Assembly (NCBI RefSeq): GCF_006438965.1
Contig: NZ_RCZM01000001.1
Coordinates: forward strand, 993,097 to 1,057,096
Source of the DNA: Pedococcus bigeumensis
Lineage (GTDB): Bacteria; Actinomycetota; Actinomycetes; Actinomycetales; Dermatophilaceae
Direction: 5' to 3'
DNA: 64,000 bases
Position numbers and translations under genes: made by a program. Below are positions 1 through 64,000 of this stretch, piece by piece (position 1 is the first letter of the stretch; each line of letters starts with the position of its first letter). The notes beneath the pieces are model-generated. The model saw only the letters and a list, made by a program, of their open reading frames with translations, was not told where the DNA came from and searched no databases.

Positions 1-61
1 CGCCAAGCCCGAGCCCAAGACCCCAGGCGCCAAGGCCGACGAGGCCGACACCCAGGCCTGA
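1..61 (+). CDS. C-terminal tail of an unidentified protein (partial)
   Basis: Only the last 19 codons and the TGA stop (59-61) are inside the window. The visible tail is rich in Pro, Ala, Lys, Glu and Asp (it ends AKADEADTQA), so it is probably a flexible, charged C-terminus. That is not enough to name the protein. A strong hairpin follows 19 bp downstream. Coding is supported only by the open frame, its GC-rich third positions and the terminator behind it. Confidence 0.5.
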   Translation, partial: AKPEPKTPGAKADEADTQA

Positions 62-80
62 GCCCTGGACAACGCACCTC

Positions 81-117
81 GGTATGCCGCCCGCTCATCG
101 TGAGCGGGCGGCATACC
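81..117. terminator. Bidirectional hairpin terminator (17-bp perfect stem)
   Basis: The arm GGTATGCCGCCCGCTCA (81-97) is the exact reverse complement of 101-117, with a 3-nt loop TCG. There is no U-tract, as is usual for actinobacterial terminators. It lies between two convergent genes, so it can serve both. The core is nearly identical to the hairpin at 3352-3382. Both arms contain the 8-mer GTATGCCG/CGGCATAC that recurs through the window. Confidence 0.8.
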
Positions 118-127
118 CGCGTCTGGG

Positions 128-1210
128 TCAGCTCCCGAGCGCCCGGGCGAGCAGGTCGGCACGGCTGGCTGCACCGGTGCGCGCGAACACGGACTTGAGG
201 TGGTCCTGCACGGTGAGCTCGGTGATGCCCAGCCGACGAGCGGCGCCGCGCGTGTCGAGCCCTGTCGCCACTGCAACCACGACGTCGCTTTCGCGAGGCG
301 ACATGGCGTGGGCGCGGGCGAAGAGGTCGAGCCGGTCCGCGGGTGAGGTCAGCTCGTAGCCGACAGCGATGCTGGCTCCTGAGAGGGGCTCGGTGAGGCG
401 GTCGGCCCGGACCGTGAGCCAGGTCCCCGGCGCGAGCGCGACCCGGCCGCTGGGTGGGTGGTCGTCGACACCCGCCTCCACCGCCAGCAGCTGGGCCGCC
501 ACGTTGAGCGCACTCGCAGGGACGGGGCCGGCGTCACCCGCGGTGGGGAGCAGGGTGGTCAGCCAGTCCCGCAGCTGTCGGGTGCCTGCCACGGGAGTGA
601 GGTCGTCGCCGAGCAGCAGCACTCCCGGACCGTAGGCAGTGGCCGCCTTCGGTGCTGCAGCGGGCGGGCCGACCACGAATGACCGCGCAACCACGTTGCG
701 AACGGCCGCGGTCAGCCTTGGCAGCGCCGACGCGACGGCCGCCACCTCCGCACTGGCGAAGACGCCGGTGCGGCGCCAGAGGTCGAGGAAACCCCATGTC
801 CCGTGGCGGTCCCGGAGCACGGCGACGAGGACATCTGTGACGCCGTGCTGGCGCAGGGCTCCCTCCCACTGGTCGCTGCGGCCGAGGTCACCGCCGGTCG
901 CCGCGAGCAAGGTCGTGCAGCCGGACGCGTCGAGCGTGGTCCAGCGGCCCGGCCTGGTCAGGTACTTCAGCCGGATGACGCGCGGCAGGTCGTCGAGGTC
1001 CGGGACCTCGGCCAGCGGGGACGTGCCGACCGTGGTCTGCGGGTCGGTGAGGACGAAGGCGTAGAAGTCGTAGGGGATCACCGTCCCGATGACGTCGAGC
1101 ATGCGTCGCCGCAGCGCGCGGTCCTCCGGGTCGTCCGGGTGGGGACAGGTGGCGGCGTCGAGGGCGTGCAGGTCCCTGACAATCCGGTCCGAAGGCAGCG
1201 GTGGTCCCAC
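128..1210 (-). CDS. LuxR-family HTH transcriptional regulator
   Basis: This 360-residue protein ends in a LuxR/GerE-type helix-turn-helix (about residues 295-360). The segment SPRESDVVVAVATGLDTR begins it, and the ITELTVQDHLKSVFARTGA stretch is the recognition region. The N-terminal 180 residues have no response-regulator phosphorylation site and look like a GAF/PAS-type sensory fold. The signal is unknown. The GTG start at 1210 is set by a TAGGGT box (on the minus strand, 1217-1222) only 6 nt upstream, which implies a leaderless mRNA. It is divergent from the small barrel protein at 1330, a plausible target. The family call is secure; the ligand and regulon are not known. Confidence 0.85.
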   Translation of the reverse strand: MGPPLPSDRIVRDLHALDAATCPHPDDPEDRALRRRMLDVIGTVIPYDFYAFVLTDPQTTVGTSPLAEVPDLDDLPRVIRLKYLTRPGRWTTLDASGCTTLLAATGGDLGRSDQWEGALRQHGVTDVLVAVLRDRHGTWGFLDLWRRTGVFASAEVAAVASALPRLTAAVRNVVARSFVVGPPAAAPKAATAYGPGVLLLGDDLTPVAGTRQLRDWLTTLLPTAGDAGPVPASALNVAAQLLAVEAGVDDHPPSGRVALAPGTWLTVRADRLTEPLSGASIAVGYELTSPADRLDLFARAHAMSPRESDVVVAVATGLDTRGAARRLGITELTVQDHLKSVFARTGAASRADLLARALGS

Positions 1211-1216
1211 GGCCCG

Positions 1217-1222
1217 ACCCTA
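1217..1222 (-). promoter_or_regulatory. -10 box TAGGGT, leaderless LuxR-type gene
   Basis: TAGGGT on the minus strand is separated by 6 nt (CGGGCC) from the GTG at 1210. The distance places the transcription start on the start codon. Confidence 0.6.
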
Positions 1223-1329
1223 CGGCCGGGGGCCTGCTCGCCGCAGGCCCCCGAAATCTGGGATGTCGCCCGTCGAGCCGGCTTCCTAGCGTGGGCAGGA
1301 CAGCGAACCGCTGACCGAGAGGAACGACG

Positions 1330-1686
1330 ATGGCCACCTTGCACATCGAGCACGCGATCACCGACCTGGCCACCTGGGAGGCGGCGTTCGACCGCTTCGC
1401 GGAACGCCGCCGCGCCGCCGGGGTCGTGGCGCAGCGCATCCACCGGCCCGTGGACGACGACCGCTACGTCGTCGTGCAGCTGGACTTCCCGTCGGTGGCC
1501 GAGGCTTCGGCGTTCCGCGGGTTCCTCGAGACTCAGGTCTGGTCCAGGCCCGACAACTCGCCCGGCCTCGCAGGCAGCCCACGTGCCGTGGTCCTGGATG
1601 CGGTGGACCGGGACGACGACGAGACCACAGGTGGGCGCACCTCGAAGGCAGGCGTTGCTGCCAGCCCGTGCGGACCCACCAGCTAG
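1330..1686 (+). CDS. Small protein, likely dimeric alpha/beta-barrel fold
   Basis: This 118-residue protein has an alternating hydrophobic pattern: an opening strand MATLHIEHAI, then LATWEAAFDRFAERR, then the strand YVVVQLDFPS. The pattern resembles the ferredoxin-like, dimeric alpha/beta-barrel (ABM/EthD) superfamily. No catalytic residue can be assigned. A GAGGAAC ribosome site sits about 8 nt before the ATG. Its TAG stop shares the sequence CTAG (1683-1686) with the stop of the convergent gene. Function is unknown; control by the divergent LuxR-type regulator is only a positional inference. Confidence 0.7.
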   Translation: MATLHIEHAITDLATWEAAFDRFAERRRAAGVVAQRIHRPVDDDRYVVVQLDFPSVAEASAFRGFLETQVWSRPDNSPGLAGSPRAVVLDAVDRDDDETTGGRTSKAGVAASPCGPTS

Positions 1687-2306
1687 GGATGCGCGGACGC
1701 GTCTATCTGAGGCTGGTAGCCGGCGCGGAGTGCCGCGACGGTGCTCGGCGGCGTGAGCACCTGCGCGACCCCGCGCGTGGGACGTCTGCGGCGCGGGCCG
1801 TACCCATCGGTCGTCCATGGCAGCACTGCGTCATCGACGACGATCGTGGGGATGTCGTCGTCGATGACAAACGCGCCGGAAGGCAGGTCCGCCCACGTCC
1901 CCTCGTGAAGCCGGCGCCGATGCGTGCCGCGCACGATGCGCTCTCCGTGGAGTTGACGATCGAGGTGCTTGGCGCTGAGCAGTCCCTCACTTGTCCCGGC
2001 GGCCACCGCGGCGCGGAAGGCGTTGTAGTCGGTGCGGCGACACAGGGCGCAGGGTCGGTGTCCGGCCGCGAGCGAGACCGCCTCGTCGTGGAAGAAGAGG
2101 ACCGTGAAGTGGTGTGGTTGCCACTGCGGCAGGCGCCAGTCCCTGAACTGGAGGGCGCAGGTGATCCAGAGGTCGCTCGCGTGGTAGCGGACGACCTCAC
2201 CTTCTGCGTGCAGGATGCCGCGGTTGCCGAGCCAGGCACCACGCAAGGGAATCGCGACGATGTCACCAGTTGGTGTGACGCGGTTGCGTCGAGGTGTGCT
2301 GCCCAC
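1683..2306 (-). CDS. Conserved actinobacterial protein of unknown function
   Basis: A protein of about 207 residues with the segment GHRPCALCRRTDYNAF near the middle. The CxxC there could bind a metal or simply be structural. I recall similar unnamed proteins in other actinobacteria but cannot give a function. A GTG at 2312 is possible, but the GTG at 2306 is preceded by TACGGT (minus strand, 2313-2318) at a 6-nt spacing, the leaderless pattern seen at many genes here, so I chose 2306. It is divergent from the AraC-type gene. Its stop overlaps the convergent gene's stop within a single CTAG. Confidence 0.65.
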   Translation of the reverse strand: MGSTPRRNRVTPTGDIVAIPLRGAWLGNRGILHAEGEVVRYHASDLWITCALQFRDWRLPQWQPHHFTVLFFHDEAVSLAAGHRPCALCRRTDYNAFRAAVAAGTSEGLLSAKHLDRQLHGERIVRGTHRRRLHEGTWADLPSGAFVIDDDIPTIVVDDAVLPWTTDGYGPRRRRPTRGVAQVLTPPSTVAALRAGYQPQIDASAHP

Positions 2307-2374
2307 GAGCACACCGTAGGCCGTGCCACTGACGTCAGCGCTCTGCGCTGTGGTTCCCGAGCCCGTGGACCAGA

Positions 2375-2860
2375 ATGGGACGGGTGGGTGACAAGACGCT
2401 GCGGGCTCCAGGTGACGTGCTGGTGCACCTGCGTCGCGCGCGGGACCACGCCGACCGTTGTTATGCCGAGCCGCTCGACGTCGAGTCGCTGGCCGCGGTG
2501 GCGGGCCTGAGCAAGTACCACTTCCTGCGGCTGTTCAGCGCCACCTACGGGCTGACGCCGGGAGAGTACGTCTCACAGCGCCGGATCGAGCGTGCCCAGG
2601 ACCTGCTGCGAGCCACCGGCCTGTCGGTGACCGAGGTGTGCTTCGCGGTCGGGTTCTCGTCGCTCGGCTCGTTCTCCAGCCGGTTCAAGACGGTGGTGGG
2701 GGAGACGCCGTCACAGTTCCAGGCCCGGTATGCGGTGGCCGGCGCGCCGCACATCCCGGGCTGCTACGTCTTCATGTGGGGCCTCGCGGAGCGGTCGACC
2801 GTCACTGCCCCAGGGGAGTCCGCAATCGAGGAGAAGCACGGCGAACCCCACGGCTCCTAG
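2375..2860 (+). CDS. AraC-family transcriptional regulator
   Basis: This 161-residue protein is mostly an AraC/XylS DNA-binding domain (about residues 25-125). It has two HTH units, LAAVAGLSKYHFLRLFSATY and LSVTEVCFAVGFSSLGSFSS, with the typical GFSS-x-FSRFK-like second helix and the GETPSQFQARY end. A short C-terminal tail replaces a ligand domain. A GTG at 2384 is an alternative start, lying 7 nt after CAGAAT (2371-2376). The VOC gene follows within 9 nt. AraC/VOC pairs are common in actinobacteria, and regulation of that gene is likely but inferred. Confidence 0.87.
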   Translation: MGRVGDKTLRAPGDVLVHLRRARDHADRCYAEPLDVESLAAVAGLSKYHFLRLFSATYGLTPGEYVSQRRIERAQDLLRATGLSVTEVCFAVGFSSLGSFSSRFKTVVGETPSQFQARYAVAGAPHIPGCYVFMWGLAERSTVTAPGESAIEEKHGEPHGS

Positions 2861-2863
2861 TCT
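2858..2863 (+). promoter_or_regulatory. -10 box TAGTCT inside the araC-type stop codon
   Basis: TAGTCT begins with the TAG stop codon of the upstream regulator and lies 6 nt before the ATG at 2870. The VOC gene could therefore have its own leaderless transcript besides read-through. Confidence 0.5.
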
Positions 2864-2869
2864 CCGAAC

Positions 2870-3298
2870 ATGATCAACAACATCGCCATCATCAGTGTCT
2901 TCGTCAAGGACCAGGACGACGCCAAGAAGTTCTACACCGACATCCTCGGGTTCGAGGAGAAGGACGACATCACCCTCGGCGACGGCTACCGCTGGTGCAC
3001 GGTCATCCACCCGTCCCAGCCCGAGCTGCTCGTCAACCTCGCCATCCCGGGACCGCCGATGGATGCCGACCTCGTCGAGGCCATGAAGCGGGCCCAGGAC
3101 GCCGGTGGCCTCAACGGCCTGGGCCTCAACGTCGACGACTGCCGCAAGACCCACGAGGAGCTGGTCGCCAAGGGGGTTGAGTTCGTCCAGCCGCCGACCG
3201 ACCGCCCCTACGGCGTGGAAGCCGTCTGCCGCGACAACTCGGGCAACTGGATGGTGCTCGTCGAGCAGAAGGCGTACGACCCGGCCGACGTCACCTGA
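2870..3298 (+). CDS. VOC-family (glyoxalase/dioxygenase-like) protein
   Basis: This 142-residue single-domain vicinal-oxygen-chelate protein has paired beta-alpha-beta-beta-beta units. The first runs from IAIISVFVKDQDDAKKFYTD, and the second starts near LNGLGLNVDDCRKTHEELVA. The metal-ligand positions typical of true glyoxalases are not all obvious, so a binding or resistance role is as likely as catalysis. It starts 9 nt after the AraC-type regulator and ends before a hairpin terminator. The family is clear; the substrate is unknown. Confidence 0.85.
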   Translation: MINNIAIISVFVKDQDDAKKFYTDILGFEEKDDITLGDGYRWCTVIHPSQPELLVNLAIPGPPMDADLVEAMKRAQDAGGLNGLGLNVDDCRKTHEELVAKGVEFVQPPTDRPYGVEAVCRDNSGNWMVLVEQKAYDPADVT

Positions 3299-3351
3299 GC
3301 TGACCCGCAGCGCCTGACCTGACCCGCTGCCCCTGGCCAGTTGCCTCAGGC

Positions 3352-3382
3352 ACGCCGCCCGCTCGCCGTGAGCGGGCGGCGT
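3352..3382. terminator. Hairpin terminator between convergent genes
   Basis: ACGCCGCCCGCTC (3352-3364) pairs with GAGCGGGCGGCGT (3370-3382), a 13-bp stem with a 5-nt loop. It lies between the VOC gene and the alpha/beta hydrolase, whose 3' ends face each other. The 27-nt core differs from the 81-117 hairpin at only two loop positions. Confidence 0.8.
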
Positions 3383-3394
3383 CCGGCGCCGGGG

Positions 3395-4219
3395 CTACTT
3401 CGCGAGGAAGGCCACCAGGGCGTCGTTGAACTCCTGCACGTGGCTGGTGTTGATCCCGTGCGGCCCGTCCTCGATGACGACGAGCTCGCTGCCGTCCACC
3501 GCCTCGTGGGTGCGCTGACCGGAGACCTCGAACGGGACGATCCCGTCGCTGTCGCCGTGGATGACGAGCGTCGGCACGCTGACCTTGGCCAGGTCGCCGG
3601 TGAAGTCGGTCACCCAGGAGTGGATGCACTCGGCCGCCGCATGCACGTCCGCCTGCGCGGCGAGGCCCAGTGCTGCGAGCCGCTGCTCCTGGCTCACCTT
3701 GAGCTGGTCGCCGGCGGAGAAGAAGTTCGTCACGAACCCGTCGAGGAATCCAGTGGGGTCCTCGCGCAGCTGGCCCTGCCAGGCGCTGACCGTGTCGACG
3801 TCGACGGCGCCGTCGGGGTGGTCGTCGTCCTTGAGCAGGCACGGCGGGATGGCGGCGGCGAAGACCAGGCTGTGCACGCGGTCCTCGCCGTGGGTCCCCA
3901 CGTAGCGGGCCACCTCCCCGCCGCCCATCGAGAACCCCACGAGGCTGACGTCCTCCAGATCGAGGTGGGTGAGCAGGGCATCGAGGTCGCTGGTGAGGGT
4001 GTCGTAGTCGTACGAGGACGCGGCGCCGGCCTTGCTGGACTGGCCGAACCCGCGGCGGTCGTAGGTGACGACGCGGTAGCCCTCGTCCTGCAGGACCGTC
4101 GTCTGGTCGGACCAGGACGCGCCGCTGAGCGGCCAGCCGTGGATGAGCACGACGGGTCGGCCCGAGCCGCCGCTGTCCTCGTAGTGGATCTCGACGTCGC
4201 CATTGGACACGGTGGGCAT
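3395..4219 (-). CDS. Alpha/beta hydrolase, non-heme chloroperoxidase/esterase type
   Basis: This 274-residue alpha/beta hydrolase has the oxyanion motif IHGWPLSG, the nucleophile elbow GFSMGGGE (Ser), the acidic residue in HGDSDGIVP and the His in EDGPHGIN. The YDRRGFGQS segment is typical of the cofactor-free haloperoxidase/perhydrolase group. In vivo substrates cannot be predicted. An ATG at 4264 is in frame, but AGAGGACTGAC directly precedes the ATG at 4219, and homologues start at that MPTV-like position. A TACATT box (minus strand, 4254-4259) fits as its -10. Cytoplasmic; no signal peptide. Confidence 0.88.
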   Translation of the reverse strand: MPTVSNGDVEIHYEDSGGSGRPVVLIHGWPLSGASWSDQTTVLQDEGYRVVTYDRRGFGQSSKAGAASSYDYDTLTSDLDALLTHLDLEDVSLVGFSMGGGEVARYVGTHGEDRVHSLVFAAAIPPCLLKDDDHPDGAVDVDTVSAWQGQLREDPTGFLDGFVTNFFSAGDQLKVSQEQRLAALGLAAQADVHAAAECIHSWVTDFTGDLAKVSVPTLVIHGDSDGIVPFEVSGQRTHEAVDGSELVVIEDGPHGINTSHVQEFNDALVAFLAK

Positions 4220-4316
4220 GTCAGTCCTCTCGGTCGGGGGTGCGGTCACCCCGAATGTAGGCACACCCTCAGCGTTCGCGCAGGTCGGGGCACGACCTTG
4301 GGCCGCGGCACCTTGG

Positions 4317-5135
4317 TCAGAGCGACTCCCGGGCGGGGCGTTCGGCGTCCGGCATCCCGCCGGTCACGCGTTCGTCGTCCACGGTCAGGTCCGTGCGCTC
4401 GGACCAGAAGGCGACGAGGTCGCGAACGGGCACCGCGTCGTCCAGCGGCTCGGGGTAGAACCAGGCGATGTCGGTTCCGCCGTCGAGGTCCGCGCTGAGG
4501 TAGCTCGCCTGTCCCTTGTACGCGCACACGGTGTGGGCGTCGGAGGGAGTCAGCAGGTCCATCCGCACGTCCTCGCGGGGGAGGTACCAGCGGGTCGGCA
4601 GGAAGGTCTCGTAGAGCGCCATCGCCCGGCGGGAGTCGGCCAGCACGGTGCCACCCAGCTCGACCACCACGTGCCGGTCGCTGCGCAGCACGTCGATCCG
4701 CTTGTACGGGTCGTGGGCGTGACCGGTGATGGGCTGGTCTTCCTCGACCCATTCGAACTTGGCGAAGTCGAGCAGCACCCGCCCGCCCAGGTCGGGGTCG
4801 TCGGGCCGGAAACCGATCTCCACGGACTCGCCGTCGCCGCCCTGAAGGCCCACCGGCGTCCCCGGACACGTGTGCAGCTCGAAGTGCCGTGGTCCGAGGA
4901 CCGGTGGCAGCCCGTCGGGCACCGCACGGCGCGGCAGGTCGACGAAGCTGCCGGTGAGCGTCGTGGCGGGCACGGCATACTCCGGCACGACCCGACGGGG
5001 TTCCCACACCAGGTACGCGTCCGTCGTGTCGACGACTGTCGCCCCGCCGCGGGAGGCGCGCAGGCGCTTGGTGGTGGCGCTGCACCGCAGCTCGCCCAGG
5101 CCGCGGAACCACTGCTCGTGGAGGTCGAGTGCCAT
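4317..5135 (-). CDS. DUF427 domain protein (two DUF427 units)
   Basis: This 272-residue protein appears to contain two DUF427-type units. The N-terminal one includes YLVWEPRRVVPEYAVP, and the C-terminal one has RIDVLRSDRHVVVELGG followed by TRWYLPREDVRMDLL and CAYKGQASYLS. DUF427 proteins are small beta folds of unknown biochemical role. The frame is open up to 5228, but the ATG at 5135 avoids overlapping the upstream acetyltransferase gene. It is on the same strand as the GNAT and MMPL genes and may be co-transcribed with them. Confidence 0.8.
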   Translation of the reverse strand: MALDLHEQWFRGLGELRCSATTKRLRASRGGATVVDTTDAYLVWEPRRVVPEYAVPATTLTGSFVDLPRRAVPDGLPPVLGPRHFELHTCPGTPVGLQGGDGESVEIGFRPDDPDLGGRVLLDFAKFEWVEEDQPITGHAHDPYKRIDVLRSDRHVVVELGGTVLADSRRAMALYETFLPTRWYLPREDVRMDLLTPSDAHTVCAYKGQASYLSADLDGGTDIAWFYPEPLDDAVPVRDLVAFWSERTDLTVDDERVTGGMPDAERPARESL

Positions 5136-5190
5136 TGACCAACCATGCTCCGGGCTGGTGCCATGGGGCAAGCACTTGCGTGACGGGTGG

Positions 5191-5940
5191 TCAGCGACCC
5201 AGCCTCCGGCTGGACCACAGGTGGTCACCGCCGTACCCGAGCCCGTGGTAGACCCGGCGCGCCAGGTCGTTGTCCGAGTACAGCCTCAGCGTGCAGATCC
5301 CGCGCTCGCGGACCGCTTCCCGTGTCAGGTATGCCGTGACGGCCAGTCCCAGCCCCGTCCCGCGTTCGTCGGGGTGCACGGAGATGCCGGACAGGGCCGG
5401 CCAGCCGGCGACGTTGGGTTCGCGGACGCCGCAGGCAACCAGGCGCCCGGACTCGTCCCGGGCGCCGACCCACTGCTGGTCGGGGAACTCGAAGGGCCGC
5501 GCGTCGGTGCGCGGGTTGGCCACGTCGAGCAACGCGCGGATCTCGGGGAGGTCGGCCTCGTCCAACCCCACCAGCCGGGACTCGGCCGGGACCACGGAAG
5601 GTTCCCGCGCGGCATACATCCACTCCCAGTCGTTGCCGTCGGCCAGCGGCAGGTGCGCTGCGACGGCAGCCAGCCCACCCCTGGGCACCGTGACGGCGCG
5701 CAGGTCGGGCGGGATCAGGCCGTCGGCGAGCATCGCACCGACGAGCTGCCCCAGGTCGGCCGTCGGTCCCATGATGAGCAGGCGGAGTCGCCGGGTGTGG
5801 GTGCGCCGGGAGAGCGCGACCGCGCCGCCGAGGGTGTAGGCCGCACCTTCCAGCGGTGACGGGATGTCGTAGCGGATGAAGGCGCTGTCGTCGGTGGCCT
5901 CGAGCACCTCGGCGTGGGAAGTGAGCTGTCGCAACGTCAT
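5191..5940 (-). CDS. GNAT-family N-acetyltransferase
   Basis: The protein has 249 residues with a C-terminal GNAT domain. The segment LSGISVHPDERGTGLGLAVT gives the acetyl-CoA pyrophosphate-binding loop (RGTGLG). LRLYSDNDLARRVYHGLGY is the usual last helix and strand. The N-terminal 130 residues resemble a degenerate second GNAT unit. The ATG at 5940 overlaps the TGA of the upstream exporter gene as ATGA, so translation is probably coupled. The acceptor substrate is unknown. Confidence 0.85.
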   Translation of the reverse strand: MTLRQLTSHAEVLEATDDSAFIRYDIPSPLEGAAYTLGGAVALSRRTHTRRLRLLIMGPTADLGQLVGAMLADGLIPPDLRAVTVPRGGLAAVAAHLPLADGNDWEWMYAAREPSVVPAESRLVGLDEADLPEIRALLDVANPRTDARPFEFPDQQWVGARDESGRLVACGVREPNVAGWPALSGISVHPDERGTGLGLAVTAYLTREAVRERGICTLRLYSDNDLARRVYHGLGYGGDHLWSSRRLGR

Positions 5941-8162
5941 TCGGTGATCCCGAACCGTGCGTGCCACCGCCGAAGGCTCTTGGGCGCCCACCAGTTCCAG
6001 TCGCCGAGCAGCGCCATCGTGGCAGGCACGAGCAGCATGCGCACCAGCGTCGCGTCCAGCAGCACCGCCACCGCCAGGCCCACGCCGGTCTCCTTGATGA
6101 CGAGCAGCTGGCCGGCGACGAAGCCGGAGAACACGATGACGACCAGGATCGCGGCCGAGGTGATGATGCGTCCGGATCGTTGCAGCCCGGCGATCACCGC
6201 CTCGTCGTTGCCGACCCCGCGCTCATGCAGCTCGACGATGCGGGACAGGAGGAACACCTCGTAGTCCATCGAGAGCCCGAACCCGAAGGCCAACACCAGC
6301 ATCGGGATCGTCGACTCGATCGCTCCGACGCTGTCAAAGCCCATCAGGCCCTGGAGGTGACCCTGCTGGAAGATCCACACCACGACGCCGAGACTTGCGC
6401 CGAGCGAGACGACGTTCATCAGCAGCGCCTTGACCGGGATGACCACCGACCCGGTCATGAGGAAGAGCAGGACCAGGGTCGCGAGGGCCACCAGGGCGAA
6501 GGCGATCGGCGCACGTTCGCGCAGCGAGTCGGTGAAGTCGCGCAGGCCGGACGCCTGGCCGATCACCTTGGTGGGGAAGGCAGGTCGGTCGGCCCGCAGT
6601 GCCGTCACCGCATCCCGGGCGGCGTCGTCCAGCGCCCCGCCGGGGATGTTGATCGACACCAGGGAGAGGGTGTCGGTGACGCTCTCGACCCGCCCGGTGA
6701 GGCGCTGCCCGTCGACGACCGGCAGCGACGCGGCATACGCCTGCGCCTCCTGGAGGCTCGCCTCGGCGACGACCTGGACGTCCGGCCCGGACAGCTGCGG
6801 GTAGCTCCGTTCGAGCGACTCGAAGAACTGCCGCTGCGGCGCGCTGACCGGGAGCAGCTCCCTGCCCGACGAGGTGAGGCGGAGGCCGAGGGCGGGAGCG
6901 GCGAGAGTTCCGAGGATGGCGAGCACGGCGATGATCACGAGCAGCGGGTGGCGGAACACGCGGGTGGCGAGGCGGGAGAAGACGCCCTCCTCGGGGGCCT
7001 GCTCGGTGCCGCGCTTGAGGAGGCGGCGGGCGCCGACGACGCAGAGGGCGGGGACCAGGGTGAGGGCCACGAGCATGGCCACGAGGACGACGGACAGACC
7101 GGCCGAACCGATGGCCTTGAGGATCGACGCCTCGAACACGAGCAGGCCACCGAGCGAGATTGCCACGGTCAGGCCGGAGAAGACGACGGTGCGCCCCGCC
7201 GAGTCGACAGTGCGGGCGACCGAGGCGAGGATCTCCTCGCGGGTGATCTCGGCGGTCGGTCGGCCCTGGACGCGGCTGCGCAGCTCCTCGCGGAACCGGC
7301 TGACCGTGAGCAGCCCGTAGTCGATGCACAGGCCGAGCCCGAGGACGGTGACGACGTTGACGACCGTGGCATCGAGGTCGATGAGGTGCGAGAACCCGAG
7401 GAGCGAGGCGAGGGCGCCGGCGATGGAGGCGATCGCCCCGATGATCGGCATGCCGGCCGCGACGAAACCGCCGAAGACCAGCACCATCACGAGGAAGCTG
7501 ATCGGCAGGGCTATCCCCTCGCCGGCCCGCAGGTCGGTCTCGACCTGGGAGGTGATCGCCTCGATCAGGTCGGCGAGGCCGCCGGTCGTGCCGTGAGCCC
7601 CGGGAATGGCTGCGACGAGGGCGTCGAACTGCGTGTCGACCTCTGCCTGCGCACGGTCGCGGGCCTCGCCCTCGAGGGCCGGGTCGAACGTCACCACCTC
7701 GGCGAAGCCGTCCCCGGACGTCGGCAACAGGGCCTTCGCCGCGGGGCTGTCGAGCCCCGCGGGCACGAGCTGGGGCGCTTCGACCGAGGCCACCCCGGGG
7801 ATCCGCGCGATCGCCTCGGCGGCGCTGCGCACAGCGGTGACGGTCGCGGGTGCCGCGGCGTCGGCGCCGGTCACCTGCAGCAGGTGCGTCGACGTCGCCG
7901 ACCGGCCGGCCGCGACGAGCTGGTCGCGCCCCTGGAGGTTCTCTCCGGCGACGGAGGGGTCGCCGGACTTGAGGCGGTCGAACAGGGACTGGTTGCCGAA
8001 CGCTCCGGTCGCGCCCGCGAACGCAGCGACCACCGCGAGCAGCCAGATGACGATGACGGTCTTCGGGTGGCGCCCGACGAGACCACCGAGGTGCGACAGG
8101 GCCGAGTCCGACCGGTCCGGGTGACTGGCGGCTGGGCTGGCGTGGTCAGGCGCGTCGGTCAC
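5937..8162 (-). CDS. MMPL/RND-family membrane transporter
   Basis: This 741-residue exporter of the MMPL/RND class has a first membrane helix at about residues 33-55 (TVIVIWLLAVVAAFAGATGA). A large outside domain follows, then a five-helix bundle with GLGLCIDYGLLTVSRFREEL, a second outside domain and a second bundle with FGFGLSMDYEVFLLSRI. The two SxDY signatures are the proton-relay helices of the family. The frame is open far upstream, but GTG 8162 gives the normal length and start. It exports an unknown lipid, drug or surfactant-like substrate. rarA diverges only 19 bp away. Confidence 0.9.
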   Translation of the reverse strand: MTDAPDHASPAASHPDRSDSALSHLGGLVGRHPKTVIVIWLLAVVAAFAGATGAFGNQSLFDRLKSGDPSVAGENLQGRDQLVAAGRSATSTHLLQVTGADAAAPATVTAVRSAAEAIARIPGVASVEAPQLVPAGLDSPAAKALLPTSGDGFAEVVTFDPALEGEARDRAQAEVDTQFDALVAAIPGAHGTTGGLADLIEAITSQVETDLRAGEGIALPISFLVMVLVFGGFVAAGMPIIGAIASIAGALASLLGFSHLIDLDATVVNVVTVLGLGLCIDYGLLTVSRFREELRSRVQGRPTAEITREEILASVARTVDSAGRTVVFSGLTVAISLGGLLVFEASILKAIGSAGLSVVLVAMLVALTLVPALCVVGARRLLKRGTEQAPEEGVFSRLATRVFRHPLLVIIAVLAILGTLAAPALGLRLTSSGRELLPVSAPQRQFFESLERSYPQLSGPDVQVVAEASLQEAQAYAASLPVVDGQRLTGRVESVTDTLSLVSINIPGGALDDAARDAVTALRADRPAFPTKVIGQASGLRDFTDSLRERAPIAFALVALATLVLLFLMTGSVVIPVKALLMNVVSLGASLGVVVWIFQQGHLQGLMGFDSVGAIESTIPMLVLAFGFGLSMDYEVFLLSRIVELHERGVGNDEAVIAGLQRSGRIITSAAILVVIVFSGFVAGQLLVIKETGVGLAVAVLLDATLVRMLLVPATMALLGDWNWWAPKSLRRWHARFGITE

Positions 8163-8168
8163 GGGGGA

Positions 8169-8174
8169 TAGCCT
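8169..8174 (+). promoter_or_regulatory. -10 box TAGCCT, leaderless rarA
   Basis: TAGCCT lies 7 nt before the GTG at 8182. The whole MMPL-rarA divergent gap is 19 bp, so the two start regions overlap. Confidence 0.55.
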
Positions 8175-8181
8175 GCCATCC

Positions 8182-9579
8182 GTGGGAACTGGCGCCGACG
8201 ACGACCTGTTCGGTGCGGCCTCGTCCGCACGGGACGGCAACGGTATGCCGTCGGGGGCCTCCCTGCCGCCGCTCGCCGTGCGCATGCGGCCGCGTTCGCT
8301 GGAGGAGGTCCGCGGCCAGTCCGACGTGCTTCGACCGGGCAGCCCGCTGCGCCGGTTGATCGAGGGGTCCGGCGGATCCGCGGGCGCGCTGTCCGCGATC
8401 ATCTGGGGACCGCCCGGCACCGGCAAGACGACCTTGGCCCACCTCGTGGCCACCGCTGCTGACCGCAGGTTCGTCGAGCTGTCAGCCGTGACCGCCGGCG
8501 TCAAGGACGTCCGGACCGTCATGGACCAGGCAGCTCGCGAGCGGGACATGTACGACCGCCAGACGGTGCTGTTCCTCGACGAGATCCACCGGTTCACCAA
8601 GGCCCAGCAGGATGCCTTGCTGCCCGGTGTCGAGACCCGGCAGGTCATCCTCGTCGCGGCGACGACCGAGAACCCGTCGTTCTCCATCATCGCGCCGCTG
8701 CTGTCCCGCTCGATGCTGATCACCCTCACCTCCTTGTCCGACGAGGAGGTGGCTGACGTGCTCGCCTCCGCCATCGGCGACGAGCGGGGACTGGCGGGGG
8801 AGTACGCGCTGGCTGACGACGCCACCGAGCACCTGGTGCGGATCTCCGGCGGCGACGCCCGGCGAGCCCTCACGGCCCTGGAGGCCGCCGCGGGAGTGGC
8901 GCAGGACGGCATACCCGCTGGTGCTGACCTGGACGGCCCCGTGGAGATAACGCTCGCGCACACCGAGCAGGCGGTCGCTTTCGCGAGCGTGCGCTACGAC
9001 AAGACGGGTGACCAGCACTACGACGTCGCGTCGGCGCTGATCAAGTCGATGCGCGGGTCCGACGTCGATGCGGCACTGCACTACCTCGCGCGGATGCTGG
9101 AAGCGGGGGAGGACCCGCGGTTCATCGCCAGGCGGATCGTCATCGCGGCCTCGGAGGACGTCGGGATGGGTGACCCCACGGCGCTGCAGACCGCGGTCGC
9201 AGCCATGCACGCCGTCGCCCAGATCGGCATGCCCGAGGCGCGGATCATCCTGGCCCAGGCGGTGGTGCACAACGCGCTCGCGCCCAAGAGCAACGCGGCC
9301 TACGTCGGTATCAACGAGGCGATCGCCGACATCCGCGCCGGACGCGGTGGTGCAGTGCCCCCCGCCCTCCGCGGCAGTGGCTATGCCGGTGCAACCCGCC
9401 TCGGCCACGGAGACGGCTACGTCTACGCCCACACCGAGCCGGACGGCGTGGCCCAGCAGGACTACCTGCCCGACGACCTGCAGGGCAAGACGGACTACTA
9501 CCGGCCGACCGACCGCGGTTTCGAGGAGCGCCTCGGCCCACGGTGGGAGTGGCTCAAGTCCCGCATCCGCCGCTCCTGA
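8182..9579 (+). CDS. rarA: Replication-associated recombination protein A (RarA/MgsA)
   Basis: This 465-residue AAA+ ATPase related to clamp loaders and RuvB acts at stalled replication forks. Walker A is WGPPGTGKTTLAH, Walker B is VLFLDEIHRF, sensor 1 is AATTENPSFS, and the MgsA C-terminal tetramer domain includes DPRFIARRIVIAASEDVG. The length is typical. The GTG start at 8182 is 7 nt after TAGCCT. In many actinobacteria rarA lies just upstream of the DUF948-alaS block, as it does here; the DUF559 gene lies between. Confidence 0.95.
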   Translation: MGTGADDDLFGAASSARDGNGMPSGASLPPLAVRMRPRSLEEVRGQSDVLRPGSPLRRLIEGSGGSAGALSAIIWGPPGTGKTTLAHLVATAADRRFVELSAVTAGVKDVRTVMDQAARERDMYDRQTVLFLDEIHRFTKAQQDALLPGVETRQVILVAATTENPSFSIIAPLLSRSMLITLTSLSDEEVADVLASAIGDERGLAGEYALADDATEHLVRISGGDARRALTALEAAAGVAQDGIPAGADLDGPVEITLAHTEQAVAFASVRYDKTGDQHYDVASALIKSMRGSDVDAALHYLARMLEAGEDPRFIARRIVIAASEDVGMGDPTALQTAVAAMHAVAQIGMPEARIILAQAVVHNALAPKSNAAYVGINEAIADIRAGRGGAVPPALRGSGYAGATRLGHGDGYVYAHTEPDGVAQQDYLPDDLQGKTDYYRPTDRGFEERLGPRWEWLKSRIRRS

Positions 9580-9595
9580 CCGCCCGCAGCCCGGA

Positions 9596-9675
9596 GCTGT
9601 GACGTGCAGTGGTGCGCACCGGCCGAACCCACCTGCGTGGTCGCCCTCGATCAGGCCGGCACTGCACGTCGCAGC
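9596..9675. repeat. Inverted repeat at the 3' side of the DUF559 gene
   Basis: Positions 9596-9611 pair with 9660-9675: a 16-bp stem with one T-G mismatch and a 48-nt spacer. The core is GACGTGCAG (9601-9609) against CTGCACGTC (9662-9670). The right arm encodes the C-terminal codons of the DUF559 protein. The same core recurs in the structure at 10618-10690 on the other side of that gene. Confidence 0.7.
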
Positions 9676-10559
9676 GCCGCGGGAGGCGGTGCTGTGGGTC
9701 GTCCGTCGAGCTCGGCCACCAGCGTCTCGATGGTCCAGCGCACCCAGTCGGACCGGTACATCACGTCGTGCCACGTGAAGCGCAGCACCCTCCAGCCGTA
9801 GATGGTCAGCTCGGTGTACCGGCGGCAGTCCCGCTCGAGCCCGGAGCGCGTGCCGTGGAACTCGAACCCTTCCGCTTCGATGGCCACCTTGCGCACGACG
9901 TCGCCGAGATCGACCGTCGCGAAGAGCCCGGGCTCGGCGACCTGCACCTGTGGTCGCAGGCTCAGGCCCTCCACCTCGACGGCGATCGCCCGAAGGCACG
10001 ATTCGAAGGGATTCGCCGCACGCCCGTCTGCGAGAGCCGCGACCCGACGGGCCAGCCCTGCGCCGGGGCCACGCAACCGCGCTGCGGCCGCCCGCAACGC
10101 TTCGCGGTCGACATCACCCACGCGCGGAGCCGAGTCGGCGACGCACAACGCCTCGTCGAACGGGAGCTTCATGGCACAGTCGAGGACCGTCCGCAGGTGC
10201 CCGGTGACGCCTCGACTGCGCTCCCGGGCACTGACGTCGCGGTAGGCGACCTGCAGTCCGCGTCGTGAGGCGGGGTTCATCTTGCGGTTTCGCGGGACGG
10301 TGATCCACGGGGTCGTGGGCGGCCACTTGACGGACCAGCCGTGCGCCACCGCCGCACTGAGGTGGGACTGGACGACAGTGTGCTGGTGCGCGACATGGGC
10401 GTGCTGCGCGAGCTGCGCGAGGGCGTAACGACCTCGGGCCAGCTTGACCAGCTCCCCGCCCCGGACCGAGGCATCCAGTGCCGACCAGGTCAGGTGACGG
10501 CGCAGCTGGCTCCACGCCGCGCGGCCGCCCAGCTGGGTGATCACCTCGGTCGCGGTCAT
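9651..10559 (-). CDS. DUF559 (Vsr-like endonuclease fold) protein with AbiEi-like N-terminus
   Basis: The protein has 302 residues. The first 60 (TEVITQLGGRAAWSQLRRHL, then LVKLARGRYAL) look like the winged-helix antitoxin domain of AbiEi proteins. The last 110 are a DUF559 domain of the PD-(D/E)XK/Vsr type, with TVDLGDVVRKVAIEAEGFEFH and YGWRVLRFTWHDV. Such proteins are common singletons in actinobacteria, and no activity is established. An ATG at 10586 is possible, but MTATEV at 10559 is the usual start. It is flanked on both sides by related inverted repeats and interrupts the rarA-alaS block, which suggests insertion as a unit. Confidence 0.82.
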   Translation of the reverse strand: MTATEVITQLGGRAAWSQLRRHLTWSALDASVRGGELVKLARGRYALAQLAQHAHVAHQHTVVQSHLSAAVAHGWSVKWPPTTPWITVPRNRKMNPASRRGLQVAYRDVSARERSRGVTGHLRTVLDCAMKLPFDEALCVADSAPRVGDVDREALRAAAARLRGPGAGLARRVAALADGRAANPFESCLRAIAVEVEGLSLRPQVQVAEPGLFATVDLGDVVRKVAIEAEGFEFHGTRSGLERDCRRYTELTIYGWRVLRFTWHDVMYRSDWVRWTIETLVAELDGRPTAPPPAALRRAVPA

Positions 10560-10592
10560 CAGGCCATGCTGGCGCGCGTCCGGCATCCCCTC

Positions 10593-10698
10593 CGGAGTTC
10601 TCCACAGGCGGGCGCTGCGACGTGCAGAACGGGCGCCCACCAGCGGCGATGAGGGGAGCGTCCGTCGCTGCGCCGTCCTTCTGCACGTCGGAACTCCG
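10593..10698. repeat. Nested inverted repeat upstream of the DUF559 gene
   Basis: CGACGTGCAGAA (10618-10629) pairs with TTCTGCACGTCG (10679-10690) across a 49-nt spacer. An outer pair, CGGAGTTC (10593-10600) and GAACTCCG (10691-10698), extends it. The 17-mer at 10611-10627 (GGCGCTGCGACGTGCAG) is the exact reverse complement of 9662-9678 at the other end of the DUF559 gene. Confidence 0.7.
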
Positions 10699-10722
10699 TG
10701 GGGCGCAGCAGTTGCTGCGGGG

Positions 10723-10728
10723 TAGGGT
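10723..10728 (+). promoter_or_regulatory. -10 box TAGGGT for DUF948-DUF6167(-alaS)
   Basis: TAGGGT lies 6 nt before the ATG at 10735, again the leaderless arrangement. Confidence 0.55.
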
Positions 10729-10734
10729 GCCCGC

Positions 10735-11127
10735 ATGGATTCTGTGAGTTTGGGCGACATCGCGGGCATGATCGCGGCGCTGGCCTTCGCGTTCCTGGTC
10801 TTCCGACTGGGCAGCGTCATCGGCAAGGCCGGCAAGATCCTCGACGAGACGAGGGTCAGTCTGCGCAGCACCACCGAGAACGTGCAGCCGACCCTGCTCA
10901 AGCTCACCGACACGGTCAGCCTGACCAACGAGCAGCTTGCGCGGGTCGACGGCATCACCACCAACGTCTCGGCGATGACCACGAACGCCAGCGCGCTCAC
11001 CTCACTCTTCGCGGCCACCCTCGGCAGCCCGGTCGTCAAGGTCGCGGCCTTCACCTACGGCGTCCGCTCGGCGCTGAGCGCCAGCGGCACCAAGAGCGCG
11101 GGCGGCCGTCGCCGCCGCAGGGGCTGA
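10735..11127 (+). CDS. DUF948 family membrane-anchored protein
   Basis: This 130-residue protein has one N-terminal membrane helix (about residues 8-28, IAGMIAALAFAFLVFRLGSV). A long amphipathic segment with regularly spaced Thr/Leu and coiled-coil character follows, and the tail ends GGRRRRRG. This is the DUF948 type found before alaS in most actinobacteria. The role is unknown; it may be a membrane-tethered scaffold. It ends 5 nt before the next gene. Confidence 0.85.
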   Translation: MDSVSLGDIAGMIAALAFAFLVFRLGSVIGKAGKILDETRVSLRSTTENVQPTLLKLTDTVSLTNEQLARVDGITTNVSAMTTNASALTSLFAATLGSPVVKVAAFTYGVRSALSASGTKSAGGRRRRRG

Positions 11128-11132
11128 TCACC

Positions 11133-11447
11133 GTGGCACGTCTGTTCTGGGTGGCGCTGGGCGCCGCAGCCGGTGTGTATGCCGTGCGCAAGGTCAGCAA
11201 GGCCGCCGAGGCCTACACGCCGACCGGGGTCGCGCACGGGCTGGCCGACTTCGGCGACGGCCTGCGCGAGCTCGCCTCGGCCGTCCGCGAGGGCATGGCC
11301 GAGCGCGAGGGCGAGCTGCGGCTTGCCCTGGGCATCGACGCCGGCACCGCCGACGACCCCGAGGCCAGCGCAGCACGGCTCGACGCCGCATCGGCCCGCG
11401 CCCTGCTCGACGACCCCACGGGCCCGCGAGGCGGACGAGCTTTCTAG
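11133..11447 (+). CDS. DUF6167-like small membrane protein
   Basis: This 104-residue protein starts at GTG 11133, 5 nt after the DUF948 stop. It has a short N-terminal membrane segment (LFWVALGAAAGVYAVRKV), then YTPTGVAHGLADFGDGLREL and an acidic helix. It matches the small protein usually found between DUF948 and alaS in actinobacteria, annotated as DUF6167. The function is unknown. The tight spacing to DUF948 argues for co-expression. Confidence 0.78.
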   Translation: MARLFWVALGAAAGVYAVRKVSKAAEAYTPTGVAHGLADFGDGLRELASAVREGMAEREGELRLALGIDAGTADDPEASAARLDAASARALLDDPTGPRGGRAF

Positions 11448-11558
11448 GGGCGCTGGCGCACCCGCGCCGCCGCCCCGGCATACCCCTCTTGTTTGCCCGT
11501 ACGATTCGTCATGCCGGCCCGTCGGTGGCCCCGCATGCGCCTAAGGACTGAGTACTTC

Positions 11559-14261
11559 ATGGAAACCGCCGAGATCAGGCGCCGCTTCCTCTCGTTCTAC
11601 GAGAGCAAGGGCCACACGATCGTTCCCTCCTCACCGTTGGTCTACGACGACCCCAACCTGCTGTTCGTCAACGCCGGCATGGTGCCGTTCAAGCCCTACT
11701 TCCTCGGGCAGCAGGCCCCCCTGTGGGACCGCGCCACCTCCGTGCAGAAGTGCGTGCGCACCGGCGACATCGAGGAGGTCGGCAAGACCTCCCGGCACGG
11801 CACCTTCTTCCAGATGAACGGCAACTTCGCGTTCGGCGACTACTTCAAGGAAGGCGCGATCCGGTTCGCCTGGGAGCTCATCACGACGCCCCAGGGGCAG
11901 GGTGGCTACGGCCTCGACGCCGACAAGATCTGGCCCACCGTCTACGAGGACGACGACGAGGCCTACGAGCTGTGGCACAAGATGATCGGCATCCCCGCCG
12001 AGCGGATCACCCGCCGCGGCAAGCTCGACAACTACTGGCACATGGGCGTTCCCGGCCCCGGCGGCCCGTGCAGCGAGCTCTACCTCGACCGCGGCCCCGA
12101 GTACGGCCGCGAGGGTGGACCCGCCGTCGACGAGGACCGCTACCTCGAGTTCTGGAACCTCGTCTTCATGCAGTACGAGCTGTCCGCCGTCCGCGCCAAG
12201 GACGACTTCGACATCGCGGGTGAGCTGCCCAAGAAGAACATCGACACCGGCATGGGTCTCGAGCGGATGGCGACGCTGCTCCAGGGTGTCGACAACCTGT
12301 ACGAGATCGACGAGGTCTACCCGGTCCTGGACCGGGCGGCCGAGCTGACCGGCAAGAAGTACGGCGCGCACTCCGGCCACGCGGCCAGCGAGTCGCACCC
12401 CGACGACGTGCGGCTGCGTGTGGTGGCCGACCACGTCCGCTCGTCCCTGATGCTCATCGGTGACGGCGTCACCCCGGGCAACGAGGGCCGTGGTTACGTG
12501 CTGCGCCGCATGTTGCGTCGCGCGGTGCGCTCGATGCGCCTGCTCGGGTATGACGAGCCGAGCCTGCCGCTGTTGCTGCCGGTCTCGGTGGAGCGGATGA
12601 AGAACTCCTACCCCGAGCTCGAGGCCGGGTTCGACCGGATCTCCCAGATCGCGTACGCGGAGGAGGAGGCGTTCCGACGCACCCTCGCCTCGGGCACGAC
12701 GATCCTCGACACCGCGGTGGCCAAGACGAAGTCGACCGGCGGCAGCACCCTCGCGGGCGACCAGGCGTTCCAGCTGCACGACACCTACGGCTTCCCGATC
12801 GACCTGACCCTGGAGATGGCGTCCGAGCAGGGCCTCGAGGTCGACCGTGCGGGCTTCACCCGGCTGATGGAGGAGCAGCGCAACCGCGCCAAGGCGGACG
12901 CGAAGTCCAAGAAGGGCGGCCACGCCGACACCGTGGTCTGGAAGGACCTGCGGGCGCTCGGCGCGACCGACTGGCGGGCCTACCAGGAGCTGACCAGCGA
13001 CGCGAAGGTGCTCGGCATCATCGTCGACGGCGAGCGCGTCGAGGAGCTCGAGCCCGGCCGGCGGGGCCAGGTCGTGCTCGACCGGACCCCGTTCTACGCC
13101 GAGTCCGGTGGCCAGATCGCCGACGAGGGCGTCATCACCGCCGACGGCGCGCACCTCAAGGTCATCGACGTCCAGCGCCCGGTCAAGGGCCTGGTCGCGC
13201 ACACCGTCGAGGTGCTCACCGGTCCGCTGCGGGTCGGGCAGGACGTCTCCGCAGAGGTCGACGCCGACTGGCGCATCTCGGCCTGCCAGGCGCACTCCGG
13301 CACCCACGTGGTGCACGCGGCCCTGCGCCAGGTGCTCGGCCCGACCGCGCTCCAGTCGGGCTCCTACAACAAGCCGGGCTACCTGCGGCTGGACTTCGCC
13401 TGGGGCCAGGGACTCTCCCCGGAGACCCGCAGCGAGATCGAGGAGGTCGCGAACCTCGCCGTCCGCCAGGACCTCCCCGTGTCCGCGCAGTACATGACCC
13501 TGCCGGCCGCGCGCGAGTTCGGTGCGCTCGCCCTGTTCGGTGAGAACTACGACGAGCAGGTCCGCGTCATCGAGATCGGTGGCCCCTGGTCCCGCGAGCT
13601 CTGTGGTGGCACGCACGTCGGCCACTCCAGCCAGATCGGCGCCCTGACCGTCACGGGCGAGTCGTCGGTGGGATCCGGCGTGCGCCGCCTCGAGGCCTTC
13701 GTCGGCATGGAGGCGCTGCACTACCTCGCCAAGGAACGGGCGCTGGTCGCCGAGCTGACGGACATCGTCAAGGTGCAGCCGGGCGAGCTCAAGGAGCGGG
13801 TGGCCGCCCTCGTGGCACGGGTCCGCGACGCGGAGCGCGAGCTGGAGAAGCTGCGCCGCGAGCAGGTCCAGGCCTCGACCGGCAAGCTGGTCGAGTACGC
13901 CCACGACGTCGACGGTGTCCGGGTGCTGACCCACGACGCCGGCGACGGGACGACTGCCGACGACCTGCGCACCATGGTGCTGGACCTGCGCAACCGCCTG
14001 GGCGAGGCGGCCCCGTCGGTTGTGGCGCTCACCGGCGTGGCCGGTGGCCGACCCGCCATCGTGGTGGCGACGAATGCCGGCGCCCGCGACCGCGGTGTCA
14101 AGGCGGGTGCCCTCGTGCGGCTCGCGGCCCAGACGCTGGGCGGCGGCGGCGGCGGCAAGGACGACCTCGCGCAGGGCGGCGGCACCGACCCCAGCCGCAC
14201 CGGCGAGGCCCTCGGCCAGATCGACCGCGCAGTGCAGGCGGCCACCCAGGGCGCTGGGTGA
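11559..14261 (+). CDS. alaS: Alanyl-tRNA synthetase
   Basis: The 900-residue enzyme charges tRNA-Ala. The class II catalytic domain opens with METAEIRRRFLSFY and continues through RTGDIEEVGKTSRHGTFFQM. The editing domain carries the zinc motifs SGTHVVHAAL (near residue 578) and CGGTHVGH (near 685). The C-terminal DHHA1 domain has the GGGGGGKDD glycine loop near residue 861. The frame is open to 11493, but the ATG at 11559 begins the conserved N-terminus. Its TGA overlaps the ruvX GTG. It is normal in length and intact. Confidence 0.97.
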   Translation: METAEIRRRFLSFYESKGHTIVPSSPLVYDDPNLLFVNAGMVPFKPYFLGQQAPLWDRATSVQKCVRTGDIEEVGKTSRHGTFFQMNGNFAFGDYFKEGAIRFAWELITTPQGQGGYGLDADKIWPTVYEDDDEAYELWHKMIGIPAERITRRGKLDNYWHMGVPGPGGPCSELYLDRGPEYGREGGPAVDEDRYLEFWNLVFMQYELSAVRAKDDFDIAGELPKKNIDTGMGLERMATLLQGVDNLYEIDEVYPVLDRAAELTGKKYGAHSGHAASESHPDDVRLRVVADHVRSSLMLIGDGVTPGNEGRGYVLRRMLRRAVRSMRLLGYDEPSLPLLLPVSVERMKNSYPELEAGFDRISQIAYAEEEAFRRTLASGTTILDTAVAKTKSTGGSTLAGDQAFQLHDTYGFPIDLTLEMASEQGLEVDRAGFTRLMEEQRNRAKADAKSKKGGHADTVVWKDLRALGATDWRAYQELTSDAKVLGIIVDGERVEELEPGRRGQVVLDRTPFYAESGGQIADEGVITADGAHLKVIDVQRPVKGLVAHTVEVLTGPLRVGQDVSAEVDADWRISACQAHSGTHVVHAALRQVLGPTALQSGSYNKPGYLRLDFAWGQGLSPETRSEIEEVANLAVRQDLPVSAQYMTLPAAREFGALALFGENYDEQVRVIEIGGPWSRELCGGTHVGHSSQIGALTVTGESSVGSGVRRLEAFVGMEALHYLAKERALVAELTDIVKVQPGELKERVAALVARVRDAERELEKLRREQVQASTGKLVEYAHDVDGVRVLTHDAGDGTTADDLRTMVLDLRNRLGEAAPSVVALTGVAGGRPAIVVATNAGARDRGVKAGALVRLAAQTLGGGGGGKDDLAQGGGTDPSRTGEALGQIDRAVQAATQGAG

Positions 14262-14797
14262 ACGACCCCGTCTCGACGTCGATGCCCACCCGCCCAGGAC
14301 GGCGGGTGGGCATCGACGTCGGCAGCGTGCGGGTAGGGGTCGCCTCCAGCGACCCGTCCGCCCTGCTGGCCACCCCGGTGCGGACGGTGCGGCGCGACCC
14401 CGACGGCGCAACGAACGCCCCGGCCGACCTCGAGGAGGTCGCCGCGATCGTGGCCGAGCTGGACGCCGTCGAGGTCGTGGTCGGACTGCCCCGCACCCTC
14501 TCGGGTGAGGAAGGTGCCGCCGCGGAAGCCGCCCGCACGTATGCTGGGCGGCTGTCGGTGCGCATCGCCCCCGTGCCCGTCCGTCTGGTCGACGAACGAC
14601 ACACGACGGTCGATGCCCACCGCAACCTCCGTGAGAGCGGGGTCGACGGTCGGCGGCAGCGTTCGATCATCGACCAGGCTGCTGCAGTCCTCATCCTGCA
14701 GGCCGCCCTCGACGCGGAGCGCAACTCCGGGCGACCGCCCGGGGAGCTGGTCAGGACGGACGGGCGCAAGCCCAGGACGAAGGACAGGCGGCGATGA
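14258..14797 (+). CDS. ruvX: Pre-16S rRNA nuclease / Holliday-junction-resolvase-like YqgF
   Basis: This 179-residue RNase H-fold protein of the YqgF/RuvX family is implicated in 5' end maturation of 16S rRNA. Visible motifs are RRVGIDVGSVRVGVA (first catalytic Asp), VVGLPRTLSG and the C-terminal LVDERHTTVDA plus IDQAAAVLILQ. The GTG at 14258 overlaps the alaS stop (GTGA); an ATG at 14281 is an alternative, giving a shorter N-terminus. Its stop overlaps mltG as ATGA. Confidence 0.93.
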   Translation: MNDPVSTSMPTRPGRRVGIDVGSVRVGVASSDPSALLATPVRTVRRDPDGATNAPADLEEVAAIVAELDAVEVVVGLPRTLSGEEGAAAEAARTYAGRLSVRIAPVPVRLVDERHTTVDAHRNLRESGVDGRRQRSIIDQAAAVLILQAALDAERNSGRPPGELVRTDGRKPRTKDRRR

Positions 14798-15996
14798 CGG
14801 ACCCCCATCTGGAGCACTCTATCTTCGGGGGACACCAGGAAGCGCACGACGGCCCGCACGGGACGGACCAGCCCGAGGTCCTCCGCCGGGCGGACCGGCA
14901 CCGCCGCCCCGCGCGCAAGCCGCGCCGCCGCCGCGGCCGTCGGCTCGGCTGCCTGTTCATTGCCCTGGTGATCGTCGCCGTGGCGGCGTTCGCGGCATAC
15001 ACGGGGCTGCGTCCGGTCGTCGACGGATTCCTGGAGAGCGACGACTACCCGGGTCCGGGCACCGGTGAGGTGCAGATCGTGGTCAACGACGGGGACACCG
15101 GCCGCGCCATCGGCGCCACCCTGGAGAAGGCCGACGTCGTCAAGACCGCCAAGGCCTACCTCGACGCCGCCGCCACCGACACTCGTGCCGCTGCGATCCA
15201 GCCGGGCAGCTACACGATGAAGAAGCAGATGACCGCGAAGGCCGCGCTGGCCATCCTCGTGGACTCGGCCAACCGCAGCGTCCCCCGGGTCACCGTGCGC
15301 GAGGGGTTGTGGAAGAGCGAGGTGTTCGCGGCGCTGTCCAAGGGCACCGGCGTGCCGGTCGCGGAGTACACCGCCGCGGCCAAGAACCCGGAAGCCCTCG
15401 GGCTCCCCGCAGGAGCCAAGGGGAACGTCGAGGGCTACCTGTACCCCGCGACGTACGAGTTCCCCGTCAAGGCGACGGCTGTCCAGCAGCTCAAGATCAT
15501 GGTGGGTCAGGCGATCGCCGAGCTGCAGAAGGCCGGTGTCAGCGAGGCCGACTACCAGAAGACCCTCATCGTGGCGTCGATCGTCGAGGGCGAGGCCGGG
15601 GTCGCCGACCGCGGCAAGGTGGCGCGCGTCGTGGAGAACCGGCTCGACAACCCGACCGGCCCCACCGTGGGCCTGCTGCAGATGGACTCGACGGTCAACT
15701 TCGCCCTCCAGAAGCGGGGCAACCTCACCAAGACCGAGTACGACTCCGCAAAGTCGAACCCCTATGACACCTACGCCCACAAGGGACTCCCGCCGGGTCC
15801 GATCAGCAGCCCGGGTGCCAAGGCCATCGAGGCGGCGGCCAACCCGACGGCCGGCCCGTGGTTCTACTTCGTGACGGTCAACTACGACACAGGGGAGACC
15901 CTGTTCGCGGCGACGCAGGCCGAGCACGACCGCAACAACGCGCAGCGCCAGGCCTGGTGCGACGCCAACAAGCCGAAGTGCGAGGGCGGTGGCTGA
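14794..15996 (+). CDS. mltG: Endolytic murein transglycosylase MltG
   Basis: This 400-residue membrane-anchored enzyme cleaves nascent peptidoglycan strands. The cytosolic N-terminus is basic (RKPRRRRGRR). The single membrane helix lies at about residues 51-70. The outside YceG domain contains the catalytic Glu in ASIVEGEAG near residue 265, and then LLQMDSTVNFAL and YDTYAHKGLPPGPI. ATG 14794 overlaps the ruvX stop, and the 3' end overlaps aroE by 8 nt. The length is typical for actinobacteria. Confidence 0.95.
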   Translation: MTDPHLEHSIFGGHQEAHDGPHGTDQPEVLRRADRHRRPARKPRRRRGRRLGCLFIALVIVAVAAFAAYTGLRPVVDGFLESDDYPGPGTGEVQIVVNDGDTGRAIGATLEKADVVKTAKAYLDAAATDTRAAAIQPGSYTMKKQMTAKAALAILVDSANRSVPRVTVREGLWKSEVFAALSKGTGVPVAEYTAAAKNPEALGLPAGAKGNVEGYLYPATYEFPVKATAVQQLKIMVGQAIAELQKAGVSEADYQKTLIVASIVEGEAGVADRGKVARVVENRLDNPTGPTVGLLQMDSTVNFALQKRGNLTKTEYDSAKSNPYDTYAHKGLPPGPISSPGAKAIEAAANPTAGPWFYFVTVNYDTGETLFAATQAEHDRNNAQRQAWCDANKPKCEGGG

Positions 15997-16807
15997 GCCG
16001 CGCCGCGCGGCGGTCCTCGGATCTCCGGTGGCGCACTCCCTGTCACCGGTGCTGCACAGCGCGGGCTACCGCACGCTGGGGCTGACCAACTGGACGTATG
16101 CCGCCCACGAGCTCAGTGAGCCAGAGCTCGCCGGGTGGGTGGCCGGCCTCGACGGCACATGGCGTGGGTTGAGCCTGACGATGCCGCTGAAGGAGGTCGC
16201 CTTCAGCGTCGCGACGACCGTCACCGAGACGGCTCGGGTGACCGGCGCCGTCAACACCCTGGTCCGCCGTCACGACGGTGGGTGGGACGCCCACAACACC
16301 GATGTCCGGGGTATCGAGGCGGCCCTGGCCGCCGTCGACCACGGAGGGGAGGCGACCCTGCTCGGCGGCGGCGCCACCGCCCGCTCCGCCGTCATCGCCC
16401 TGAGTGCGATCGGGGTCGAGCGGATCCGACTCGCCGTACGCGGTGACGCCCGTCCCGAGACGCTGCGGCTGGCCGTCCACGCGGGCCTCAGTGTGGACGT
16501 GGTGTCCCTGTCGTCGTGGGGCAAGGGCCACCACGGCGGGCTGGTGGTCAGCACCCTCCCGCCGGCAGCCGCCGAGACGGCAGCCGCGGCCACGGGGACC
16601 AAGAAGCGGTCCGGCACCCTGATGGACGTGGTCTACGCCGACTGGCCCACGCCGCTGGCGCGCGCGGCCGCGGCCGTCGGCATGGACGTCGTGTCCGGTC
16701 TCGACATGCTGGTCTACCAGGCTGCCGAACAGTTCCGGCTGTTCACCGGCGAGCAGGCACCGGTCCAGGCGATGTATGCCGCTGGGAGACAGGCACTCGG
16801 CCGATGA
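15989..16807 (+). CDS. aroE: Shikimate dehydrogenase
   Basis: This 272-residue NADPH-dependent enzyme reduces 3-dehydroshikimate to shikimate. The shikimate site is GSPVAHSLSPVLH, with the catalytic Lys in LTMPLKEVAF and Asp in HNTDVRGI. The nucleotide-binding loop is LLGGGATARSAV. It starts at GTG 15989 inside the end of mltG, and its TGA overlaps the next ATG. It opens the aromatic-pathway segment followed by aroC, aroK and aroB. Confidence 0.94.
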   Translation: MAEPRRAAVLGSPVAHSLSPVLHSAGYRTLGLTNWTYAAHELSEPELAGWVAGLDGTWRGLSLTMPLKEVAFSVATTVTETARVTGAVNTLVRRHDGGWDAHNTDVRGIEAALAAVDHGGEATLLGGGATARSAVIALSAIGVERIRLAVRGDARPETLRLAVHAGLSVDVVSLSSWGKGHHGGLVVSTLPPAAAETAAAATGTKKRSGTLMDVVYADWPTPLARAAAAVGMDVVSGLDMLVYQAAEQFRLFTGEQAPVQAMYAAGRQALGR

Positions 16808-17499
16808 TCGACCTCGCGGCCGGCTCCGGCGTCGCCGCCTGGGTGCTCGTCCTGCTTGCGCTGGCGGGGGCGAGCCTGGGGGCCGTCACCGGTCGGGCGC
16901 TCGCCGTCGCCGACTACCGGATCGAGTCCGACGAGGCCGGGCCACCGCCCAGGCACTGGTGGTGGCCCGCGGTCGCCGTTGGTCTGCTGTGGGCGGTCGT
17001 GGGCTGGCGGATCGGCGACCTCGCCGGCTGGGCCGCGCTGCCGGCATACCTGCTGTTCGCCTGGTTGACGGTCGCGCTGGTGTGGATCGACGCCGACGTG
17101 CACCGGCTGCCGGACGGGCTGGTCCTGCCCGCCTACCCCGCGCTCCTCGTTCTGGTCGTCGTGGCGACGGCCGGCCTGGGCGACTGGGGGGTCCTGGTGC
17201 GGGCGCTCGCGTGCATGGCTGGCATGTACGCCCTCTACTTCCTGATGGCGATCATCTCGCCGAGCTCGCTGGGCTTCGGCGACGTCAAGCTCTCCGGGCT
17301 GATCGGGCTGTTGCTGGGGTGGGTCGGGGTGGGGGATGCCTTCGTCGCGTTGCTGGCGGGCTTCGTCGTCGGTGGGCTGATCGCCGTCGTCATGCTGGTC
17401 GGCCGGCGGGTCGGGATGCGTTCGCACATTGCGTTCGGCCCGTCGATGCTCGCCGGCGCTTTCGTCGCGCTGGTCGTGCAGTACCAGTTGGTGGCCTAG
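16804..17499 (+). CDS. Prepilin peptidase, A24 family (peptidase domain only)
   Basis: This 231-residue polytopic membrane protein has the two aspartates of A24 peptidases, in [12 protein letters not shown] and [11 protein letters not shown] (the GxGD motif). It lacks the N-terminal Cys-rich methylase part of classical PilD, so it is the short form. It would process type IV pilin or Tad/Flp-type prepilins; no pilus genes are in the window. The ATGA overlap with aroE indicates coupled translation. Short A24 genes between aroE and aroC are common in actinobacteria. Confidence 0.88.
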
Positions 17500-17536
17500 C
17501 CAAACCGGGCCACCGGCTGCATGGGAGGATCGGTTC

Positions 17537-18756
17537 ATGCTCCGCTGGTTGACCGCAGGTGAGTCCCACGGCCCGGCCCTCCTCGCGACGATCGAGGGTC
17601 TCCCGGCCGGGATCGAGGTGACCACCAAGGACGTGGCCGCCGCGCTCGCCCGGCGCCGGCTCGGCTTCGGCCGTGGCGCGCGGATGAAGTTCGAGCAGGA
17701 CGACGTCGAGTTCCTCGGTGGCCTTCGCCACGGCGTGACGATGGGGTCCCCGGTCGCCATCCGGATCGGCAACACCGAGTGGCCGAAGTGGGAGACCGTG
17801 ATGTCGCCCGACCCCGTGTCGGAGGAGGCGTACGCCTCGTCGGACGACGTGAACGCGGAGAAGGAGGTCGCCCGCAACCGACCCCTGACCCGCCCCCGTC
17901 CGGGTCACGCCGACCTCGTGGGGATGCAGAAGTACGGCTTCGACGACGCCCGCCCGGTGCTCGAACGCGCCTCCGCCCGCGAGACTGCTGCCCGTGTCGC
18001 ACTGGGCGAGGTGGCCTCCCGGTTCCTCGAGCAGGCCTACGGCATCCGGCTCGTCTCGCACACCGTGGCCATCGGCACCGCGGGGGTGTCCGAGGACGCC
18101 CCGCTGCCCACGCCCGACCAGGTCGAGCAGATCGACGCCGACCCGGTGCGCACCCTCGACGCCGCTGGGTCCGCCGCGATGATCGCCGAGGTCGAGGCCG
18201 CCAAGAAGGACGGCGACACCCTTGGTGGGGTCGTCGAGGTCGTCGCCTACGGACTGCCGCCGGGCCTGGGCTCCCACGTCCACTGGGACCGTCGACTCGA
18301 CGCCCAGCTGGCCGCCGCCCTCATGGGAATCCAGGCGATCAAGGGTGTCGAGGTCGGCGACGGCTTCCGCACCGCTGCCCGTCGCGGGTCCGCGGCCCAC
18401 GACGAGATGGAGCGGTCCGCCGACGGCACGATCCAGCGCCGCACCGGCCGGGCCGGCGGCACCGAAGGCGGCATGTCCACCGGTGACGTGCTGCGCGTCC
18501 GGGCCGCGATGAAGCCGATCTCGACGGTCCCGCGTGCCCTCGACACGGTCGACACCACCGGTGCCGAGGCGGCCAAGGCGATCCACCAGCGGTCCGACGT
18601 GTGTGCGGTACCTGCTGCAGGGGTGGTGGCCGAGGCGATGGTGGCGCTCGTGCTGGCTCAGGCCTGTGTCGAGAAGTTCGGCGGCGACTCGGTCGCCGAG
18701 ACGGCACGCAACCACGCGGCCTACCTCGCCTCGATCCCCGAGGCGATGCGCACGTG

Positions 18757-18760
<4 letters not shown>
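17537..18760 (+). CDS. aroC: Chorismate synthase
   Basis: This 407-residue FMN-dependent enzyme makes chorismate from EPSP. Diagnostic segments are [49 protein letters not shown] and [13 protein letters not shown]. The ATG at 17537 follows GGGAGGA by 7 nt, a clear ribosome site in the 37-bp gap after the peptidase. Its TGA overlaps the aroK GTG. It is full length for the actinobacterial family. Confidence 0.97.
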
Positions 18761-20441
<1,681 letters not shown>

Positions 20442-20519
20442 GCGCGGCGGCATCGCCTCACAGGAGGCGCACAGGAGGTGCACAAGGCGTCGATGGACAG
20501 TGACGCGACAGTGGGGCGC

Positions 20520-21437
20520 ATGAGTGAGAACCAGACCCCCGAGGACCACGGCACCGACCAGGTCGGCCCGCAGGGCCGCAATGTCAGCAGCGGCAACCCG
20601 CACGACGACCGGCACGACCGCGGACTCGAGTTCGACGTGCAGACCCTGCTGGCGCGGCGTCGCGTCCTGGGCATCCTCGGCGGGCTCGGTGCGGGAGCGG
20701 CTCTCGCAGCCTGCGGCACCTCTGACAGCGGCTCCACGACCAGCACCTCGTCCACGAGCAGCTCTTCGAGCACGTCCGGCTCGTCCGCTTCGAGCGCGGG
20801 GTCCACCCCGAAGGCCGAGGTGCCCGACGAGACCGGCGGTCCCTACCCGGGCGACGGGTCCAACGGCCCCAACGTGCTGGACGACTCGGGCATCGTCCGC
20901 TCCGACATCACGAGCAGCTTCGGGTCCTCGACAACCAAGGCCGAGGGCATCCCGCTCACCATCAACCTCACGGTCACCGACGCAGGGAACGGCTACTCGG
21001 CCATGCAGGGTGCCGCGGTCTACCTGTGGCACTGCAACCGCGACGGGCAGTACTCGCTGTACTCCCAGGGCGTCTCCGAGGAGAACTACCTGCGGGGCGT
21101 GCAGGCGACCAACGCGGCCGGGACCGCGACCTACACCAGCATCTTCCCGGCGGCCTACGACGGACGGTGGCCGCACATCCACTTCGAGGTCTACTCGTCG
21201 GTCGACGACGCCACGAGCAGCGGACAGATCGTCAAGACCTCACAGATCGCCCTGCCCGAGGCAGCGTGCAAGGAGGTGTACGCGACGACGGGCTACGAGG
21301 CGAGCGTGCAGAACCTCGCCAGGACGTCGCTCACGCAGGACATGGTGTTCGGCAACGACGGCGGGATCTACCAGCTCGCGACGGTGACCGGGAACGCCAC
21401 CGACGGCTACGTCGCCAACCTCACCATCGGCGTCTGA
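20520..21437 (+). CDS. Intradiol ring-cleavage dioxygenase-like lipoprotein
   Basis: This protein of about 305 residues has a Tat/lipoprotein-like signal: RRR near residue 46, a hydrophobic stretch, and a LAAC lipobox with Cys65. A Ser/Thr-rich linker and an intradiol dioxygenase fold follow. All four iron ligands can be seen: Tyr in GGPYPGD, Tyr in RDGQYSLYS and the two His of RWPHIHFEVY. It should therefore be an exported, iron-dependent aromatic ring-cleaving enzyme or a descendant. Starts at 20478 (GTG) or 20493 (ATG) are also possible; AGGAGG motifs are at 20462 and 20473. It is next to aroB, but a pathway link is unproven. Confidence 0.82.
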   Translation: MSENQTPEDHGTDQVGPQGRNVSSGNPHDDRHDRGLEFDVQTLLARRRVLGILGGLGAGAALAACGTSDSGSTTSTSSTSSSSSTSGSSASSAGSTPKAEVPDETGGPYPGDGSNGPNVLDDSGIVRSDITSSFGSSTTKAEGIPLTINLTVTDAGNGYSAMQGAAVYLWHCNRDGQYSLYSQGVSEENYLRGVQATNAAGTATYTSIFPAAYDGRWPHIHFEVYSSVDDATSSGQIVKTSQIALPEAACKEVYATTGYEASVQNLARTSLTQDMVFGNDGGIYQLATVTGNATDGYVANLTIGV

Positions 21438-21472
21438 CCGCCAGCGTCTGAGCAACGGCGTGTGGCGGAGCG

Positions 21473-22441
21473 TCAGATCTCGTCCAGGTCGGCGAGGTCG
21501 GCGGCGGTCGGCTGCCACCCGGCCGCTCGGGCGTTACGGGTCACCTGCTCCGCAGTCGTCGCCCCGGCGATCACCGAGGTGACGGCCGGCTGCGCGGCGA
21601 GGCCGCCGATGGCGACGTCCAGCAGGTCCACGTCGCGTTGCGTGGCAAACGACTGGAGGGCCTCGACCCGGTCCCAGTCGGCCTCCGCCAGCCAGCCAGC
21701 CCGGTCCGCCTCCAGGGCCGCCCGCGACCCCTGCGGGGCAGCGGCGCCCCGCTGGTACTTGCCGGTGAGCAGCCCCTTGGCCAGAGGGAAGAACGGGAGT
21801 ATGCCGAGCCCAAACCGCTCGCACGCGGGCGCCACCTCGTCCTCGACCGAGCGGTCGAGCAGGGAGTACTCGTTCTGCACCGAGACGAAGGACGCGAGCC
21901 CGGCGGTCGAGGAGGTCCAGGAGGCGTCGGCCACCTGCCAGCCGTCGAAGTTGGAGCACCCGATGTAGAGCACCTTGCCCTCGCGCACGAGGTCGGTGAG
22001 CGCTTCGAGCGTCTCCTCGATCGGCGTCAGCGGGTCCGGGCGGTGCAGCTGGTAGAGGTCGATGTGGTCGGTCTGCAAGCGGCGCAGGCTGGCTTCGACC
22101 GCGCGGCGGACATAGCGGCGCGAGCCCAGAGCGCCGAAGTCGTCCCCGTTGGCGCCCTGCATGTCCATCCCGAACTTGGTGGCGAGGACGAACTCGTCGC
22201 GCTGGCCCTGCAGGGCGTCGCCGAGCATCGTCTCGCTCTGACCCGGCTCGCCGCCGTAGATGTCGGCGGTGTCGAGCAGCGTGACGCCGTTGTCACGGGC
22301 CGCGGTCAGGATCGAGACGACACCGTCCTGGTCGACCCGACGGCCGAAGGCGTTGCAGCCGATGCCGACGGCACTCACCATGAGCCCGCTCGAGCCGAGC
22401 GGTCGGTAGTCCATCTCTGTCCTGGCAGCCGTCGAAGTCAT
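21473..22441 (-). CDS. Aldo/keto reductase
   Basis: This 322-residue NADPH-dependent TIM-barrel oxidoreductase has the catalytic tetrad in place: Asp in LLDTADIYG with Tyr of DIYGG, Lys in LATKFGMD and His in LYQLHRPDP. The segment GCSNFDGWQV and the C-terminal SVIAGATTAEQV nucleotide-binding loop are typical. The substrate is unknown. TAGGCT (minus strand, 22448-22453) is 6 nt before the ATG at 22441. Its 3' end faces the dioxygenase-like gene. It is divergent from efp. Confidence 0.9.
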   Translation of the reverse strand: MTSTAARTEMDYRPLGSSGLMVSAVGIGCNAFGRRVDQDGVVSILTAARDNGVTLLDTADIYGGEPGQSETMLGDALQGQRDEFVLATKFGMDMQGANGDDFGALGSRRYVRRAVEASLRRLQTDHIDLYQLHRPDPLTPIEETLEALTDLVREGKVLYIGCSNFDGWQVADASWTSSTAGLASFVSVQNEYSLLDRSVEDEVAPACERFGLGILPFFPLAKGLLTGKYQRGAAAPQGSRAALEADRAGWLAEADWDRVEALQSFATQRDVDLLDVAIGGLAAQPAVTSVIAGATTAEQVTRNARAAGWQPTAADLADLDEI

Positions 22442-22447
22442 GCCCCC

Positions 22448-22453
22448 AGCCTA
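22448..22453 (-). promoter_or_regulatory. -10 box TAGGCT, leaderless aldo/keto reductase gene
   Basis: TAGGCT on the minus strand is followed by 6 nt (GGGGGC) and the ATG at 22441. Confidence 0.55.
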
Positions 22454-22499
22454 GGTCTGCCGCCTCGACAGCGATTCGGGGGAGCGTGCACCCGGCGGC

Positions 22500-22505
22500 T
22501 AGACT
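22500..22505 (+). promoter_or_regulatory. -10 box TAGACT for efp-nusB
   Basis: TAGACT lies in the divergent gap. A start near 22512 would give a leader of about 80 nt before the GTG at 22593. A CGGCATAC word sits at 22561-22568 in that leader. Confidence 0.45.
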
Positions 22506-22592
22506 GTCCGCCGAATCCCACCCCGAACCTTTCCGGGACTGCCGCACGCGCTCGACCACGCGGCATACCGGCTCTTTTGAAAGCGATATGAC

Positions 22593-23153
22593 GTGGCATC
22601 GACCAACGACCTGAAGAACGGCCTGGTCCTCAACCTCGAAGGCCAGCTGTGGGCCGTCGTGGAGTTCCAGCACGTCAAGCCCGGCAAGGGCCCGGCGTTC
22701 GTGCGGACCAAGCTCAAGCACGTCCTGTCCGGCAAGGTCGTCGACAAGACGTTCAACGCCGGCCTGAAGGTCGAGACCGCCAACGTCGACCGTCGCGACA
22801 TGCAGTACCTCTACAAGGACGGGACCGACTTCGTCTTCATGGACGGGTCGACCTACGACCAGATCCACATCCCGGAGACTGTCGTCGGCGACGTCGCGAA
22901 CTACCTCCTCGAGAACCAGACCGCGCAGGTCGCGACGCACGAGGGCATCGTGCTCTACGTCGAGCTGCCCACGTCGGTCGTCCTCGAGATCACCTACACC
23001 GAGCCGGGTCTGCAGGGCGACCGCTCCACCGGTGGCACCAAGCCGGCGACGCTCGAGACCGGCGCGACGATCAATGTCCCGCTGTTCCTGGAGCAGGGCA
23101 CCAAGGTCAAGGTCGACACCCGCGACGGCTCCTACCTCGGTCGCGTCAGCTAA
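22593..23153 (+). CDS. efp: Translation elongation factor P
   Basis: The 186-residue EF-P relieves ribosome stalling at polyproline. The loop [14 protein letters not shown] carries the lysine at the tip. The three beta-barrel domains are complete and end [15 protein letters not shown] 22593 is the start; the ATG at 22588 is out of frame. It is directly followed by nusB with no gap (TAA then GTG). Confidence 0.96.
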
Positions 23154-23567
23154 GTGGGCGCACGGACCAAGGCACGCAAGCGCGCGATCGACCTCCTGTT
23201 CGAGGCCGAGAACCGGGGCCTGAACGCCCGTGACCTGCTCGCTGAACGGCTCGCCAAGCCGGTCACCGAGGCGCCGCTCAGCCAGTACACCTCCGACCTC
23301 GTCGAGGGTGTCGTCGCGCACTGGACCGACATCAACGAGCTGCTGTCGACCTACTCGCAGGGCTGGACGCTGGAGCGGATGCCCAGCGTCGACCGGGCGA
23401 TCCTGCGGCTCGGCGCGTTCGAGGTGCTCTATGCGACCGAGGTCCCCGTGAACGTCGCGATCGCCGAGGCCGTCGAGCTGGCCAAGAGCCTGTCCACCGA
23501 CGACTCGCCGAAGTTCGTCAACGGCCTGCTCGGTCGACTCGCCGAGGTCAAGCCCACCCTGGCCTGA
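23154..23567 (+). CDS. nusB: Transcription antitermination factor NusB
   Basis: This 137-residue all-helical protein joins the rRNA antitermination complex with S10. Conserved segments are ARKRAIDLLFEAE, IDRAIL-like VDRAILRLGAFEVLY and VPVNVAIAEAVELAKSL, with the end SPKFVNGLLGRLAEV. Its GTG start abuts the efp stop, so the two genes are one unit. A strong hairpin follows 18 bp after its stop. Confidence 0.95.
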   Translation: MGARTKARKRAIDLLFEAENRGLNARDLLAERLAKPVTEAPLSQYTSDLVEGVVAHWTDINELLSTYSQGWTLERMPSVDRAILRLGAFEVLYATEVPVNVAIAEAVELAKSLSTDDSPKFVNGLLGRLAEVKPTLA

Positions 23568-23585
23568 CGCTAGCCCGCCCGAGAG

Positions 23586-23630
23586 CCCAGCTTTCGGGCC
23601 TCTGGAGGGGTCGGAAGCCCGAAAGCTGGG
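23586..23630 (+). terminator. Hairpin terminator after efp-nusB
   Basis: CCCAGCTTTCGGGC (23586-23599) pairs perfectly with 23617-23630, a 14-bp stem with a 17-nt loop. It separates efp-nusB from the pyrimidine operon. Confidence 0.8.
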
Positions 23631-23681
23631 ATCTCGGTGGCGCCGCGGCGGGCCGGTATGCCGGGTGCTCACCGCACCGGG

Positions 23682-23687
23682 TATGGT
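23682..23687 (+). promoter_or_regulatory. -10 box TATGGT, pyrimidine operon promoter
   Basis: TATGGT precedes the PyrR-binding leader. A start near 23694 gives a leader of about 57 nt. Confidence 0.5.
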
Positions 23688-23711
23688 GGCCACCGATCGA
23701 CATCCTTTAAC

Positions 23712-23741
23712 GACCTGTCCTGTGAGGCAGGGAAGGAGGTC
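23712..23741 (+). promoter_or_regulatory. PyrR-binding RNA element overlapping the pyrR ribosome site
   Basis: The loop TGTCCTGTGAGGCA matches the published PyrR-binding consensus (ARUCCNGNGAGGYU) closely and is closed by CCTG/CAGG. An outer GACC (23712-23715) can pair with GGTC (23738-23741), burying the AGGAGG (23734-23739) that serves pyrR. This is the actinobacterial design, in which UMP-bound PyrR blocks translation rather than causing termination. The match is seen in the sequence; the mechanism comes from known PyrR biology. Confidence 0.8.
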
Positions 23742-23750
23742 CTGGCGCTG

Positions 23751-24371
23751 ATGCGTCCTGACTTTGCTGCACCCTCGGCGGTTGAACCCGTGGTTCCCGC
23801 CACCCCTTCTGGCGAGGCATCCCTCGACAACTCCCGCGTCGTGATGACCGAGGCCGACGTGGCCCGCGTGCTACGACGGATCGCGCACGAGATCCTCGAG
23901 CACAACAAGGGCGCGTCCGACCTGGTGGTCCTGGGCATCCCCACCCGCGGGGTTGCCCTGGCGCACCGGCTCGCGGCCCTCATCGAGGAGGTCGAGGGTG
24001 TGCCGGTCGCTGTCGGCGCCCTCGACGTCACGATGCACCGTGACGACCTGCGCCGGCAGCCGACGCGCAGCCCGATGCACACCGACATCCCGCCGAGCGG
24101 GATAGACGACAAGGTCGTCGTGCTGGTCGACGACGTGCTCTACTCCGGCCGCACCGTGCGGGCAGCCCTGGACGCACTGTCCGACCTCGGCCGCCCGCGG
24201 ATCGTGCGCCTCGCGGTGCTGGTCGACCGGGGGCACCGCGAGCTGCCGATCCGGGCCGACCACGTGGGCAAGAACCTGCCGACCTCGAGCAGCGAGAAGG
24301 TGCGGGTGCGGCTGAGCGAACCCGACCACGTCGAGGACCAGGTCACCATCGCTGGAGGCGAGACCAGATGA
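23751..24371 (+). CDS. pyrR: PyrR bifunctional regulator / uracil phosphoribosyltransferase
   Basis: This 206-residue type I phosphoribosyltransferase-fold protein binds the pyr leader RNA when UMP is high. The PRPP motif is [21 protein letters not shown]-binding basic residues lie around the [14 protein letters not shown] segment. ATG 23751 is the first good start after AGGAGG; the N-terminal 25 residues before [10 protein letters not shown] are longer than in most homologues. Its TGA overlaps pyrB as ATGA. It is first in the UMP operon and probably autoregulates it through 23712-23741. Confidence 0.94.
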
Positions 24372-25390
24372 GCACCGCCACCACCACCACCACCACCCCC
24401 AGCGGCCCCGCCGGCCGCGAGCAGCAGGCGAGCACGCGGCATACCAAGCGGCACCTGCTGTCGTCCGCGGACCTGAACCGCGAGCAGGTCCGGGCCATCC
24501 TCGACACCGCCTCGGAGATGCACGGGGTGCAGCAGCGCGAGGTCAAGAAGCTCCCGACGCTGCGCGGCCGGACCGTCGTCAATCTGTTCTTCGAGGACTC
24601 GACCCGCACCCGCAGCTCGTTCGAGATCGCGGGCAAGTGGCTGTCCGCCGACGTCATCAACATCAGCGGCAAGGGGTCCTCGACCTCCAAGGGCGAGTCG
24701 CTGCGCGACACGGTGCTGACCGTGGCCGCGATGGGTGTCGACGCCCTGGTCATCCGGCACCACGCGAGCGGCGCCGCCCAGCAGGTCAGCCAGTGGGTCG
24801 ACGCGCACATCATCAACGCTGGCGACGGGATGCACGAGCACCCGACCCAGGCGCTGCTCGACGCCTACACGATGGAGCGACGGCTCGGGGACCTCGAGGG
24901 ACGTCACGTCGTCATCGTCGGCGACCTGACCCACTCACGGGTGGTGCGGTCCAACCTGATCACCCTCAAGACCCTCGGCGCGCGGGTCACCCTTGTGGCA
25001 CCGCCGACCCTGATGCCGAGCGGGATCACCTCGTGGGCGCAGGCCGATGGGTTCACGCTGTCGAACGACTTCGACGCGGTGCTCCCGACGGCCGACTCGG
25101 TGATGATGCTGCGGGTCCAGCGCGAGCGGATGAGCGGTGGCTTCTTCCCCACGGCGCGCGAGTACACCGTCGGCTACGGACTGACCCGCGCCCGGCTCGA
25201 CGCGCTCACCGCCGCCAACCCCGACGCCGTGATCTGCCACCCCGGCCCGATGAACCGCGGCCTCGAGATCGCTGCTGACGCCGCCGACGGCGCCCAGTCG
25301 CTCATCCTCGACCAGGTCAGCGCAGGCGTCGCGGTGCGGATGAGCGTGCTCTACCACCTGCTCGCCGGTGGCGAAGGAGAGGACAGCTGA
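24368..25390 (+). CDS. pyrB: Aspartate carbamoyltransferase catalytic chain
   Basis: This 340-residue enzyme joins carbamoyl phosphate and aspartate. The carbamoyl-phosphate motif is [13 protein letters not shown], and the second signature is [14 protein letters not shown]. The N-terminal 28 residues before [10 protein letters not shown] are an extra, low-complexity, Thr-rich stretch encoded by six ACC repeats. No regulatory chain (pyrI) is present. The start overlaps pyrR (ATGA) and the stop overlaps pyrC (TGATG). Confidence 0.96.
24380..24397 (+). repeat. (ACC)6 trinucleotide repeat in the pyrB 5' end
   Basis: Six perfect ACC triplets encode six threonines in the pyrB N-terminal extension. 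Slippage would change length by whole residues only, so the frame is safe. Confidence 0.8.
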
Positions 25391-26679
25391 TGGCCACACT
25401 GCTCATCACCGGAGCGGACCTGCTCGGGACCGGGGCCCAGGACCTGCTGGTCGAGGACGGTGTCATCACCGAGGTCGGGTCGATCCGCTCCGCGAAGGGC
25501 GCCGACGTCCTCGACGCCGACGGCCTGGTCGCGCTGCCCGGCCTGGTCGACCTGCACACCCACCTGCGCGAGCCCGGTCGTGAGGACGCCGAGACCATCG
25601 CGTCCGGCGCCGCCGCAGCCGCGGTCGGTGGCTTCACGGCGATCCTCGCGATGGCCAACACCAGTCCCGTCACGGACACGGCCGAGGCCGCCGAGCGGAT
25701 CCTCGACCTGGGCCGTGCGACCGGTCTGGTCGACGTCGTCCCGGTGGGCGCGGTCACCAAGGGACTCGACGGTGAGGAGCTCGCCGAGCTCGGCCTCATG
25801 CACCGGTCCCGGGCTGCCGTGACCGTCTTCTCCGACGACGGCCACTGCGTCCACAACGCGCGGGTGATGCGCCGTGCGCTGGAGTACGTCCGCGCCTTCG
25901 GCGGGGTCATCTCGCAGCACGCCCAGGACCCGCAGCTCGCCGGACCGAACGCCTGCGCCCACGAGGGCGAGCTCTCCGGTCGCCTCGGACTGCCCGGCTG
26001 GCCGGGCATCGCGGAGGAGTCGATCGTGGCCCGCGACGTCATGCTGGCCCGGCACATCGGCTCGCGGGTGCACGTCGCCCACGTCTCGACCGCCGGCACC
26101 GTCGAGGTGATCCGCTGGGCCAAGGCTCAGGGCATCGCGGTCACCGCCGAGGTCACGCCGCACCACCTCGTCCTGACCACCGACCTGATCGCGGGCTACG
26201 ACCCCACCTACAAGGTCAACCCGCCGCTGCGCCCGCAGGAGGACGTCGACGCACTGCGCGCGGCGCTCGCGGACGGCACCATCGACGCGGTGGCCACCGA
26301 CCACGCCCCGCACGCCAGGCACGACAAGGAGCACGCCTTCACCGAGGCGGCGTTCGGCATGCTCGGGCTCGAGACGTCCCTGTCCGTGGTCAGCGACGTC
26401 ATGGTCGGCGGTGGCCTGCTCGACTGGGCCGGCGTCGCCCGGGTGATGTCGGTCGCACCGGCCAGGATCGCCGGGCTGGCCGCCCACGGGCAGCCGCTCG
26501 CGGTGGGTTCGCCTGCCCACCTGACGCTCGTCGACCGGGACGCCACGGTCACTGTCGACCGCAGTGCCTCACTTTCCTTGTCCCGCAACAACCCGTGGCA
26601 CGGTCGCACCCTTCGGGGTGCAGTGCACGCCACGGTCTTCGGTGGTCGCCTGACCGCCCAGAAGGGAGCCATCGCGTGA
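25390..26679 (+). CDS. pyrC: Dihydroorotase
   Basis: This 429-residue class I amidohydrolase cyclizes carbamoyl aspartate. The metal site shows as DLHTHLREPG, the later His ligands lie in HVAHVSTAG, and the catalytic Asp is in ATDHAPHARHDKE. CEH-type NNPWHGR near the end is the usual C-terminal mark. Its ATG shares a base with the pyrB TGA, and its own TGA overlaps the next GTG. Cytosolic; third enzyme of UMP synthesis. Confidence 0.96.
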   Translation: MATLLITGADLLGTGAQDLLVEDGVITEVGSIRSAKGADVLDADGLVALPGLVDLHTHLREPGREDAETIASGAAAAAVGGFTAILAMANTSPVTDTAEAAERILDLGRATGLVDVVPVGAVTKGLDGEELAELGLMHRSRAAVTVFSDDGHCVHNARVMRRALEYVRAFGGVISQHAQDPQLAGPNACAHEGELSGRLGLPGWPGIAEESIVARDVMLARHIGSRVHVAHVSTAGTVEVIRWAKAQGIAVTAEVTPHHLVLTTDLIAGYDPTYKVNPPLRPQEDVDALRAALADGTIDAVATDHAPHARHDKEHAFTEAAFGMLGLETSLSVVSDVMVGGGLLDWAGVARVMSVAPARIAGLAAHGQPLAVGSPAHLTLVDRDATVTVDRSASLSLSRNNPWHGRTLRGAVHATVFGGRLTAQKGAIA

Positions 26680-27428
26680 CCCGACTCCAAGCCGTGGGCG
26701 TGATGCTCGTGGCGCTGGGCCTCATCTATGCCCTGCTGTATGCCGCGTGGCTGCGCAAGCGCCGCGAGCACGAGTCCGCGGCCATCGCCGCGGAGCGCAG
26801 CCGGACGACCCGCGACCACTCCCTGGAGGCCCCGGCCCTCAAGGAGAAGCCGGCACAGGTCATCGCGGAGGGCACCTACGTCAGCACGACGGTCGCCGAG
26901 AACCGCTTGGACCGGGTCACGGTCGAGGGGTTGGGCAACCGCGCCAAGGCGACCCTCATCGTGAGCCGCGGTGACGCCGACGAGCTCGTGCGCATCGACC
27001 GGCAGGGCGAGGCGACGGTGATCATCCCGGCGGCCCGGCTGATCTCCGCGCGACGGGGGCGGGGGATGGTCGGCAAGTTTGTCGGCGCCAACCGGCTGGT
27101 GATCCTGCAGTGGAGGACCGAGAACGGCGACACCTACGAGACCGGGTTCCTGCCGCGCTTCAAGGCCGACGTCGAACGTGTCGAGTCCGCGCTGTGGTGG
27201 CACACCGGAGAGACGACAGCGGCCTTCAGCGAAGACGAGGCAGAGGTGGCCGACGACGCTGCCTCGAAGGCGCCCGCAGAGGACGCGACGACCGCTGACC
27301 CGAAGCCGACCGACGCCAAGAAGCCCGCCGCCACAAAGTCGACCGCCACAAAGTCGACCGCCGCGAAGAAGTCGACCGTGGCCAAGAAACCAACCGCGAC
27401 CGACACCACAGGGAAGACGACGCCATGA
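26676..27428 (+). CDS. Membrane-anchored bacterial PH-like protein with Lys/Ala/Thr tail
   Basis: This 250-residue protein begins with one membrane helix (residues 4-24, [20 protein letters not shown]). Residues 55-165 form a beta-rich PH-like domain ([20 protein letters not shown], then [17 protein letters not shown]). The last 60 residues are a Lys/Ala/Thr-rich disordered tail resembling histone H1. The pyrC-PH-carA order is common in actinobacteria, but the role is unknown. GTG 26676 overlaps the pyrC stop and its TGA overlaps carA. The tail contains tandem repeats. Confidence 0.8.
27330..27377 (+). repeat. Tandem repeat encoding the Lys-Ser-Thr-Ala tail
   Basis: GCCACAAAGTCGACC occurs twice in a row (27330-27344, 27345-27359). 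A degenerate 18-nt copy (27360-27377) follows. The repeats encode [16 protein letters not shown]. Confidence 0.75.
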
Positions 27429-28618
27429 GCACCGCAGCCGGGTTCGACCTGGACCGCGCACCCGCAGTCCTCGTCCTCGAGGACGGCCGCACCTTCCGCG
27501 GCGACACCTACGGCGCCACGGGTCAGACCGTGGGCGAGGCGGTGTTCAACACGGGGATGACGGGCTACCAGGAGACCCTGACCGACCCCAGCTACCACCG
27601 ACAGGTCGTCGTCATGACGGCACCCCACGTGGGCAACACGGGTTTCAACGACGAGGACAACGAGTCGGGCAGGATCTGGGTGGCCGGCTACGTCGTGCGC
27701 GACCCGGCCCTGCGACCGTCCAACTGGCGTTCGCAGCGCCCGCTCGAGGACGCCCTCGTCGAACAGGGTGTCGTGGGCATCAGCGGCATCGACACGCGTG
27801 CCCTGACCCGGCACCTGCGTGAGCGGGGGGCCATGCGGGTAGGCATCTTCTCGGGGGAGCGTGCCCAGCTCCCGGTGACCGAGCTGGTCAACGCCGTCCA
27901 GCGGGCCCCGCTGATGAAGGGTGCGGCGCTGGCCGCCGAGGTGAGCACCGACGAGACGTATGTGGTGCCGGCGGTGGGGGAGCGACGCTTCACCGTGGCC
28001 GCGTTCGACCTCGGTATCAAGGCGATGACGCCGACCTTGATGGCCCAGCAAGGCATCGAGGTGCACGTCCTGCCGGCGACCTCGACCATCGAGGACATCC
28101 GTGCGGTGGGGGAGCACGGCCCCGACGGGGTGTTCTTCTCCAACGGCCCGGGAGACCCGGCTGCCGCCGACGCCGAGGTGGCGGTGCTGCGCGAGGTGCT
28201 GGACGCGCGGATCCCGTTCTTCGGGATCTGTTTCGGCAACCAGCTGCTGGGCCGCGCGCTCGGGTTCGGCACCTACAAGCTCAAGTACGGCCACCGCGGG
28301 ATCAACCAGCCGGTCATGGACCGCACCACCGGCAAGGTCGAGGTGACCGCCCACAACCACGGCTTTGCGGTGGACGCCCCTCTCGACCGAGAGGTGGCCG
28401 CGCCTGCCGACGAAAACGACGGCACGGCATACGGGCGGGTGCGGGTGTCGCACGTGTGCCTCAACGACGACGTGGTCGAGGGACTGGAATGCCTTGACCT
28501 GCCTGCCTACTCGGTCCAGTACCACCCGGAGGCGGCGGCTGGTCCGCACGACGCCGGCTACCTGTTCGACCGGTTCGTGGAGCTCATGAGCAACAACGAG
28601 AAGGGAAACCGCTCCTAA
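27425..28618 (+). CDS. carA: Carbamoyl-phosphate synthase small (glutaminase) chain
   Basis: The 397-residue subunit hydrolyses glutamine and channels ammonia to CarB. The N-terminal CPSase domain has [15 protein letters not shown]. The class I glutaminase domain has the nucleophile Cys in [11 protein letters not shown] and the His-Glu pair in [14 protein letters not shown] 27425 overlaps the upstream stop (ATGA); its TAA directly abuts the carB ATG. Confidence 0.96.
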
Positions 28619-32013
<3,395 letters not shown>

Positions 32014-32017
<4 letters not shown>

Positions 32018-32922
32018 GCGAGGCGACCACGCGGCATACCGACGCGCAGCAGTCCGGCGTCGTGCAGGTGACCGGCGAGCTCATCGCGACCCGGCGGGTC
32101 GGTGCCTACCACCACCTCACCTTCGTGGCGCCCGGGCTTGCCGAGCTCGCGAGGCCGGGCCAGTTCGTGGCCCTCGCGGTCGGTGGCGACACGAGCGCGA
32201 ACCTGCTGCGGCGCTGCTTCTCGATCCACAAGGTCAGCCCGTCGGGCACCTACGGCGGCACCGTCGACATCGTGATCTCCGCGGTCGGGCCTGGCACCCA
32301 GTGGCTCAGCACCCTCCGCGCGCACGACGAGGTCGACATCGTCGGGCCCCTGGGCCGGCCCTTCCCGCTGCCCAAGGAGCCGGTGGCCTGCGTGCTGGTC
32401 GGTGGTGGCTACGGCAGCGCGCCGCTGTTCTGGCTCGCCGAGGGTTTGCGCGAGCGCGGCTGCCACGTCGAGATGGTGCTCGGTGCCGCCACCGAGTCCA
32501 AGCTGTTCGGCGTCGTCGAGGCGCGTCGCTACGCCGACGGTGTCTCGGTGACGACCGACGACGGTTCGGCGGGCACCAAGGGCTGGGTCTCGGACGTGCT
32601 GGCGGAGGTCATCCGGCGCACCGGTGCCGCGGTCGTCTACGGCTGCGGGCCGATGGGGATGCTCAAGTCGATCACCGACGTCGCCGCGGCCGAGGGCGCG
32701 GTCGCCCAGGTGGCGGTCGAGGAGTCGATGGCGTGCGGCATCGGCGTCTGCATGACCTGCGTCATGCCTGTGAGGGGCAACGACGGTGCGACGCGGATGG
32801 TGCGGTCCTGCGTCGAGGGTCCGGTCTTCCGCGGTGACCGCGTCCGGTGGGACGCCTTCGTCGACGGGGAATGCCGCGTGCCCGCCGACACCGTCGGCGC
32901 ACCCCGGGTGGGTGGCCACTGA
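32014..32922 (+). CDS. pyrK: Dihydroorotate dehydrogenase electron-transfer subunit
   Basis: This 302-residue FAD/[2Fe-2S] protein passes electrons from PyrD to NAD. The FAD domain has RRCFSIHKV. The NAD-binding domain has [17 protein letters not shown]. The iron-sulfur Cys cluster is [11 protein letters not shown] followed by [12 protein letters not shown] 32014 overlaps the carB stop. Its presence indicates the NAD-dependent class 1B system, consistent with the PyrD that follows. Confidence 0.93.
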
Positions 32923-33878
32923 TGGCCGTCGACATGTCGGTGCGGCTCGGGGGAGCCACCCTGCCGAGCCCGATGATGACCGCCTCCGGCTGCGCCGCCA
33001 ACGGGCGGGAGCTGGCGCGGTTCTTCGACATCCGCGAGCTCGGCGCGTTCGTCACCAAGTCGGTGATGGCCGATCCGAGATCGGGTCGGGGCACGCCGCG
33101 CATGGCCGAGACGCCCGCCGGGATGCTCAACTCGATCGGTCTCCAAGGACCGGGCATCTCCGCGTTCGTCGACAAGGACCTCGCCTGGCTCAAGCAGGCC
33201 GGCGCCCGCACCCTGGTCTCCATCGCAGGGAACACCAGCGGCGAGTTCGCCGACGTCGCAGCGACGTTGCGGTCCAGCGACGCCTTCGACGCCGTCGTCG
33301 GGGTCGAGGTCAACATCTCCTGCCCCAACGTCGCCAACCGCGGGTTGGTCTTCGCGTGCGACCCGATGGCCAGTGCCAAGGTCGTCGCGCTGGTCCGCGA
33401 GCAGCTGCCCCGCGACATCCCGATCTTCGCCAAGCTGACCCCGGACGTGACCGACATCGTCAGTGTCGCCCAGGCCTGCGTGAAGGCCGGCGCCGATGGG
33501 CTGACCATGATCAACACGCTGCTCGGCATGGTCATCGACACCGACCGGCTGCGGCCCCAGGTGGCCGGTGTGACCGGCGGTCTGTCGGGTCCGGCGATCC
33601 GCCCAGTGGCGGTCCGGGCCATCTGGCAGACCCGGGCGGCGATGCTCGAGGGAAGGCTGCCGACCGTGCCGATCATCGGTGTCGGGGGAGTGCGCACCGG
33701 CCGCGACGCCCTCGAGCTGGTCGCGGCTGGCGCGAGCGCCATCCAGGTGGGCACGGCGACCTTCAACGACCCGAGCGCACCGGTGCGCGTCGGCCGTGAG
33801 TTGTCGGAGCTGTTGCAGGACAAGGGATTCGAGCGGCTCACCGACGCGGTCGGTGTGGCTCACGGGAGGTTGGCATGA
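32922..33878 (+). CDS. pyrD: Dihydroorotate dehydrogenase, class 1B
   Basis: This 318-residue FMN-containing TIM barrel oxidizes dihydroorotate. The catalytic Cys is in VEVNISCPNV, which marks class 1 rather than the quinone-linked class 2. The FMN phosphate loop is IIGVGGVRTGRDALE. TMINTLLGM and GLSGPAIRPVAVR are conserved. The ATG shares a base with the pyrK TGA, and the stop overlaps pyrF (ATGA). It pairs with PyrK and works in the cytosol. Confidence 0.94.
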   Translation: MAVDMSVRLGGATLPSPMMTASGCAANGRELARFFDIRELGAFVTKSVMADPRSGRGTPRMAETPAGMLNSIGLQGPGISAFVDKDLAWLKQAGARTLVSIAGNTSGEFADVAATLRSSDAFDAVVGVEVNISCPNVANRGLVFACDPMASAKVVALVREQLPRDIPIFAKLTPDVTDIVSVAQACVKAGADGLTMINTLLGMVIDTDRLRPQVAGVTGGLSGPAIRPVAVRAIWQTRAAMLEGRLPTVPIIGVGGVRTGRDALELVAAGASAIQVGTATFNDPSAPVRVGRELSELLQDKGFERLTDAVGVAHGRLA

Positions 33879-34735
33879 CCATGACGGAACTGACGTTCGG
33901 CCAACGGCTTCGGACCGCCACCGACACGCACGGCCCCCTGTGTGCGGGGATCGACCCGCACCGCGCGCTGGTCGAGTCGTGGGGCCTGGGCTACGACGTC
34001 GACGGGCTGGCCGCCTTCACCGACGCGTGCGTCGATGCCTTCGCCGGGCACGTCGGTGTGGTCAAGCCGCAGTCAGCCTTCTTCGAGGTGTTCGGTTCGC
34101 GGGGGATCGCGATCCTGGAGCGGGCCATCCTGGCGCTGCGCGAGGCAGGGACGCTGGTGATCCTCGACGCCAAGCGCGGCGACATCGGGTCGACGATGAT
34201 GGCCTACGCCGAGGCCTACCTCGGCAAGGACGCCGTCGCGCCCGCCGACGCGATCACGGTGAGCCCCTACCTCGGGTTCGAGTCGCTGCGCCCGGCGCTC
34301 GACCTCGCAGCCCAGACCGGACGCGGTGTGTTCGTCCTGGGCCTGACCTCCAACCCGGAGGGCCGCACGGTCCAGCACGCCCGGCTGCGGGACGTCAGCG
34401 TCGCGGAGTCGATGGTGGCCGGAGCGGCCGGGGAGAACGCCGGAGCCCGTGAGCGTGGTGAGCTCGGCAGCGTCGGACTCGTCGTCGGGGCGACGGTGGG
34501 CTCGGCGGTCCAGGAGCTCGGGCTCGACCTGGCCGGAGCGGGCGGACCGCTGCTCGCGCCGGGTGTCGGCGCCCAGGGAGGCACGACCGAGGACCTGCGG
34601 CGAGTGTTCGGGGACGCCCTGCCCAACGTGCTGCCGGCCAGCAGCCGCGACGTGCTCAGCGCGGGGCCGGACGTGGCCGCGCTGCGCGACCGTGCCCTCC
34701 GGACGAGCGAGTCCCTGGCCGCGCTCCTGCGCTGA
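33875..34735 (+). CDS. pyrF: Orotidine 5'-phosphate decarboxylase (long type 2)
   Basis: This 286-residue enzyme makes UMP. Its active-site signature ILDAKRGDIGSTM includes the Asp-Lys-Asp set. The length and the VKPQSAFFEVFG segment mark the longer mycobacterial/myxococcal type. LLAPGVGAQGGTTED is the phosphate-binding end. It is the last gene of the operon, coupled to pyrD by ATGA. A weak CCCGG/CCGGG hairpin lies about 20 bp after the stop, but no clear terminator is visible in the 190-bp gap. Confidence 0.95.
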   Translation: MTMTELTFGQRLRTATDTHGPLCAGIDPHRALVESWGLGYDVDGLAAFTDACVDAFAGHVGVVKPQSAFFEVFGSRGIAILERAILALREAGTLVILDAKRGDIGSTMMAYAEAYLGKDAVAPADAITVSPYLGFESLRPALDLAAQTGRGVFVLGLTSNPEGRTVQHARLRDVSVAESMVAGAAGENAGARERGELGSVGLVVGATVGSAVQELGLDLAGAGGPLLAPGVGAQGGTTEDLRRVFGDALPNVLPASSRDVLSAGPDVAALRDRALRTSESLAALLR

Positions 34736-34861
34736 CCCCGTCGACCCGACTGACCCGGCGAGCGGTTTCCGGGCCTCCCACCTGCACTGATACCGCGCCA
34801 TACCACGAGGAACTTCCGCCGACAGGCCCAACCTCAACGGGCCACCCGGCCTCGCGGTTGC

Positions 34862-34867
34862 TAGAGT
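34862..34867 (+). promoter_or_regulatory. -10 box TAGAGT for mihF-gmk
   Basis: TAGAGT in the 190-bp gap after pyrF would start transcription near 34874. The leader would be about 53 nt, ending with AAGGAG (34914-34919) before the GTG at 34927. Confidence 0.5.
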
Positions 34868-34926
34868 CGGATGAACACCACCTGGACACGAACCCGTGCC
34901 GAACCGCTTGCGCAAGGAGTACAACC

Positions 34927-35244
34927 GTGGCTCTTCCCCCGTTGACCCCCGAGCAGCGTGCGGCGGCCCTCGAGAAGGCAGCAGTCGCCCGCCGTGAGCG
35001 AGCCGCGGTCAAGAACCGGCTCAAGTACGCGCAGGGCTCCCTCAAGGAGGTCATCACCGACGGCAAGGCCAACGAGGTCGTCGGCAAGATGAAGGTCTCC
35101 GCACTGCTCGAGTCGATGCCCGGTGTGGGCCGGGTGCGTGCTCGTCAGATCATGGAAGAGGTCGGCATCTCCGAGAGCCGTCGCGTCCGGGGCCTCGGCA
35201 CCAACCAGATCTCGGCGCTGCTCACCCGCTTCGACGAGGCGTGA
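34927..35244 (+). CDS. mihF: Integration host factor, actinobacterial type (mIHF)
   Basis: This 105-residue basic DNA-binding nucleoid protein unrelated to HU/IHF is found before gmk in actinobacteria. The helix-two-turn-helix region is [20 protein letters not shown], and the end is [20 protein letters not shown] 34927 follows AAGGAG by 7 nt. The TGA overlaps the gmk GTG. It should bend DNA and shape the nucleoid. Confidence 0.93.
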
Positions 35245-35825
35245 GCCGACCCGCTTCCGTCGGCGAGGACCGCCCGAGGCGGCTCGTCGTGCTCGCAGGC
35301 CCCACGGCGGTGGGCAAGGGCACCCTCTCTGCCTACATCCGCGACAACTTTCCCGAGGTCTGGCTGTCGGTCAGCGCCACGACGCGCCGTCCGCGTCCGG
35401 GTGAGGTCGAGGGCATCCACTACCACTTCGTCGACGAGCCCGAGTTCGCCCGGATGGAGCAGGACGACGAGCTGCTCGAGTCGGCCGTCGTGCACGGCCA
35501 CAACCACTACGGCACCCCGCGGGGTCCGGTGGAGCAGGCGCTGCGCGAGCACCAGATGGCCCTGCTCGAGATCGACCTGCAGGGCGCCCGCCAGGTGCGG
35601 GCCACGATGCCGGAGGCACTTTTCGTCTTCCTCGCCCCGCCCAGCTGGGACGAGCTGGTCCGCCGACTGGTCGGTCGGGGGACCGAGGACGAGGAGGAGC
35701 GGAACCGCCGGCTGGAGACCGCCAAGGTCGAAATGGCGGCCGAGGACGAGTTCGACGTGACCATCGTCAACGACGATGTTCGTCGTGCCGCCGAAGAACT
35801 CGTATCATTGATGCGATCCCACTGA
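35241..35825 (+). CDS. gmk: Guanylate kinase
   Basis: This 194-residue P-loop enzyme phosphorylates GMP. Its P-loop is [13 protein letters not shown], and the GMP-binding segments are [13 protein letters not shown] and [22 protein letters not shown] is the Walker B region. GTG 35241 overlaps the mihF stop. Its 3' end contains TATCAT (35803-35808), which may be a promoter for rpoZ. Confidence 0.95.
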
Positions 35826-35879
35826 CGAAAACCGTCACCAACGACAGCTGCGCCAAACAACAGATAGTGAGTTTTCCCC

Positions 35880-36143
35880 GTGTCTGGAACCGTCGCGAAC
35901 CCGATCGGCATCACCAACCCCCCGATCGACGACCTGCTCACCAAGGCTGACTCCAAGTACGCCCTGGTCATCTACTCGGCCAAGCGCGCCCGCCAGATCA
36001 ACGCGTACTACAGCCAGCTGCAGGAAGGCCTGCTCGAGAACGTCGGGCCGCTCGTCGACAGCCAGGTCCACGAGAAGCCGATGTCGATCGCGCTGCGCGA
36101 GATCAACGAAGGCCTGGTCATCTCCACGCCGATCGAGAGCTGA
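35880..36143 (+). CDS. rpoZ: RNA polymerase omega subunit
   Basis: This 87-residue omega subunit helps RNA polymerase assembly. Typical segments are [33 protein letters not shown] and [14 protein letters not shown]. The GTG start at 35880 has only a weak ribosome site (GTGAG, 11 nt upstream). It lies 54 bp after gmk and 43 bp before coaBC. Confidence 0.93.
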
Positions 36144-36186
36144 GCCGGACCGAGTCGGGACAGGACCGGACGAGAGCAGGGGCGCA

Positions 36187-37485
36187 GTGGCGCGCATCGT
36201 CCTGGGTGTCAGCGGTGGCATAGCGGCCTACAAGGCCTGCTCGCTGCTGCGCCTGTTCACCGAGGCGGGGCACGACGTCACAGTCGTGCCCACCGAGTCG
36301 GCCCTCCAGTTCGTCGGCGCCCCCACCTGGGAGGCGCTGTCGGGCAAGCCGGTGCACACCGGCGTCTGGGAGTCGGTGCACGAGGTGCCGCACGTCCGCC
36401 TGGGACAGACTGCCGACCTCGTCGTCGTCGCTCCCGCCACAGCTGACCTGCTCGCCAAGGCCGCCCACGGGCTGGCCGGCGACCTGCTCACGAACGTGCT
36501 GCTGACGGCGCGCTGCCCCGTGGTGATGGCCCCGGCCATGCACACCGAGATGTGGGACCACGCCGCCACCCAGGCCAACGTGTCCACGTTGGCCGAACGC
36601 GGCATACACATCATCCCGCCCGCGTCGGGGCGGCTCACCGGCGCCGACACGGGCCCCGGGCGGCTCCCGGAGCCGGAGACGTTGTATGCCGTGTGCGAGC
36701 GGATCCTCGCCCACGTCGCCTCCGCACGCCTCACGCCCACCGGGCCTGTTGGAAGCGAAACTTCCGGATATCCGGAAGTTTCGGCACCGACCCGCGAGCT
36801 CGCCGGTCGCACCGTCGTCATCTCGGCCGGGGGCACCCGCGAGCCCATCGACCCCGTGCGGTTCCTCGGCAACCGCAGCTCGGGCAAACAGGGCTACGCC
36901 CTCGCCACCGTGGCCGCCCGACGTGGCGCGACGGTGACCCTGCTGGCCGCCAACACGTCCCTGCCCGCACCCGCTGGGGTGACGGTGGTCCCCGTGTCCA
37001 CGGCACTGGAGCTGCAGGCGGCGGTCGAGGTGGCCGCCAAGGAGGCCGACGTCGTCGTGATGGCTGCAGCCGTCGCGGACTTCCGGCCGGCGCACTACGC
37101 GGACGCCAAGATCAAGAAGACCTTCGGTGAGCCGGGGAGTCCCGAGGCGGACGCCGCGCCCACCATCGAGCTGGTCCGCAACCCCGACATCCTCGCCGGT
37201 CTGGTCGAGTCGCGCGGCGTAGGGGCCAGCCCCGTCATCGTCGGGTTTGCCGCCGAGACCGGCGACGAGCAGGGCGATGTCCTCGCGCACGGCCGCGACA
37301 AGCTGGCCCGCAAGGGCTGCGACCTGCTCGTGGTCAACGAGGTGGGCGTCGACAAGACGTTCGGCCAGGACGACAACACCGTCCACATCCTGCGGTTGGG
37401 GTCCAGCCACGTGGTCGACGCCGGCCCGGCGTCCAAGGAGCTGGTCGCCGCCGCAGTGTGGGATGCCGTCCAGGAGATCCTCTGA
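36187..37485 (+). CDS. coaBC: CoaBC: phosphopantothenoylcysteine decarboxylase/synthetase
   Basis: This 432-residue fused enzyme covers steps 2 and 3 of coenzyme A synthesis. CoaC, residues 1-180, is an FMN flavoprotein with VSGGIAAYKACSLLR, VVAPATADLLAK, APAMHTEMWDH and ASGRLTGADTGPGRL. CoaB starts near residue 206 with VVISAGGTREPIDPVRF and NRSSGKQGYALA and ends with DLLVVNEVGVDK. The linker at residues 190-199 is encoded by a perfect 28-bp palindrome. GTG 36187 follows GGGGC. Both domains look intact. Confidence 0.95.
   Translation: MARIVLGVSGGIAAYKACSLLRLFTEAGHDVTVVPTESALQFVGAPTWEALSGKPVHTGVWESVHEVPHVRLGQTADLVVVAPATADLLAKAAHGLAGDLLTNVLLTARCPVVMAPAMHTEMWDHAATQANVSTLAERGIHIIPPASGRLTGADTGPGRLPEPETLYAVCERILAHVASARLTPTGPVGSETSGYPEVSAPTRELAGRTVVISAGGTREPIDPVRFLGNRSSGKQGYALATVAARRGATVTLLAANTSLPAPAGVTVVPVSTALELQAAVEVAAKEADVVVMAAAVADFRPAHYADAKIKKTFGEPGSPEADAAPTIELVRNPDILAGLVESRGVGASPVIVGFAAETGDEQGDVLAHGRDKLARKGCDLLVVNEVGVDKTFGQDDNTVHILRLGSSHVVDAGPASKELVAAAVWDAVQEIL
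36756..36783. repeat. 28-bp perfect palindrome inside coaBC
   Basis: The left half CGAAACTTCCGGAT (36756-36769) is followed directly by its reverse complement (36770-36783). The palindrome therefore has no spacer, centred on GATATC. It is in frame, encodes part of the linker between CoaC and CoaB, and is AT-richer than the surrounding gene. Confidence 0.9.
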
Positions 37486-37492
37486 CCCTAGG

Positions 37493-37498
37493 TACACT
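37493..37498 (+). promoter_or_regulatory. -10 box TACACT for metK
   Basis: TACACT lies just after the coaBC stop. A start near 37505 gives an 80-nt leader ending in AAAGGAG (about 37574-37580) before the GTG at 37585. No SAM-riboswitch motif is recognizable in that leader. Confidence 0.5.
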
Positions 37499-37584
37499 CT
37501 CGGGATCGCGCGGCCTGTGCATGTCGCCGCAACGCCCGAAGCACCGCCAGCACCGTCAGCACCCGCTGCTCAAAGGAGATTTGA

Positions 37585-38805
37585 GTGTCCGCACGCCTGT
37601 TCACGTCCGAGTCCGTCACCGAGGGTCACCCGGACAAGATCTGTGACCAGATCTCCGACTCGATCCTCGACGCCATGCTCGCGCAGGACCCTGGCAGCCG
37701 CGTCGCCGTGGAGACCATGGTCACGACCGGGCTGGTCCACGTGGCCGGCGAGGTCACGACCGAGGCCTACGTCGAGATCCCCAAGATCGTCCGCGACACG
37801 GTGCTCGGCATCGGCTACGACTCCTCCACCAAGGGCTTCGACGGCGCCTCCTGCGGTGTCGAAGTATCCATCGGCCAGCAGAGCCCCGACATCGCCCAGG
37901 GTGTCGACACCGCCTACGAGAACCGCACCGGCGGCGTCGACCCCCTCGACAAGCAGGGTGCCGGCGACCAGGGCCTGATGTTCGGCTACGCCTGCGAGGA
38001 CACCGCGGAGCTGATGCCCCTGCCGATCCACCTCGCGCACCGGCTGGCCGAGCGCCTGACCGCCGTCCGCAAGAGCGGCGCGGTCGCCTACCTGCGTCCC
38101 GACGGCAAGACCCAGGTCACCATCGGCTACGACGGCGACAAGGCCGTCAAGCTCGACACGGTCGTCCTGTCCACCCAGCACGCCGAGGACATCTCGCTGG
38201 ACGGTCTGCTCGCGCCCGACATCATCGAGCACGTCATCAAGCCGGTCCTGGCCGAGCTGGCCGAGGAGGGCACCGAGCTCGACCTCTCCGACTACCGGAC
38301 GCTGATCAACCCGACCGGCAACTTCGTCATCGGTGGCCCGATGGGTGACGCCGGCCTGACCGGTCGCAAGATCATCGTCGACACCTACGGCGGCATGTCC
38401 CGCCACGGTGGTGGCGCGTTCTCCGGCAAGGACCCGTCGAAGGTCGACCGCTCGGCCGCCTACGCCATGCGCTGGGTCGCCAAGAACGTCGTCGCCGCGG
38501 GCCTGGCCCGCCGCTGCGAGGTCCAGATCGCGTACGCCATCGGCAAGGCCCAGCCCGTCGGCCTCTACGTCGAGACCTTCGGCACCGAGAGCGTGCCGGT
38601 CGACAAGATCCAGTCCGCGATCACGACGGTCTTCGACCTGCGCCCGGGTGCGATCGTGCAGGACCTGGACCTGCTGCGCCCGATCTACAAGCCGACCGCA
38701 GCCTACGGCCACTTCGGCCGCACCACGGCCGGCAACGTCGAGAACCCGTTCACCTGGGAGCGCACCGACCGCGTCGAGGCGCTGCAGAAGGCCGTCAAGG
38801 GCTGA
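37585..38805 (+). CDS. metK: S-adenosylmethionine synthetase
   Basis: This 406-residue enzyme forms SAM from methionine and ATP. Signatures are [31 protein letters not shown] (methionine and ATP site) and [19 protein letters not shown]. The length and C-terminus ([13 protein letters not shown]) are normal. GTG 37585 has a strong ribosome site. It is between coaBC and priA, the usual actinobacterial position. Confidence 0.97.
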
Positions 38806-38818
38806 CGGCCCCCTCCGC

Positions 38819-38824
38819 TAGGTT
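38819..38824 (+). promoter_or_regulatory. -10 box TAGGTT, leaderless priA
   Basis: TAGGTT is 7 nt before the GTG at 38832. Confidence 0.5.
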
Positions 38825-38831
38825 CGCTCCC

Positions 38832-40880
38832 GTGAGCGGACAGGAGGGCCAGACCGAGCAGCTGGAGCTGATCCGCTCCACGCTGCCCCGGACCCGCACT
38901 CCCCGCACCGAAGCCACCGCGTCCACGGACCCGGTGGCTTCGGTCGTCGTCGACACCGGTCTGGCCCACCTCGACCGTCCGTTCGAGTACCTCGTCCCCG
39001 AGTCGCTGGCCGACACTGCTGTGCCCGGGGCCAGGGTCAAGGTGCGGTTCGCCGGCCAGGACCTCGACGGTTTCGTCGTGGCCCGCGAGGCGGCCGCCGA
39101 GCACGACGGCAAGCTGGCGGCCATCCGCCGGGTCGTGTCGCCGGAACCGGTGCTCACACCCACCCAGCTGGCCGTCGCCACCGCCGTCGCCGCGCGCTGC
39201 GCCGGGTCGCTCGGTGACGTGCTCCGCCTGGCCGTGCCCCCGCGGCACGCGGCCGCGGAGAAGGCGCTGGCCCTCGAGGCCCCCACGCCTGACCCGTTGC
39301 CCCAGGCGGCCGGTCCCGCAGGTGCCTGGAGCAGGTATGCCGCGGGGCCGGCATACCTGTCCCGGCTGACCGCGGGGGAGTCGCCGGCAGCGTCGTGGCT
39401 GGCGTCGCCCAGCGCGGATCCGTCGCAGGACTGGCCGGCGGCGCTGGCCGCTGCGGCTGCCGCCACCCTCGTGGGTGGGCGGGGCAGCGTCATCGTGGTC
39501 CCCGACCACCGCGACGTCGTGCGCGTCGATGCCGCCCTCACCGAGGCGTTGGGCCCCGGCCGTCACGTGCGGCTCACCTCCGACCAGGGCCCTCAGGCGC
39601 GCTACACGGCCTGGCTGAAGGTCCTGCGGGGGCACGTCTCGGTGGTCGTGGGCACCCGGGCGGCCGCGTTCGCGCCGGTCCGCGAGCTCGGCCTCGTGGC
39701 GTGGTGGGACGACGGCGACGACCTCCTGGACGAACCCAGGTCCCCCTACCCCCATGTCCGCGACGTGCTCCTCACGCGGGCCGCGATCGAAGGGGCCGCA
39801 GCGCTCTCGGGAGGGTTCACCCGGACCGTGGCCGTGCAACGGCTCGTCGAGTCCGGCGAGCTGCGGACCATCGCCGGCGGCAGCGTGCGGGGAGCCGTGC
39901 CGCGCGTCCAGGTGGCGGGTGAGGGGGTCGAGGTCGAGCGCGACGCGGCGGCTGCCTCGGCCCACCTGCCGTCGATCGCGTGGCGGACCGCGAAGGCTGC
40001 CCTCGAGTCGGGCCCGGTCCTGGTGCAGGTGCCTCGCCGCGGCTACGTCCCGTCCCTGTCCTGCCAGTCCTGTCGCACGGCGGTGCGGTGCACCCACTGC
40101 GGGGGACCGGTGGCGTTGGGCTCCCGCCAGGCTGAGCCGGCCTGCCGGTGGTGCGGACGCGGCGTCGGACGGTTCGAGTGCCGACACTGCGGCGGCCGCG
40201 AGCTGCGGTCGTCCGTGGTCGGTGCCCGCCGGACGGCCGAAGAGCTGGGCAGGGCCTTCCCCGGGGTGCCGGTGCACACGTCGGGCGCCGGCGCCGTGCT
40301 CGACAGGGTCGCGGGAACGCCTGCCCTGGTCATCGCGACGCCCGGCGCCGAACCCGTGGCCGACGGCGGTTATGCCGCCTGCTTGCTCCTCGACGCCTGG
40401 GCCAGCCTCGACCGGCCCACCCTCGACGCGGGGGAGGAGGCCCTGCGTCGTTGGCTGGCAGCGGGCGCGCTCACCCGGGGATCGGGGGCCGGCGGACAGC
40501 TGGTGCTGTGCGGTGCACCCACCCACACGACCCTCCCGGTCGTCGAGGCCCTGGTCCGCTGGGACCCGTCATGGTTCGCCGGCCGCGAGCTGGCCGAACG
40601 TCGTGAGCTGGCCCTGCCGCCGACGGTGGCCATGGCGGCGGTGACCGGTGACCGGCGGGCCGTCGAGGCGGCCCTGCGGCTGGCCCACCTGCCGGCCGAG
40701 GTGGACCAGCTCGGCCCGCTGCCGGTCGCCGACGACGCCGTCCGCGTGCTGGTGCGAGCCCCGCTGGAGCAGCGCCCCGCCGTGGCAGCGGCCCTGGTCG
40801 CGATGAAGGCCGTCCGCAGCGCCCGCAAGGAGAAGGCCAGCGTGCAGGTGCGGATGGACCCGCGCGACCCCGCCACCTGA
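38832..40880 (+). CDS. priA: PriA-like primosomal protein N' (degenerate helicase)
   Basis: The 682-residue protein matches PriA in its N-terminal DNA-binding domain (VVVDTGLAHLDRPFEYLVP) and in the eight zinc-binding Cys (CQSC, CTHC, CRWC, CRHC). Where active PriA has a GxTGSGKT Walker A there is only TLVGGRGSVIVVPDH, and the DEEH box is replaced by WWDDGDD. As in other actinobacteria, ATP hydrolysis is therefore unlikely; it may act as a loading scaffold. The GTG start is 7 nt after TAGGTT. Confidence 0.88.
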   Translation: MSGQEGQTEQLELIRSTLPRTRTPRTEATASTDPVASVVVDTGLAHLDRPFEYLVPESLADTAVPGARVKVRFAGQDLDGFVVAREAAAEHDGKLAAIRRVVSPEPVLTPTQLAVATAVAARCAGSLGDVLRLAVPPRHAAAEKALALEAPTPDPLPQAAGPAGAWSRYAAGPAYLSRLTAGESPAASWLASPSADPSQDWPAALAAAAAATLVGGRGSVIVVPDHRDVVRVDAALTEALGPGRHVRLTSDQGPQARYTAWLKVLRGHVSVVVGTRAAAFAPVRELGLVAWWDDGDDLLDEPRSPYPHVRDVLLTRAAIEGAAALSGGFTRTVAVQRLVESGELRTIAGGSVRGAVPRVQVAGEGVEVERDAAAASAHLPSIAWRTAKAALESGPVLVQVPRRGYVPSLSCQSCRTAVRCTHCGGPVALGSRQAEPACRWCGRGVGRFECRHCGGRELRSSVVGARRTAEELGRAFPGVPVHTSGAGAVLDRVAGTPALVIATPGAEPVADGGYAACLLLDAWASLDRPTLDAGEEALRRWLAAGALTRGSGAGGQLVLCGAPTHTTLPVVEALVRWDPSWFAGRELAERRELALPPTVAMAAVTGDRRAVEAALRLAHLPAEVDQLGPLPVADDAVRVLVRAPLEQRPAVAAALVAMKAVRSARKEKASVQVRMDPRDPAT

Positions 40881-40954
40881 CCTGGCCACGGCCGACGGTC
40901 GGGTCAGGCTCGTGAACCGCCACGAATCGCTCAGCATCGCCGGCCCGGCGCCGC

Positions 40955-40960
40955 TACCCT
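40955..40960 (+). promoter_or_regulatory. -10 box TACCCT for the M16-like gene
   Basis: TACCCT in the 201-bp gap after priA would give a leader of about 115 nt. That leader holds three copies of GAGCACGAG (41001-41009, 41009-41017, 41023-41031). Nothing else is recognized in the gap. Confidence 0.45.
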
Positions 40961-41081
40961 GACGGTCGGCGCGGCGGCCGGGGGTTCGGCAGCCGCACCC
41001 GAGCACGAGAGCACGAGCTGTGGAGCACGAGCTCGAGACGGTGTGGCGACGGGCCATGGGCCCGCGGGTCAGGAGGGTGGC

Positions 41082-42737
41082 GTGTCCGTAGTACGGCGCA
41101 GCGAGATCGACGGGGTCCAGGCGTTCTGGGTGGACAGCGGTCGACCGACCCTGACGGCCTCCCTCGTCACCCGGCAGGGCATGGTCGACGAGACCCTGCC
41201 GACGACCGGGTGGACCCACTTGCTCGAACACCTCGCGCTGCACGACCGCGCCAGCGGGCCCCTGCACGTCAACGGGTCGGTGTCCCTGCTGCACACCCGG
41301 CTCGATGCGCACGGCCCGGCTGACCGGGTGGCCCAGGTGCTCGAGGCGCTCACCGGGTGGCTCGCCGAGCCCACGTTCGACGAGCTGGCCCGCGAGCAGT
41401 CGGTGCTGCGGGCCGAGGCTGCGATGCGGGGTGCGGGAGAGGTGTCCGTCGGCCTGCTCTGGCGCTACGGCGCAGGCGGGCCGGGGCTGTCGGGATACTC
41501 CGAGCCCGGACTGTCCCGCGCCGACGCGCAGGCCCTGACCGGTTTGGCGCAGCAGACGTTCACGCGCGGCAACACGGTCCTGTTCCTCGACGGGCCGCCG
41601 CCGGAGGGTCTGGCGCTGCACCTTCCCGACGGTGCGCTCCGCCGCGCGCCCGCGGCCCGGCCGTGCGATGACACGCTCCCCGCGGCGTACCTGATCAACG
41701 CGGGCATCACCCTGTCCGGTGTGCTGCCCCGTTCCGTGGCGGGCACCGTGCTGCCGCACGTCCTGCGCGAGGTGCTGACGGCCGAGTTCCGGGAGCGTGA
41801 CGGCGGCGCCTACGCCCCGTGGGCGCACTACGAGCCGGTCGACGACGAGTCCGCGGTGGTCTTCGCGGGGTCGGACGCGAACGAGGCGCTGCTCCAGAGC
41901 ATCGCCGACCGGGCGATCTTCCAGCTGGGGCAGGTCGCCAAGGGTGTGTTCAAGTCGTCGTTGGTCACCGACACGGTCGAGCAGCTCGTCCAGGCGATGA
42001 CGGACCCCTACAACCTGCCCGGTCTGGCTTACCGCGCGGCCACCGACCACCTCCGCGGGGACCCGCCGGTGGACCTTGAGGAGGTGCTCGAGGAGTACCG
42101 CGCCGTGGACCTCGACGCAGTGGTGGAGTCCGCCGCCGCGATGCGCTCCTCGCTGATGGTCGGGATCGCGCGCGAGGCACGGTGGACCCAGGAGATGCCC
42201 ATCCTCGGTATGCCGTCCGGTGCGGCGATGGTGGACGGGCGCGGCCACCGCTCGCTGAACTTCCCGGCGCACCGTGAACGCCTCGTGGTCGGGCGCGAGG
42301 GGGTTCAGATCGGTTCTGCCAAGGACTTCCGGACGGTCCGCCGCGACGAGGTGGCCGGCATGTTCGTGTACCCCGACGGAGCCCGTGAGGTCGTGGCGAG
42401 GGACGGCTGGTCGATCAACGTCGAGCCCACGCTGTGGTCGGCCGGGGCCGAGGCCACCCGCGGCATGGACGCCATGGTCCCCGCAGACCTGCACATCCCG
42501 ATGCTGGCGCGCGGCCCTGACCGGGTGCCCAGGCCGATGAGCTTCTGGCGCCGGCTGCACCATCTCGCCCAGCAGGGGAACCGGCGCTTCTGGGTCGTGG
42601 CCGCCGGCCTGTTCCTGCTGTGGATCGCCATCCTGGTGGTGGCGACCTCGGTCACCGGGCGGGTGCCGGTGGGCGGGGTGATCGGCGGCCTGGCCGTCGG
42701 GGCGTGGTCGTTCCTGCGCGAACGCAAACGCGAGTAG
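41082..42737 (+). CDS. M16-like metalloprotease with PH-like segment and C-terminal membrane helices
   Basis: The 551-residue protein begins like an M16 (pitrilysin-type) peptidase. The inverted zinc motif HLLEH is in WTHLLEHLAL near residue 44, and a downstream Glu lies in VLRAEAAMR. Residues about 385-450 form a PH-like segment (ERLVVGREGVQIGS, then VAGMFVYPDG). Two membrane helices lie at about 500-540, ending RERKRE. The combination is unusual. GTG 41082 follows AGGAGGG. It could be a membrane-tethered protease on the cytosolic face; substrate unknown. Confidence 0.72.
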   Translation: MSVVRRSEIDGVQAFWVDSGRPTLTASLVTRQGMVDETLPTTGWTHLLEHLALHDRASGPLHVNGSVSLLHTRLDAHGPADRVAQVLEALTGWLAEPTFDELAREQSVLRAEAAMRGAGEVSVGLLWRYGAGGPGLSGYSEPGLSRADAQALTGLAQQTFTRGNTVLFLDGPPPEGLALHLPDGALRRAPAARPCDDTLPAAYLINAGITLSGVLPRSVAGTVLPHVLREVLTAEFRERDGGAYAPWAHYEPVDDESAVVFAGSDANEALLQSIADRAIFQLGQVAKGVFKSSLVTDTVEQLVQAMTDPYNLPGLAYRAATDHLRGDPPVDLEEVLEEYRAVDLDAVVESAAAMRSSLMVGIAREARWTQEMPILGMPSGAAMVDGRGHRSLNFPAHRERLVVGREGVQIGSAKDFRTVRRDEVAGMFVYPDGAREVVARDGWSINVEPTLWSAGAEATRGMDAMVPADLHIPMLARGPDRVPRPMSFWRRLHHLAQQGNRRFWVVAAGLFLLWIAILVVATSVTGRVPVGGVIGGLAVGAWSFLRERKRE

Positions 42738-42759
42738 CAGCGGCCCGGACCACGCGGCA

Positions 42760-42765
42760 TACACT
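42760..42765 (+). promoter_or_regulatory. -10 box TACACT for def-fmt-rsmB
   Basis: TACACT overlaps a CGGCATAC word (42755-42762) 22 bp after the M16-like gene. It would give a leader of about 45 nt before def. Confidence 0.5.
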
Positions 42766-42816
42766 GGCAGCCCCTTTCGCCCACCCCAGCCGTGCCCGTC
42801 CAACCCAGGGAAACCG

Positions 42817-43362
42817 TTGTCGATCCAGAACATCCGCCTCTTCGGCGATCCCGTCCTGCGCACCCCCGCCGAGCCCGTCGTGGACTTCGACCGGGAGCTG
42901 CGCCAGCTGGTCAAGGACCTCACCGAGACGATGATGGACGCGCCCGGCGCCGGCCTGGCTGCCCCGCAGATCGGAGTGGGACTGCGGGTCTTCACCTACT
43001 GGATCGACGGTGAGCTCGGGCACCTGGTGAACCCCGACCTGGACCTCTCGACCGAGCTCCAGGAGGGCGAGGAGGGCTGCCTGTCCTTCCCCGGGCTGCG
43101 GTTCGAGACGCCGCGCTCGCTGCGGACGGTGGCCAAGGGCTTCAACCAGTTCGGTGAGCCGGTCGTGATCGACGGGTCCGAGCTGCTGGCCCGGTGCCTG
43201 CAGCACGAGACCGACCACCTCGACGGGATCCTGTTCATCGACCGGATGGACCGCGAGCAGCGCAAGGTCGCCATGAAGGCGATTCGCGAGGCGGAGTGGG
43301 CAGGCGGCGACACCCCGGTCGTGAAGGTCAGCCCGCACGCCACCTTCGGCCGGGGCATGTGA
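42817..43362 (+). CDS. def: Peptide deformylase
   Basis: This 181-residue metalloenzyme removes the formyl group from new proteins. The three motifs are [10 protein letters not shown] (residue 44 on), EGCLSFPG (Cys ligand) and QHETDHLDG (His ligands and catalytic Glu). The likely start is TTG 42817, an unusual codon, preceded by AGGGAAA; it gives the standard [14 protein letters not shown]-terminus. The TGA shares a base with the fmt ATG (TGATG). Deformylase and formyltransferase are thus made together. Confidence 0.93.
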
Positions 43363-44300
43363 TGCGGCTGGTCTTCGCCGGCACACCCGGGCCGGCGGTG
43401 CCGTCGCTCGACGCCCTCATCGCCTCGCCGCACGAGGTGGTCGCCGTCGTGACCCGTCCCGATGCCCGGGCCGGCCGCGGCCGCGGCGTGGTGCAGTCAC
43501 CGGTCCGGCAGCGGGCCGAGGAGCTCGGTCTCGAGGTGCTGACGCCGGACCGTCCGCGTGACCCCGACTTCCTCGACCGGCTGCGTGAGCTGGCGCCGGA
43601 CGCCTGTCCGGTGGTGGCCTACGGTGCGCTGATCCCGCAGGTCGCGCTCGACATCCCCCGCCGCGGCTGGGTCAACCTGCACTTCTCTCTTCTGCCGGCC
43701 TGGCGGGGCGCCGCGCCGGTGCAGCACGCGGTGATGGCCGGCGACGAGGTGACTGGAGCCTCGACCTTCCTCATCGAGGCCGGCCTCGACACCGGACCGG
43801 TCTTCGGCCTGATGACCGAGCGAATCCGTCCGCGCGACACCGCGGGTGACGTGCTCGGTCGGCTGGCGGAGGGTGGCGCGGGTCTGCTCGTCGCCACCAT
43901 GGACGGCCTCGCCGACGGATCGCTGACCCCAGTGCCCCAGGCCCTCGACGGGGTCTCGCTCGCACCCAAGATCGACGTCCAGGACGCACGAGTTCGCTGG
44001 GACCGTCCGGCCGTCGCCGTGGACCGGCAGGTGCGCGGGTGCACCCCTGCGCCCGGCGCGTGGTCGACCTTCCGTGGTGAGCGCGTCAAGCTGCTACCGG
44101 TCCAGCTCGACGAGGAGTATGCCGGGCCGGACCTCGCGCCCGGAGAGCTCGCCGCCGGGAAGCGTGCGGTCCACGTCGGCACGGCCACTGGGCCGGTGCG
44201 GCTGTCCGACGTCCGACCGCACGGCAAGAAGGAGATGACCGCGGCCGACTGGGCGCGCGGCGTCCGCATCGACGCGGGAGAGCGGTTCAGCCATGAGTGA
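43362..44300 (+). CDS. fmt: Methionyl-tRNA formyltransferase
   Basis: This 312-residue enzyme formylates initiator Met-tRNA. The formyl-donor site is seen as [17 protein letters not shown] and [10 protein letters not shown]. The start MRLVFAGTP is canonical. The C-terminal tRNA-binding OB domain runs from about residue 205 ([14 protein letters not shown]). It is coupled to def by TGATG, and its end overlaps rsmB by 8 nt. Confidence 0.95.
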
Positions 44301-45819
44301 GCACGGACCACGGGATCCTCAACCCGGCAGGCGGAACGCGAAGGGCCGGCAGCGTCCCGAGCGCACCCATGGCGACCGGGAACGCTCGGCTCAGCGACCG
44401 AGCGAGCGCAACCGCAGCAGCGATCCACAGCGGCTCGCCGCCTACACCGTTCTGCGGGCCGTCGCGGATGGCGCCTACGCCAACCTCGAGCTCCCGAAGG
44501 TGTTGCGCGACAGGGGGATCAGCGGCAGGGATGCCGCCTTCACCACCGAGCTCGTCTACGGCGCGGTCCGGATGCACGGGCTCTATGACCCCATCATCAG
44601 CGTCGCCGCGGGACGTCCCGTGGCCAAGATCGACCCCAACGTCCTGGACACGTTGCGGCTGGGTGCCCACCAGCTGCTGGACATGCGCGTGCCCACCCAT
44701 GCCGCAGTCGACGAGACGGTGGCCCTGGCCCGCAAGGTCAACGGCGCGGGTGCGGCCGGGTTCGTCAACGCCGTCATGCGTCGGGTCAGTGAGCGCGAGC
44801 TGGACGCCTGGCTGGCCGAGGTCGTACCGACCGGCGAGCTGACCGCTCGGCTGGCCGTGGAGCAGTCGCACCCGGAGTGGATCGTCAAGGCCCTGCGAGC
44901 AGCCCTGCTCGGTCACGGTGCGGCGACGGCCGACACGGTCGACTCCGAGCTGACCGCGCTGGTGACCTCCGACAACGCCCCCGCGAAGGTGTCGCTCGTC
45001 GCCCGACCCGGCCTGGCCACCGTGGCCGAGCTCGTCGAGGCCGGCGCCGACGCCTCGCCGCTGTCGCGCGTCGGTGCGGTGCTCGACGGAGGCGACCCGG
45101 GCGGCATACCTGCGGTGCGTGACGGACGTGCGGCGGTCCAGGACGAAGGCTCACAGCTGGTCGCCCTGGCCCTGGCGGCTGTGCCGGTCGACGCCCACGG
45201 GCCCGAGCAGTGGCTCGACCTGTGCGCCGGTCCGGGTGGCAAGGCTGGGCTGCTCGCGGGCCTGGCCATCGAGGCGGGCGCCGACCTCACCGCCAACGAG
45301 GTCAGCGAGCACCGCACCGACCTGGTCCGTCAGACGCTTCGCCCGGCGATCGCTCGGGCCGCTGCTGCCGGTCGCACCGTCACGGTGCGGACCGGAGACG
45401 GCCGCACGATCGGCGAGGACGAGCCCGGACGCTACGACCGCGTGCTGGTCGACGCGCCGTGCACCGGACTTGGCGCCCTGCGTCGTCGGCCCGAGGCCCG
45501 GTGGCGGCGCACGACGGCCGATCTCGCCGACCTCGGCAAGCTCCAGCGCGAGCTGCTCGCCTCGGCCATCGACGCCACGGCGCCCGGAGGAGTCATCGGC
45601 TACGCCACGTGCAGCCCCCACCTGGCCGAGACCTCGTTCGTCGTCTCTGACGTGACGAAGCGGCGGTCGGACGTGGAGCTCCTCGATGTCCGTGACTTCG
45701 TGCGGGACACCTCCGGGGCAGCCGTGGACGTCCCGGGAACTGGCCAGACGGTTCAGCTGTGGCCGCACCTGCACGGCACCGACGGCATGTTCCTGGCCCT
45801 GCTGCGCAAGAAGGGCTGA
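44293..45819 (+). CDS. rsmB: 16S rRNA m5C967 methyltransferase RsmB
   Basis: The 508-residue enzyme has a basic N-terminal extension of about 45 residues. A NusB-like RNA-binding domain follows ([20 protein letters not shown]), then a Rossmann methyltransferase domain. SAM binding is [15 protein letters not shown]. The catalytic pair is [15 protein letters not shown] and [10 protein letters not shown] (Cys). The start lies within the end of fmt, so expression is coupled. It ends the def-fmt-rsmB set. Confidence 0.93.
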
Positions 45820-45870
45820 GGGTTCGGCGGGGCCGATGTCGGCGCCGGGCGCCGCTCGCGTCGGCGTCGA

Positions 45871-45876
45871 TAAGGT
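45871..45876 (+). promoter_or_regulatory. -10 box TAAGGT, leaderless GNAT gene
   Basis: TAAGGT is 6 nt before the ATG at 45883. Confidence 0.55.
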
Positions 45877-45882
45877 CGGGGA

Positions 45883-46386
45883 ATGCCGGTGACGCTCCGC
45901 CCGATGGTGTTCGAGGACGCACGCGGCGTGGGTGCGATGCACCACCAAGCGTGGGTCGACAGCTACGGATCGATCCTTCCCGACGGCTACTTCACGACCT
46001 GGACGGTGGACGATGCCGCTCAGCGGTGGGAGGACCTGTTGGCTGCCCCCACCCCTCAGGGGTTGACGCGGCTGGTCGCGGACGACGACGGGGAGATCTG
46101 CGGGTTCGTGGTGGTGGGACCTTCGCGGGCGCTGGCCGAGCGACCGCAGCCGATGCGGCAGACAGAGCTCCGGGGCCTCTACGTCAAGGCCGCGAGGTTC
46201 GGGACAGGCCTGGGGCAGCAGCTCCTCGATGCAGTGCTGGCTCGCGAGGAGTCGGCGGAGCTCTGGGTCTTCCGCGACAGCCCGCGCGCCAGGGCGTTCT
46301 ACCAACGCAACGGCTTCTCGCCAGACGGCGCCACGTGCACCGAGGAGCGGTTCCCGGACCTGCTCGAGATCAGGATGGTCCGCTGA
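45883..46386 (+). CDS. GNAT-family N-acetyltransferase
   Basis: This 167-residue single-domain GNAT protein has the N-terminal strand VTLRPMVFEDARGV, the acetyl-CoA loop LYVKAARFGTGLGQQLLD and the closing RARAFYQRNGF. The length is typical. The acceptor is unknown. It has its own leaderless promoter and separates rsmB from rpe together with the next two genes. Confidence 0.87.
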   Translation: MPVTLRPMVFEDARGVGAMHHQAWVDSYGSILPDGYFTTWTVDDAAQRWEDLLAAPTPQGLTRLVADDDGEICGFVVVGPSRALAERPQPMRQTELRGLYVKAARFGTGLGQQLLDAVLAREESAELWVFRDSPRARAFYQRNGFSPDGATCTEERFPDLLEIRMVR

Positions 46387-46428
46387 CCGCATCGGAATAG
46401 GGGCCGGTGGCAGCCGGTTGCGCCACAG

Positions 46429-47490
46429 GTGAGCACACCAGCGCTGTCCGTCCTCGACCTCGTACCCGTCCGCCAGGACCAGACCACCGGAGATGCGCTG
46501 GCCGCGACCCGCTCGCTGGCGCAGGTGGCCGATCGGCACGGCTATCGCCGCTACTGGCTGGCCGAGCACCATAACATGCCGGCCGTCGCGGCGACGAACC
46601 CGCCGGTCCTCATCGCGATGGTGGCAGCTGCCACCGAACGCATCCGGGTCGGCTCCGGTGGGGTCATGCTGCCGAACCACGCACCCCTGGTGGTTGCCGA
46701 GCAGTTCGCCCTGCTCGAGGCCGCCCACCCGGGTCGGATCGACCTGGGGATCGGTCGTGCGCCGGGCACCGATCCCGTGACGAGCTACGCCCTGCGTCAC
46801 GGAGCCGGTGGCGTCGAGGCGGACGCGGTCGCGCGGTTCCCGCAGTACGTCGACGACGTCATCTCCCTGATGTCGCCTGACGGCGTGGGCATCCGGGTGG
46901 GCGGTGACGTCCACCCACTGCATGCGACGCCCCACGCGGTCTCGGCGCCTGATGTCTGGCTGCTGGGCTCCTCGGACTACTCGGCCCGCCTCGCGGCCGA
47001 GCGTGGCCTGCCCTACGTCTTCGCGCACCACTTCTCGGGACGCGGCACGGCGGCGGCGCTCGACCTCTACCGCACCGGCTACACCCCTTCGGCCGCACAC
47101 CCTCAGCCGCGCACCTTCCTCACCGTCAACGTCGTGGTGGCTCCCACCCACGCCGAGGCCGAGCGGCTCGCGCTGCCCAACCTGGCCTCGATGGTGGCGC
47201 TGCGTTCGGGCGGACCGTTGGCGCCGCAGCTCCTGGTCGAGCAGGCTGAGGCGTCCGGGATCGCCGATGCCCACCGTGGCCTGGCGGACGAGATGCGCCA
47301 GCGATGGGTGGTCGGGACGCCCGACACCGTCGCCGCTCAGATCGCGGCCCTGGCCGCCGAGTACGACGTCGACGAGGTGATGGTGCACCCTGTCGCCGGA
47401 GCCGTCACCGGCACGCCCGCGAACCGCGCCCCAGCCCGCGAGGCGACGCTAGCCTGGCTGGCGGAGGCATTTGGCCAGCAGGTGGCGTAG
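46429..47490 (+). CDS. LLM-class flavin-dependent oxidoreductase
   Basis: This 353-residue bacterial-luciferase-like TIM barrel uses FMN or F420. Family marks are LSVLDLVPVR at the start, YWLAEHHNMPAVAATNP and RIRVGSGGVMLPNHAPLVVAEQ as separate segments, and IDLGIGRAPGTDP. PDVWLLGSSDYSARLAAERG is typical of the MsnO8-type subgroup. The substrate is unknown. GTG 46429 gives a complete barrel. It ends 22 bp from the convergent TPR-like gene. Confidence 0.88.
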   Translation: MSTPALSVLDLVPVRQDQTTGDALAATRSLAQVADRHGYRRYWLAEHHNMPAVAATNPPVLIAMVAAATERIRVGSGGVMLPNHAPLVVAEQFALLEAAHPGRIDLGIGRAPGTDPVTSYALRHGAGGVEADAVARFPQYVDDVISLMSPDGVGIRVGGDVHPLHATPHAVSAPDVWLLGSSDYSARLAAERGLPYVFAHHFSGRGTAAALDLYRTGYTPSAAHPQPRTFLTVNVVVAPTHAEAERLALPNLASMVALRSGGPLAPQLLVEQAEASGIADAHRGLADEMRQRWVVGTPDTVAAQIAALAAEYDVDEVMVHPVAGAVTGTPANRAPAREATLAWLAEAFGQQVA

Positions 47491-47512
47491 CTGGACCCGA
47501 CGGGTGCGGTCG

Positions 47513-48529
47513 TCAGGTCGGGCCTTCGAGACGTTCGATCACGGTGTCGATGTACTCGACATGGGGGCGCTCTCCCAGCGCTTGGTGCATCGCCCGGGCA
47601 GCACGCAGGTGCGAGGCCGCATCGGGTCGCGACAGGTGGACGCCGACCATGCCGGTCGCCCGCTCGAACGCGGCGTCCAGGGCCGGTGACGCCACAGCGT
47701 GCGCGTGGACCCGCGCTGCAGCCAGGGCAGCGTCAGCCGCGGCCTCATCGCCCGCCAGGGCGTGCGCTTCCGCGAGGTACAGGTCGACCAGCGCGATCCC
47801 CGGCGCGTTGTCCGGCCTGACGCTCAGCATCTCCCGGGCGGCGCCGATCCGTCGGACGGCCTGTTCCCGGTCCCCGCGGGACAGGGCCGCCTGCCCGAGG
47901 TGCAGCTCGCAGTAGGCCTCGTCGACCTCGCGCCCTGCCATCGTGGACGCTCGGTAGAGCCGCTGCGCCTCGCGAACCAGGGCCTCGCCCTCGTCAAGTC
48001 GCAGGCGGCGGATGTGCAGCTCCCCAAGGATGCGGCGACGTCCGGCATCGTCGTCGGGCTCCCGATCGGGCACCGCCAGCAGCCGCAGCGCCACCGCGTC
48101 GTCGCCGGTCTCGACCGCCACCTGGGCGCGTTGGTGCCGGGCGAGAGCCGTGGTCGGCTCGTCTCCGAGGACCGCGGTCGCCTCGAGGTACCGGCCCAGG
48201 CCGATCAGCGCGGCACCTCGCAGGTTCACGTCCGACGCCGCCAGGGTCGATCGCAGCCGTCCGGGCACGCCGGCCTCGTCCAGGAGGTGCAGCGCTCGCG
48301 CGTACTGCCCGGTGAGCACGGCACTCGTCGCACGGAGCTGGTTGCCCACCGGCCGATAGGGCCGCGGAGGCTGAGCATGGTCGAGGACCCGGGCGTGCTC
48401 ACCGGCGAGGAGCAGGTCGCTCATCGCAGCGAGTCGGCGTTTGGCGACCTGGTCGGTGAGGCCGGCCCACACGACGGCGAGCCCGGACAGCACGAGGAGC
48501 GTGACCCCAACACTCTCGAGCGCCTGCAT
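47513..48529 (-). CDS. Membrane-anchored TPR-like protein of unknown function
   Basis: The 338-residue protein starts with one membrane helix (residues 4-22, LESVGVTLLVLSGLAVVWAG). It continues with helical repeats of TPR/SEL1-like character (YARALHLLDEAGV, REVDEAYCELHLGQAALSRGD, DLYLAEAHALAGDEAAADAAL). No enzyme motif is present. The start at 48529 was chosen over 48568 because it puts the membrane helix at the N-terminus and follows a CACAAT box by 7 nt. It probably assembles partners at the membrane; this is inference. Confidence 0.68.
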   Translation of the reverse strand: MQALESVGVTLLVLSGLAVVWAGLTDQVAKRRLAAMSDLLLAGEHARVLDHAQPPRPYRPVGNQLRATSAVLTGQYARALHLLDEAGVPGRLRSTLAASDVNLRGAALIGLGRYLEATAVLGDEPTTALARHQRAQVAVETGDDAVALRLLAVPDREPDDDAGRRRILGELHIRRLRLDEGEALVREAQRLYRASTMAGREVDEAYCELHLGQAALSRGDREQAVRRIGAAREMLSVRPDNAPGIALVDLYLAEAHALAGDEAAADAALAAARVHAHAVASPALDAAFERATGMVGVHLSRPDAASHLRAARAMHQALGERPHVEYIDTVIERLEGPT

Positions 48530-48608
48530 GCGCCAGATTGTGCCGACCGCCTCCGTAGCGCGTCCCACGGTCAGGCGGAGCCGGTCCGTTCGGACGATGG
48601 CACGCCGA

Positions 48609-48614
48609 TAGGCT
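48609..48614 (+). promoter_or_regulatory. -10 box TAGGCT, leaderless rpe
   Basis: TAGGCT is 7 nt before the GTG at 48622. Confidence 0.55.
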
Positions 48615-48621
48615 TGGCAGC

Positions 48622-49278
48622 GTGCAGATCTCGCCCAGCATCCTGTCCGCCGACTTCGCGAACCTCGAGACCGAGCTGGCCCGGATCGCCAATGCCGACT
48701 GGGCCCACGTCGACGTGATGGACGGCCACTTCGTGCCCAACCTCACCCTGGGCCTGCCGATCGTCGAGGCCCTCGCGAGGGTCAGCCCGATCCCGCTCGA
48801 CTGCCACCTCATGATCGAGGACCCGGACCGCTGGGCGCCGATGTATGCCGAGGCGGGCGGCGCGTCCGTGACGTTCCACATCGAAGCTGCTCGAGACCCG
48901 CGCACCCTGGCCAAGAACCTGCGGGGGCTCGGCGCCCGCGCGGGGATGGCCATCAAGCCGAACACCCCGTTCGCGCCCTACGAGGACCTCCTGCCCGACC
49001 TCGACATGGTTCTTGTCATGACGGTGGAGCCGGGGTTCGGTGGCCAGTCGTTCATGGCCGACCAGATGCCCAAGGTCGCCCAGGTCCGCGAGGCGGTGCG
49101 CCGCCACGGCGGCGAGATCTGGGTGCAGGTCGATGGGGGAGTGTCCGCCAAGACCATCGAGGAGTGCGCCGAGGCGGGTGCCGACGTGTTCGTAGCCGGC
49201 TCGGCCGTCTACGGAGCCGAGGACGCAGCAGCCGCGGTTGACCAGCTGCGCGCGTTGGCGACGGCACACGCCCACTGA
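48622..49278 (+). CDS. rpe: Ribulose-phosphate 3-epimerase
   Basis: This 218-residue TIM-barrel epimerase of the pentose phosphate pathway has the metal and catalytic sites [30 protein letters not shown] and WVQVDGGV. The length is normal. It begins at GTG 48622, leaderless. It supplies ribulose 5-phosphate metabolism next to the rib genes, which use that substrate, although a few accessory genes lie between. A GCAGCC repeat follows the stop. Confidence 0.96.
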
Positions 49279-49290
49279 GCTGATCCGTCT

Positions 49291-49343
49291 CGCAGCCGCA
49301 GCCGCAGCCGCAGCCGCAGCCGCGCCGCAGCCGCAGCCGCAGC
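49291..49343. repeat. (GCAGCC)n hexanucleotide repeat after rpe
   Basis: About five perfect GCAGCC units, a broken unit (GCGCC) and three more units fill the gap between rpe and the HNH pseudogene. It is not coding in any assigned gene. Confidence 0.85.
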
Positions 49344-49357
49344 GGTCGGGCCGATCG

Positions 49358-50874
49358 TCAGCCGGACTCATCCCACCGCCGGATCACGTCGAACGGGTCG
49401 CGCTCGATCACGGTCGGCTCCATCACGGGCGGCTCGGTCGCCATGCTCGTTTCGGAATCGCGGACCAGGCGCAGCTGCGGCGTCAGGGTGTCCCTGCGCT
49501 CGCGGTCGGAGGGAAGCTCGATCTCGCTCCAGCGAGCGCGCTCTCCCGTTGGCGGTCGGTACGTGGTGGGTACCTCGTCGTCCTCGCCGGAGCCCCCATC
49601 CGGTGGTGCGAGCTCGTCGGGACTGGGTGGGCGCAGCCGGTGGCCGTACCCACTCACCACGACGATCCCGTCGTGGTGAGTGGGTTCATCGGTGATGGTG
49701 AAGTCCCCGCGGTCGATGGCGTCGTGGTGGAACGGGCAGAGGCTGACCTGGTTGTCGACGTCGGTGGCTCCACCCCTGGCCCACTCCCGCAGGTGGTGGA
49801 CCTCGACGAACCGGATGGCGGTACAGCCCGGGAACCGACAGCCGCGGTCGCGGTCCTCGATCAGCCTGCGTGAACGGGCGGGAAGGATGCGCATGGTCCG
49901 GCCGACGCTGACGGGTCGCCCGTCCGTCTCCCACACCGGTTGCAGGACGCCGTCGGTGAGGAATCGCGCCAGGAGCTGGGCCGGAATGGCGCCGCCGTTG
50001 TTGATCCAGCCGCCGCCCGTGTCGAGGTGGAGGTAGACGCGGTAGTGGCTGGCCCGGCTCGTCGAGGCGATCCCAGCGAGGGACCGGTGCGCGACCTCTG
50101 CGAGAGGGTCCGCGTAGGTGGGTTGCTGGGTGCCCAATGTGTCGCCCGAATCCACCGACCTGAGGTTCGCGTCCGCATCGGCTGCCGTGGCGGCGCCTTC
50201 GCCGCCCCGCTGGTGGGTCAACAAGGCATCCTTCGCCTCCTTGACGGCCTGCTCGACGAGGGCTCCGATCGTGGCCGGGGCGCTGTACCTCAGCTGGAAC
50301 CGGCCATCCCGGTCGTAGTGCATGGACAGCTCAGGTTTGGCGCACGCCCGACGCTCCCACTCGCTCCCAGAGGCGGCGGCATCAGAGGGGACGACGTCCG
50401 ACGCGGACTCGGGGGAGACGGTCCGCAGGTCAGGAGCCGGGTCGTGGAAGGCATGTCGACTCACGGCCCGGCGCAGCTGCGGGACCGTCGCGTTCCGGGC
50501 CAGCTGGGTCATCGACGCCTGGTAGTCGGCGGGTACGTGGTGCGCAACGACAGCAGCCGCGTCAAGGGACAGCTCACCGGACCTCAGGGCTGTTGCCGCG
50601 TCCGGATGGTCGGCTCGTCGTCATGGTCGGCTCGTCGTCGTGCGACCACCTCGACGTCGCGGGCGTGTGCGGGCGACAGGCCGGCACGGACGGTGAAGTA
50701 GTGCTCGGGGGAGCGGAACCCGCCGTCGCCCCAGTGCCCACCCTCGATCAGCTCCACGGCGATGGCGACCAGGTCTGCGTGCGCCCGGTTGAGTCGCCCG
50801 GCGGCCGTCGCCGTGCGCGTCCAGAGGTCCTGTTGGTCCCCTTCACGCTGCGCCGCGGTAGGACTGGCTGACAT
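49358..50874 (-). pseudogene. DUF222/HNH endonuclease (13E12 type), frameshifted
   Basis: The N-terminal part (from 50874, MSASPTAAQREG...) reads through VVARRRADHDDE to a premature stop near 50584. The rest reads in another frame from GELSLDAAAVVAHH through MTQLARNATVPQLRRA to the HNH centre (VEVHHLREWARGG, then SLCPFHHDAID) and the stop at 49358. A 17-bp tandem duplication at 50606-50639 explains the shift; removing one copy joins the frames as RRRADHPDAATALRSGELSLD. The start follows TACGAT (minus strand, 50881-50886) by 6 nt. This family is often multicopy in actinobacteria. Confidence 0.85.
50606..50639. repeat. 17-bp perfect tandem duplication causing the HNH frameshift
   Basis: ATGGTCGGCTCGTCGTC occurs at 50606-50622 and again at 50623-50639. 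Seventeen extra bases shift the frame; loss of one copy would restore it. Confidence 0.92.
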
Positions 50875-50994
50875 GGTTGTATCGTACACCTGTTCGAACG
50901 ACCAGGGAAGACAATCCACAGCCAATTCCATTGTGGCGCAGGCTATCTCACGCGTTCCGTGACTGAGCGCAGGCGTCATGGAAGGAGCGCGCGG

Positions 50995-51249
50995 CTACTT
51001 CCATCGGAAATGGACGAACACCCTGCCGAAGTTGTCCGAGTCCTTCTCCACGCGGTGGTACAGCGGCTTGATGTCCTTGCGGTCGAGGAAACGAAGCACG
51101 CGCTTCTTGAGCTGACCTGAGCCCTTGCCCGGGATGATCTCGACCATCGGCGCCTTCTTGTCCTTGGCTTCCTGCATGACCGCCTCGAGGGCTCGCTCGA
51201 TCTCGTCGCCGCGGTTGTAGATGTCGTGCAGGTCGAGCTTCAGCTTCAC
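50995..51249 (-). CDS. Mini-Smr domain protein
   Basis: This 84-residue protein consists almost only of an Smr (small MutS-related) domain. It opens with the LDLHD motif (KLKLDLHDIYNRG), and the IIPGKGSGQLKKRVLRFL segment corresponds to the usual HGKGxGxLR-like motif, with Pro in place of the first His. Smr domains nick or bind branched nucleic acids; activity here is unproven. GTG 51249 is the best start. It is upstream of and divergent from the FMN riboswitch. Confidence 0.75.
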   Translation of the reverse strand: MKLKLDLHDIYNRGDEIERALEAVMQEAKDKKAPMVEIIPGKGSGQLKKRVLRFLDRKDIKPLYHRVEKDSDNFGRVFVHFRWK

Positions 51250-51340
51250 CTCGCCATACTGCCCCGTCCCGACAAAGGGCCGCCACACCCCGTGAGGACC
51301 GTCACGCGGACCGGACGGAGCCGCGCAGGTGACCCTGCGG

Positions 51341-51346
51341 CATACT
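51341..51346 (+). promoter_or_regulatory. -10 box CATACT for the rib operon
   Basis: CATACT overlaps the CGGCATAC word at 51338-51345. It precedes the FMN riboswitch by about 14 nt, a plausible spacing. Confidence 0.45.
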
Positions 51347-51359
51347 GGAGGCTGACGTG

Positions 51360-51470
51360 CTCCGGGGTCGGTGTAATTCCGAACCGGCGGTGACAGTCCG
51401 CGACCCGACCGCAGCCAGCGGCCGGTTGACTGGGTGGAACTCCCAGACCGACGGTGAAAGTCCGGACGGT
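51360..51470 (+). promoter_or_regulatory. FMN riboswitch (RFN element)
   Basis: The conserved boxes are present: CTCCGGGGTCGGTGTAATTC, GAACCGGCGGTGACAGTCCG, then GACTGGGTGGAACTCCCAGA, then CCGACGGTGAAAGTCCGG. The 3' end pairs with the 5' CCGG. It should switch off the rib operon when FMN binds. About 138 nt of further leader follow before ribD, enough for an expression platform, but no U-run terminator is visible, so translational or Rho-dependent control is likely. Confidence 0.95.
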
Positions 51471-51607
51471 AGGCAGCACGCAGCAGCGGGACCAGTGGGT
51501 TCGCAGTGCGGCAGTGTGCCGTCCGTGCGTCCTCGGTCTCGTCAGCAGGCTCGCCTGCACGACCCCCGGAGCTCAACCGACACGGTTTCGAGCGCAAGGG
51601 CAGGACA

Positions 51608-52633
51608 GTGGCAGAGCAACGGACGTCCGACACGGCGATGATGCGCCGTGCCCTGGCGTTGGCTGCGCATGGGCCGCGGGCCAACCCCAACCCCCGCGTC
51701 GGCTGCGTGCTCGCCGATGCGGGTGGTGCCGTCGTGGCCGCTGGATGGCACCGTGGCGCGGGCACCCCGCACGCCGAGGCCGACGCCCTGGCTGCCGCCG
51801 GCGAGCGGGCAGCCGGCTGCACGGCCTACGTCACCCTGGAGCCGTGCAACCACTCCGGGCGCACCGAGCCATGTGCCAAGGCCTTGTATGCCGCGGGTGT
51901 GGCTCGTGTGGTCTATGCCCAGACCGACCCCAACCGGGCTGCGGCCGGCGGCGCCAAGTGGCTGCGCCGCAAGGGTGTCGAGGTGGTCGGTGGGCTCCTG
52001 GCGGACGAGGCGCAGGCGCTCAACCGCACCTGGACCCACCTCGTGACCACCGGCCGTCCCTGGGTGACGTGGAAGCTCGCGACCACCCTCGACGGCCGTA
52101 GCGCGGCGGCTGACGGGTCGAGCCAGTGGATCACCGGAGAAGCGGCCAGGGCCGACGTCCACGAGCAGCGGTCGCGCTGCGGTGCCGTGCTCGTGGGAAC
52201 CGGCACCGCCCTGCTCGACGACCCCCAGCTGACGGCTCGTCGCCCGGACGGGTCGCTCTATCCCGAGCAGCCGATCCGCGTGGTGATGGGTGAGCGGGAC
52301 CTGCCAGCGGGTGCGCGTGTCCTCGATGGCGCCGCAACCACGTGGCAGCTGCGGACCCGCGATCCCAAGGATGTCCTGTCGGCGCTCGCCGACGCGGAGG
52401 TGCACCACGTCTGGCTCGAGGGTGGCCCCACCGTGGCGGCCGCGTTCATGGCAGCCGACCTCGTCGACGAGCTCGTGGCCTACGTCGCCCCAGTCCTGCT
52501 GGGGCGCGGACGTCCGTCGGTCAGCGACCTGGGCATCACCTCGATCGACCACGCCCTCCGCCTGAAGCCGACCGACATCACCCTGATCGGCGACGACGTG
52601 CGGATCACGGCTTCACTGAAGGGACTTCGCTGA
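51608..52633 (+). CDS. ribD: RibD: riboflavin deaminase/reductase
   Basis: This 341-residue bifunctional enzyme covers steps 2 and 3 of riboflavin synthesis. The N-terminal deaminase zinc motifs are PHAEADAL and LEPCNHSGRTEPC. The C-terminal reductase (from about residue 150) has TWKLATTLDGRSAAADG and VWLEGGPTVAAAF. The frame is open from 51506, but GTG 51608 gives the normal N-terminus after ACAG. First gene of the FMN-switched operon. Confidence 0.95.
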   Translation: MAEQRTSDTAMMRRALALAAHGPRANPNPRVGCVLADAGGAVVAAGWHRGAGTPHAEADALAAAGERAAGCTAYVTLEPCNHSGRTEPCAKALYAAGVARVVYAQTDPNRAAAGGAKWLRRKGVEVVGGLLADEAQALNRTWTHLVTTGRPWVTWKLATTLDGRSAAADGSSQWITGEAARADVHEQRSRCGAVLVGTGTALLDDPQLTARRPDGSLYPEQPIRVVMGERDLPAGARVLDGAATTWQLRTRDPKDVLSALADAEVHHVWLEGGPTVAAAFMAADLVDELVAYVAPVLLGRGRPSVSDLGITSIDHALRLKPTDITLIGDDVRITASLKGLR

Positions 52634-53277
52634 TGTTCACCGGAATCGTCGAGGAGCTCGGCCACGTCGTCGCGCTGGAACCCGGCGCCGACTCGGCACG
52701 GCTCACCGTGGCCGGACCGCTGGTCACCTCCGATGCCGTCCACGGCGCGTCCATCGCCGTCAACGGCGTCTGCCTGACCGTCGTCGAGCACGACTCCGAG
52801 CAGTTCACCGTCGACGTGATGGCCGAGACCCTCGACCGGAGCAGCCTCGGCGCGCTCCGTGCCGGTGACCGCGTCAACCTTGAGCGCGCCATGGCGGCAT
52901 CGAGCAGGTTCGGTGGCCACATCGTCCAGGGCCACGTCGACGGCACGGCCGCCATCCTCACCCGCACACCGGGGGAGCGGTGGGAGGTCGTCCAGTTCAG
53001 CCTCCCGCACGCGCTCGCCCGCTACGTCGTCGAGAAGGGCTCGATCACGGTCGACGGGGTCAGCCTCACGGTGTCGGCGGTCGACGAGCTCGACGCGCTC
53101 GGCGCCGTCGACACGGAGTCGTCCGGCGACGCCACCTTCAGCGTCTCGCTCATCCCCACCACGCTTGCCCTCACCACGCTGGGACACAAGGAGGTTGGCG
53201 ACACCGTCAACCTCGAGGTCGACGTCCTGGCCAAGTACGTCGAACGCCTGCTCACCACCAAGGAGACCTCCGCATGA
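52633..53277 (+). CDS. ribE: Riboflavin synthase alpha chain
   Basis: The 214-residue enzyme has two lumazine-binding barrels. The first begins MFTGIVEELG and has VNGVCLTV; the second has GHIVQGHVDG and VDGVSLTVS. It dismutates two lumazines to riboflavin. The ATG shares a base with the ribD TGA, and the end overlaps the transporter gene (ATGA). Confidence 0.95.
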   Translation: MFTGIVEELGHVVALEPGADSARLTVAGPLVTSDAVHGASIAVNGVCLTVVEHDSEQFTVDVMAETLDRSSLGALRAGDRVNLERAMAASSRFGGHIVQGHVDGTAAILTRTPGERWEVVQFSLPHALARYVVEKGSITVDGVSLTVSAVDELDALGAVDTESSGDATFSVSLIPTTLALTTLGHKEVGDTVNLEVDVLAKYVERLLTTKETSA

Positions 53278-53990
53278 ACATCTTCAGTCGGCTCTACGAG
53301 GCGCACCTGACGATCGCCGGCCACCCCATCACGTGGCGCGAGATCGTCGGCAACGCCTTCGGCTTCGCGTCCGCCATCGGCGGCCTGCGGCGCCGTGTCT
53401 GGGCCTGGCCGATCGGCATCGTCGGCAACGTGCTCCTCTTCACGGTGTTCATCGGCGCCACCTTCGACGCCCAGGCGCAGCAGCCCTTGTTCGGCCAGGC
53501 CGGGCGGCAGGTCTTCTTCATCCTCACGAGCGTTTACGGCTGGTGGCGCTGGAACGAGGTCCGCAAGGCGCGCGAGGTCGCGGGCAGTGGTGTTGGGGCT
53601 CCCGCCATCACGCCGCGCTGGGCCACGGTCCGGGAGCGGACGGCATACCTCGTGGCCGCTGTGTCGGGCGTGCTGGTGTTCCAGTGGGCGTTCTCCGTGA
53701 TCGGCGCAGGCTGGCCCGCGCCGCGCTGGTACTTCTGGTGCGACGCCTGGATCTTCGTCGGGTCGATGGTTGCGACGTACGCGATGGCTCGCGGCTGGAA
53801 CGACTTCTGGCTGGCGTGGATCGCGGTCGACCTCGTCGGCGTCCCCCTCCTCTGGCACTCGCAGTACTACCCGACGGCCATCCTGTTCGTCGTCTACGGC
53901 GCCCTGGTCATCTACGGCTTCTTCGTGTGGCTCAAGGCTTCTCGTGAGGAGCGCGACCCCGCTCCCGAGCTGGCGGAGGTCTCCGCATGA
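53274..53990 (+). CDS. PnuC-family transporter, likely riboflavin (RibM/PnuX type)
   Basis: This 238-residue polytopic protein of the PnuC family has about 7 membrane helices. Signature parts are GFASAIGGLRRRVWAWPIGI, VYGWWRWNE and WNDFWLAWIAVDLVGVPLL. PnuC proteins usually take up nicotinamide riboside, but those inside FMN-riboswitch operons of actinobacteria (RibM) carry riboflavin. Its position between ribE and ribBA, with ATGA overlaps on both sides, argues for riboflavin. Substrate is inferred from context. Confidence 0.85.
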   Translation: MNIFSRLYEAHLTIAGHPITWREIVGNAFGFASAIGGLRRRVWAWPIGIVGNVLLFTVFIGATFDAQAQQPLFGQAGRQVFFILTSVYGWWRWNEVRKAREVAGSGVGAPAITPRWATVRERTAYLVAAVSGVLVFQWAFSVIGAGWPAPRWYFWCDAWIFVGSMVATYAMARGWNDFWLAWIAVDLVGVPLLWHSQYYPTAILFVVYGALVIYGFFVWLKASREERDPAPELAEVSA

Positions 53991-55213
53991 TCGGCCTGGC
54001 CAGCATCGAGGACGCCCTCGCCGCGCTGCGCGGTGGCCGTCCTGTGCTGGTCACCGACAGCGAGGACCGCGAGAACGAGGGCGATGTCATCTTGGCCGCC
54101 GAGACGCTGTCGTCCGAGTGGCTGGCCTGGACCATCCGCCACACCAGCGGCTACCTGTGCGCGCCGGTGACGAACGAGATGGCCGACCGGCTCGGTCTGC
54201 CGCTCATGGTCGCCGACAACCGTGACCCCTTGCGTACGGCCTACACCGTGAGCATCGACGCGGCACAGGGCGTGACGACGGGCATCAGCGCCGCGGACCG
54301 GGCGCGGACGATCGGTCTCCTGGCCGACCCGTCCTCCACCGCCGACTCGTTCGTCCGTCCCGGCCACGTGATCCCGTTGCGGGCCAAGGCCGGTGGCGTG
54401 CTCGAGCGCCCGGGCCACACCGAGGCCGCCGTGGACCTGTGCCGGCTCGCGGGTCTCGCGCCGGCCGGGGCGATCGGCGAGCTGGTCAACGACGACGGCA
54501 CGATGATGCGCCTGCCGGAGGTGCTCGCGACCGGGGCGGTCAACGACCTCCCGGTCATCACCATCGAGCAGCTGATCGCCTGGCGGCAGCTGCACGACCG
54601 GGTCGAGACCCTTGCCGAGACGACGCTGCCCACCAAGCACGGCGAGTTCTCGGCGGTCGGGTTCCGCGACCGGCTGACCGGTGACGAGCACGTGGCGCTC
54701 GTCAGCCCGCGTGGCGCCGGGGGGCCGAACCCGTTGGTGCGGCTGCACTCCGAGTGCCTCACCGGCGACGCCTTCGGGTCGTTGCGGTGCGACTGCGGCC
54801 CCCAGCTCGAGCGTTCCCTCGACCGGATCGCCGCCGAGGGGGGCGTGCTCGTCTACCTGCGCGGCCACGAGGGGCGCGGGGTCGGGCTGGTCTCGAAGCT
54901 GCAGGCCTATGCGTTGCAGGACAACGGTTTCGACACCGTCGACGCCCAGCTCGAGCTCGACCTGCCCGTGGACGGCAGGGAGTATGCCGCCGCGGCGGCA
55001 ATCCTGAGCGCGCTGGGTCTGCACACGGTCCGGCTGCTGACCAACAACCCGGCCAAGGTCGAGGCCATGCAGCGCTACGGCATCGAGGTCGCGGCGGTCG
55101 AGGGTCTCTCGATCGCCCCCAACGCAGCCAACCGCGCCTACCTGCGGACCAAGCGGGACCGGATGGGGCACGACCTCGTCGTGGACGCGAGCGACCAGGA
55201 CGCCACCGCATGA
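53987..55213 (+). CDS. ribBA: RibBA: DHBP synthase / GTP cyclohydrolase II
   Basis: The 408-residue fusion supplies both riboflavin precursors. The DHBP synthase half has [18 protein letters not shown] and the later [11 protein letters not shown]. The cyclohydrolase half has the zinc site [18 protein letters not shown] and [10 protein letters not shown], where the E. coli motif is RQEGRGIGL. Near the end is [12 protein letters not shown]. It overlaps both neighbours with ATGA. The ribulose 5-phosphate used by its first half is a pentose phosphate intermediate. Confidence 0.95.
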
Positions 55214-55695
55214 GCGGGCACGGCGCACCGGCGATCACTGCCGAAGGTGCCGGCCTCAGGGTGGCCATCGTGGCGGCCTCGTGGCACACCGAGGTCATGG
55301 ACGGGCTGGTTGCCGGGGCCGAGCGTGCCCTCGCTGAAGCCGGCGTCGAGGACGTCCCGCTCGTCCGGGTGCCGGGCACGGTCGAGCTGACCGTCGCGTG
55401 CGCTCGTCTCGCGCCGGCATACGACGCGCTGGTGGCCCTGGGTGTCGTGATCCGCGGTGGCACACCGCACTTCGACTACGTCTGCAGCGGAGTCACCAAC
55501 GGCCTGGCGCAGGTGAGTGTCGCGACGGGGTGTCCCATCGGGTTCGGGGTGCTCACCTGCGACGACGATGCCCAGGCGCTCGACCGGGCCGGGCTGCCCG
55601 GATCCAGCGAGGACAAGGGGCACGAGGCGGCGATGGCTGCCGTGGCGACCGCGGTCACCCTCGGCGCCCTCGCTCCCCGTACCCTTGGCGTGTGA
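55210..55695 (+). CDS. ribH: 6,7-dimethyl-8-ribityllumazine synthase
   Basis: This 161-residue enzyme joins the two branches of riboflavin synthesis. The catalytic His is in [18 protein letters not shown], and the substrate loop is [19 protein letters not shown] and GHEAAMAAV complete the family marks. ATG 55210 overlaps ribBA. Its last codons GGC GTG TGA overlap the GTG start of hisE, joining the rib and his genes in one transcript. Confidence 0.95.
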
Positions 55696-55955
55696 AGACT
55701 TTCGACGACCTGTACGCCGAGCTGGCTGAGAAGGCGGTGAGCCGTCCCGAGGGGTCGGGCACCGTGCGCGAGCTGGACGCCGGCGTGCATGCCATCGGCA
55801 AGAAGATCGTGGAAGAGGCGGCCGAGGTCTGGATGGCTGCCGAGCACGAGGGCAAGGACCGTGCGGCCGAGGAGATCAGCCAGCTGCTCTACCACCTGCA
55901 GGTGCTCATGGTCGCCTCTGACATCACCCTCGACGACGTCTACGCCTACCTCTGA
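55692..55955 (+). CDS. hisE: Phosphoribosyl-ATP pyrophosphatase
   Basis: This 87-residue MazG-like all-helical enzyme carries out step 2 of histidine synthesis. The metal-binding motif is [13 protein letters not shown] plus the second helix [16 protein letters not shown]. The length is normal for stand-alone HisE. The GTG start overlaps the ribH stop by 4 nt (GTGTGA). hisG begins 13 nt after its stop. Confidence 0.93.
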
Positions 55956-55968
55956 GGACTTCACGGAC

Positions 55969-56814
55969 ATGTTGCGAATTGCAGTGCCCAACAAGGGATC
56001 CCTGTCCGAGCCTGCGGTCGAGATGCTGCGCGAAGCGGGCTACCGCACGCGCCGCGACACCAAGGAGCTCGTCCTCACCGACTCCGACAACGAGGTGGAG
56101 TTCTTCTACCTGCGTCCGCGCGACATCGCCGTCTACGTCGGGTCCGGCACCGTCGACTGCGGAGTCACCGGTCGTGACCTCCTGCTGGATGCAGGAAGTG
56201 CCGCGATCGAGGTCATGACGCTCGGCTTCGGCGGCTCCACCTTCCGGTATGCCGCGAAGCCCGGCACCTGCGCCAGCGTCACCGAGATCTCGGGTCATCG
56301 GGTCGCGACCAGCTATCCCGGTCTGGTCGCCAAGCACCTCGCCGACCAGGGTGTCAGCGCCGAGGTGGTCCGGCTGGACGGGGCTGTCGAGACGGCGATC
56401 ACGCTCGGGGTCGCCGACGTCATCGCGGACGTCGTCGAGACCGGCACCACCCTGCGGCAGCAGGGACTGGAGGTCTTCGGCGAGGAGATCCTGCGCAGCG
56501 AGGCCGTCCTCATCCGGCGCGAGGGGTCGCACGAGACGGCTGCCGTGGACGTCCTGCGCCGACGCCTCACCGGTGTGGTCACCGCGCGCCACTACGTGAT
56601 GCTCGACTACGACGTCCCGGTCGCCCTGGTCGAGGCCGCCTGCGCCATCACGCCGGGCCTGGAGTCGCCCACCGTGTCGGCACTGCAGAACAAGGACTGG
56701 GCCGCGGTCCGGGCGATGGTGCCGCGGGTGCGGACCAACTCGATCATGGACGAGCTCTACGACCTCGGGGCGCGGGCGATCCTGGTGACCGACATCGCCG
56801 CCTGCCGGTTGTGA
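55969..56814 (+). CDS. hisG: ATP phosphoribosyltransferase (long form)
   Basis: This 281-residue enzyme is the first step of histidine synthesis. The length and C-terminal ACT-like regulatory domain (VTARHYVMLDYDVPVALVEA within 200-281) mark the long form that is inhibited by histidine and needs no HisZ. The catalytic part has MLRIAVPNKGSLSE, and the PRPP loop is DVVETGTTLRQQGL. The next gene overlaps its stop (GTGA). Confidence 0.95.
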   Translation: MLRIAVPNKGSLSEPAVEMLREAGYRTRRDTKELVLTDSDNEVEFFYLRPRDIAVYVGSGTVDCGVTGRDLLLDAGSAAIEVMTLGFGGSTFRYAAKPGTCASVTEISGHRVATSYPGLVAKHLADQGVSAEVVRLDGAVETAITLGVADVIADVVETGTTLRQQGLEVFGEEILRSEAVLIRREGSHETAAVDVLRRRLTGVVTARHYVMLDYDVPVALVEAACAITPGLESPTVSALQNKDWAAVRAMVPRVRTNSIMDELYDLGARAILVTDIAACRL

Positions 56815-57323
56815 CGGCCGTGACCCCGGCGGGTCGGGCCCCGAGTGGTGCGGACGAACAGGCTGCCTTCGCGGTCTTTCGCGCCCGCCGCGGCCGCACC
56901 GTCGCCTATGCCTTCGCCGTTGCCACATTGGTCATCTTCGGGGTGATCGCGGTCCTGCTGCCCGGCCCTGACCAGGGTGGCACCTGGCGCACCGGTGACA
57001 AGTTCTTCTTCGCGGCCGTGGGTGTCGCGATCGCGATGCTGCTGTGGCGGTTCGCCTCGATCCGGGCGACGCCGACCCGGGAGTCGCTGACCGTGCGCAA
57101 CCTGTTCACGACGCGCACGGTGTCCTGGCAGGAGATCGTCGACGTGCGGTTCTCCGGGGGCGACCCGTGGGTGACCATCGCCCTGTCGGACACCGACACG
57201 CTCGCCGTGATGGCCATCCAGAAGGCGGACTCAGGCTTCGCCCGGGCCGAAGCCGGTCGGTTGGCTGCCCTGGTGCAAGCCCTCGGACCGTCGGCGACCA
57301 GCCCGGACGTCACGCTCGACTGA
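56811..57323 (+). CDS. PH-domain membrane protein
   Basis: This 170-residue protein has two membrane helices (about residues 30-50 and 66-82) followed by a bacterial PH-like beta domain (TRESLTVRNLFTTRTVSWQE, then IVDVRFSGGDPWVTIALSD). Such genes regularly follow hisG in actinobacteria; the function is unknown. GTG 56811 overlaps the hisG stop. It is the last gene before an unusual dyad cluster. Confidence 0.82.
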   Translation: MTAVTPAGRAPSGADEQAAFAVFRARRGRTVAYAFAVATLVIFGVIAVLLPGPDQGGTWRTGDKFFFAAVGVAIAMLLWRFASIRATPTRESLTVRNLFTTRTVSWQEIVDVRFSGGDPWVTIALSDTDTLAVMAIQKADSGFARAEAGRLAALVQALGPSATSPDVTLD

Positions 57324-57341
57324 GCCCCGGCCGCCGGCCGC

Positions 57342-57427
57342 AGGTCTGTGCACAGAGGTTGGCACCACTGCGCAGAGACCTGATCTCTGCGCAGAGCTCC
57401 CAAGGTCTGTGCACAGACTTTTGGGAG
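57342..57427. repeat. Cluster of four dyads between convergent genes
   Basis: TCTGTGCACAGA (57345-57356), CTGCGCAG (57368-57375), CTGCGCAG (57387-57394) and GTCTGTGCACAGAC (57405-57418) have centres 21, 19 and 21 bp apart. The 15-mer AGGTCTGTGCACAGA occurs twice (57342-57356, 57403-57417). CTGCGCAGAGA and TCTCTGCGCAG form an 11-bp hairpin, and CTCCCAA/TTGGGAG flanks the last dyad. It can act as a terminator for both genes; protein binding is also possible. Confidence 0.8.
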
Positions 57428-57434
57428 ACCCCGG

Positions 57435-58631
57435 CTAGTCGACCTTGCGGAGGCCAGGGCGCAGGAATGAGGACAGCCCCACCTGGGCGAACATCAGGAC
57501 CGTCAGCGTGCCCCAGACCGCCGTGAACGAGCCAGACAGGTCGCGGACAGCACCCATGCTCGCGGGTCCGAACGACGCGATCGTGTAGCTGAAGAAGAAC
57601 GCCATCCCGGCCAGCCGCGCACTGGCCGCGGGAGTGCCCGCGTAGTCGACCATCAGCACCAGCCCGAGGGCGAACGACGCCCCCTGCCCGAACCCCAGCA
57701 CGGTCGCCCAGACCCAGGGCGCGGCGGTCGGTGCCAGCCAGAGGCCAGCCTGGCCGAGCAGCCCGAGGACCGACGCCGACAGCAGCAGCACCCGCCGGTC
57801 GACGATCTTGTCGGTCAGCGCTGGGGCCAGCAGGCCGGACACCAGCTGGGCCGCCGTGAAGACGGACAGCAGGTAGCCCGCGTGCGTCGGGTCCCAGCCA
57901 CGCGCGGTGTACGAGGGCGCGAGCCAGGCCAGGGTGGAGTAGAACTCGACCGACTGGACGGCGAGGTAGGCGGCGACCAGCCACGCGGTGACATGTCGCC
58001 ACGGGAGCCGGACGGGCGCGACGACGGCCGGGTTCGCCGCGCGGTGCCGCGCATGCCCCGTCAGGACCGGCACCCAGGCCAGCACCCCGACGACGGCGAG
58101 CAGCGAGCACGAACCCAGCGCCGCCTGCCACGAGCCCAACCAGCCCTCGAGCGGTACCGACAGGGCCGACGACGCACCGGCTCCGCCCATCATCGCGAGC
58201 ATGTACAGCCCCGTGACCAGCCCTGCGCGTTCGGGCGGGAACAGCTCCTTGACCAGGCCAGGGAGGAGCGTGCCGCCGATGGCGATACCGACCCCGGCGA
58301 GGAACGTCCCGGCATACAGGGGCCACGTCGCGCCACCGGCGAACCGCAGGGCCAGACCGCCCGCGACGCACGCGATCGACAGCTCGATGGAGGCCGCGGC
58401 ACCCAGTCGCGCGGCGATCCGCTGCGCGAACGGCGCGAACAGGCCCATGCACAGGACGGGCAGCGTGGTGAGCGCGCCGAGGGCCGTGTTGGACAGGCCC
58501 AGGTCGTCCGCGATCGACTCGGTGAGCGGCGGCACGCTGGCCATGGCGGTGCGCAGGTTGGCGGCCACGGCGACCAACGCCAGAGCCATCAGCCAGACAG
58601 GGGGGAGGTGGGGGCTGCGACGGGAAGACAT
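57435..58631 (-). CDS. MFS transporter, CynX/NimT-like
   Basis: This 398-residue major facilitator protein has 12 predicted membrane helices. The start resembles CynX/NimT (VAANLRTAMASVPPL), and the loop between helices 2 and 3 has FAQRIAARLGAAASIE. The substrate could be an anion or a drug; it is not predictable. AAGACT, 7 nt before the ATG, resembles the leaderless boxes seen nearby. Its 3' end faces the PH-domain gene across the dyad cluster. Confidence 0.88.
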   Translation of the reverse strand: MSSRRSPHLPPVWLMALALVAVAANLRTAMASVPPLTESIADDLGLSNTALGALTTLPVLCMGLFAPFAQRIAARLGAAASIELSIACVAGGLALRFAGGATWPLYAGTFLAGVGIAIGGTLLPGLVKELFPPERAGLVTGLYMLAMMGGAGASSALSVPLEGWLGSWQAALGSCSLLAVVGVLAWVPVLTGHARHRAANPAVVAPVRLPWRHVTAWLVAAYLAVQSVEFYSTLAWLAPSYTARGWDPTHAGYLLSVFTAAQLVSGLLAPALTDKIVDRRVLLLSASVLGLLGQAGLWLAPTAAPWVWATVLGFGQGASFALGLVLMVDYAGTPAASARLAGMAFFFSYTIASFGPASMGAVRDLSGSFTAVWGTLTVLMFAQVGLSSFLRPGLRKVD

Positions 58632-58654
58632 CCCGGCCAGTCTTGCAGCCGGGT

Positions 58655-59773
58655 TCAGTCGTCGTGCGGGCCGGTCGACATCGACTCAGGCACCATCTCG
58701 ATCGCCTCGTCATGGGGCACGCCGGTGAGCATCAGCAGGTCGACGACCATCGAACGGATCTGCGCGCGCATCACCTCACCCGACAGCCCCGCGGACTTGT
58801 CGATGACGGCACTGGCCTCGCCGATCCGCTGGAGCCCGACGCGCGCGTTGGTGGGCAGGCGACGTTCGCCCAGCTCACGGGAGATGTCCTCGCTCGTCTC
58901 GGCGAGGGCGTCCAATAGGTGCAGGTATGCCGTGGGGACGGCTTCCTCGCGCCACGTCGCGATCGCGGCGCGACGGACCAGGACCCGCAGGTTGCGGATG
59001 GCGCGGTCAAGGGGTTCGAGCAGGTCCGCAATGGCCTGGACGCCGGGGAGGTGACGACGCCGGAACGGTGACAGCCGCACCACCGCGATGCCCTCAGCGG
59101 ACAGCGCCCGGGCCTCGTCGAGCAGGGACTCGGACTCACGCGCGCGAGACAGCGTGGCCGACGCGAGGTCGGAGTCATGGTTGCGCAGCGAGCGGGCCGT
59201 GTCGGCGAGGATCTCGCCGATCTCGTGGACGACCAGTGCGGCCTGCTGTCGGGGCCGGCGCAGTGGTGCGGCAGGCGCGACCAGGGTGAAGAGCAGGGCG
59301 ACCACCCCGCCGACGACGGCGTCGAGCCACCGGGTGAACGCCTGTCCGGACCCCGCCACGAGGGTGGTGACGATGACCGACTGCACGCCGGCCTGGGTGA
59401 TCAGCAGCATTCCGGCGCCGAGCAGTGCGGCCACACTCATGGCCAGCACGACGACGACCACGATCTGCCAGTACCCGGACCCGAAGAAGTGCACGAAGAC
59501 GTCGCCGACGAACACGCCGACCGCCACTCCGATCATCACCTCGGTGACCCGGCGGAGTCGCTGGCCGAAGGACATCCCCAGCGAGATCATCGCCGTCACC
59601 GGCGCGAAGAACGGCCGGTTGTGGTGCAGGACCGCGCTGGCCACCCACCAGGCGGTGGCGGCGCCCAGACCGCACTGGACGATGAAGAACATCCGGCTGA
59701 CCAACCGGTCGACGCGGGCCCTGGCCTCGTGGCGGGAGCGCCGGCCGGCACGTGCGAAGTCGACGCTGGTCAC
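58655..59773 (-). CDS. FUSC-family membrane protein
   Basis: This 372-residue protein has about six membrane helices in the first half (FIVQCGLGAATAWWVASAVL, then FFAPVTAMISLGMSFGQRLRR and VLAMSVAALLGAGMLLI). A helical cytosolic half follows. FUSC/aromatic-acid-exporter proteins efflux organic compounds. GTG 59773 begins 1 nt after the upstream DUF4287 gene's stop, so the two are co-translated. Substrate unknown. Confidence 0.84.
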   Translation of the reverse strand: MTSVDFARAGRRSRHEARARVDRLVSRMFFIVQCGLGAATAWWVASAVLHHNRPFFAPVTAMISLGMSFGQRLRRVTEVMIGVAVGVFVGDVFVHFFGSGYWQIVVVVVLAMSVAALLGAGMLLITQAGVQSVIVTTLVAGSGQAFTRWLDAVVGGVVALLFTLVAPAAPLRRPRQQAALVVHEIGEILADTARSLRNHDSDLASATLSRARESESLLDEARALSAEGIAVVRLSPFRRRHLPGVQAIADLLEPLDRAIRNLRVLVRRAAIATWREEAVPTAYLHLLDALAETSEDISRELGERRLPTNARVGLQRIGEASAVIDKSAGLSGEVMRAQIRSMVVDLLMLTGVPHDEAIEMVPESMSTGPHDD

Positions 59774-59774
59774 G

Positions 59775-60350
59775 TCAGCCGTTCTGGCGGTAGGCCGCCT
59801 GGAGCAGTGGTTCCAATGAGCGAAGGTCGTCCTCGTCGGCGTCTGCAGCCAGGTGCAGCCAGTGGGTGGCCTGCGCGAAACCCTTGGCGGGAGAGAGTCG
59901 TTCGTCGTCCGGAGGGGTCTCACGGAAGCGGAAGCCAACTCGCACGGTGTCGCGCGGCCCTGGGGCCACGGCGACGAACTGGGTCCTGCGCACCACGGGG
60001 ATGTAGGTGCCGCGACCCTCACGCCGCACGTCGTCGCCGAGGCCCTCGGCCAGGATGATGATCGCGTCGTGGATCGGGCGCAGGTGCGCTTTGGCGCCGC
60101 TGTAGAGCGCGTCGGTGTAGGCGTCGACATCGGGGCGTTGCCGGCCCGCTGCGGTTGCCGCAGCATCGGCGATGGCCCACTGGGAGTTCTGCGGAACCCC
60201 GTGCACCTCCCGCAGCCAGGCGCGGACGGCCCGCTGGTCCAGGGGGTCCGGGCCGGTCTCGCGCACCAACGCCACCCACTCGTCCAGGGATCGGCCGGTG
60301 CGTTCGTCCAGCGACGTGGTGACGGCCGCCATCATGTCTGCCGGTTCCAT
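59775..60350 (-). CDS. DUF4287/DUF5655 domain protein
   Basis: The 191-residue protein has an N-terminal DUF4287-like part (GRSLDEWVALVRETGP, then WLREVHGVPQNSQWAI). A DUF5655-like C-terminal part includes AKAHLRPIHDAIIILAEGLG and YIPVVRRTQFVAVAPGPRD, and ends in LLQAAYRQNG. It is widespread in actinobacteria without known activity. CATAAT, 6 nt before the ATG at 60350, supports a leaderless start. It forms a pair with the FUSC gene. Confidence 0.8.
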   Translation of the reverse strand: MEPADMMAAVTTSLDERTGRSLDEWVALVRETGPDPLDQRAVRAWLREVHGVPQNSQWAIADAAATAAGRQRPDVDAYTDALYSGAKAHLRPIHDAIIILAEGLGDDVRREGRGTYIPVVRRTQFVAVAPGPRDTVRVGFRFRETPPDDERLSPAKGFAQATHWLHLAADADEDDLRSLEPLLQAAYRQNG

Positions 60351-60383
60351 GCCCCGATTATGTCGGTCTGGCCCAGGACCTGC

Positions 60384-60566
60384 TCAGAACACGACCACGA
60401 GGAAGAACAGCACCGTGATGACCACCGCGACGAGGCAGCCGGCCCCGGCGCCCGAGGCAGCGCCCCCGGAGCCGCCCTTGCCCAGCCGGTAGACGACCGC
60501 GAACAGGACGACGAGCGCGACGATCCACCACCACCCCTGGACGCTCGCGCCGAGCTGGTCCATCAC
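60384..60566 (-). CDS. Small two-helix membrane protein
   Basis: This 60-residue protein has two hydrophobic helices (GWWWIVALVVLFAVVYRL and GCLVAVVITVLFFLVVVF) joined by a Gly/Ser/Ala loop. GTG 60566 follows TAGCGT (minus strand, 60574-60579) by 7 nt; ATG 60563 is the alternative. The TAGCGT box overlaps the stop of the kinase gene. Function unknown; it resembles unnamed small membrane proteins of actinobacteria. Confidence 0.68.
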   Translation of the reverse strand: MMDQLGASVQGWWWIVALVVLFAVVYRLGKGGSGGAASGAGAGCLVAVVITVLFFLVVVF

Positions 60567-60576
60567 GTGCGCCACG

Positions 60577-61164
60577 CTAGCGACGGTGGGTGGTGTCGAC
60601 GAACAGGTCGGCGCGCTCCCAGGTGCGGTCGGCGTCGTAGAGACGGCGCTCCTGGACGGCCCAGCCCTCCCAGTAGGGGGCGTAGCCGGCGTCCCGGGCG
60701 AGTCCGCGCGCCCTGCGCACGGTCTCCTCGGCCTCGACCCAGACCAGCACCGAAGCCGCCTTGCCGGCGGGGAGGGCGCCGGACCCGCAGCCCTCGAGGA
60801 CGACGACCTCCGACGAGGGCAGCTGCACCCACTCGGCATACTGCTCGGCGGCCCAGTCCCAGCGCCGGTAGCGGGCGGGGAGGCCCTCGGCGAGCGGCCC
60901 CACGATCCACTCCTGGGCGCGGTGCGTACCGGCCCTCAGGCCGTCCCACCCGGGGTAGAGGTCGTCCATGTGCACGGTCGGCGCGGCGAGCGTTGCGGCC
61001 AGGTCGCGGGCCAAGGTCGTCTTGCCGGCGCCGCTCGGGCCGTCGATGCAGATGAGGTGCGTGCTGCCGCACAGGGCGTCGCTGCCGTCGACCAGGCTGA
61101 CGATGGCCGCGACCACGTCCACCGTGCGGTCGAGGCGGATGGCCGCTCTGTGGTCGGTGGGCAT
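60577..61164 (-). CDS. P-loop kinase, uridine/phosphoribulokinase-like
   Basis: The 195-residue protein has Walker [16 protein letters not shown], the acidic [13 protein letters not shown] segment typical of uridine-kinase-type enzymes, and [12 protein letters not shown] as Walker B. The substrate is probably a nucleoside or similar small alcohol, but this is not settled. ATG 61164 is 7 nt after TAGTCT (minus strand, 61172-61177). It is divergent from hisF. Confidence 0.82.
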
Positions 61165-61195
61165 GTGCTCAAGACTAGATCGCTACGCTCGCAGC
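61165..61195. promoter_or_regulatory. 31-bp divergent leaderless promoter pair (kinase / hisF)
   Basis: TAGTCT on the minus strand (61172-61177) is 7 nt from the kinase ATG. TACGCT on the plus strand (61184-61189) is 6 nt from the hisF GTG. The -10 boxes are only 6 bp apart, so each polymerase would cover the other promoter. Confidence 0.6.
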
Positions 61196-61969
61196 GTGAG
61201 TGTTGCGACCCGCGTCATCCCCTGCCTCGACGTGGACGCCGGGCGGGTGGTTAAGGGCGTCAACTTCGCCAACCTGCGCGATGCGGGCGACCCGGTCGAG
61301 CTCGCGAAGGCCTATGGGGAGCAGGGTGCCGACGAGCTCACCTTCCTCGACGTCACGGCCAGCAGCGGCAACCGGGAGACGACCTACGACATCGTGCATC
61401 GCACCGCCGAGCAGGTCTTCATCCCGCTGACCGTCGGCGGGGGAGTGCGCACCGTCGACGACGTGGACCGCCTGCTGCGGGCCGGAGCGGACAAGGTGGG
61501 TGTCAACACCGCCGCCATCGCGCGACCCGAGCTCATCGCCGAGGTCGCGGACCGGTTCGGCTCGCAGGTGCTGGTGCTCTCCGCCGACGTCCGTCGCCGC
61601 CGGGACGACTCCGGCGCGACGACGGCTGACTTCGAGGTCACCACGCACGGAGGGCGCCAGGGCGCGGGGCTCGACGCCATCGAGTGGTGCGCCCGCGCGG
61701 CCGAGCTCGGTGCCGGGGAGATCCTGCTGAACTCGATGGACGCCGACGGCACCAAGGACGGCTTCGACCTCGAGCTCATCGAGCTGGTTCGCCGGGAGGT
61801 GCGGATCCCGCTGATCGCTAGTGGCGGGGCCGGCCGGGTCGACCACTTCGCGCCAGCGGTACGCGCAGGGGCCGACGCGGTCCTCGCCGCCAGCGTCTTC
61901 CACTTCGGTGAGCTCACCATCGGTGAGGTCAAGGACGCCCTGCGGGAGGGCGGCATACCGGTGCGTTGA
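61196..61969 (+). CDS. hisF: Imidazole glycerol phosphate synthase, cyclase subunit
   Basis: This 257-residue half of the HisHF enzyme makes the imidazole ring. The catalytic Asp residues are in [15 protein letters not shown] and [13 protein letters not shown]. Phosphate loops are [11 protein letters not shown] and [15 protein letters not shown] 61196 lies 6 nt after TACGCT. hisH is not in this window, and hisF is separated from hisE-hisG by 4.4 kb of unrelated genes. Confidence 0.96.
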
Positions 61970-61988
61970 GGTTGCCGTCGCCGGGCGG

Positions 61989-62633
61989 TCAGGTGAGGCC
62001 GAGAGGGGCGGCCCACAGGGCGTCCACCGCGGACTCGCCGCCCGTCACCTCGAGGTCGGCGACGCGATGACGGCCGTATGCCGCGAGCATCAGCTCGGCA
62101 GGGGTGCCCTCCAGGACCACCGTGCCGAGCTCGGTGGCACTGCGGGCCTCCAGAGACTGACCTTCCGGGGTGCGCAGGACGACCCCGACCGGGCTGCGGC
62201 GGAAGAACACCTTGGCCATGCGGGACAACATCTTCCACAGTGCACGCGATTCGCGTGGGGACAGCTCGCGCTGCGGACCGACGGTCTCGTCGCCGCGGAG
62301 GACGTCCTCGTGGTGGATGAAGTACTCGATGAAGTTGAAGGCGTCGTCGACCCCGGCGAACTGGGCGGGCGACCACTTGGGGGGTCCGGAGCGGACCAGC
62401 TCGACGAGCTCGGGCCACGGTTTGGCGGCGTACTCCTCCATCCCGCTCTCGAGCCGGCTGGCCAGCGGCGGCAGCCAGATGCCGGGTGCGAGGTCGGGGC
62501 GGCGCTCGCGCACGACGAGGTGGGCGGCGAGGTCAGCGGTGGTCCAGGGCGAGCAGAGGGTGGGGGCGTTCGGACCCATCGCGACGAAGGTGTCACAGAG
62601 GGCGTCGCGCTCGAGCTGGGCGAGGTGGGTCAT
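61989..62633 (-). CDS. TIGR03085-family protein (DinB/maleylpyruvate-isomerase-like)
   Basis: The 214-residue protein belongs to the mycothiol-dependent/DinB-like superfamily, with the N-terminal ALCDTFVAMGPNAPTLCSPW, a His in DLAAHLVVRERRPD and FIEYFIHHEDVLRG carrying possible metal ligands. TIGR03085 proteins are typical near hisF in actinobacteria. The reaction is unknown. ATG 62633 is 6 nt after TAAGGT (minus strand, 62640-62645). It converges on hisF with an 18-bp gap. Confidence 0.84.
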   Translation of the reverse strand: MTHLAQLERDALCDTFVAMGPNAPTLCSPWTTADLAAHLVVRERRPDLAPGIWLPPLASRLESGMEEYAAKPWPELVELVRSGPPKWSPAQFAGVDDAFNFIEYFIHHEDVLRGDETVGPQRELSPRESRALWKMLSRMAKVFFRRSPVGVVLRTPEGQSLEARSATELGTVVLEGTPAELMLAAYGRHRVADLEVTGGESAVDALWAAPLGLT

Positions 62634-62759
62634 GGGACGACCTTACGAGGCGTCGACGAGGGGCCTGGATGGAGTGGGAGTCCGACCCGCGTGAGAGGGT
62701 TGGACCTTCCACATTGTCACTCGCCCTGGGCGCCCTGTGCCCGAACCCGGAGGTCTGTC

Positions 62760-64000
62760 GTGTCCGTCGACGCTGCGCCGTCGCTGCGCCGCAGCCTCGG
62801 CATCGTGGGCGTCGGGATCCGGCGTGAGCCGCGGTGGTTCGCGCTCGCGGTCGCGGGCAGCGCCCTCTACGGCGTGATGACGGTGCTCACCGCCGCGGCG
62901 ATCGGCAAGGTGACGCGTGAGCAGGTCCAGCCGGCGGTCGCCGCGGGCCATGCCACGCCGGCCCAGCTGTGGGCCATCTTCGGGTGGATCGCCGGGGTCG
63001 TCGTGATCAACGTCGTCGGCGTCGTGATCCGGCGCATCGCTGCGGGCTTCACGATGTACAACGTCGCGGCGGGCTTCCGTCGCGAGGTGACCCGGCAGTA
63101 CCTCAGGCTCCCGCTCGCGTGGCACCACCGGCACCCGTCCGGCCAGCTGCTGTCCAACGCGAACGCCGACGTCGAGGCGACGTGGAACGTGTTCGCGCCG
63201 CTGCCCATGGCCATCGGCGTGATCATCATGCTGGTCGCCGGCATCGTGCAGATGATCCTGGTCGACCCGGTCATGGCGATCATCGGCCTGACCGTCTTCC
63301 CGTTGCTGTTCCTGGCCAACATGGTCTTCCAGCGCGCCATGTCACCCAAGGTCTCCCGCGCCCAGCAGCTCCGCGCCGAGGTGAGCGAGGTCGCGCACGA
63401 GAGCTTCGAGGCCGCCCTCATCGTCAAGTCGATGGGGCGCGAGGAGCAGGAGTCGGTCCGGTTCGAGGAGGTCACCAGGCGGCTGCAGCGGGCCAACGTC
63501 GAGGTCGGCCGCACTCGCGGCACCTTCGACCCCGTCATCGAGTCCATCCCCACCCTGGGCACGCTTGCCGTCCTCGTCGTCGGCGCACACCAGGTGGCCT
63601 CGGGCCGCCTCGAGCCCGCGGCGGTCGTCCAGGTGGCCTACCTCATCTCGGTGCTGGCCTTCCCGGTCCGCGCGCTGGGCTGGGTGCTCGGCGAGCTCCC
63701 GCGGACCGTGGTCGGCTGGGACCGGGTCGACGCTGTCCTCAAGGCGCGAGGTGAGCTGGCGTTCGGTGAGGCCGAGCTGCCGCGTCGTGGCGCGTCGCAC
63801 GCGGCGCTGTCGCACGTCGACTACTCCTACGACATCGTCGACGAGGCGGGTGAGGAGTCGACCTTCCAGGCCATCCACGAGGTTTCCCTCGAGGTCCCTG
63901 CTGGGTCGACGGTTGCGCTGGTCGGCCCCACCGGCTCGGGCAAGACGACGCTGACCAACCTCACCCTGCGGCTGGTCGACCCCCACCGTGGGCACGTGAC
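62760..64000 (+). CDS. ABC transporter, fused membrane/ATPase exporter (3' end cut off)
   Basis: 413 codons are visible before the window ends. An ABC type-1 exporter membrane domain with about 6 helices runs from residue 25 to 315 (FALAVAGSALYGVMTVLTAA onward, with a KSMGREEQE coupling region). The start of the ATPase domain has Walker A LVGPTGSGKTTLTNL near residue 400. The signature and Walker B motifs lie beyond the window. GTG 62760 follows GGAGG (62749-62753) by 6 nt. Such half-exporters often work in pairs. Confidence 0.9.
   Translation, partial: MSVDAAPSLRRSLGIVGVGIRREPRWFALAVAGSALYGVMTVLTAAAIGKVTREQVQPAVAAGHATPAQLWAIFGWIAGVVVINVVGVVIRRIAAGFTMYNVAAGFRREVTRQYLRLPLAWHHRHPSGQLLSNANADVEATWNVFAPLPMAIGVIIMLVAGIVQMILVDPVMAIIGLTVFPLLFLANMVFQRAMSPKVSRAQQLRAEVSEVAHESFEAALIVKSMGREEQESVRFEEVTRRLQRANVEVGRTRGTFDPVIESIPTLGTLAVLVVGAHQVASGRLEPAAVVQVAYLISVLAFPVRALGWVLGELPRTVVGWDRVDAVLKARGELAFGEAELPRRGASHAALSHVDYSYDIVDEAGEESTFQAIHEVSLEVPAGSTVALVGPTGSGKTTLTNLTLRLVDPHRGHV

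Follow-up and report, generated by a model that had tools for sequence, protein, structure and literature searches.

The octamer GTATGCCG, or CGGCATAC in the opposite orientation, is present in great excess in the genome of Pedococcus bigeumensis (G000, the focal genome), and we consider it likely, with a probability of about 0.6, that it serves in natural transformation as a word for self-recognition and is read with polarity. An earlier note, made on a 64,000-nt stretch of this genome (the whole stretch analysed, hereafter the window), had listed several candidate functions without choosing among them, an uptake-like word included. That candidate is now the favoured one, given the family distribution, a dialect, hairpin pairs and conservation; the family distribution, the dialect, a second word and a strand rule were beyond the reach of that note.

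The window holds 43 copies, 21 as GTATGCCG and 22 as CGGCATAC, where the earlier note had counted about 42 by eye, with the right number for CGGCATAC and one too few (20) for GTATGCCG. Dinucleotide shuffles of the window lead one to expect 0.91 copies (none of 100 shuffles reached 43, the largest giving 4) and a third-order Markov model 1.87, and under the latter every other 8-mer in the window has a lower z-score. The copies are the following, with the strand in brackets:

82..89 (+) word copy GTATGCCG, forms the left arm of the hairpin at 82-116
109..116 (-) word copy, forms the right arm of the hairpin at 82-116
82..116 (no strand) convergent word pair, 16-bp inner stem, terminator-like, 12 bp beyond the 3' end of called gene 128-1102 (minus strand)
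4973..4980 (-) word copy
5329..5336 (+) word copy
5610..5617 (-) word copy
6731..6738 (-) word copy
8243..8250 (+) word copy
8907..8914 (-) word copy, outside any called gene
11177..11184 (+) word copy
11476..11483 (-) word copy, intergenic (gene caller)
14993..15000 (-) word copy
16096..16103 (+) word copy
16774..16781 (+) word copy
17042..17049 (-) word copy
19523..19530 (+) word copy
21799..21806 (+) word copy
22561..22568 (-) word copy, intergenic (gene caller)
23656..23663 (+) word copy, intergenic (gene caller)
24437..24444 (-) word copy
26738..26745 (+) word copy
28425..28432 (-) word copy
30129..30136 (+) word copy
32032..32039 (-) word copy
36600..36607 (-) word copy, Gly-Ile(ATA) reading in a called gene
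36684..36691 (+) word copy
39335..39342 (+) word copy within a called gene, left arm of the close pair at 39335-39356
39349..39356 (-) word copy, right arm of the close pair at 39335-39356
42208..42215 (+) word copy
42755..42762 (-) word copy, intergenic (gene caller)
44117..44124 (+) word copy, identical in 4/8 aligned species
45102..45109 (-) word copy, Gly-Ile(ATA), identical in 3/8 aligned species
48843..48850 (+) word copy, identical in 4/10 aligned species
51338..51345 (-) word copy, intergenic (gene caller), identical in 6/9 aligned species
51886..51893 (+) word copy, identical in 6/10 aligned species
53641..53648 (-) word copy, identical in 1/9 aligned species
54982..54989 (+) word copy, identical in 4/10 aligned species
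55415..55422 (-) word copy, identical in 4/10 aligned species
56247..56254 (+) word copy, identical in 8/10 aligned species
58310..58317 (-) word copy, identical in 8/10 aligned species
58925..58932 (+) word copy, identical in 5/9 aligned species
60834..60841 (-) word copy, identical in 5/9 aligned species
61951..61958 (-) word copy, Gly-Ile(ATA), identical in 5/9 aligned species
62076..62083 (+) word copy, identical in 2/9 aligned species

Every GTATGCC or GGCATAC in the window (43/43) extends to the full 8-mer, as had been noticed from the letters alone, and so do 322 of 324 in 522 kb of the focal genome; the outer bases vary, again as noticed, with a soft preference in the 522 kb for C or T at +1, G at +2 and G or C at +5. 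Those 522 kb carry 322 copies against 3.5 expected from a word-masked background, an excess of about 90-fold. Across the 4.22-Mb genome the word occurs 1264 + 1287 = 2551 times by strand and the reversed-word control 35 + 39 = 74 times, so that the over-representation is larger than first claimed, and the genome-wide count lies far from the near-expected value that the earlier note had named as telling against it. The word is non-palindromic, differing from its own reverse complement, and its orientations are balanced genome-wide, as they had appeared to be in the window. They are also near balance in each of 14 blocks, which makes KOPS or any other replication-polar motif unlikely and led us to reject it, a possibility already doubted on the window alone. 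Words of the DUS/USS type are likewise short and greatly over-represented on both strands, with about one copy per 1-2 kb.

Gene context was assessed with a simple gene caller made for the analysis, in 322 kb consisting of the window and a further 258 kb. Here 142 copies are coding, 46 intergenic and 2 partial; all three coding phases are present, as had been claimed, and the density is higher between genes than within them (0.98 vs 0.52 per kb). The intergenic copies pointed out before (82/109, 11476, 22561, 42755 and 51338) agree with the gene caller, and the Gly-Ile readings with the ATA codon hold at 36600, 45102 and 61951, whereas the copy at 8907 lies outside any called gene. Coding, mutational or codon-pair bias might be suggested by the dominance of Tyr-Ala (62) and Ala-Tyr (46) readings, together 108 of the 142 coding copies, but the use of all phases and the denser intergenic copies contradict it, as do the strand rule and the words with one mismatch, which are only slightly in excess (339 vs 246 expected in the 522 kb) and show no same-strand avoidance of the kind described below. 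We therefore rule out codon or dipeptide bias as the cause and regard the chance of any such bias as negligible; the earlier view that selection acts on the DNA word, not on protein, stands.

Close pairs of the word have a preferred arrangement. In the 522 kb, pairs less than 60 bp apart are convergent in 18 cases, divergent in 1 and direct in 1, and the convergent pairs form hairpins, as do those of DUS/USS-type words; the stem extends beyond the word in 14 of the 18 and reaches 14-17 bp in 9. A run of four T within 10 bases after the hairpin was found in none of the 18. A contig scan for convergent word pairs listed many unrelated phyla among its matches, and shows carriers, not specificity. 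At larger distances the copies obey a strand rule that goes beyond mere balance: copies on the same strand avoid each other within about 1.5 kb (58 same-strand pairs at 60-1500 bp vs 103.2 expected, sd 7.1, in the 522 kb) and are indifferent to copies on the other strand. Same-strand spacing is also more regular than chance (CV 0.60, null 0.99). A toy turnover model reproduces the same-strand deficit when redundancy is orientation-specific and fails to do so when it is orientation-blind.

Three further readings bear on this rule. A Chi-like recombination signal, read in one orientation by a helicase-nuclease that enters from a DNA break, predicts both the same-strand avoidance and the independence of opposite strands, because what a break end requires is the first copy in the right orientation, and other copies of that orientation within reading distance are redundant. 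A possible reader of such a signal would be AdnAB. Known Chi words are G-rich, as is CGAAGGGGG, the second word of the family (see below). Yet E. coli Chi, in 500 kb, is skewed 86 to 35 by strand and displays no same-strand avoidance within 1.5 kb (forward 28 vs 21.9 expected, reverse 19 vs 4.4), whereas the word here is balanced. RecC, moreover, is absent from the focal genome, which rules out RecBCD-Chi there, and among 55 genomes it is rarer in carriers of the word (8/29) than in others (16/26; p 0.015). To our knowledge, no case of a ~90-fold excess, of dialects or of an exclusive second word is known for Chi, and we think a Chi-like signal unlikely. A methylation or strand-marking site, modified on one strand and supplying spaced marks for repair or replication control, would account for strand-specific spacing through the need for a mark on each strand, and HIP1, an 8-mer described in PMC4390886, is likewise clade-specific and very abundant and has been linked to orphan methyltransferases. 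HIP1, however, is palindromic, and the specificity of the enzyme would have to have changed for the dialect and again for the exclusive second word; we judge such a mark improbable, slightly more so than the Chi-like signal, and these two are the main rivals to the uptake reading. A nucleoid-protein or chromosome-organising site would suit the regular same-strand spacing, but one would not expect a conserved organiser to be spaced strand by strand, to change dialect or to fall below 300 copies in 76 of 186 family genomes, and we hold it to be very improbable.

The word reaches at least 300 copies in 110 of the 186 genomes of Dermatophilaceae/Intrasporangiaceae and at most 180 copies in other families of the order (361 sampled genomes), a restriction that applies within the order and to the genomes sampled. 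A dialect, GTATGACG, occurs in 1622-1966 copies in all five g14 genomes and in 1557 in G167 (59 genomes counted), against 44 in the focal genome. CGAAGGGGG, an unrelated word, numbers 797-1939 copies in 16/16 g27 and 3/3 g36 genomes and at most 80 in the remaining 167 family genomes, and these 19 genomes of two genera contain GTATGCCG at most 41 times. Clade-specific dialects, represented here by GTATGACG and CGAAGGGGG, are likewise found in DUS/USS-type systems. Neither GTATGCCG nor CGAAGGGGG reaches 300 copies in 57 of the 186 genomes, and no third word of comparable strength was seen in 60 kb each of G011, G160 and G030. Between species the word is identical in 65 of 130 aligned cells, a share to be set against 0.228 over all 8-mers and 0.268 over those matched in composition. 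The reversed-word control is high in some genera (578 vs 1660 in G015), perhaps because flanking bases or overlaps between copies can generate it. No phage matched a 4.7-kb part of the window, and Tetrasphaera phage TJE1 has 2 copies in 49 kb vs 0.62 expected, a number too small for argument.

Two other samples give weaker results on the strand rule. For CGAAGGGGG the trend is weak (139 opposite vs 101 same neighbours, p 0.017; CV of same-strand spacing 0.98), and in P. elongatus neighbours are 63 opposite to 46 same (p 0.13), with a same-strand CV of 0.68.

Competence genes are present, as expected of a DUS/USS-type system, but are not discriminating, because genomes that lack the word carry ComEC too. 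ComEC was found in 161 of 163 family genomes, whether or not they carry the word, and the machinery therefore does not predict the word. In the focal genome a ComEA-like protein (HHH_3, SLBB) adjoins ComEC; a ComEA-like ORF upstream of ComEC is absent from the ORF list in G160 and G103, neither of which carries the word. No carrier-specific gene near ComEC stood out in ten genomes (6 with the word, 4 without) whose ORF lists were inspected by eye, and no candidate for a word-specific receptor was found. Type IVa PilT exceeded the cut-off in 1 of 55 genomes, with strong but sub-cut-off hits in 2 more and only weak ATPase hits in the focal genome, and with PilT so scarce we rejected a type IVa pilus receptor. 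In the actinobacterium Micrococcus luteus, comEA and comEC homologues and a need for Flp pili in transformation are described (PMC6370729).

In the uptake reading that we favour, DNA bearing GTATGCCG would be taken up preferentially, and its recombination would restore and spread the word, in the manner of neisserial DUS and of USS in Pasteurellaceae; elsewhere in the family, genera would have added the dialect GTATGACG or would use the unrelated CGAAGGGGG. A polar reader may make a copy on one strand serve only one side or one strand of the DNA, and because each copy would do so, a second same-strand copy within ~1.5 kb would be redundant and an opposite-strand copy would not. In a monoderm cell such polarity could stem from recognition coupled directly to single-strand import via ComEC. 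Biased uptake, a specific receptor and this reason for the polarity are what we infer from the genomic patterns. Against the reading stand the non-predictive ComEC, the failure to find a receptor, the near absence of PilT, the orientation-independent uptake reported for H. influenzae, the 57 genomes with neither word in number, the weak CGAAGGGGG trend, the non-significant P. elongatus neighbours and the hairpins without a four-T run. The fuller picture, an uptake-type system of a monoderm family with two unrelated words, at least one dialect, per-strand control of spacing and a directional or single-strand reader during import, is tentative, and we would put it at somewhat under even odds.

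We know of no earlier example of a monoderm-family uptake-word system with two words and a dialect, nor of a genomic word whose spacing is controlled per strand. A literature search with the 8-mer as text gave nothing on the subject by title among the matches listed, and further searches showed no link of an uptake word to Dermatophilaceae/Intrasporangiaceae, again among the matches listed and with subscription journals mostly outside the search. Uptake words are described in Neisseriaceae and Pasteurellaceae, both Gram-negative (PMC3630211, PMC7811141). Should the Chi-like reading prove right instead, the word would point to an actinobacterial recombination signal, and for AdnAB a step analogous to Chi recognition is described as unclear (PMC13309787). 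If the uptake reading is true, DNA self-recognition would have an independent case in actinobacteria, in a family that possesses a dialect and has replaced the word in places; how such words arise and turn over could be compared across 53 genera, and the strand rule would offer a genome-based handle on the choice of import strand and direction in monoderms.

Chi is a short non-palindromic word read in one orientation, and the word here is likewise short and non-palindromic, but it differs from E. coli Chi in avoiding same-strand copies, and neither a RecBCD reader nor an E. coli-like strand skew was found in the focal genome. Like cyanobacterial HIP1, it is a single 8-mer that is extremely abundant within a clade; HIP1, unlike it, is described as a palindrome linked to methyltransferases (PMC4390886). 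Pasteurellaceae USS are comparable in density, with a spacing given as about 1,000 bp on average, and form hairpin pairs at gene ends (PMC7811141); in H. influenzae, however, the orientation of the word is reported not to affect uptake (PMC1939737), which contrasts with the strand rule here, the USS side of this contrast being taken from the literature. Neisseriaceae DUS, as described in PMC3630211, resemble the word most fully: short, non-palindromic, in thousands of copies on both strands, in coding and intergenic DNA, with convergent hairpin pairs and dialects by genus. Unlike DUS, the word occurs in high-GC actinobacteria in which type IVa PilT, part of the pilus machinery that bears ComP in the neisserial system, is nearly absent. 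It also shows same-strand avoidance, whereas pair densities were alike on both strands in four DUS-bearing genomes, a comparator observation and not a published definition; with the four pooled, neighbours number 207 opposite and 167 same (p 0.044), with 68 to 40 in G711 (p 0.009), and G591 and G735 avoid 60-500 bp on both strands alike. Finally, and again unlike DUS, two unrelated words are found here inside one family.

The window carries 43 copies of the 8-mer GTATGCCG and its reverse complement CGGCATAC (the word), split 21 and 22 between the strands. Shuffled windows would give 0.91 and a third-order Markov model predicts 1.87, and no other window 8-mer reaches as high a z-score. This bears out the earlier note, which had counted about 42 copies and claimed strong over-representation, and the full-genome count that it proposed extends the excess to the whole assembly, with 1264 + 1287 copies by strand vs. 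35 + 39 for the reversed-word control.

C1:993097-1057096 (contig C1, forward strand): the window, within the 4,223,823-base assembly

In a 522-kb set from this genome (G000), made up of the window and further stretches totalling 458 kb, we found 322 copies where a word-masked background predicts 3.5; the 24 one-mismatch words summed to 339 vs. 246 expected. The base following GTATGCC was G in 322 of 324 cases, in keeping with the fixed eighth base reported earlier. The next enriched window 8-mer free of overlap with the word, GATGCCCA/TGGGCATC, is far weaker (17 vs. 2.7).

A simple gene caller applied to 322 kb placed 142 copies in coding and 46 in intergenic DNA, with 2 partial, giving densities of 0.52 per kb in coding vs. 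0.98 per kb in intergenic DNA. Tyr-Ala and Ala-Tyr together accounted for 108 of the 142 coding copies; every phase was nevertheless represented, so that the use in all phases and between genes claimed from the sequence holds, and the confinement to Tyr-Ala pairs that had been named as the contrary outcome was not seen. Word pairs less than 60 bp apart (522 kb) were convergent in 18 cases, divergent in one and direct in one. The stem extended past the word in 14 of the 18 convergent pairs, reaching 14–17 bp in nine, and a run of four T was absent from the 10 bases after each of the 18. One such pair lies near the start of the window:

Window 82-116: convergent hairpin pair with a stem in the 14–17 bp range, 12 bp beyond a called gene's end

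Aligning window 44001-63800, which has 14 words, with 10 relatives of other species gave 130 word cells, and in 65 of them the word was identical; the corresponding fraction was 0.228 over 8-mers in general and 0.268 over those matched in composition. Separately, an interspersed repeat of ~75–110 bp at window 57310-57427, with arms around TCTGTGCACAGA and matches on both strands, has many copies at 76–85% identity in G000 and some in genome G002.

A look at related genera, as the earlier note advised, found the word at 300 or more copies in 110 of 186 family genomes (the carriers), including all 11 of the window's genus (625 to 3986 copies); of the 76 with fewer, 14 had 100–295. Our single-word search was confined to the order, sampled by 396 genomes, and the 361 outside the family had at most 180 copies (reversed-word control of the top genome, 195). 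Since this control is also high in some genera (578 vs. 1660 for the word in G015), the Markov expectation is the more reliable yardstick in them; 40 kb of G015 held 19 copies vs. 1.2. Genome G124 has 50 copies, most others of its genus having hundreds to over a thousand, and G018 and G094 are likewise low within otherwise enriched genera, possibly through losses or misplacements. Among the literature matches listed, with most subscription journals outside coverage, neither a report of GTATGCCG as a genomic element nor an uptake word in the family, taken to be Dermatophilaceae/Intrasporangiaceae, was found.

The bases flanking the word vary by genus (samples of 20–60 kb). In a sample of that size from G042, of genus g14, GTATGACG was the top 8-mer (16 vs. 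1.1 expected) and GTATGGCG was enriched too (10 vs. 1.1). Among 59 genomes counted, this dialect, GTATGACG, had 1622–1966 copies in all five g14 genomes, which retain 1734–2542 copies of GTATGCCG. G167 had 1557 copies of GTATGACG, six more genomes had 344–834 each, and G000 had 44. A second word, CGAAGGGGG, was the top word in two genera lacking GTATGCCG (29 and 27 copies vs. 1.8 and 1.6; 60 kb each); genome-wide it reached 797–1939 copies in 16/16 g27 and 3/3 g36 genomes, each with at most 41 copies of GTATGCCG, and at most 80 in the remaining 167 family genomes. Neither word reached 300 copies in 57 of the 186, and 60 kb from each of three of these yielded no third word of like strength. GGTGCGCA, enriched in second-word genomes and convergent in 10 of 11 pairs less than 60 bp apart (loci L236-L255, G062 and G103), is perhaps another hairpin or terminator word.

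Copies on the same strand are spaced apart, and those on opposite strands are not. For the 322 words of G000, observed/expected same-strand pairs were 0.16 (60–500 bp), 0.41 (500–1000), 0.65 (1000–1500) and 0.80 (1500–2000), vs. 1.08, 1.00, 1.06 and 0.91 for opposite-strand pairs. When strands were shuffled over fixed word positions in 2000 permutations, 103.2 same-strand pairs were expected at 60–1500 bp (sd 7.1, minimum 78) and 58 were observed; the same-strand spacing CV was 0.60 vs. 0.99 in the null, and neighbours more than 60 bp apart were opposite:same 205:82. Other carriers gave 119:49 (G004), 53:25 (others of the genus, probably Knoellia) and 76:37 (other genera), Phycicoccus elongatus 63:46 (p 0.13; CV 0.68) and G042, with GTATG[ACG]CG, 31:11 (p 0.003). 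For CGAAGGGGG the trend was weak (139:101, CV 0.98; in the three distance classes up to 1500 bp, same-strand 0.66, 0.58, 0.75 and opposite 1.06, 1.01, 1.05). One-mismatch words in G000 showed no same-strand avoidance (1.11, 1.12, 1.01), two other enriched G000 word sets tended to cluster on the same strand instead, and avoidance was absent for one other enriched set in G062/G103. A toy turnover model counting redundancy per orientation gave a pattern of the observed kind (487:229), and one with orientation-blind redundancy did not (352:364), which is consistent with orientation-specific redundancy without specifying a mechanism.

ComEC was found in 161 of 163 family genomes, word-bearing and wordless alike; in G000 it carries Competence and lactamase-type domains and adjoins a protein that has SLBB and HHH_3 domains and is ComEA-like. 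Rough ORF listings gave no ComEA-like ORF 5' of ComEC in L191 (G160) and L193 (G103), two loci from genomes without GTATGCCG. PilT was above the cut-off in one of 55 family genomes and strong in two more, with weak matches elsewhere that may be Tad/Flp ATPases; the strong PilT-like matches, solely in G060, G096 and G182, all fall in carriers. PMC6370729 reports homologues of comEA and comEC in another actinobacterium, Micrococcus luteus, the transformation of which requires Flp pili. As PMC7811141 describes, dsDNA enters the periplasm first, and the 3'-leading strand alone then passes ComEC. In a monoderm cell, the choice of strand could be tied to recognition of the word, and the word would then be polar. 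We class GTATGCCG as a word that probably works like an uptake sequence, without placing it in the ComP-type DUS family. Another candidate is a methylation mark, and the main rival is a Chi-like reader, which predicts the same strand rule. RecC, present in 24 of 55 family genomes and absent from G000, is rarer in carriers (8/29) than in others (16/26), which counts with small weight for the uptake-type reading.

Chi of E. coli K-12 (500 kb) was split 86:35 by strand and, unlike the word, lacked same-strand avoidance up to 1.5 kb (28 vs. 21.9 expected forward, 19 vs. 4.4 reverse). As DUS comparators we used four genomes of the order of Lampropedia with 1863–4285 copies of GCCGTCTGAA, taken as Neisseriaceae because they carry it. 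Pooled, their pair densities were alike by strand (same 0.92, 0.96, 1.16; opposite 0.96, 0.94, 1.09; CV 1.04), and two of the four avoided 60–500 bp on both strands. Their pooled opposite:same neighbours, 207:167 (p 0.044; largest share from G711, 68:40), count with small weight against the uptake-type reading, the odds of which we leave unchanged because the added facts are small and opposed. DUS as described in PMC3630211 are in excess and balanced between the strands, form hairpin pairs, are restricted to clades and have dialects, all of which GTATGCCG shares; its strand rule is unlike DUS as described there, and is at odds with the orientation-independent uptake of H. influenzae reported in PMC1939737.
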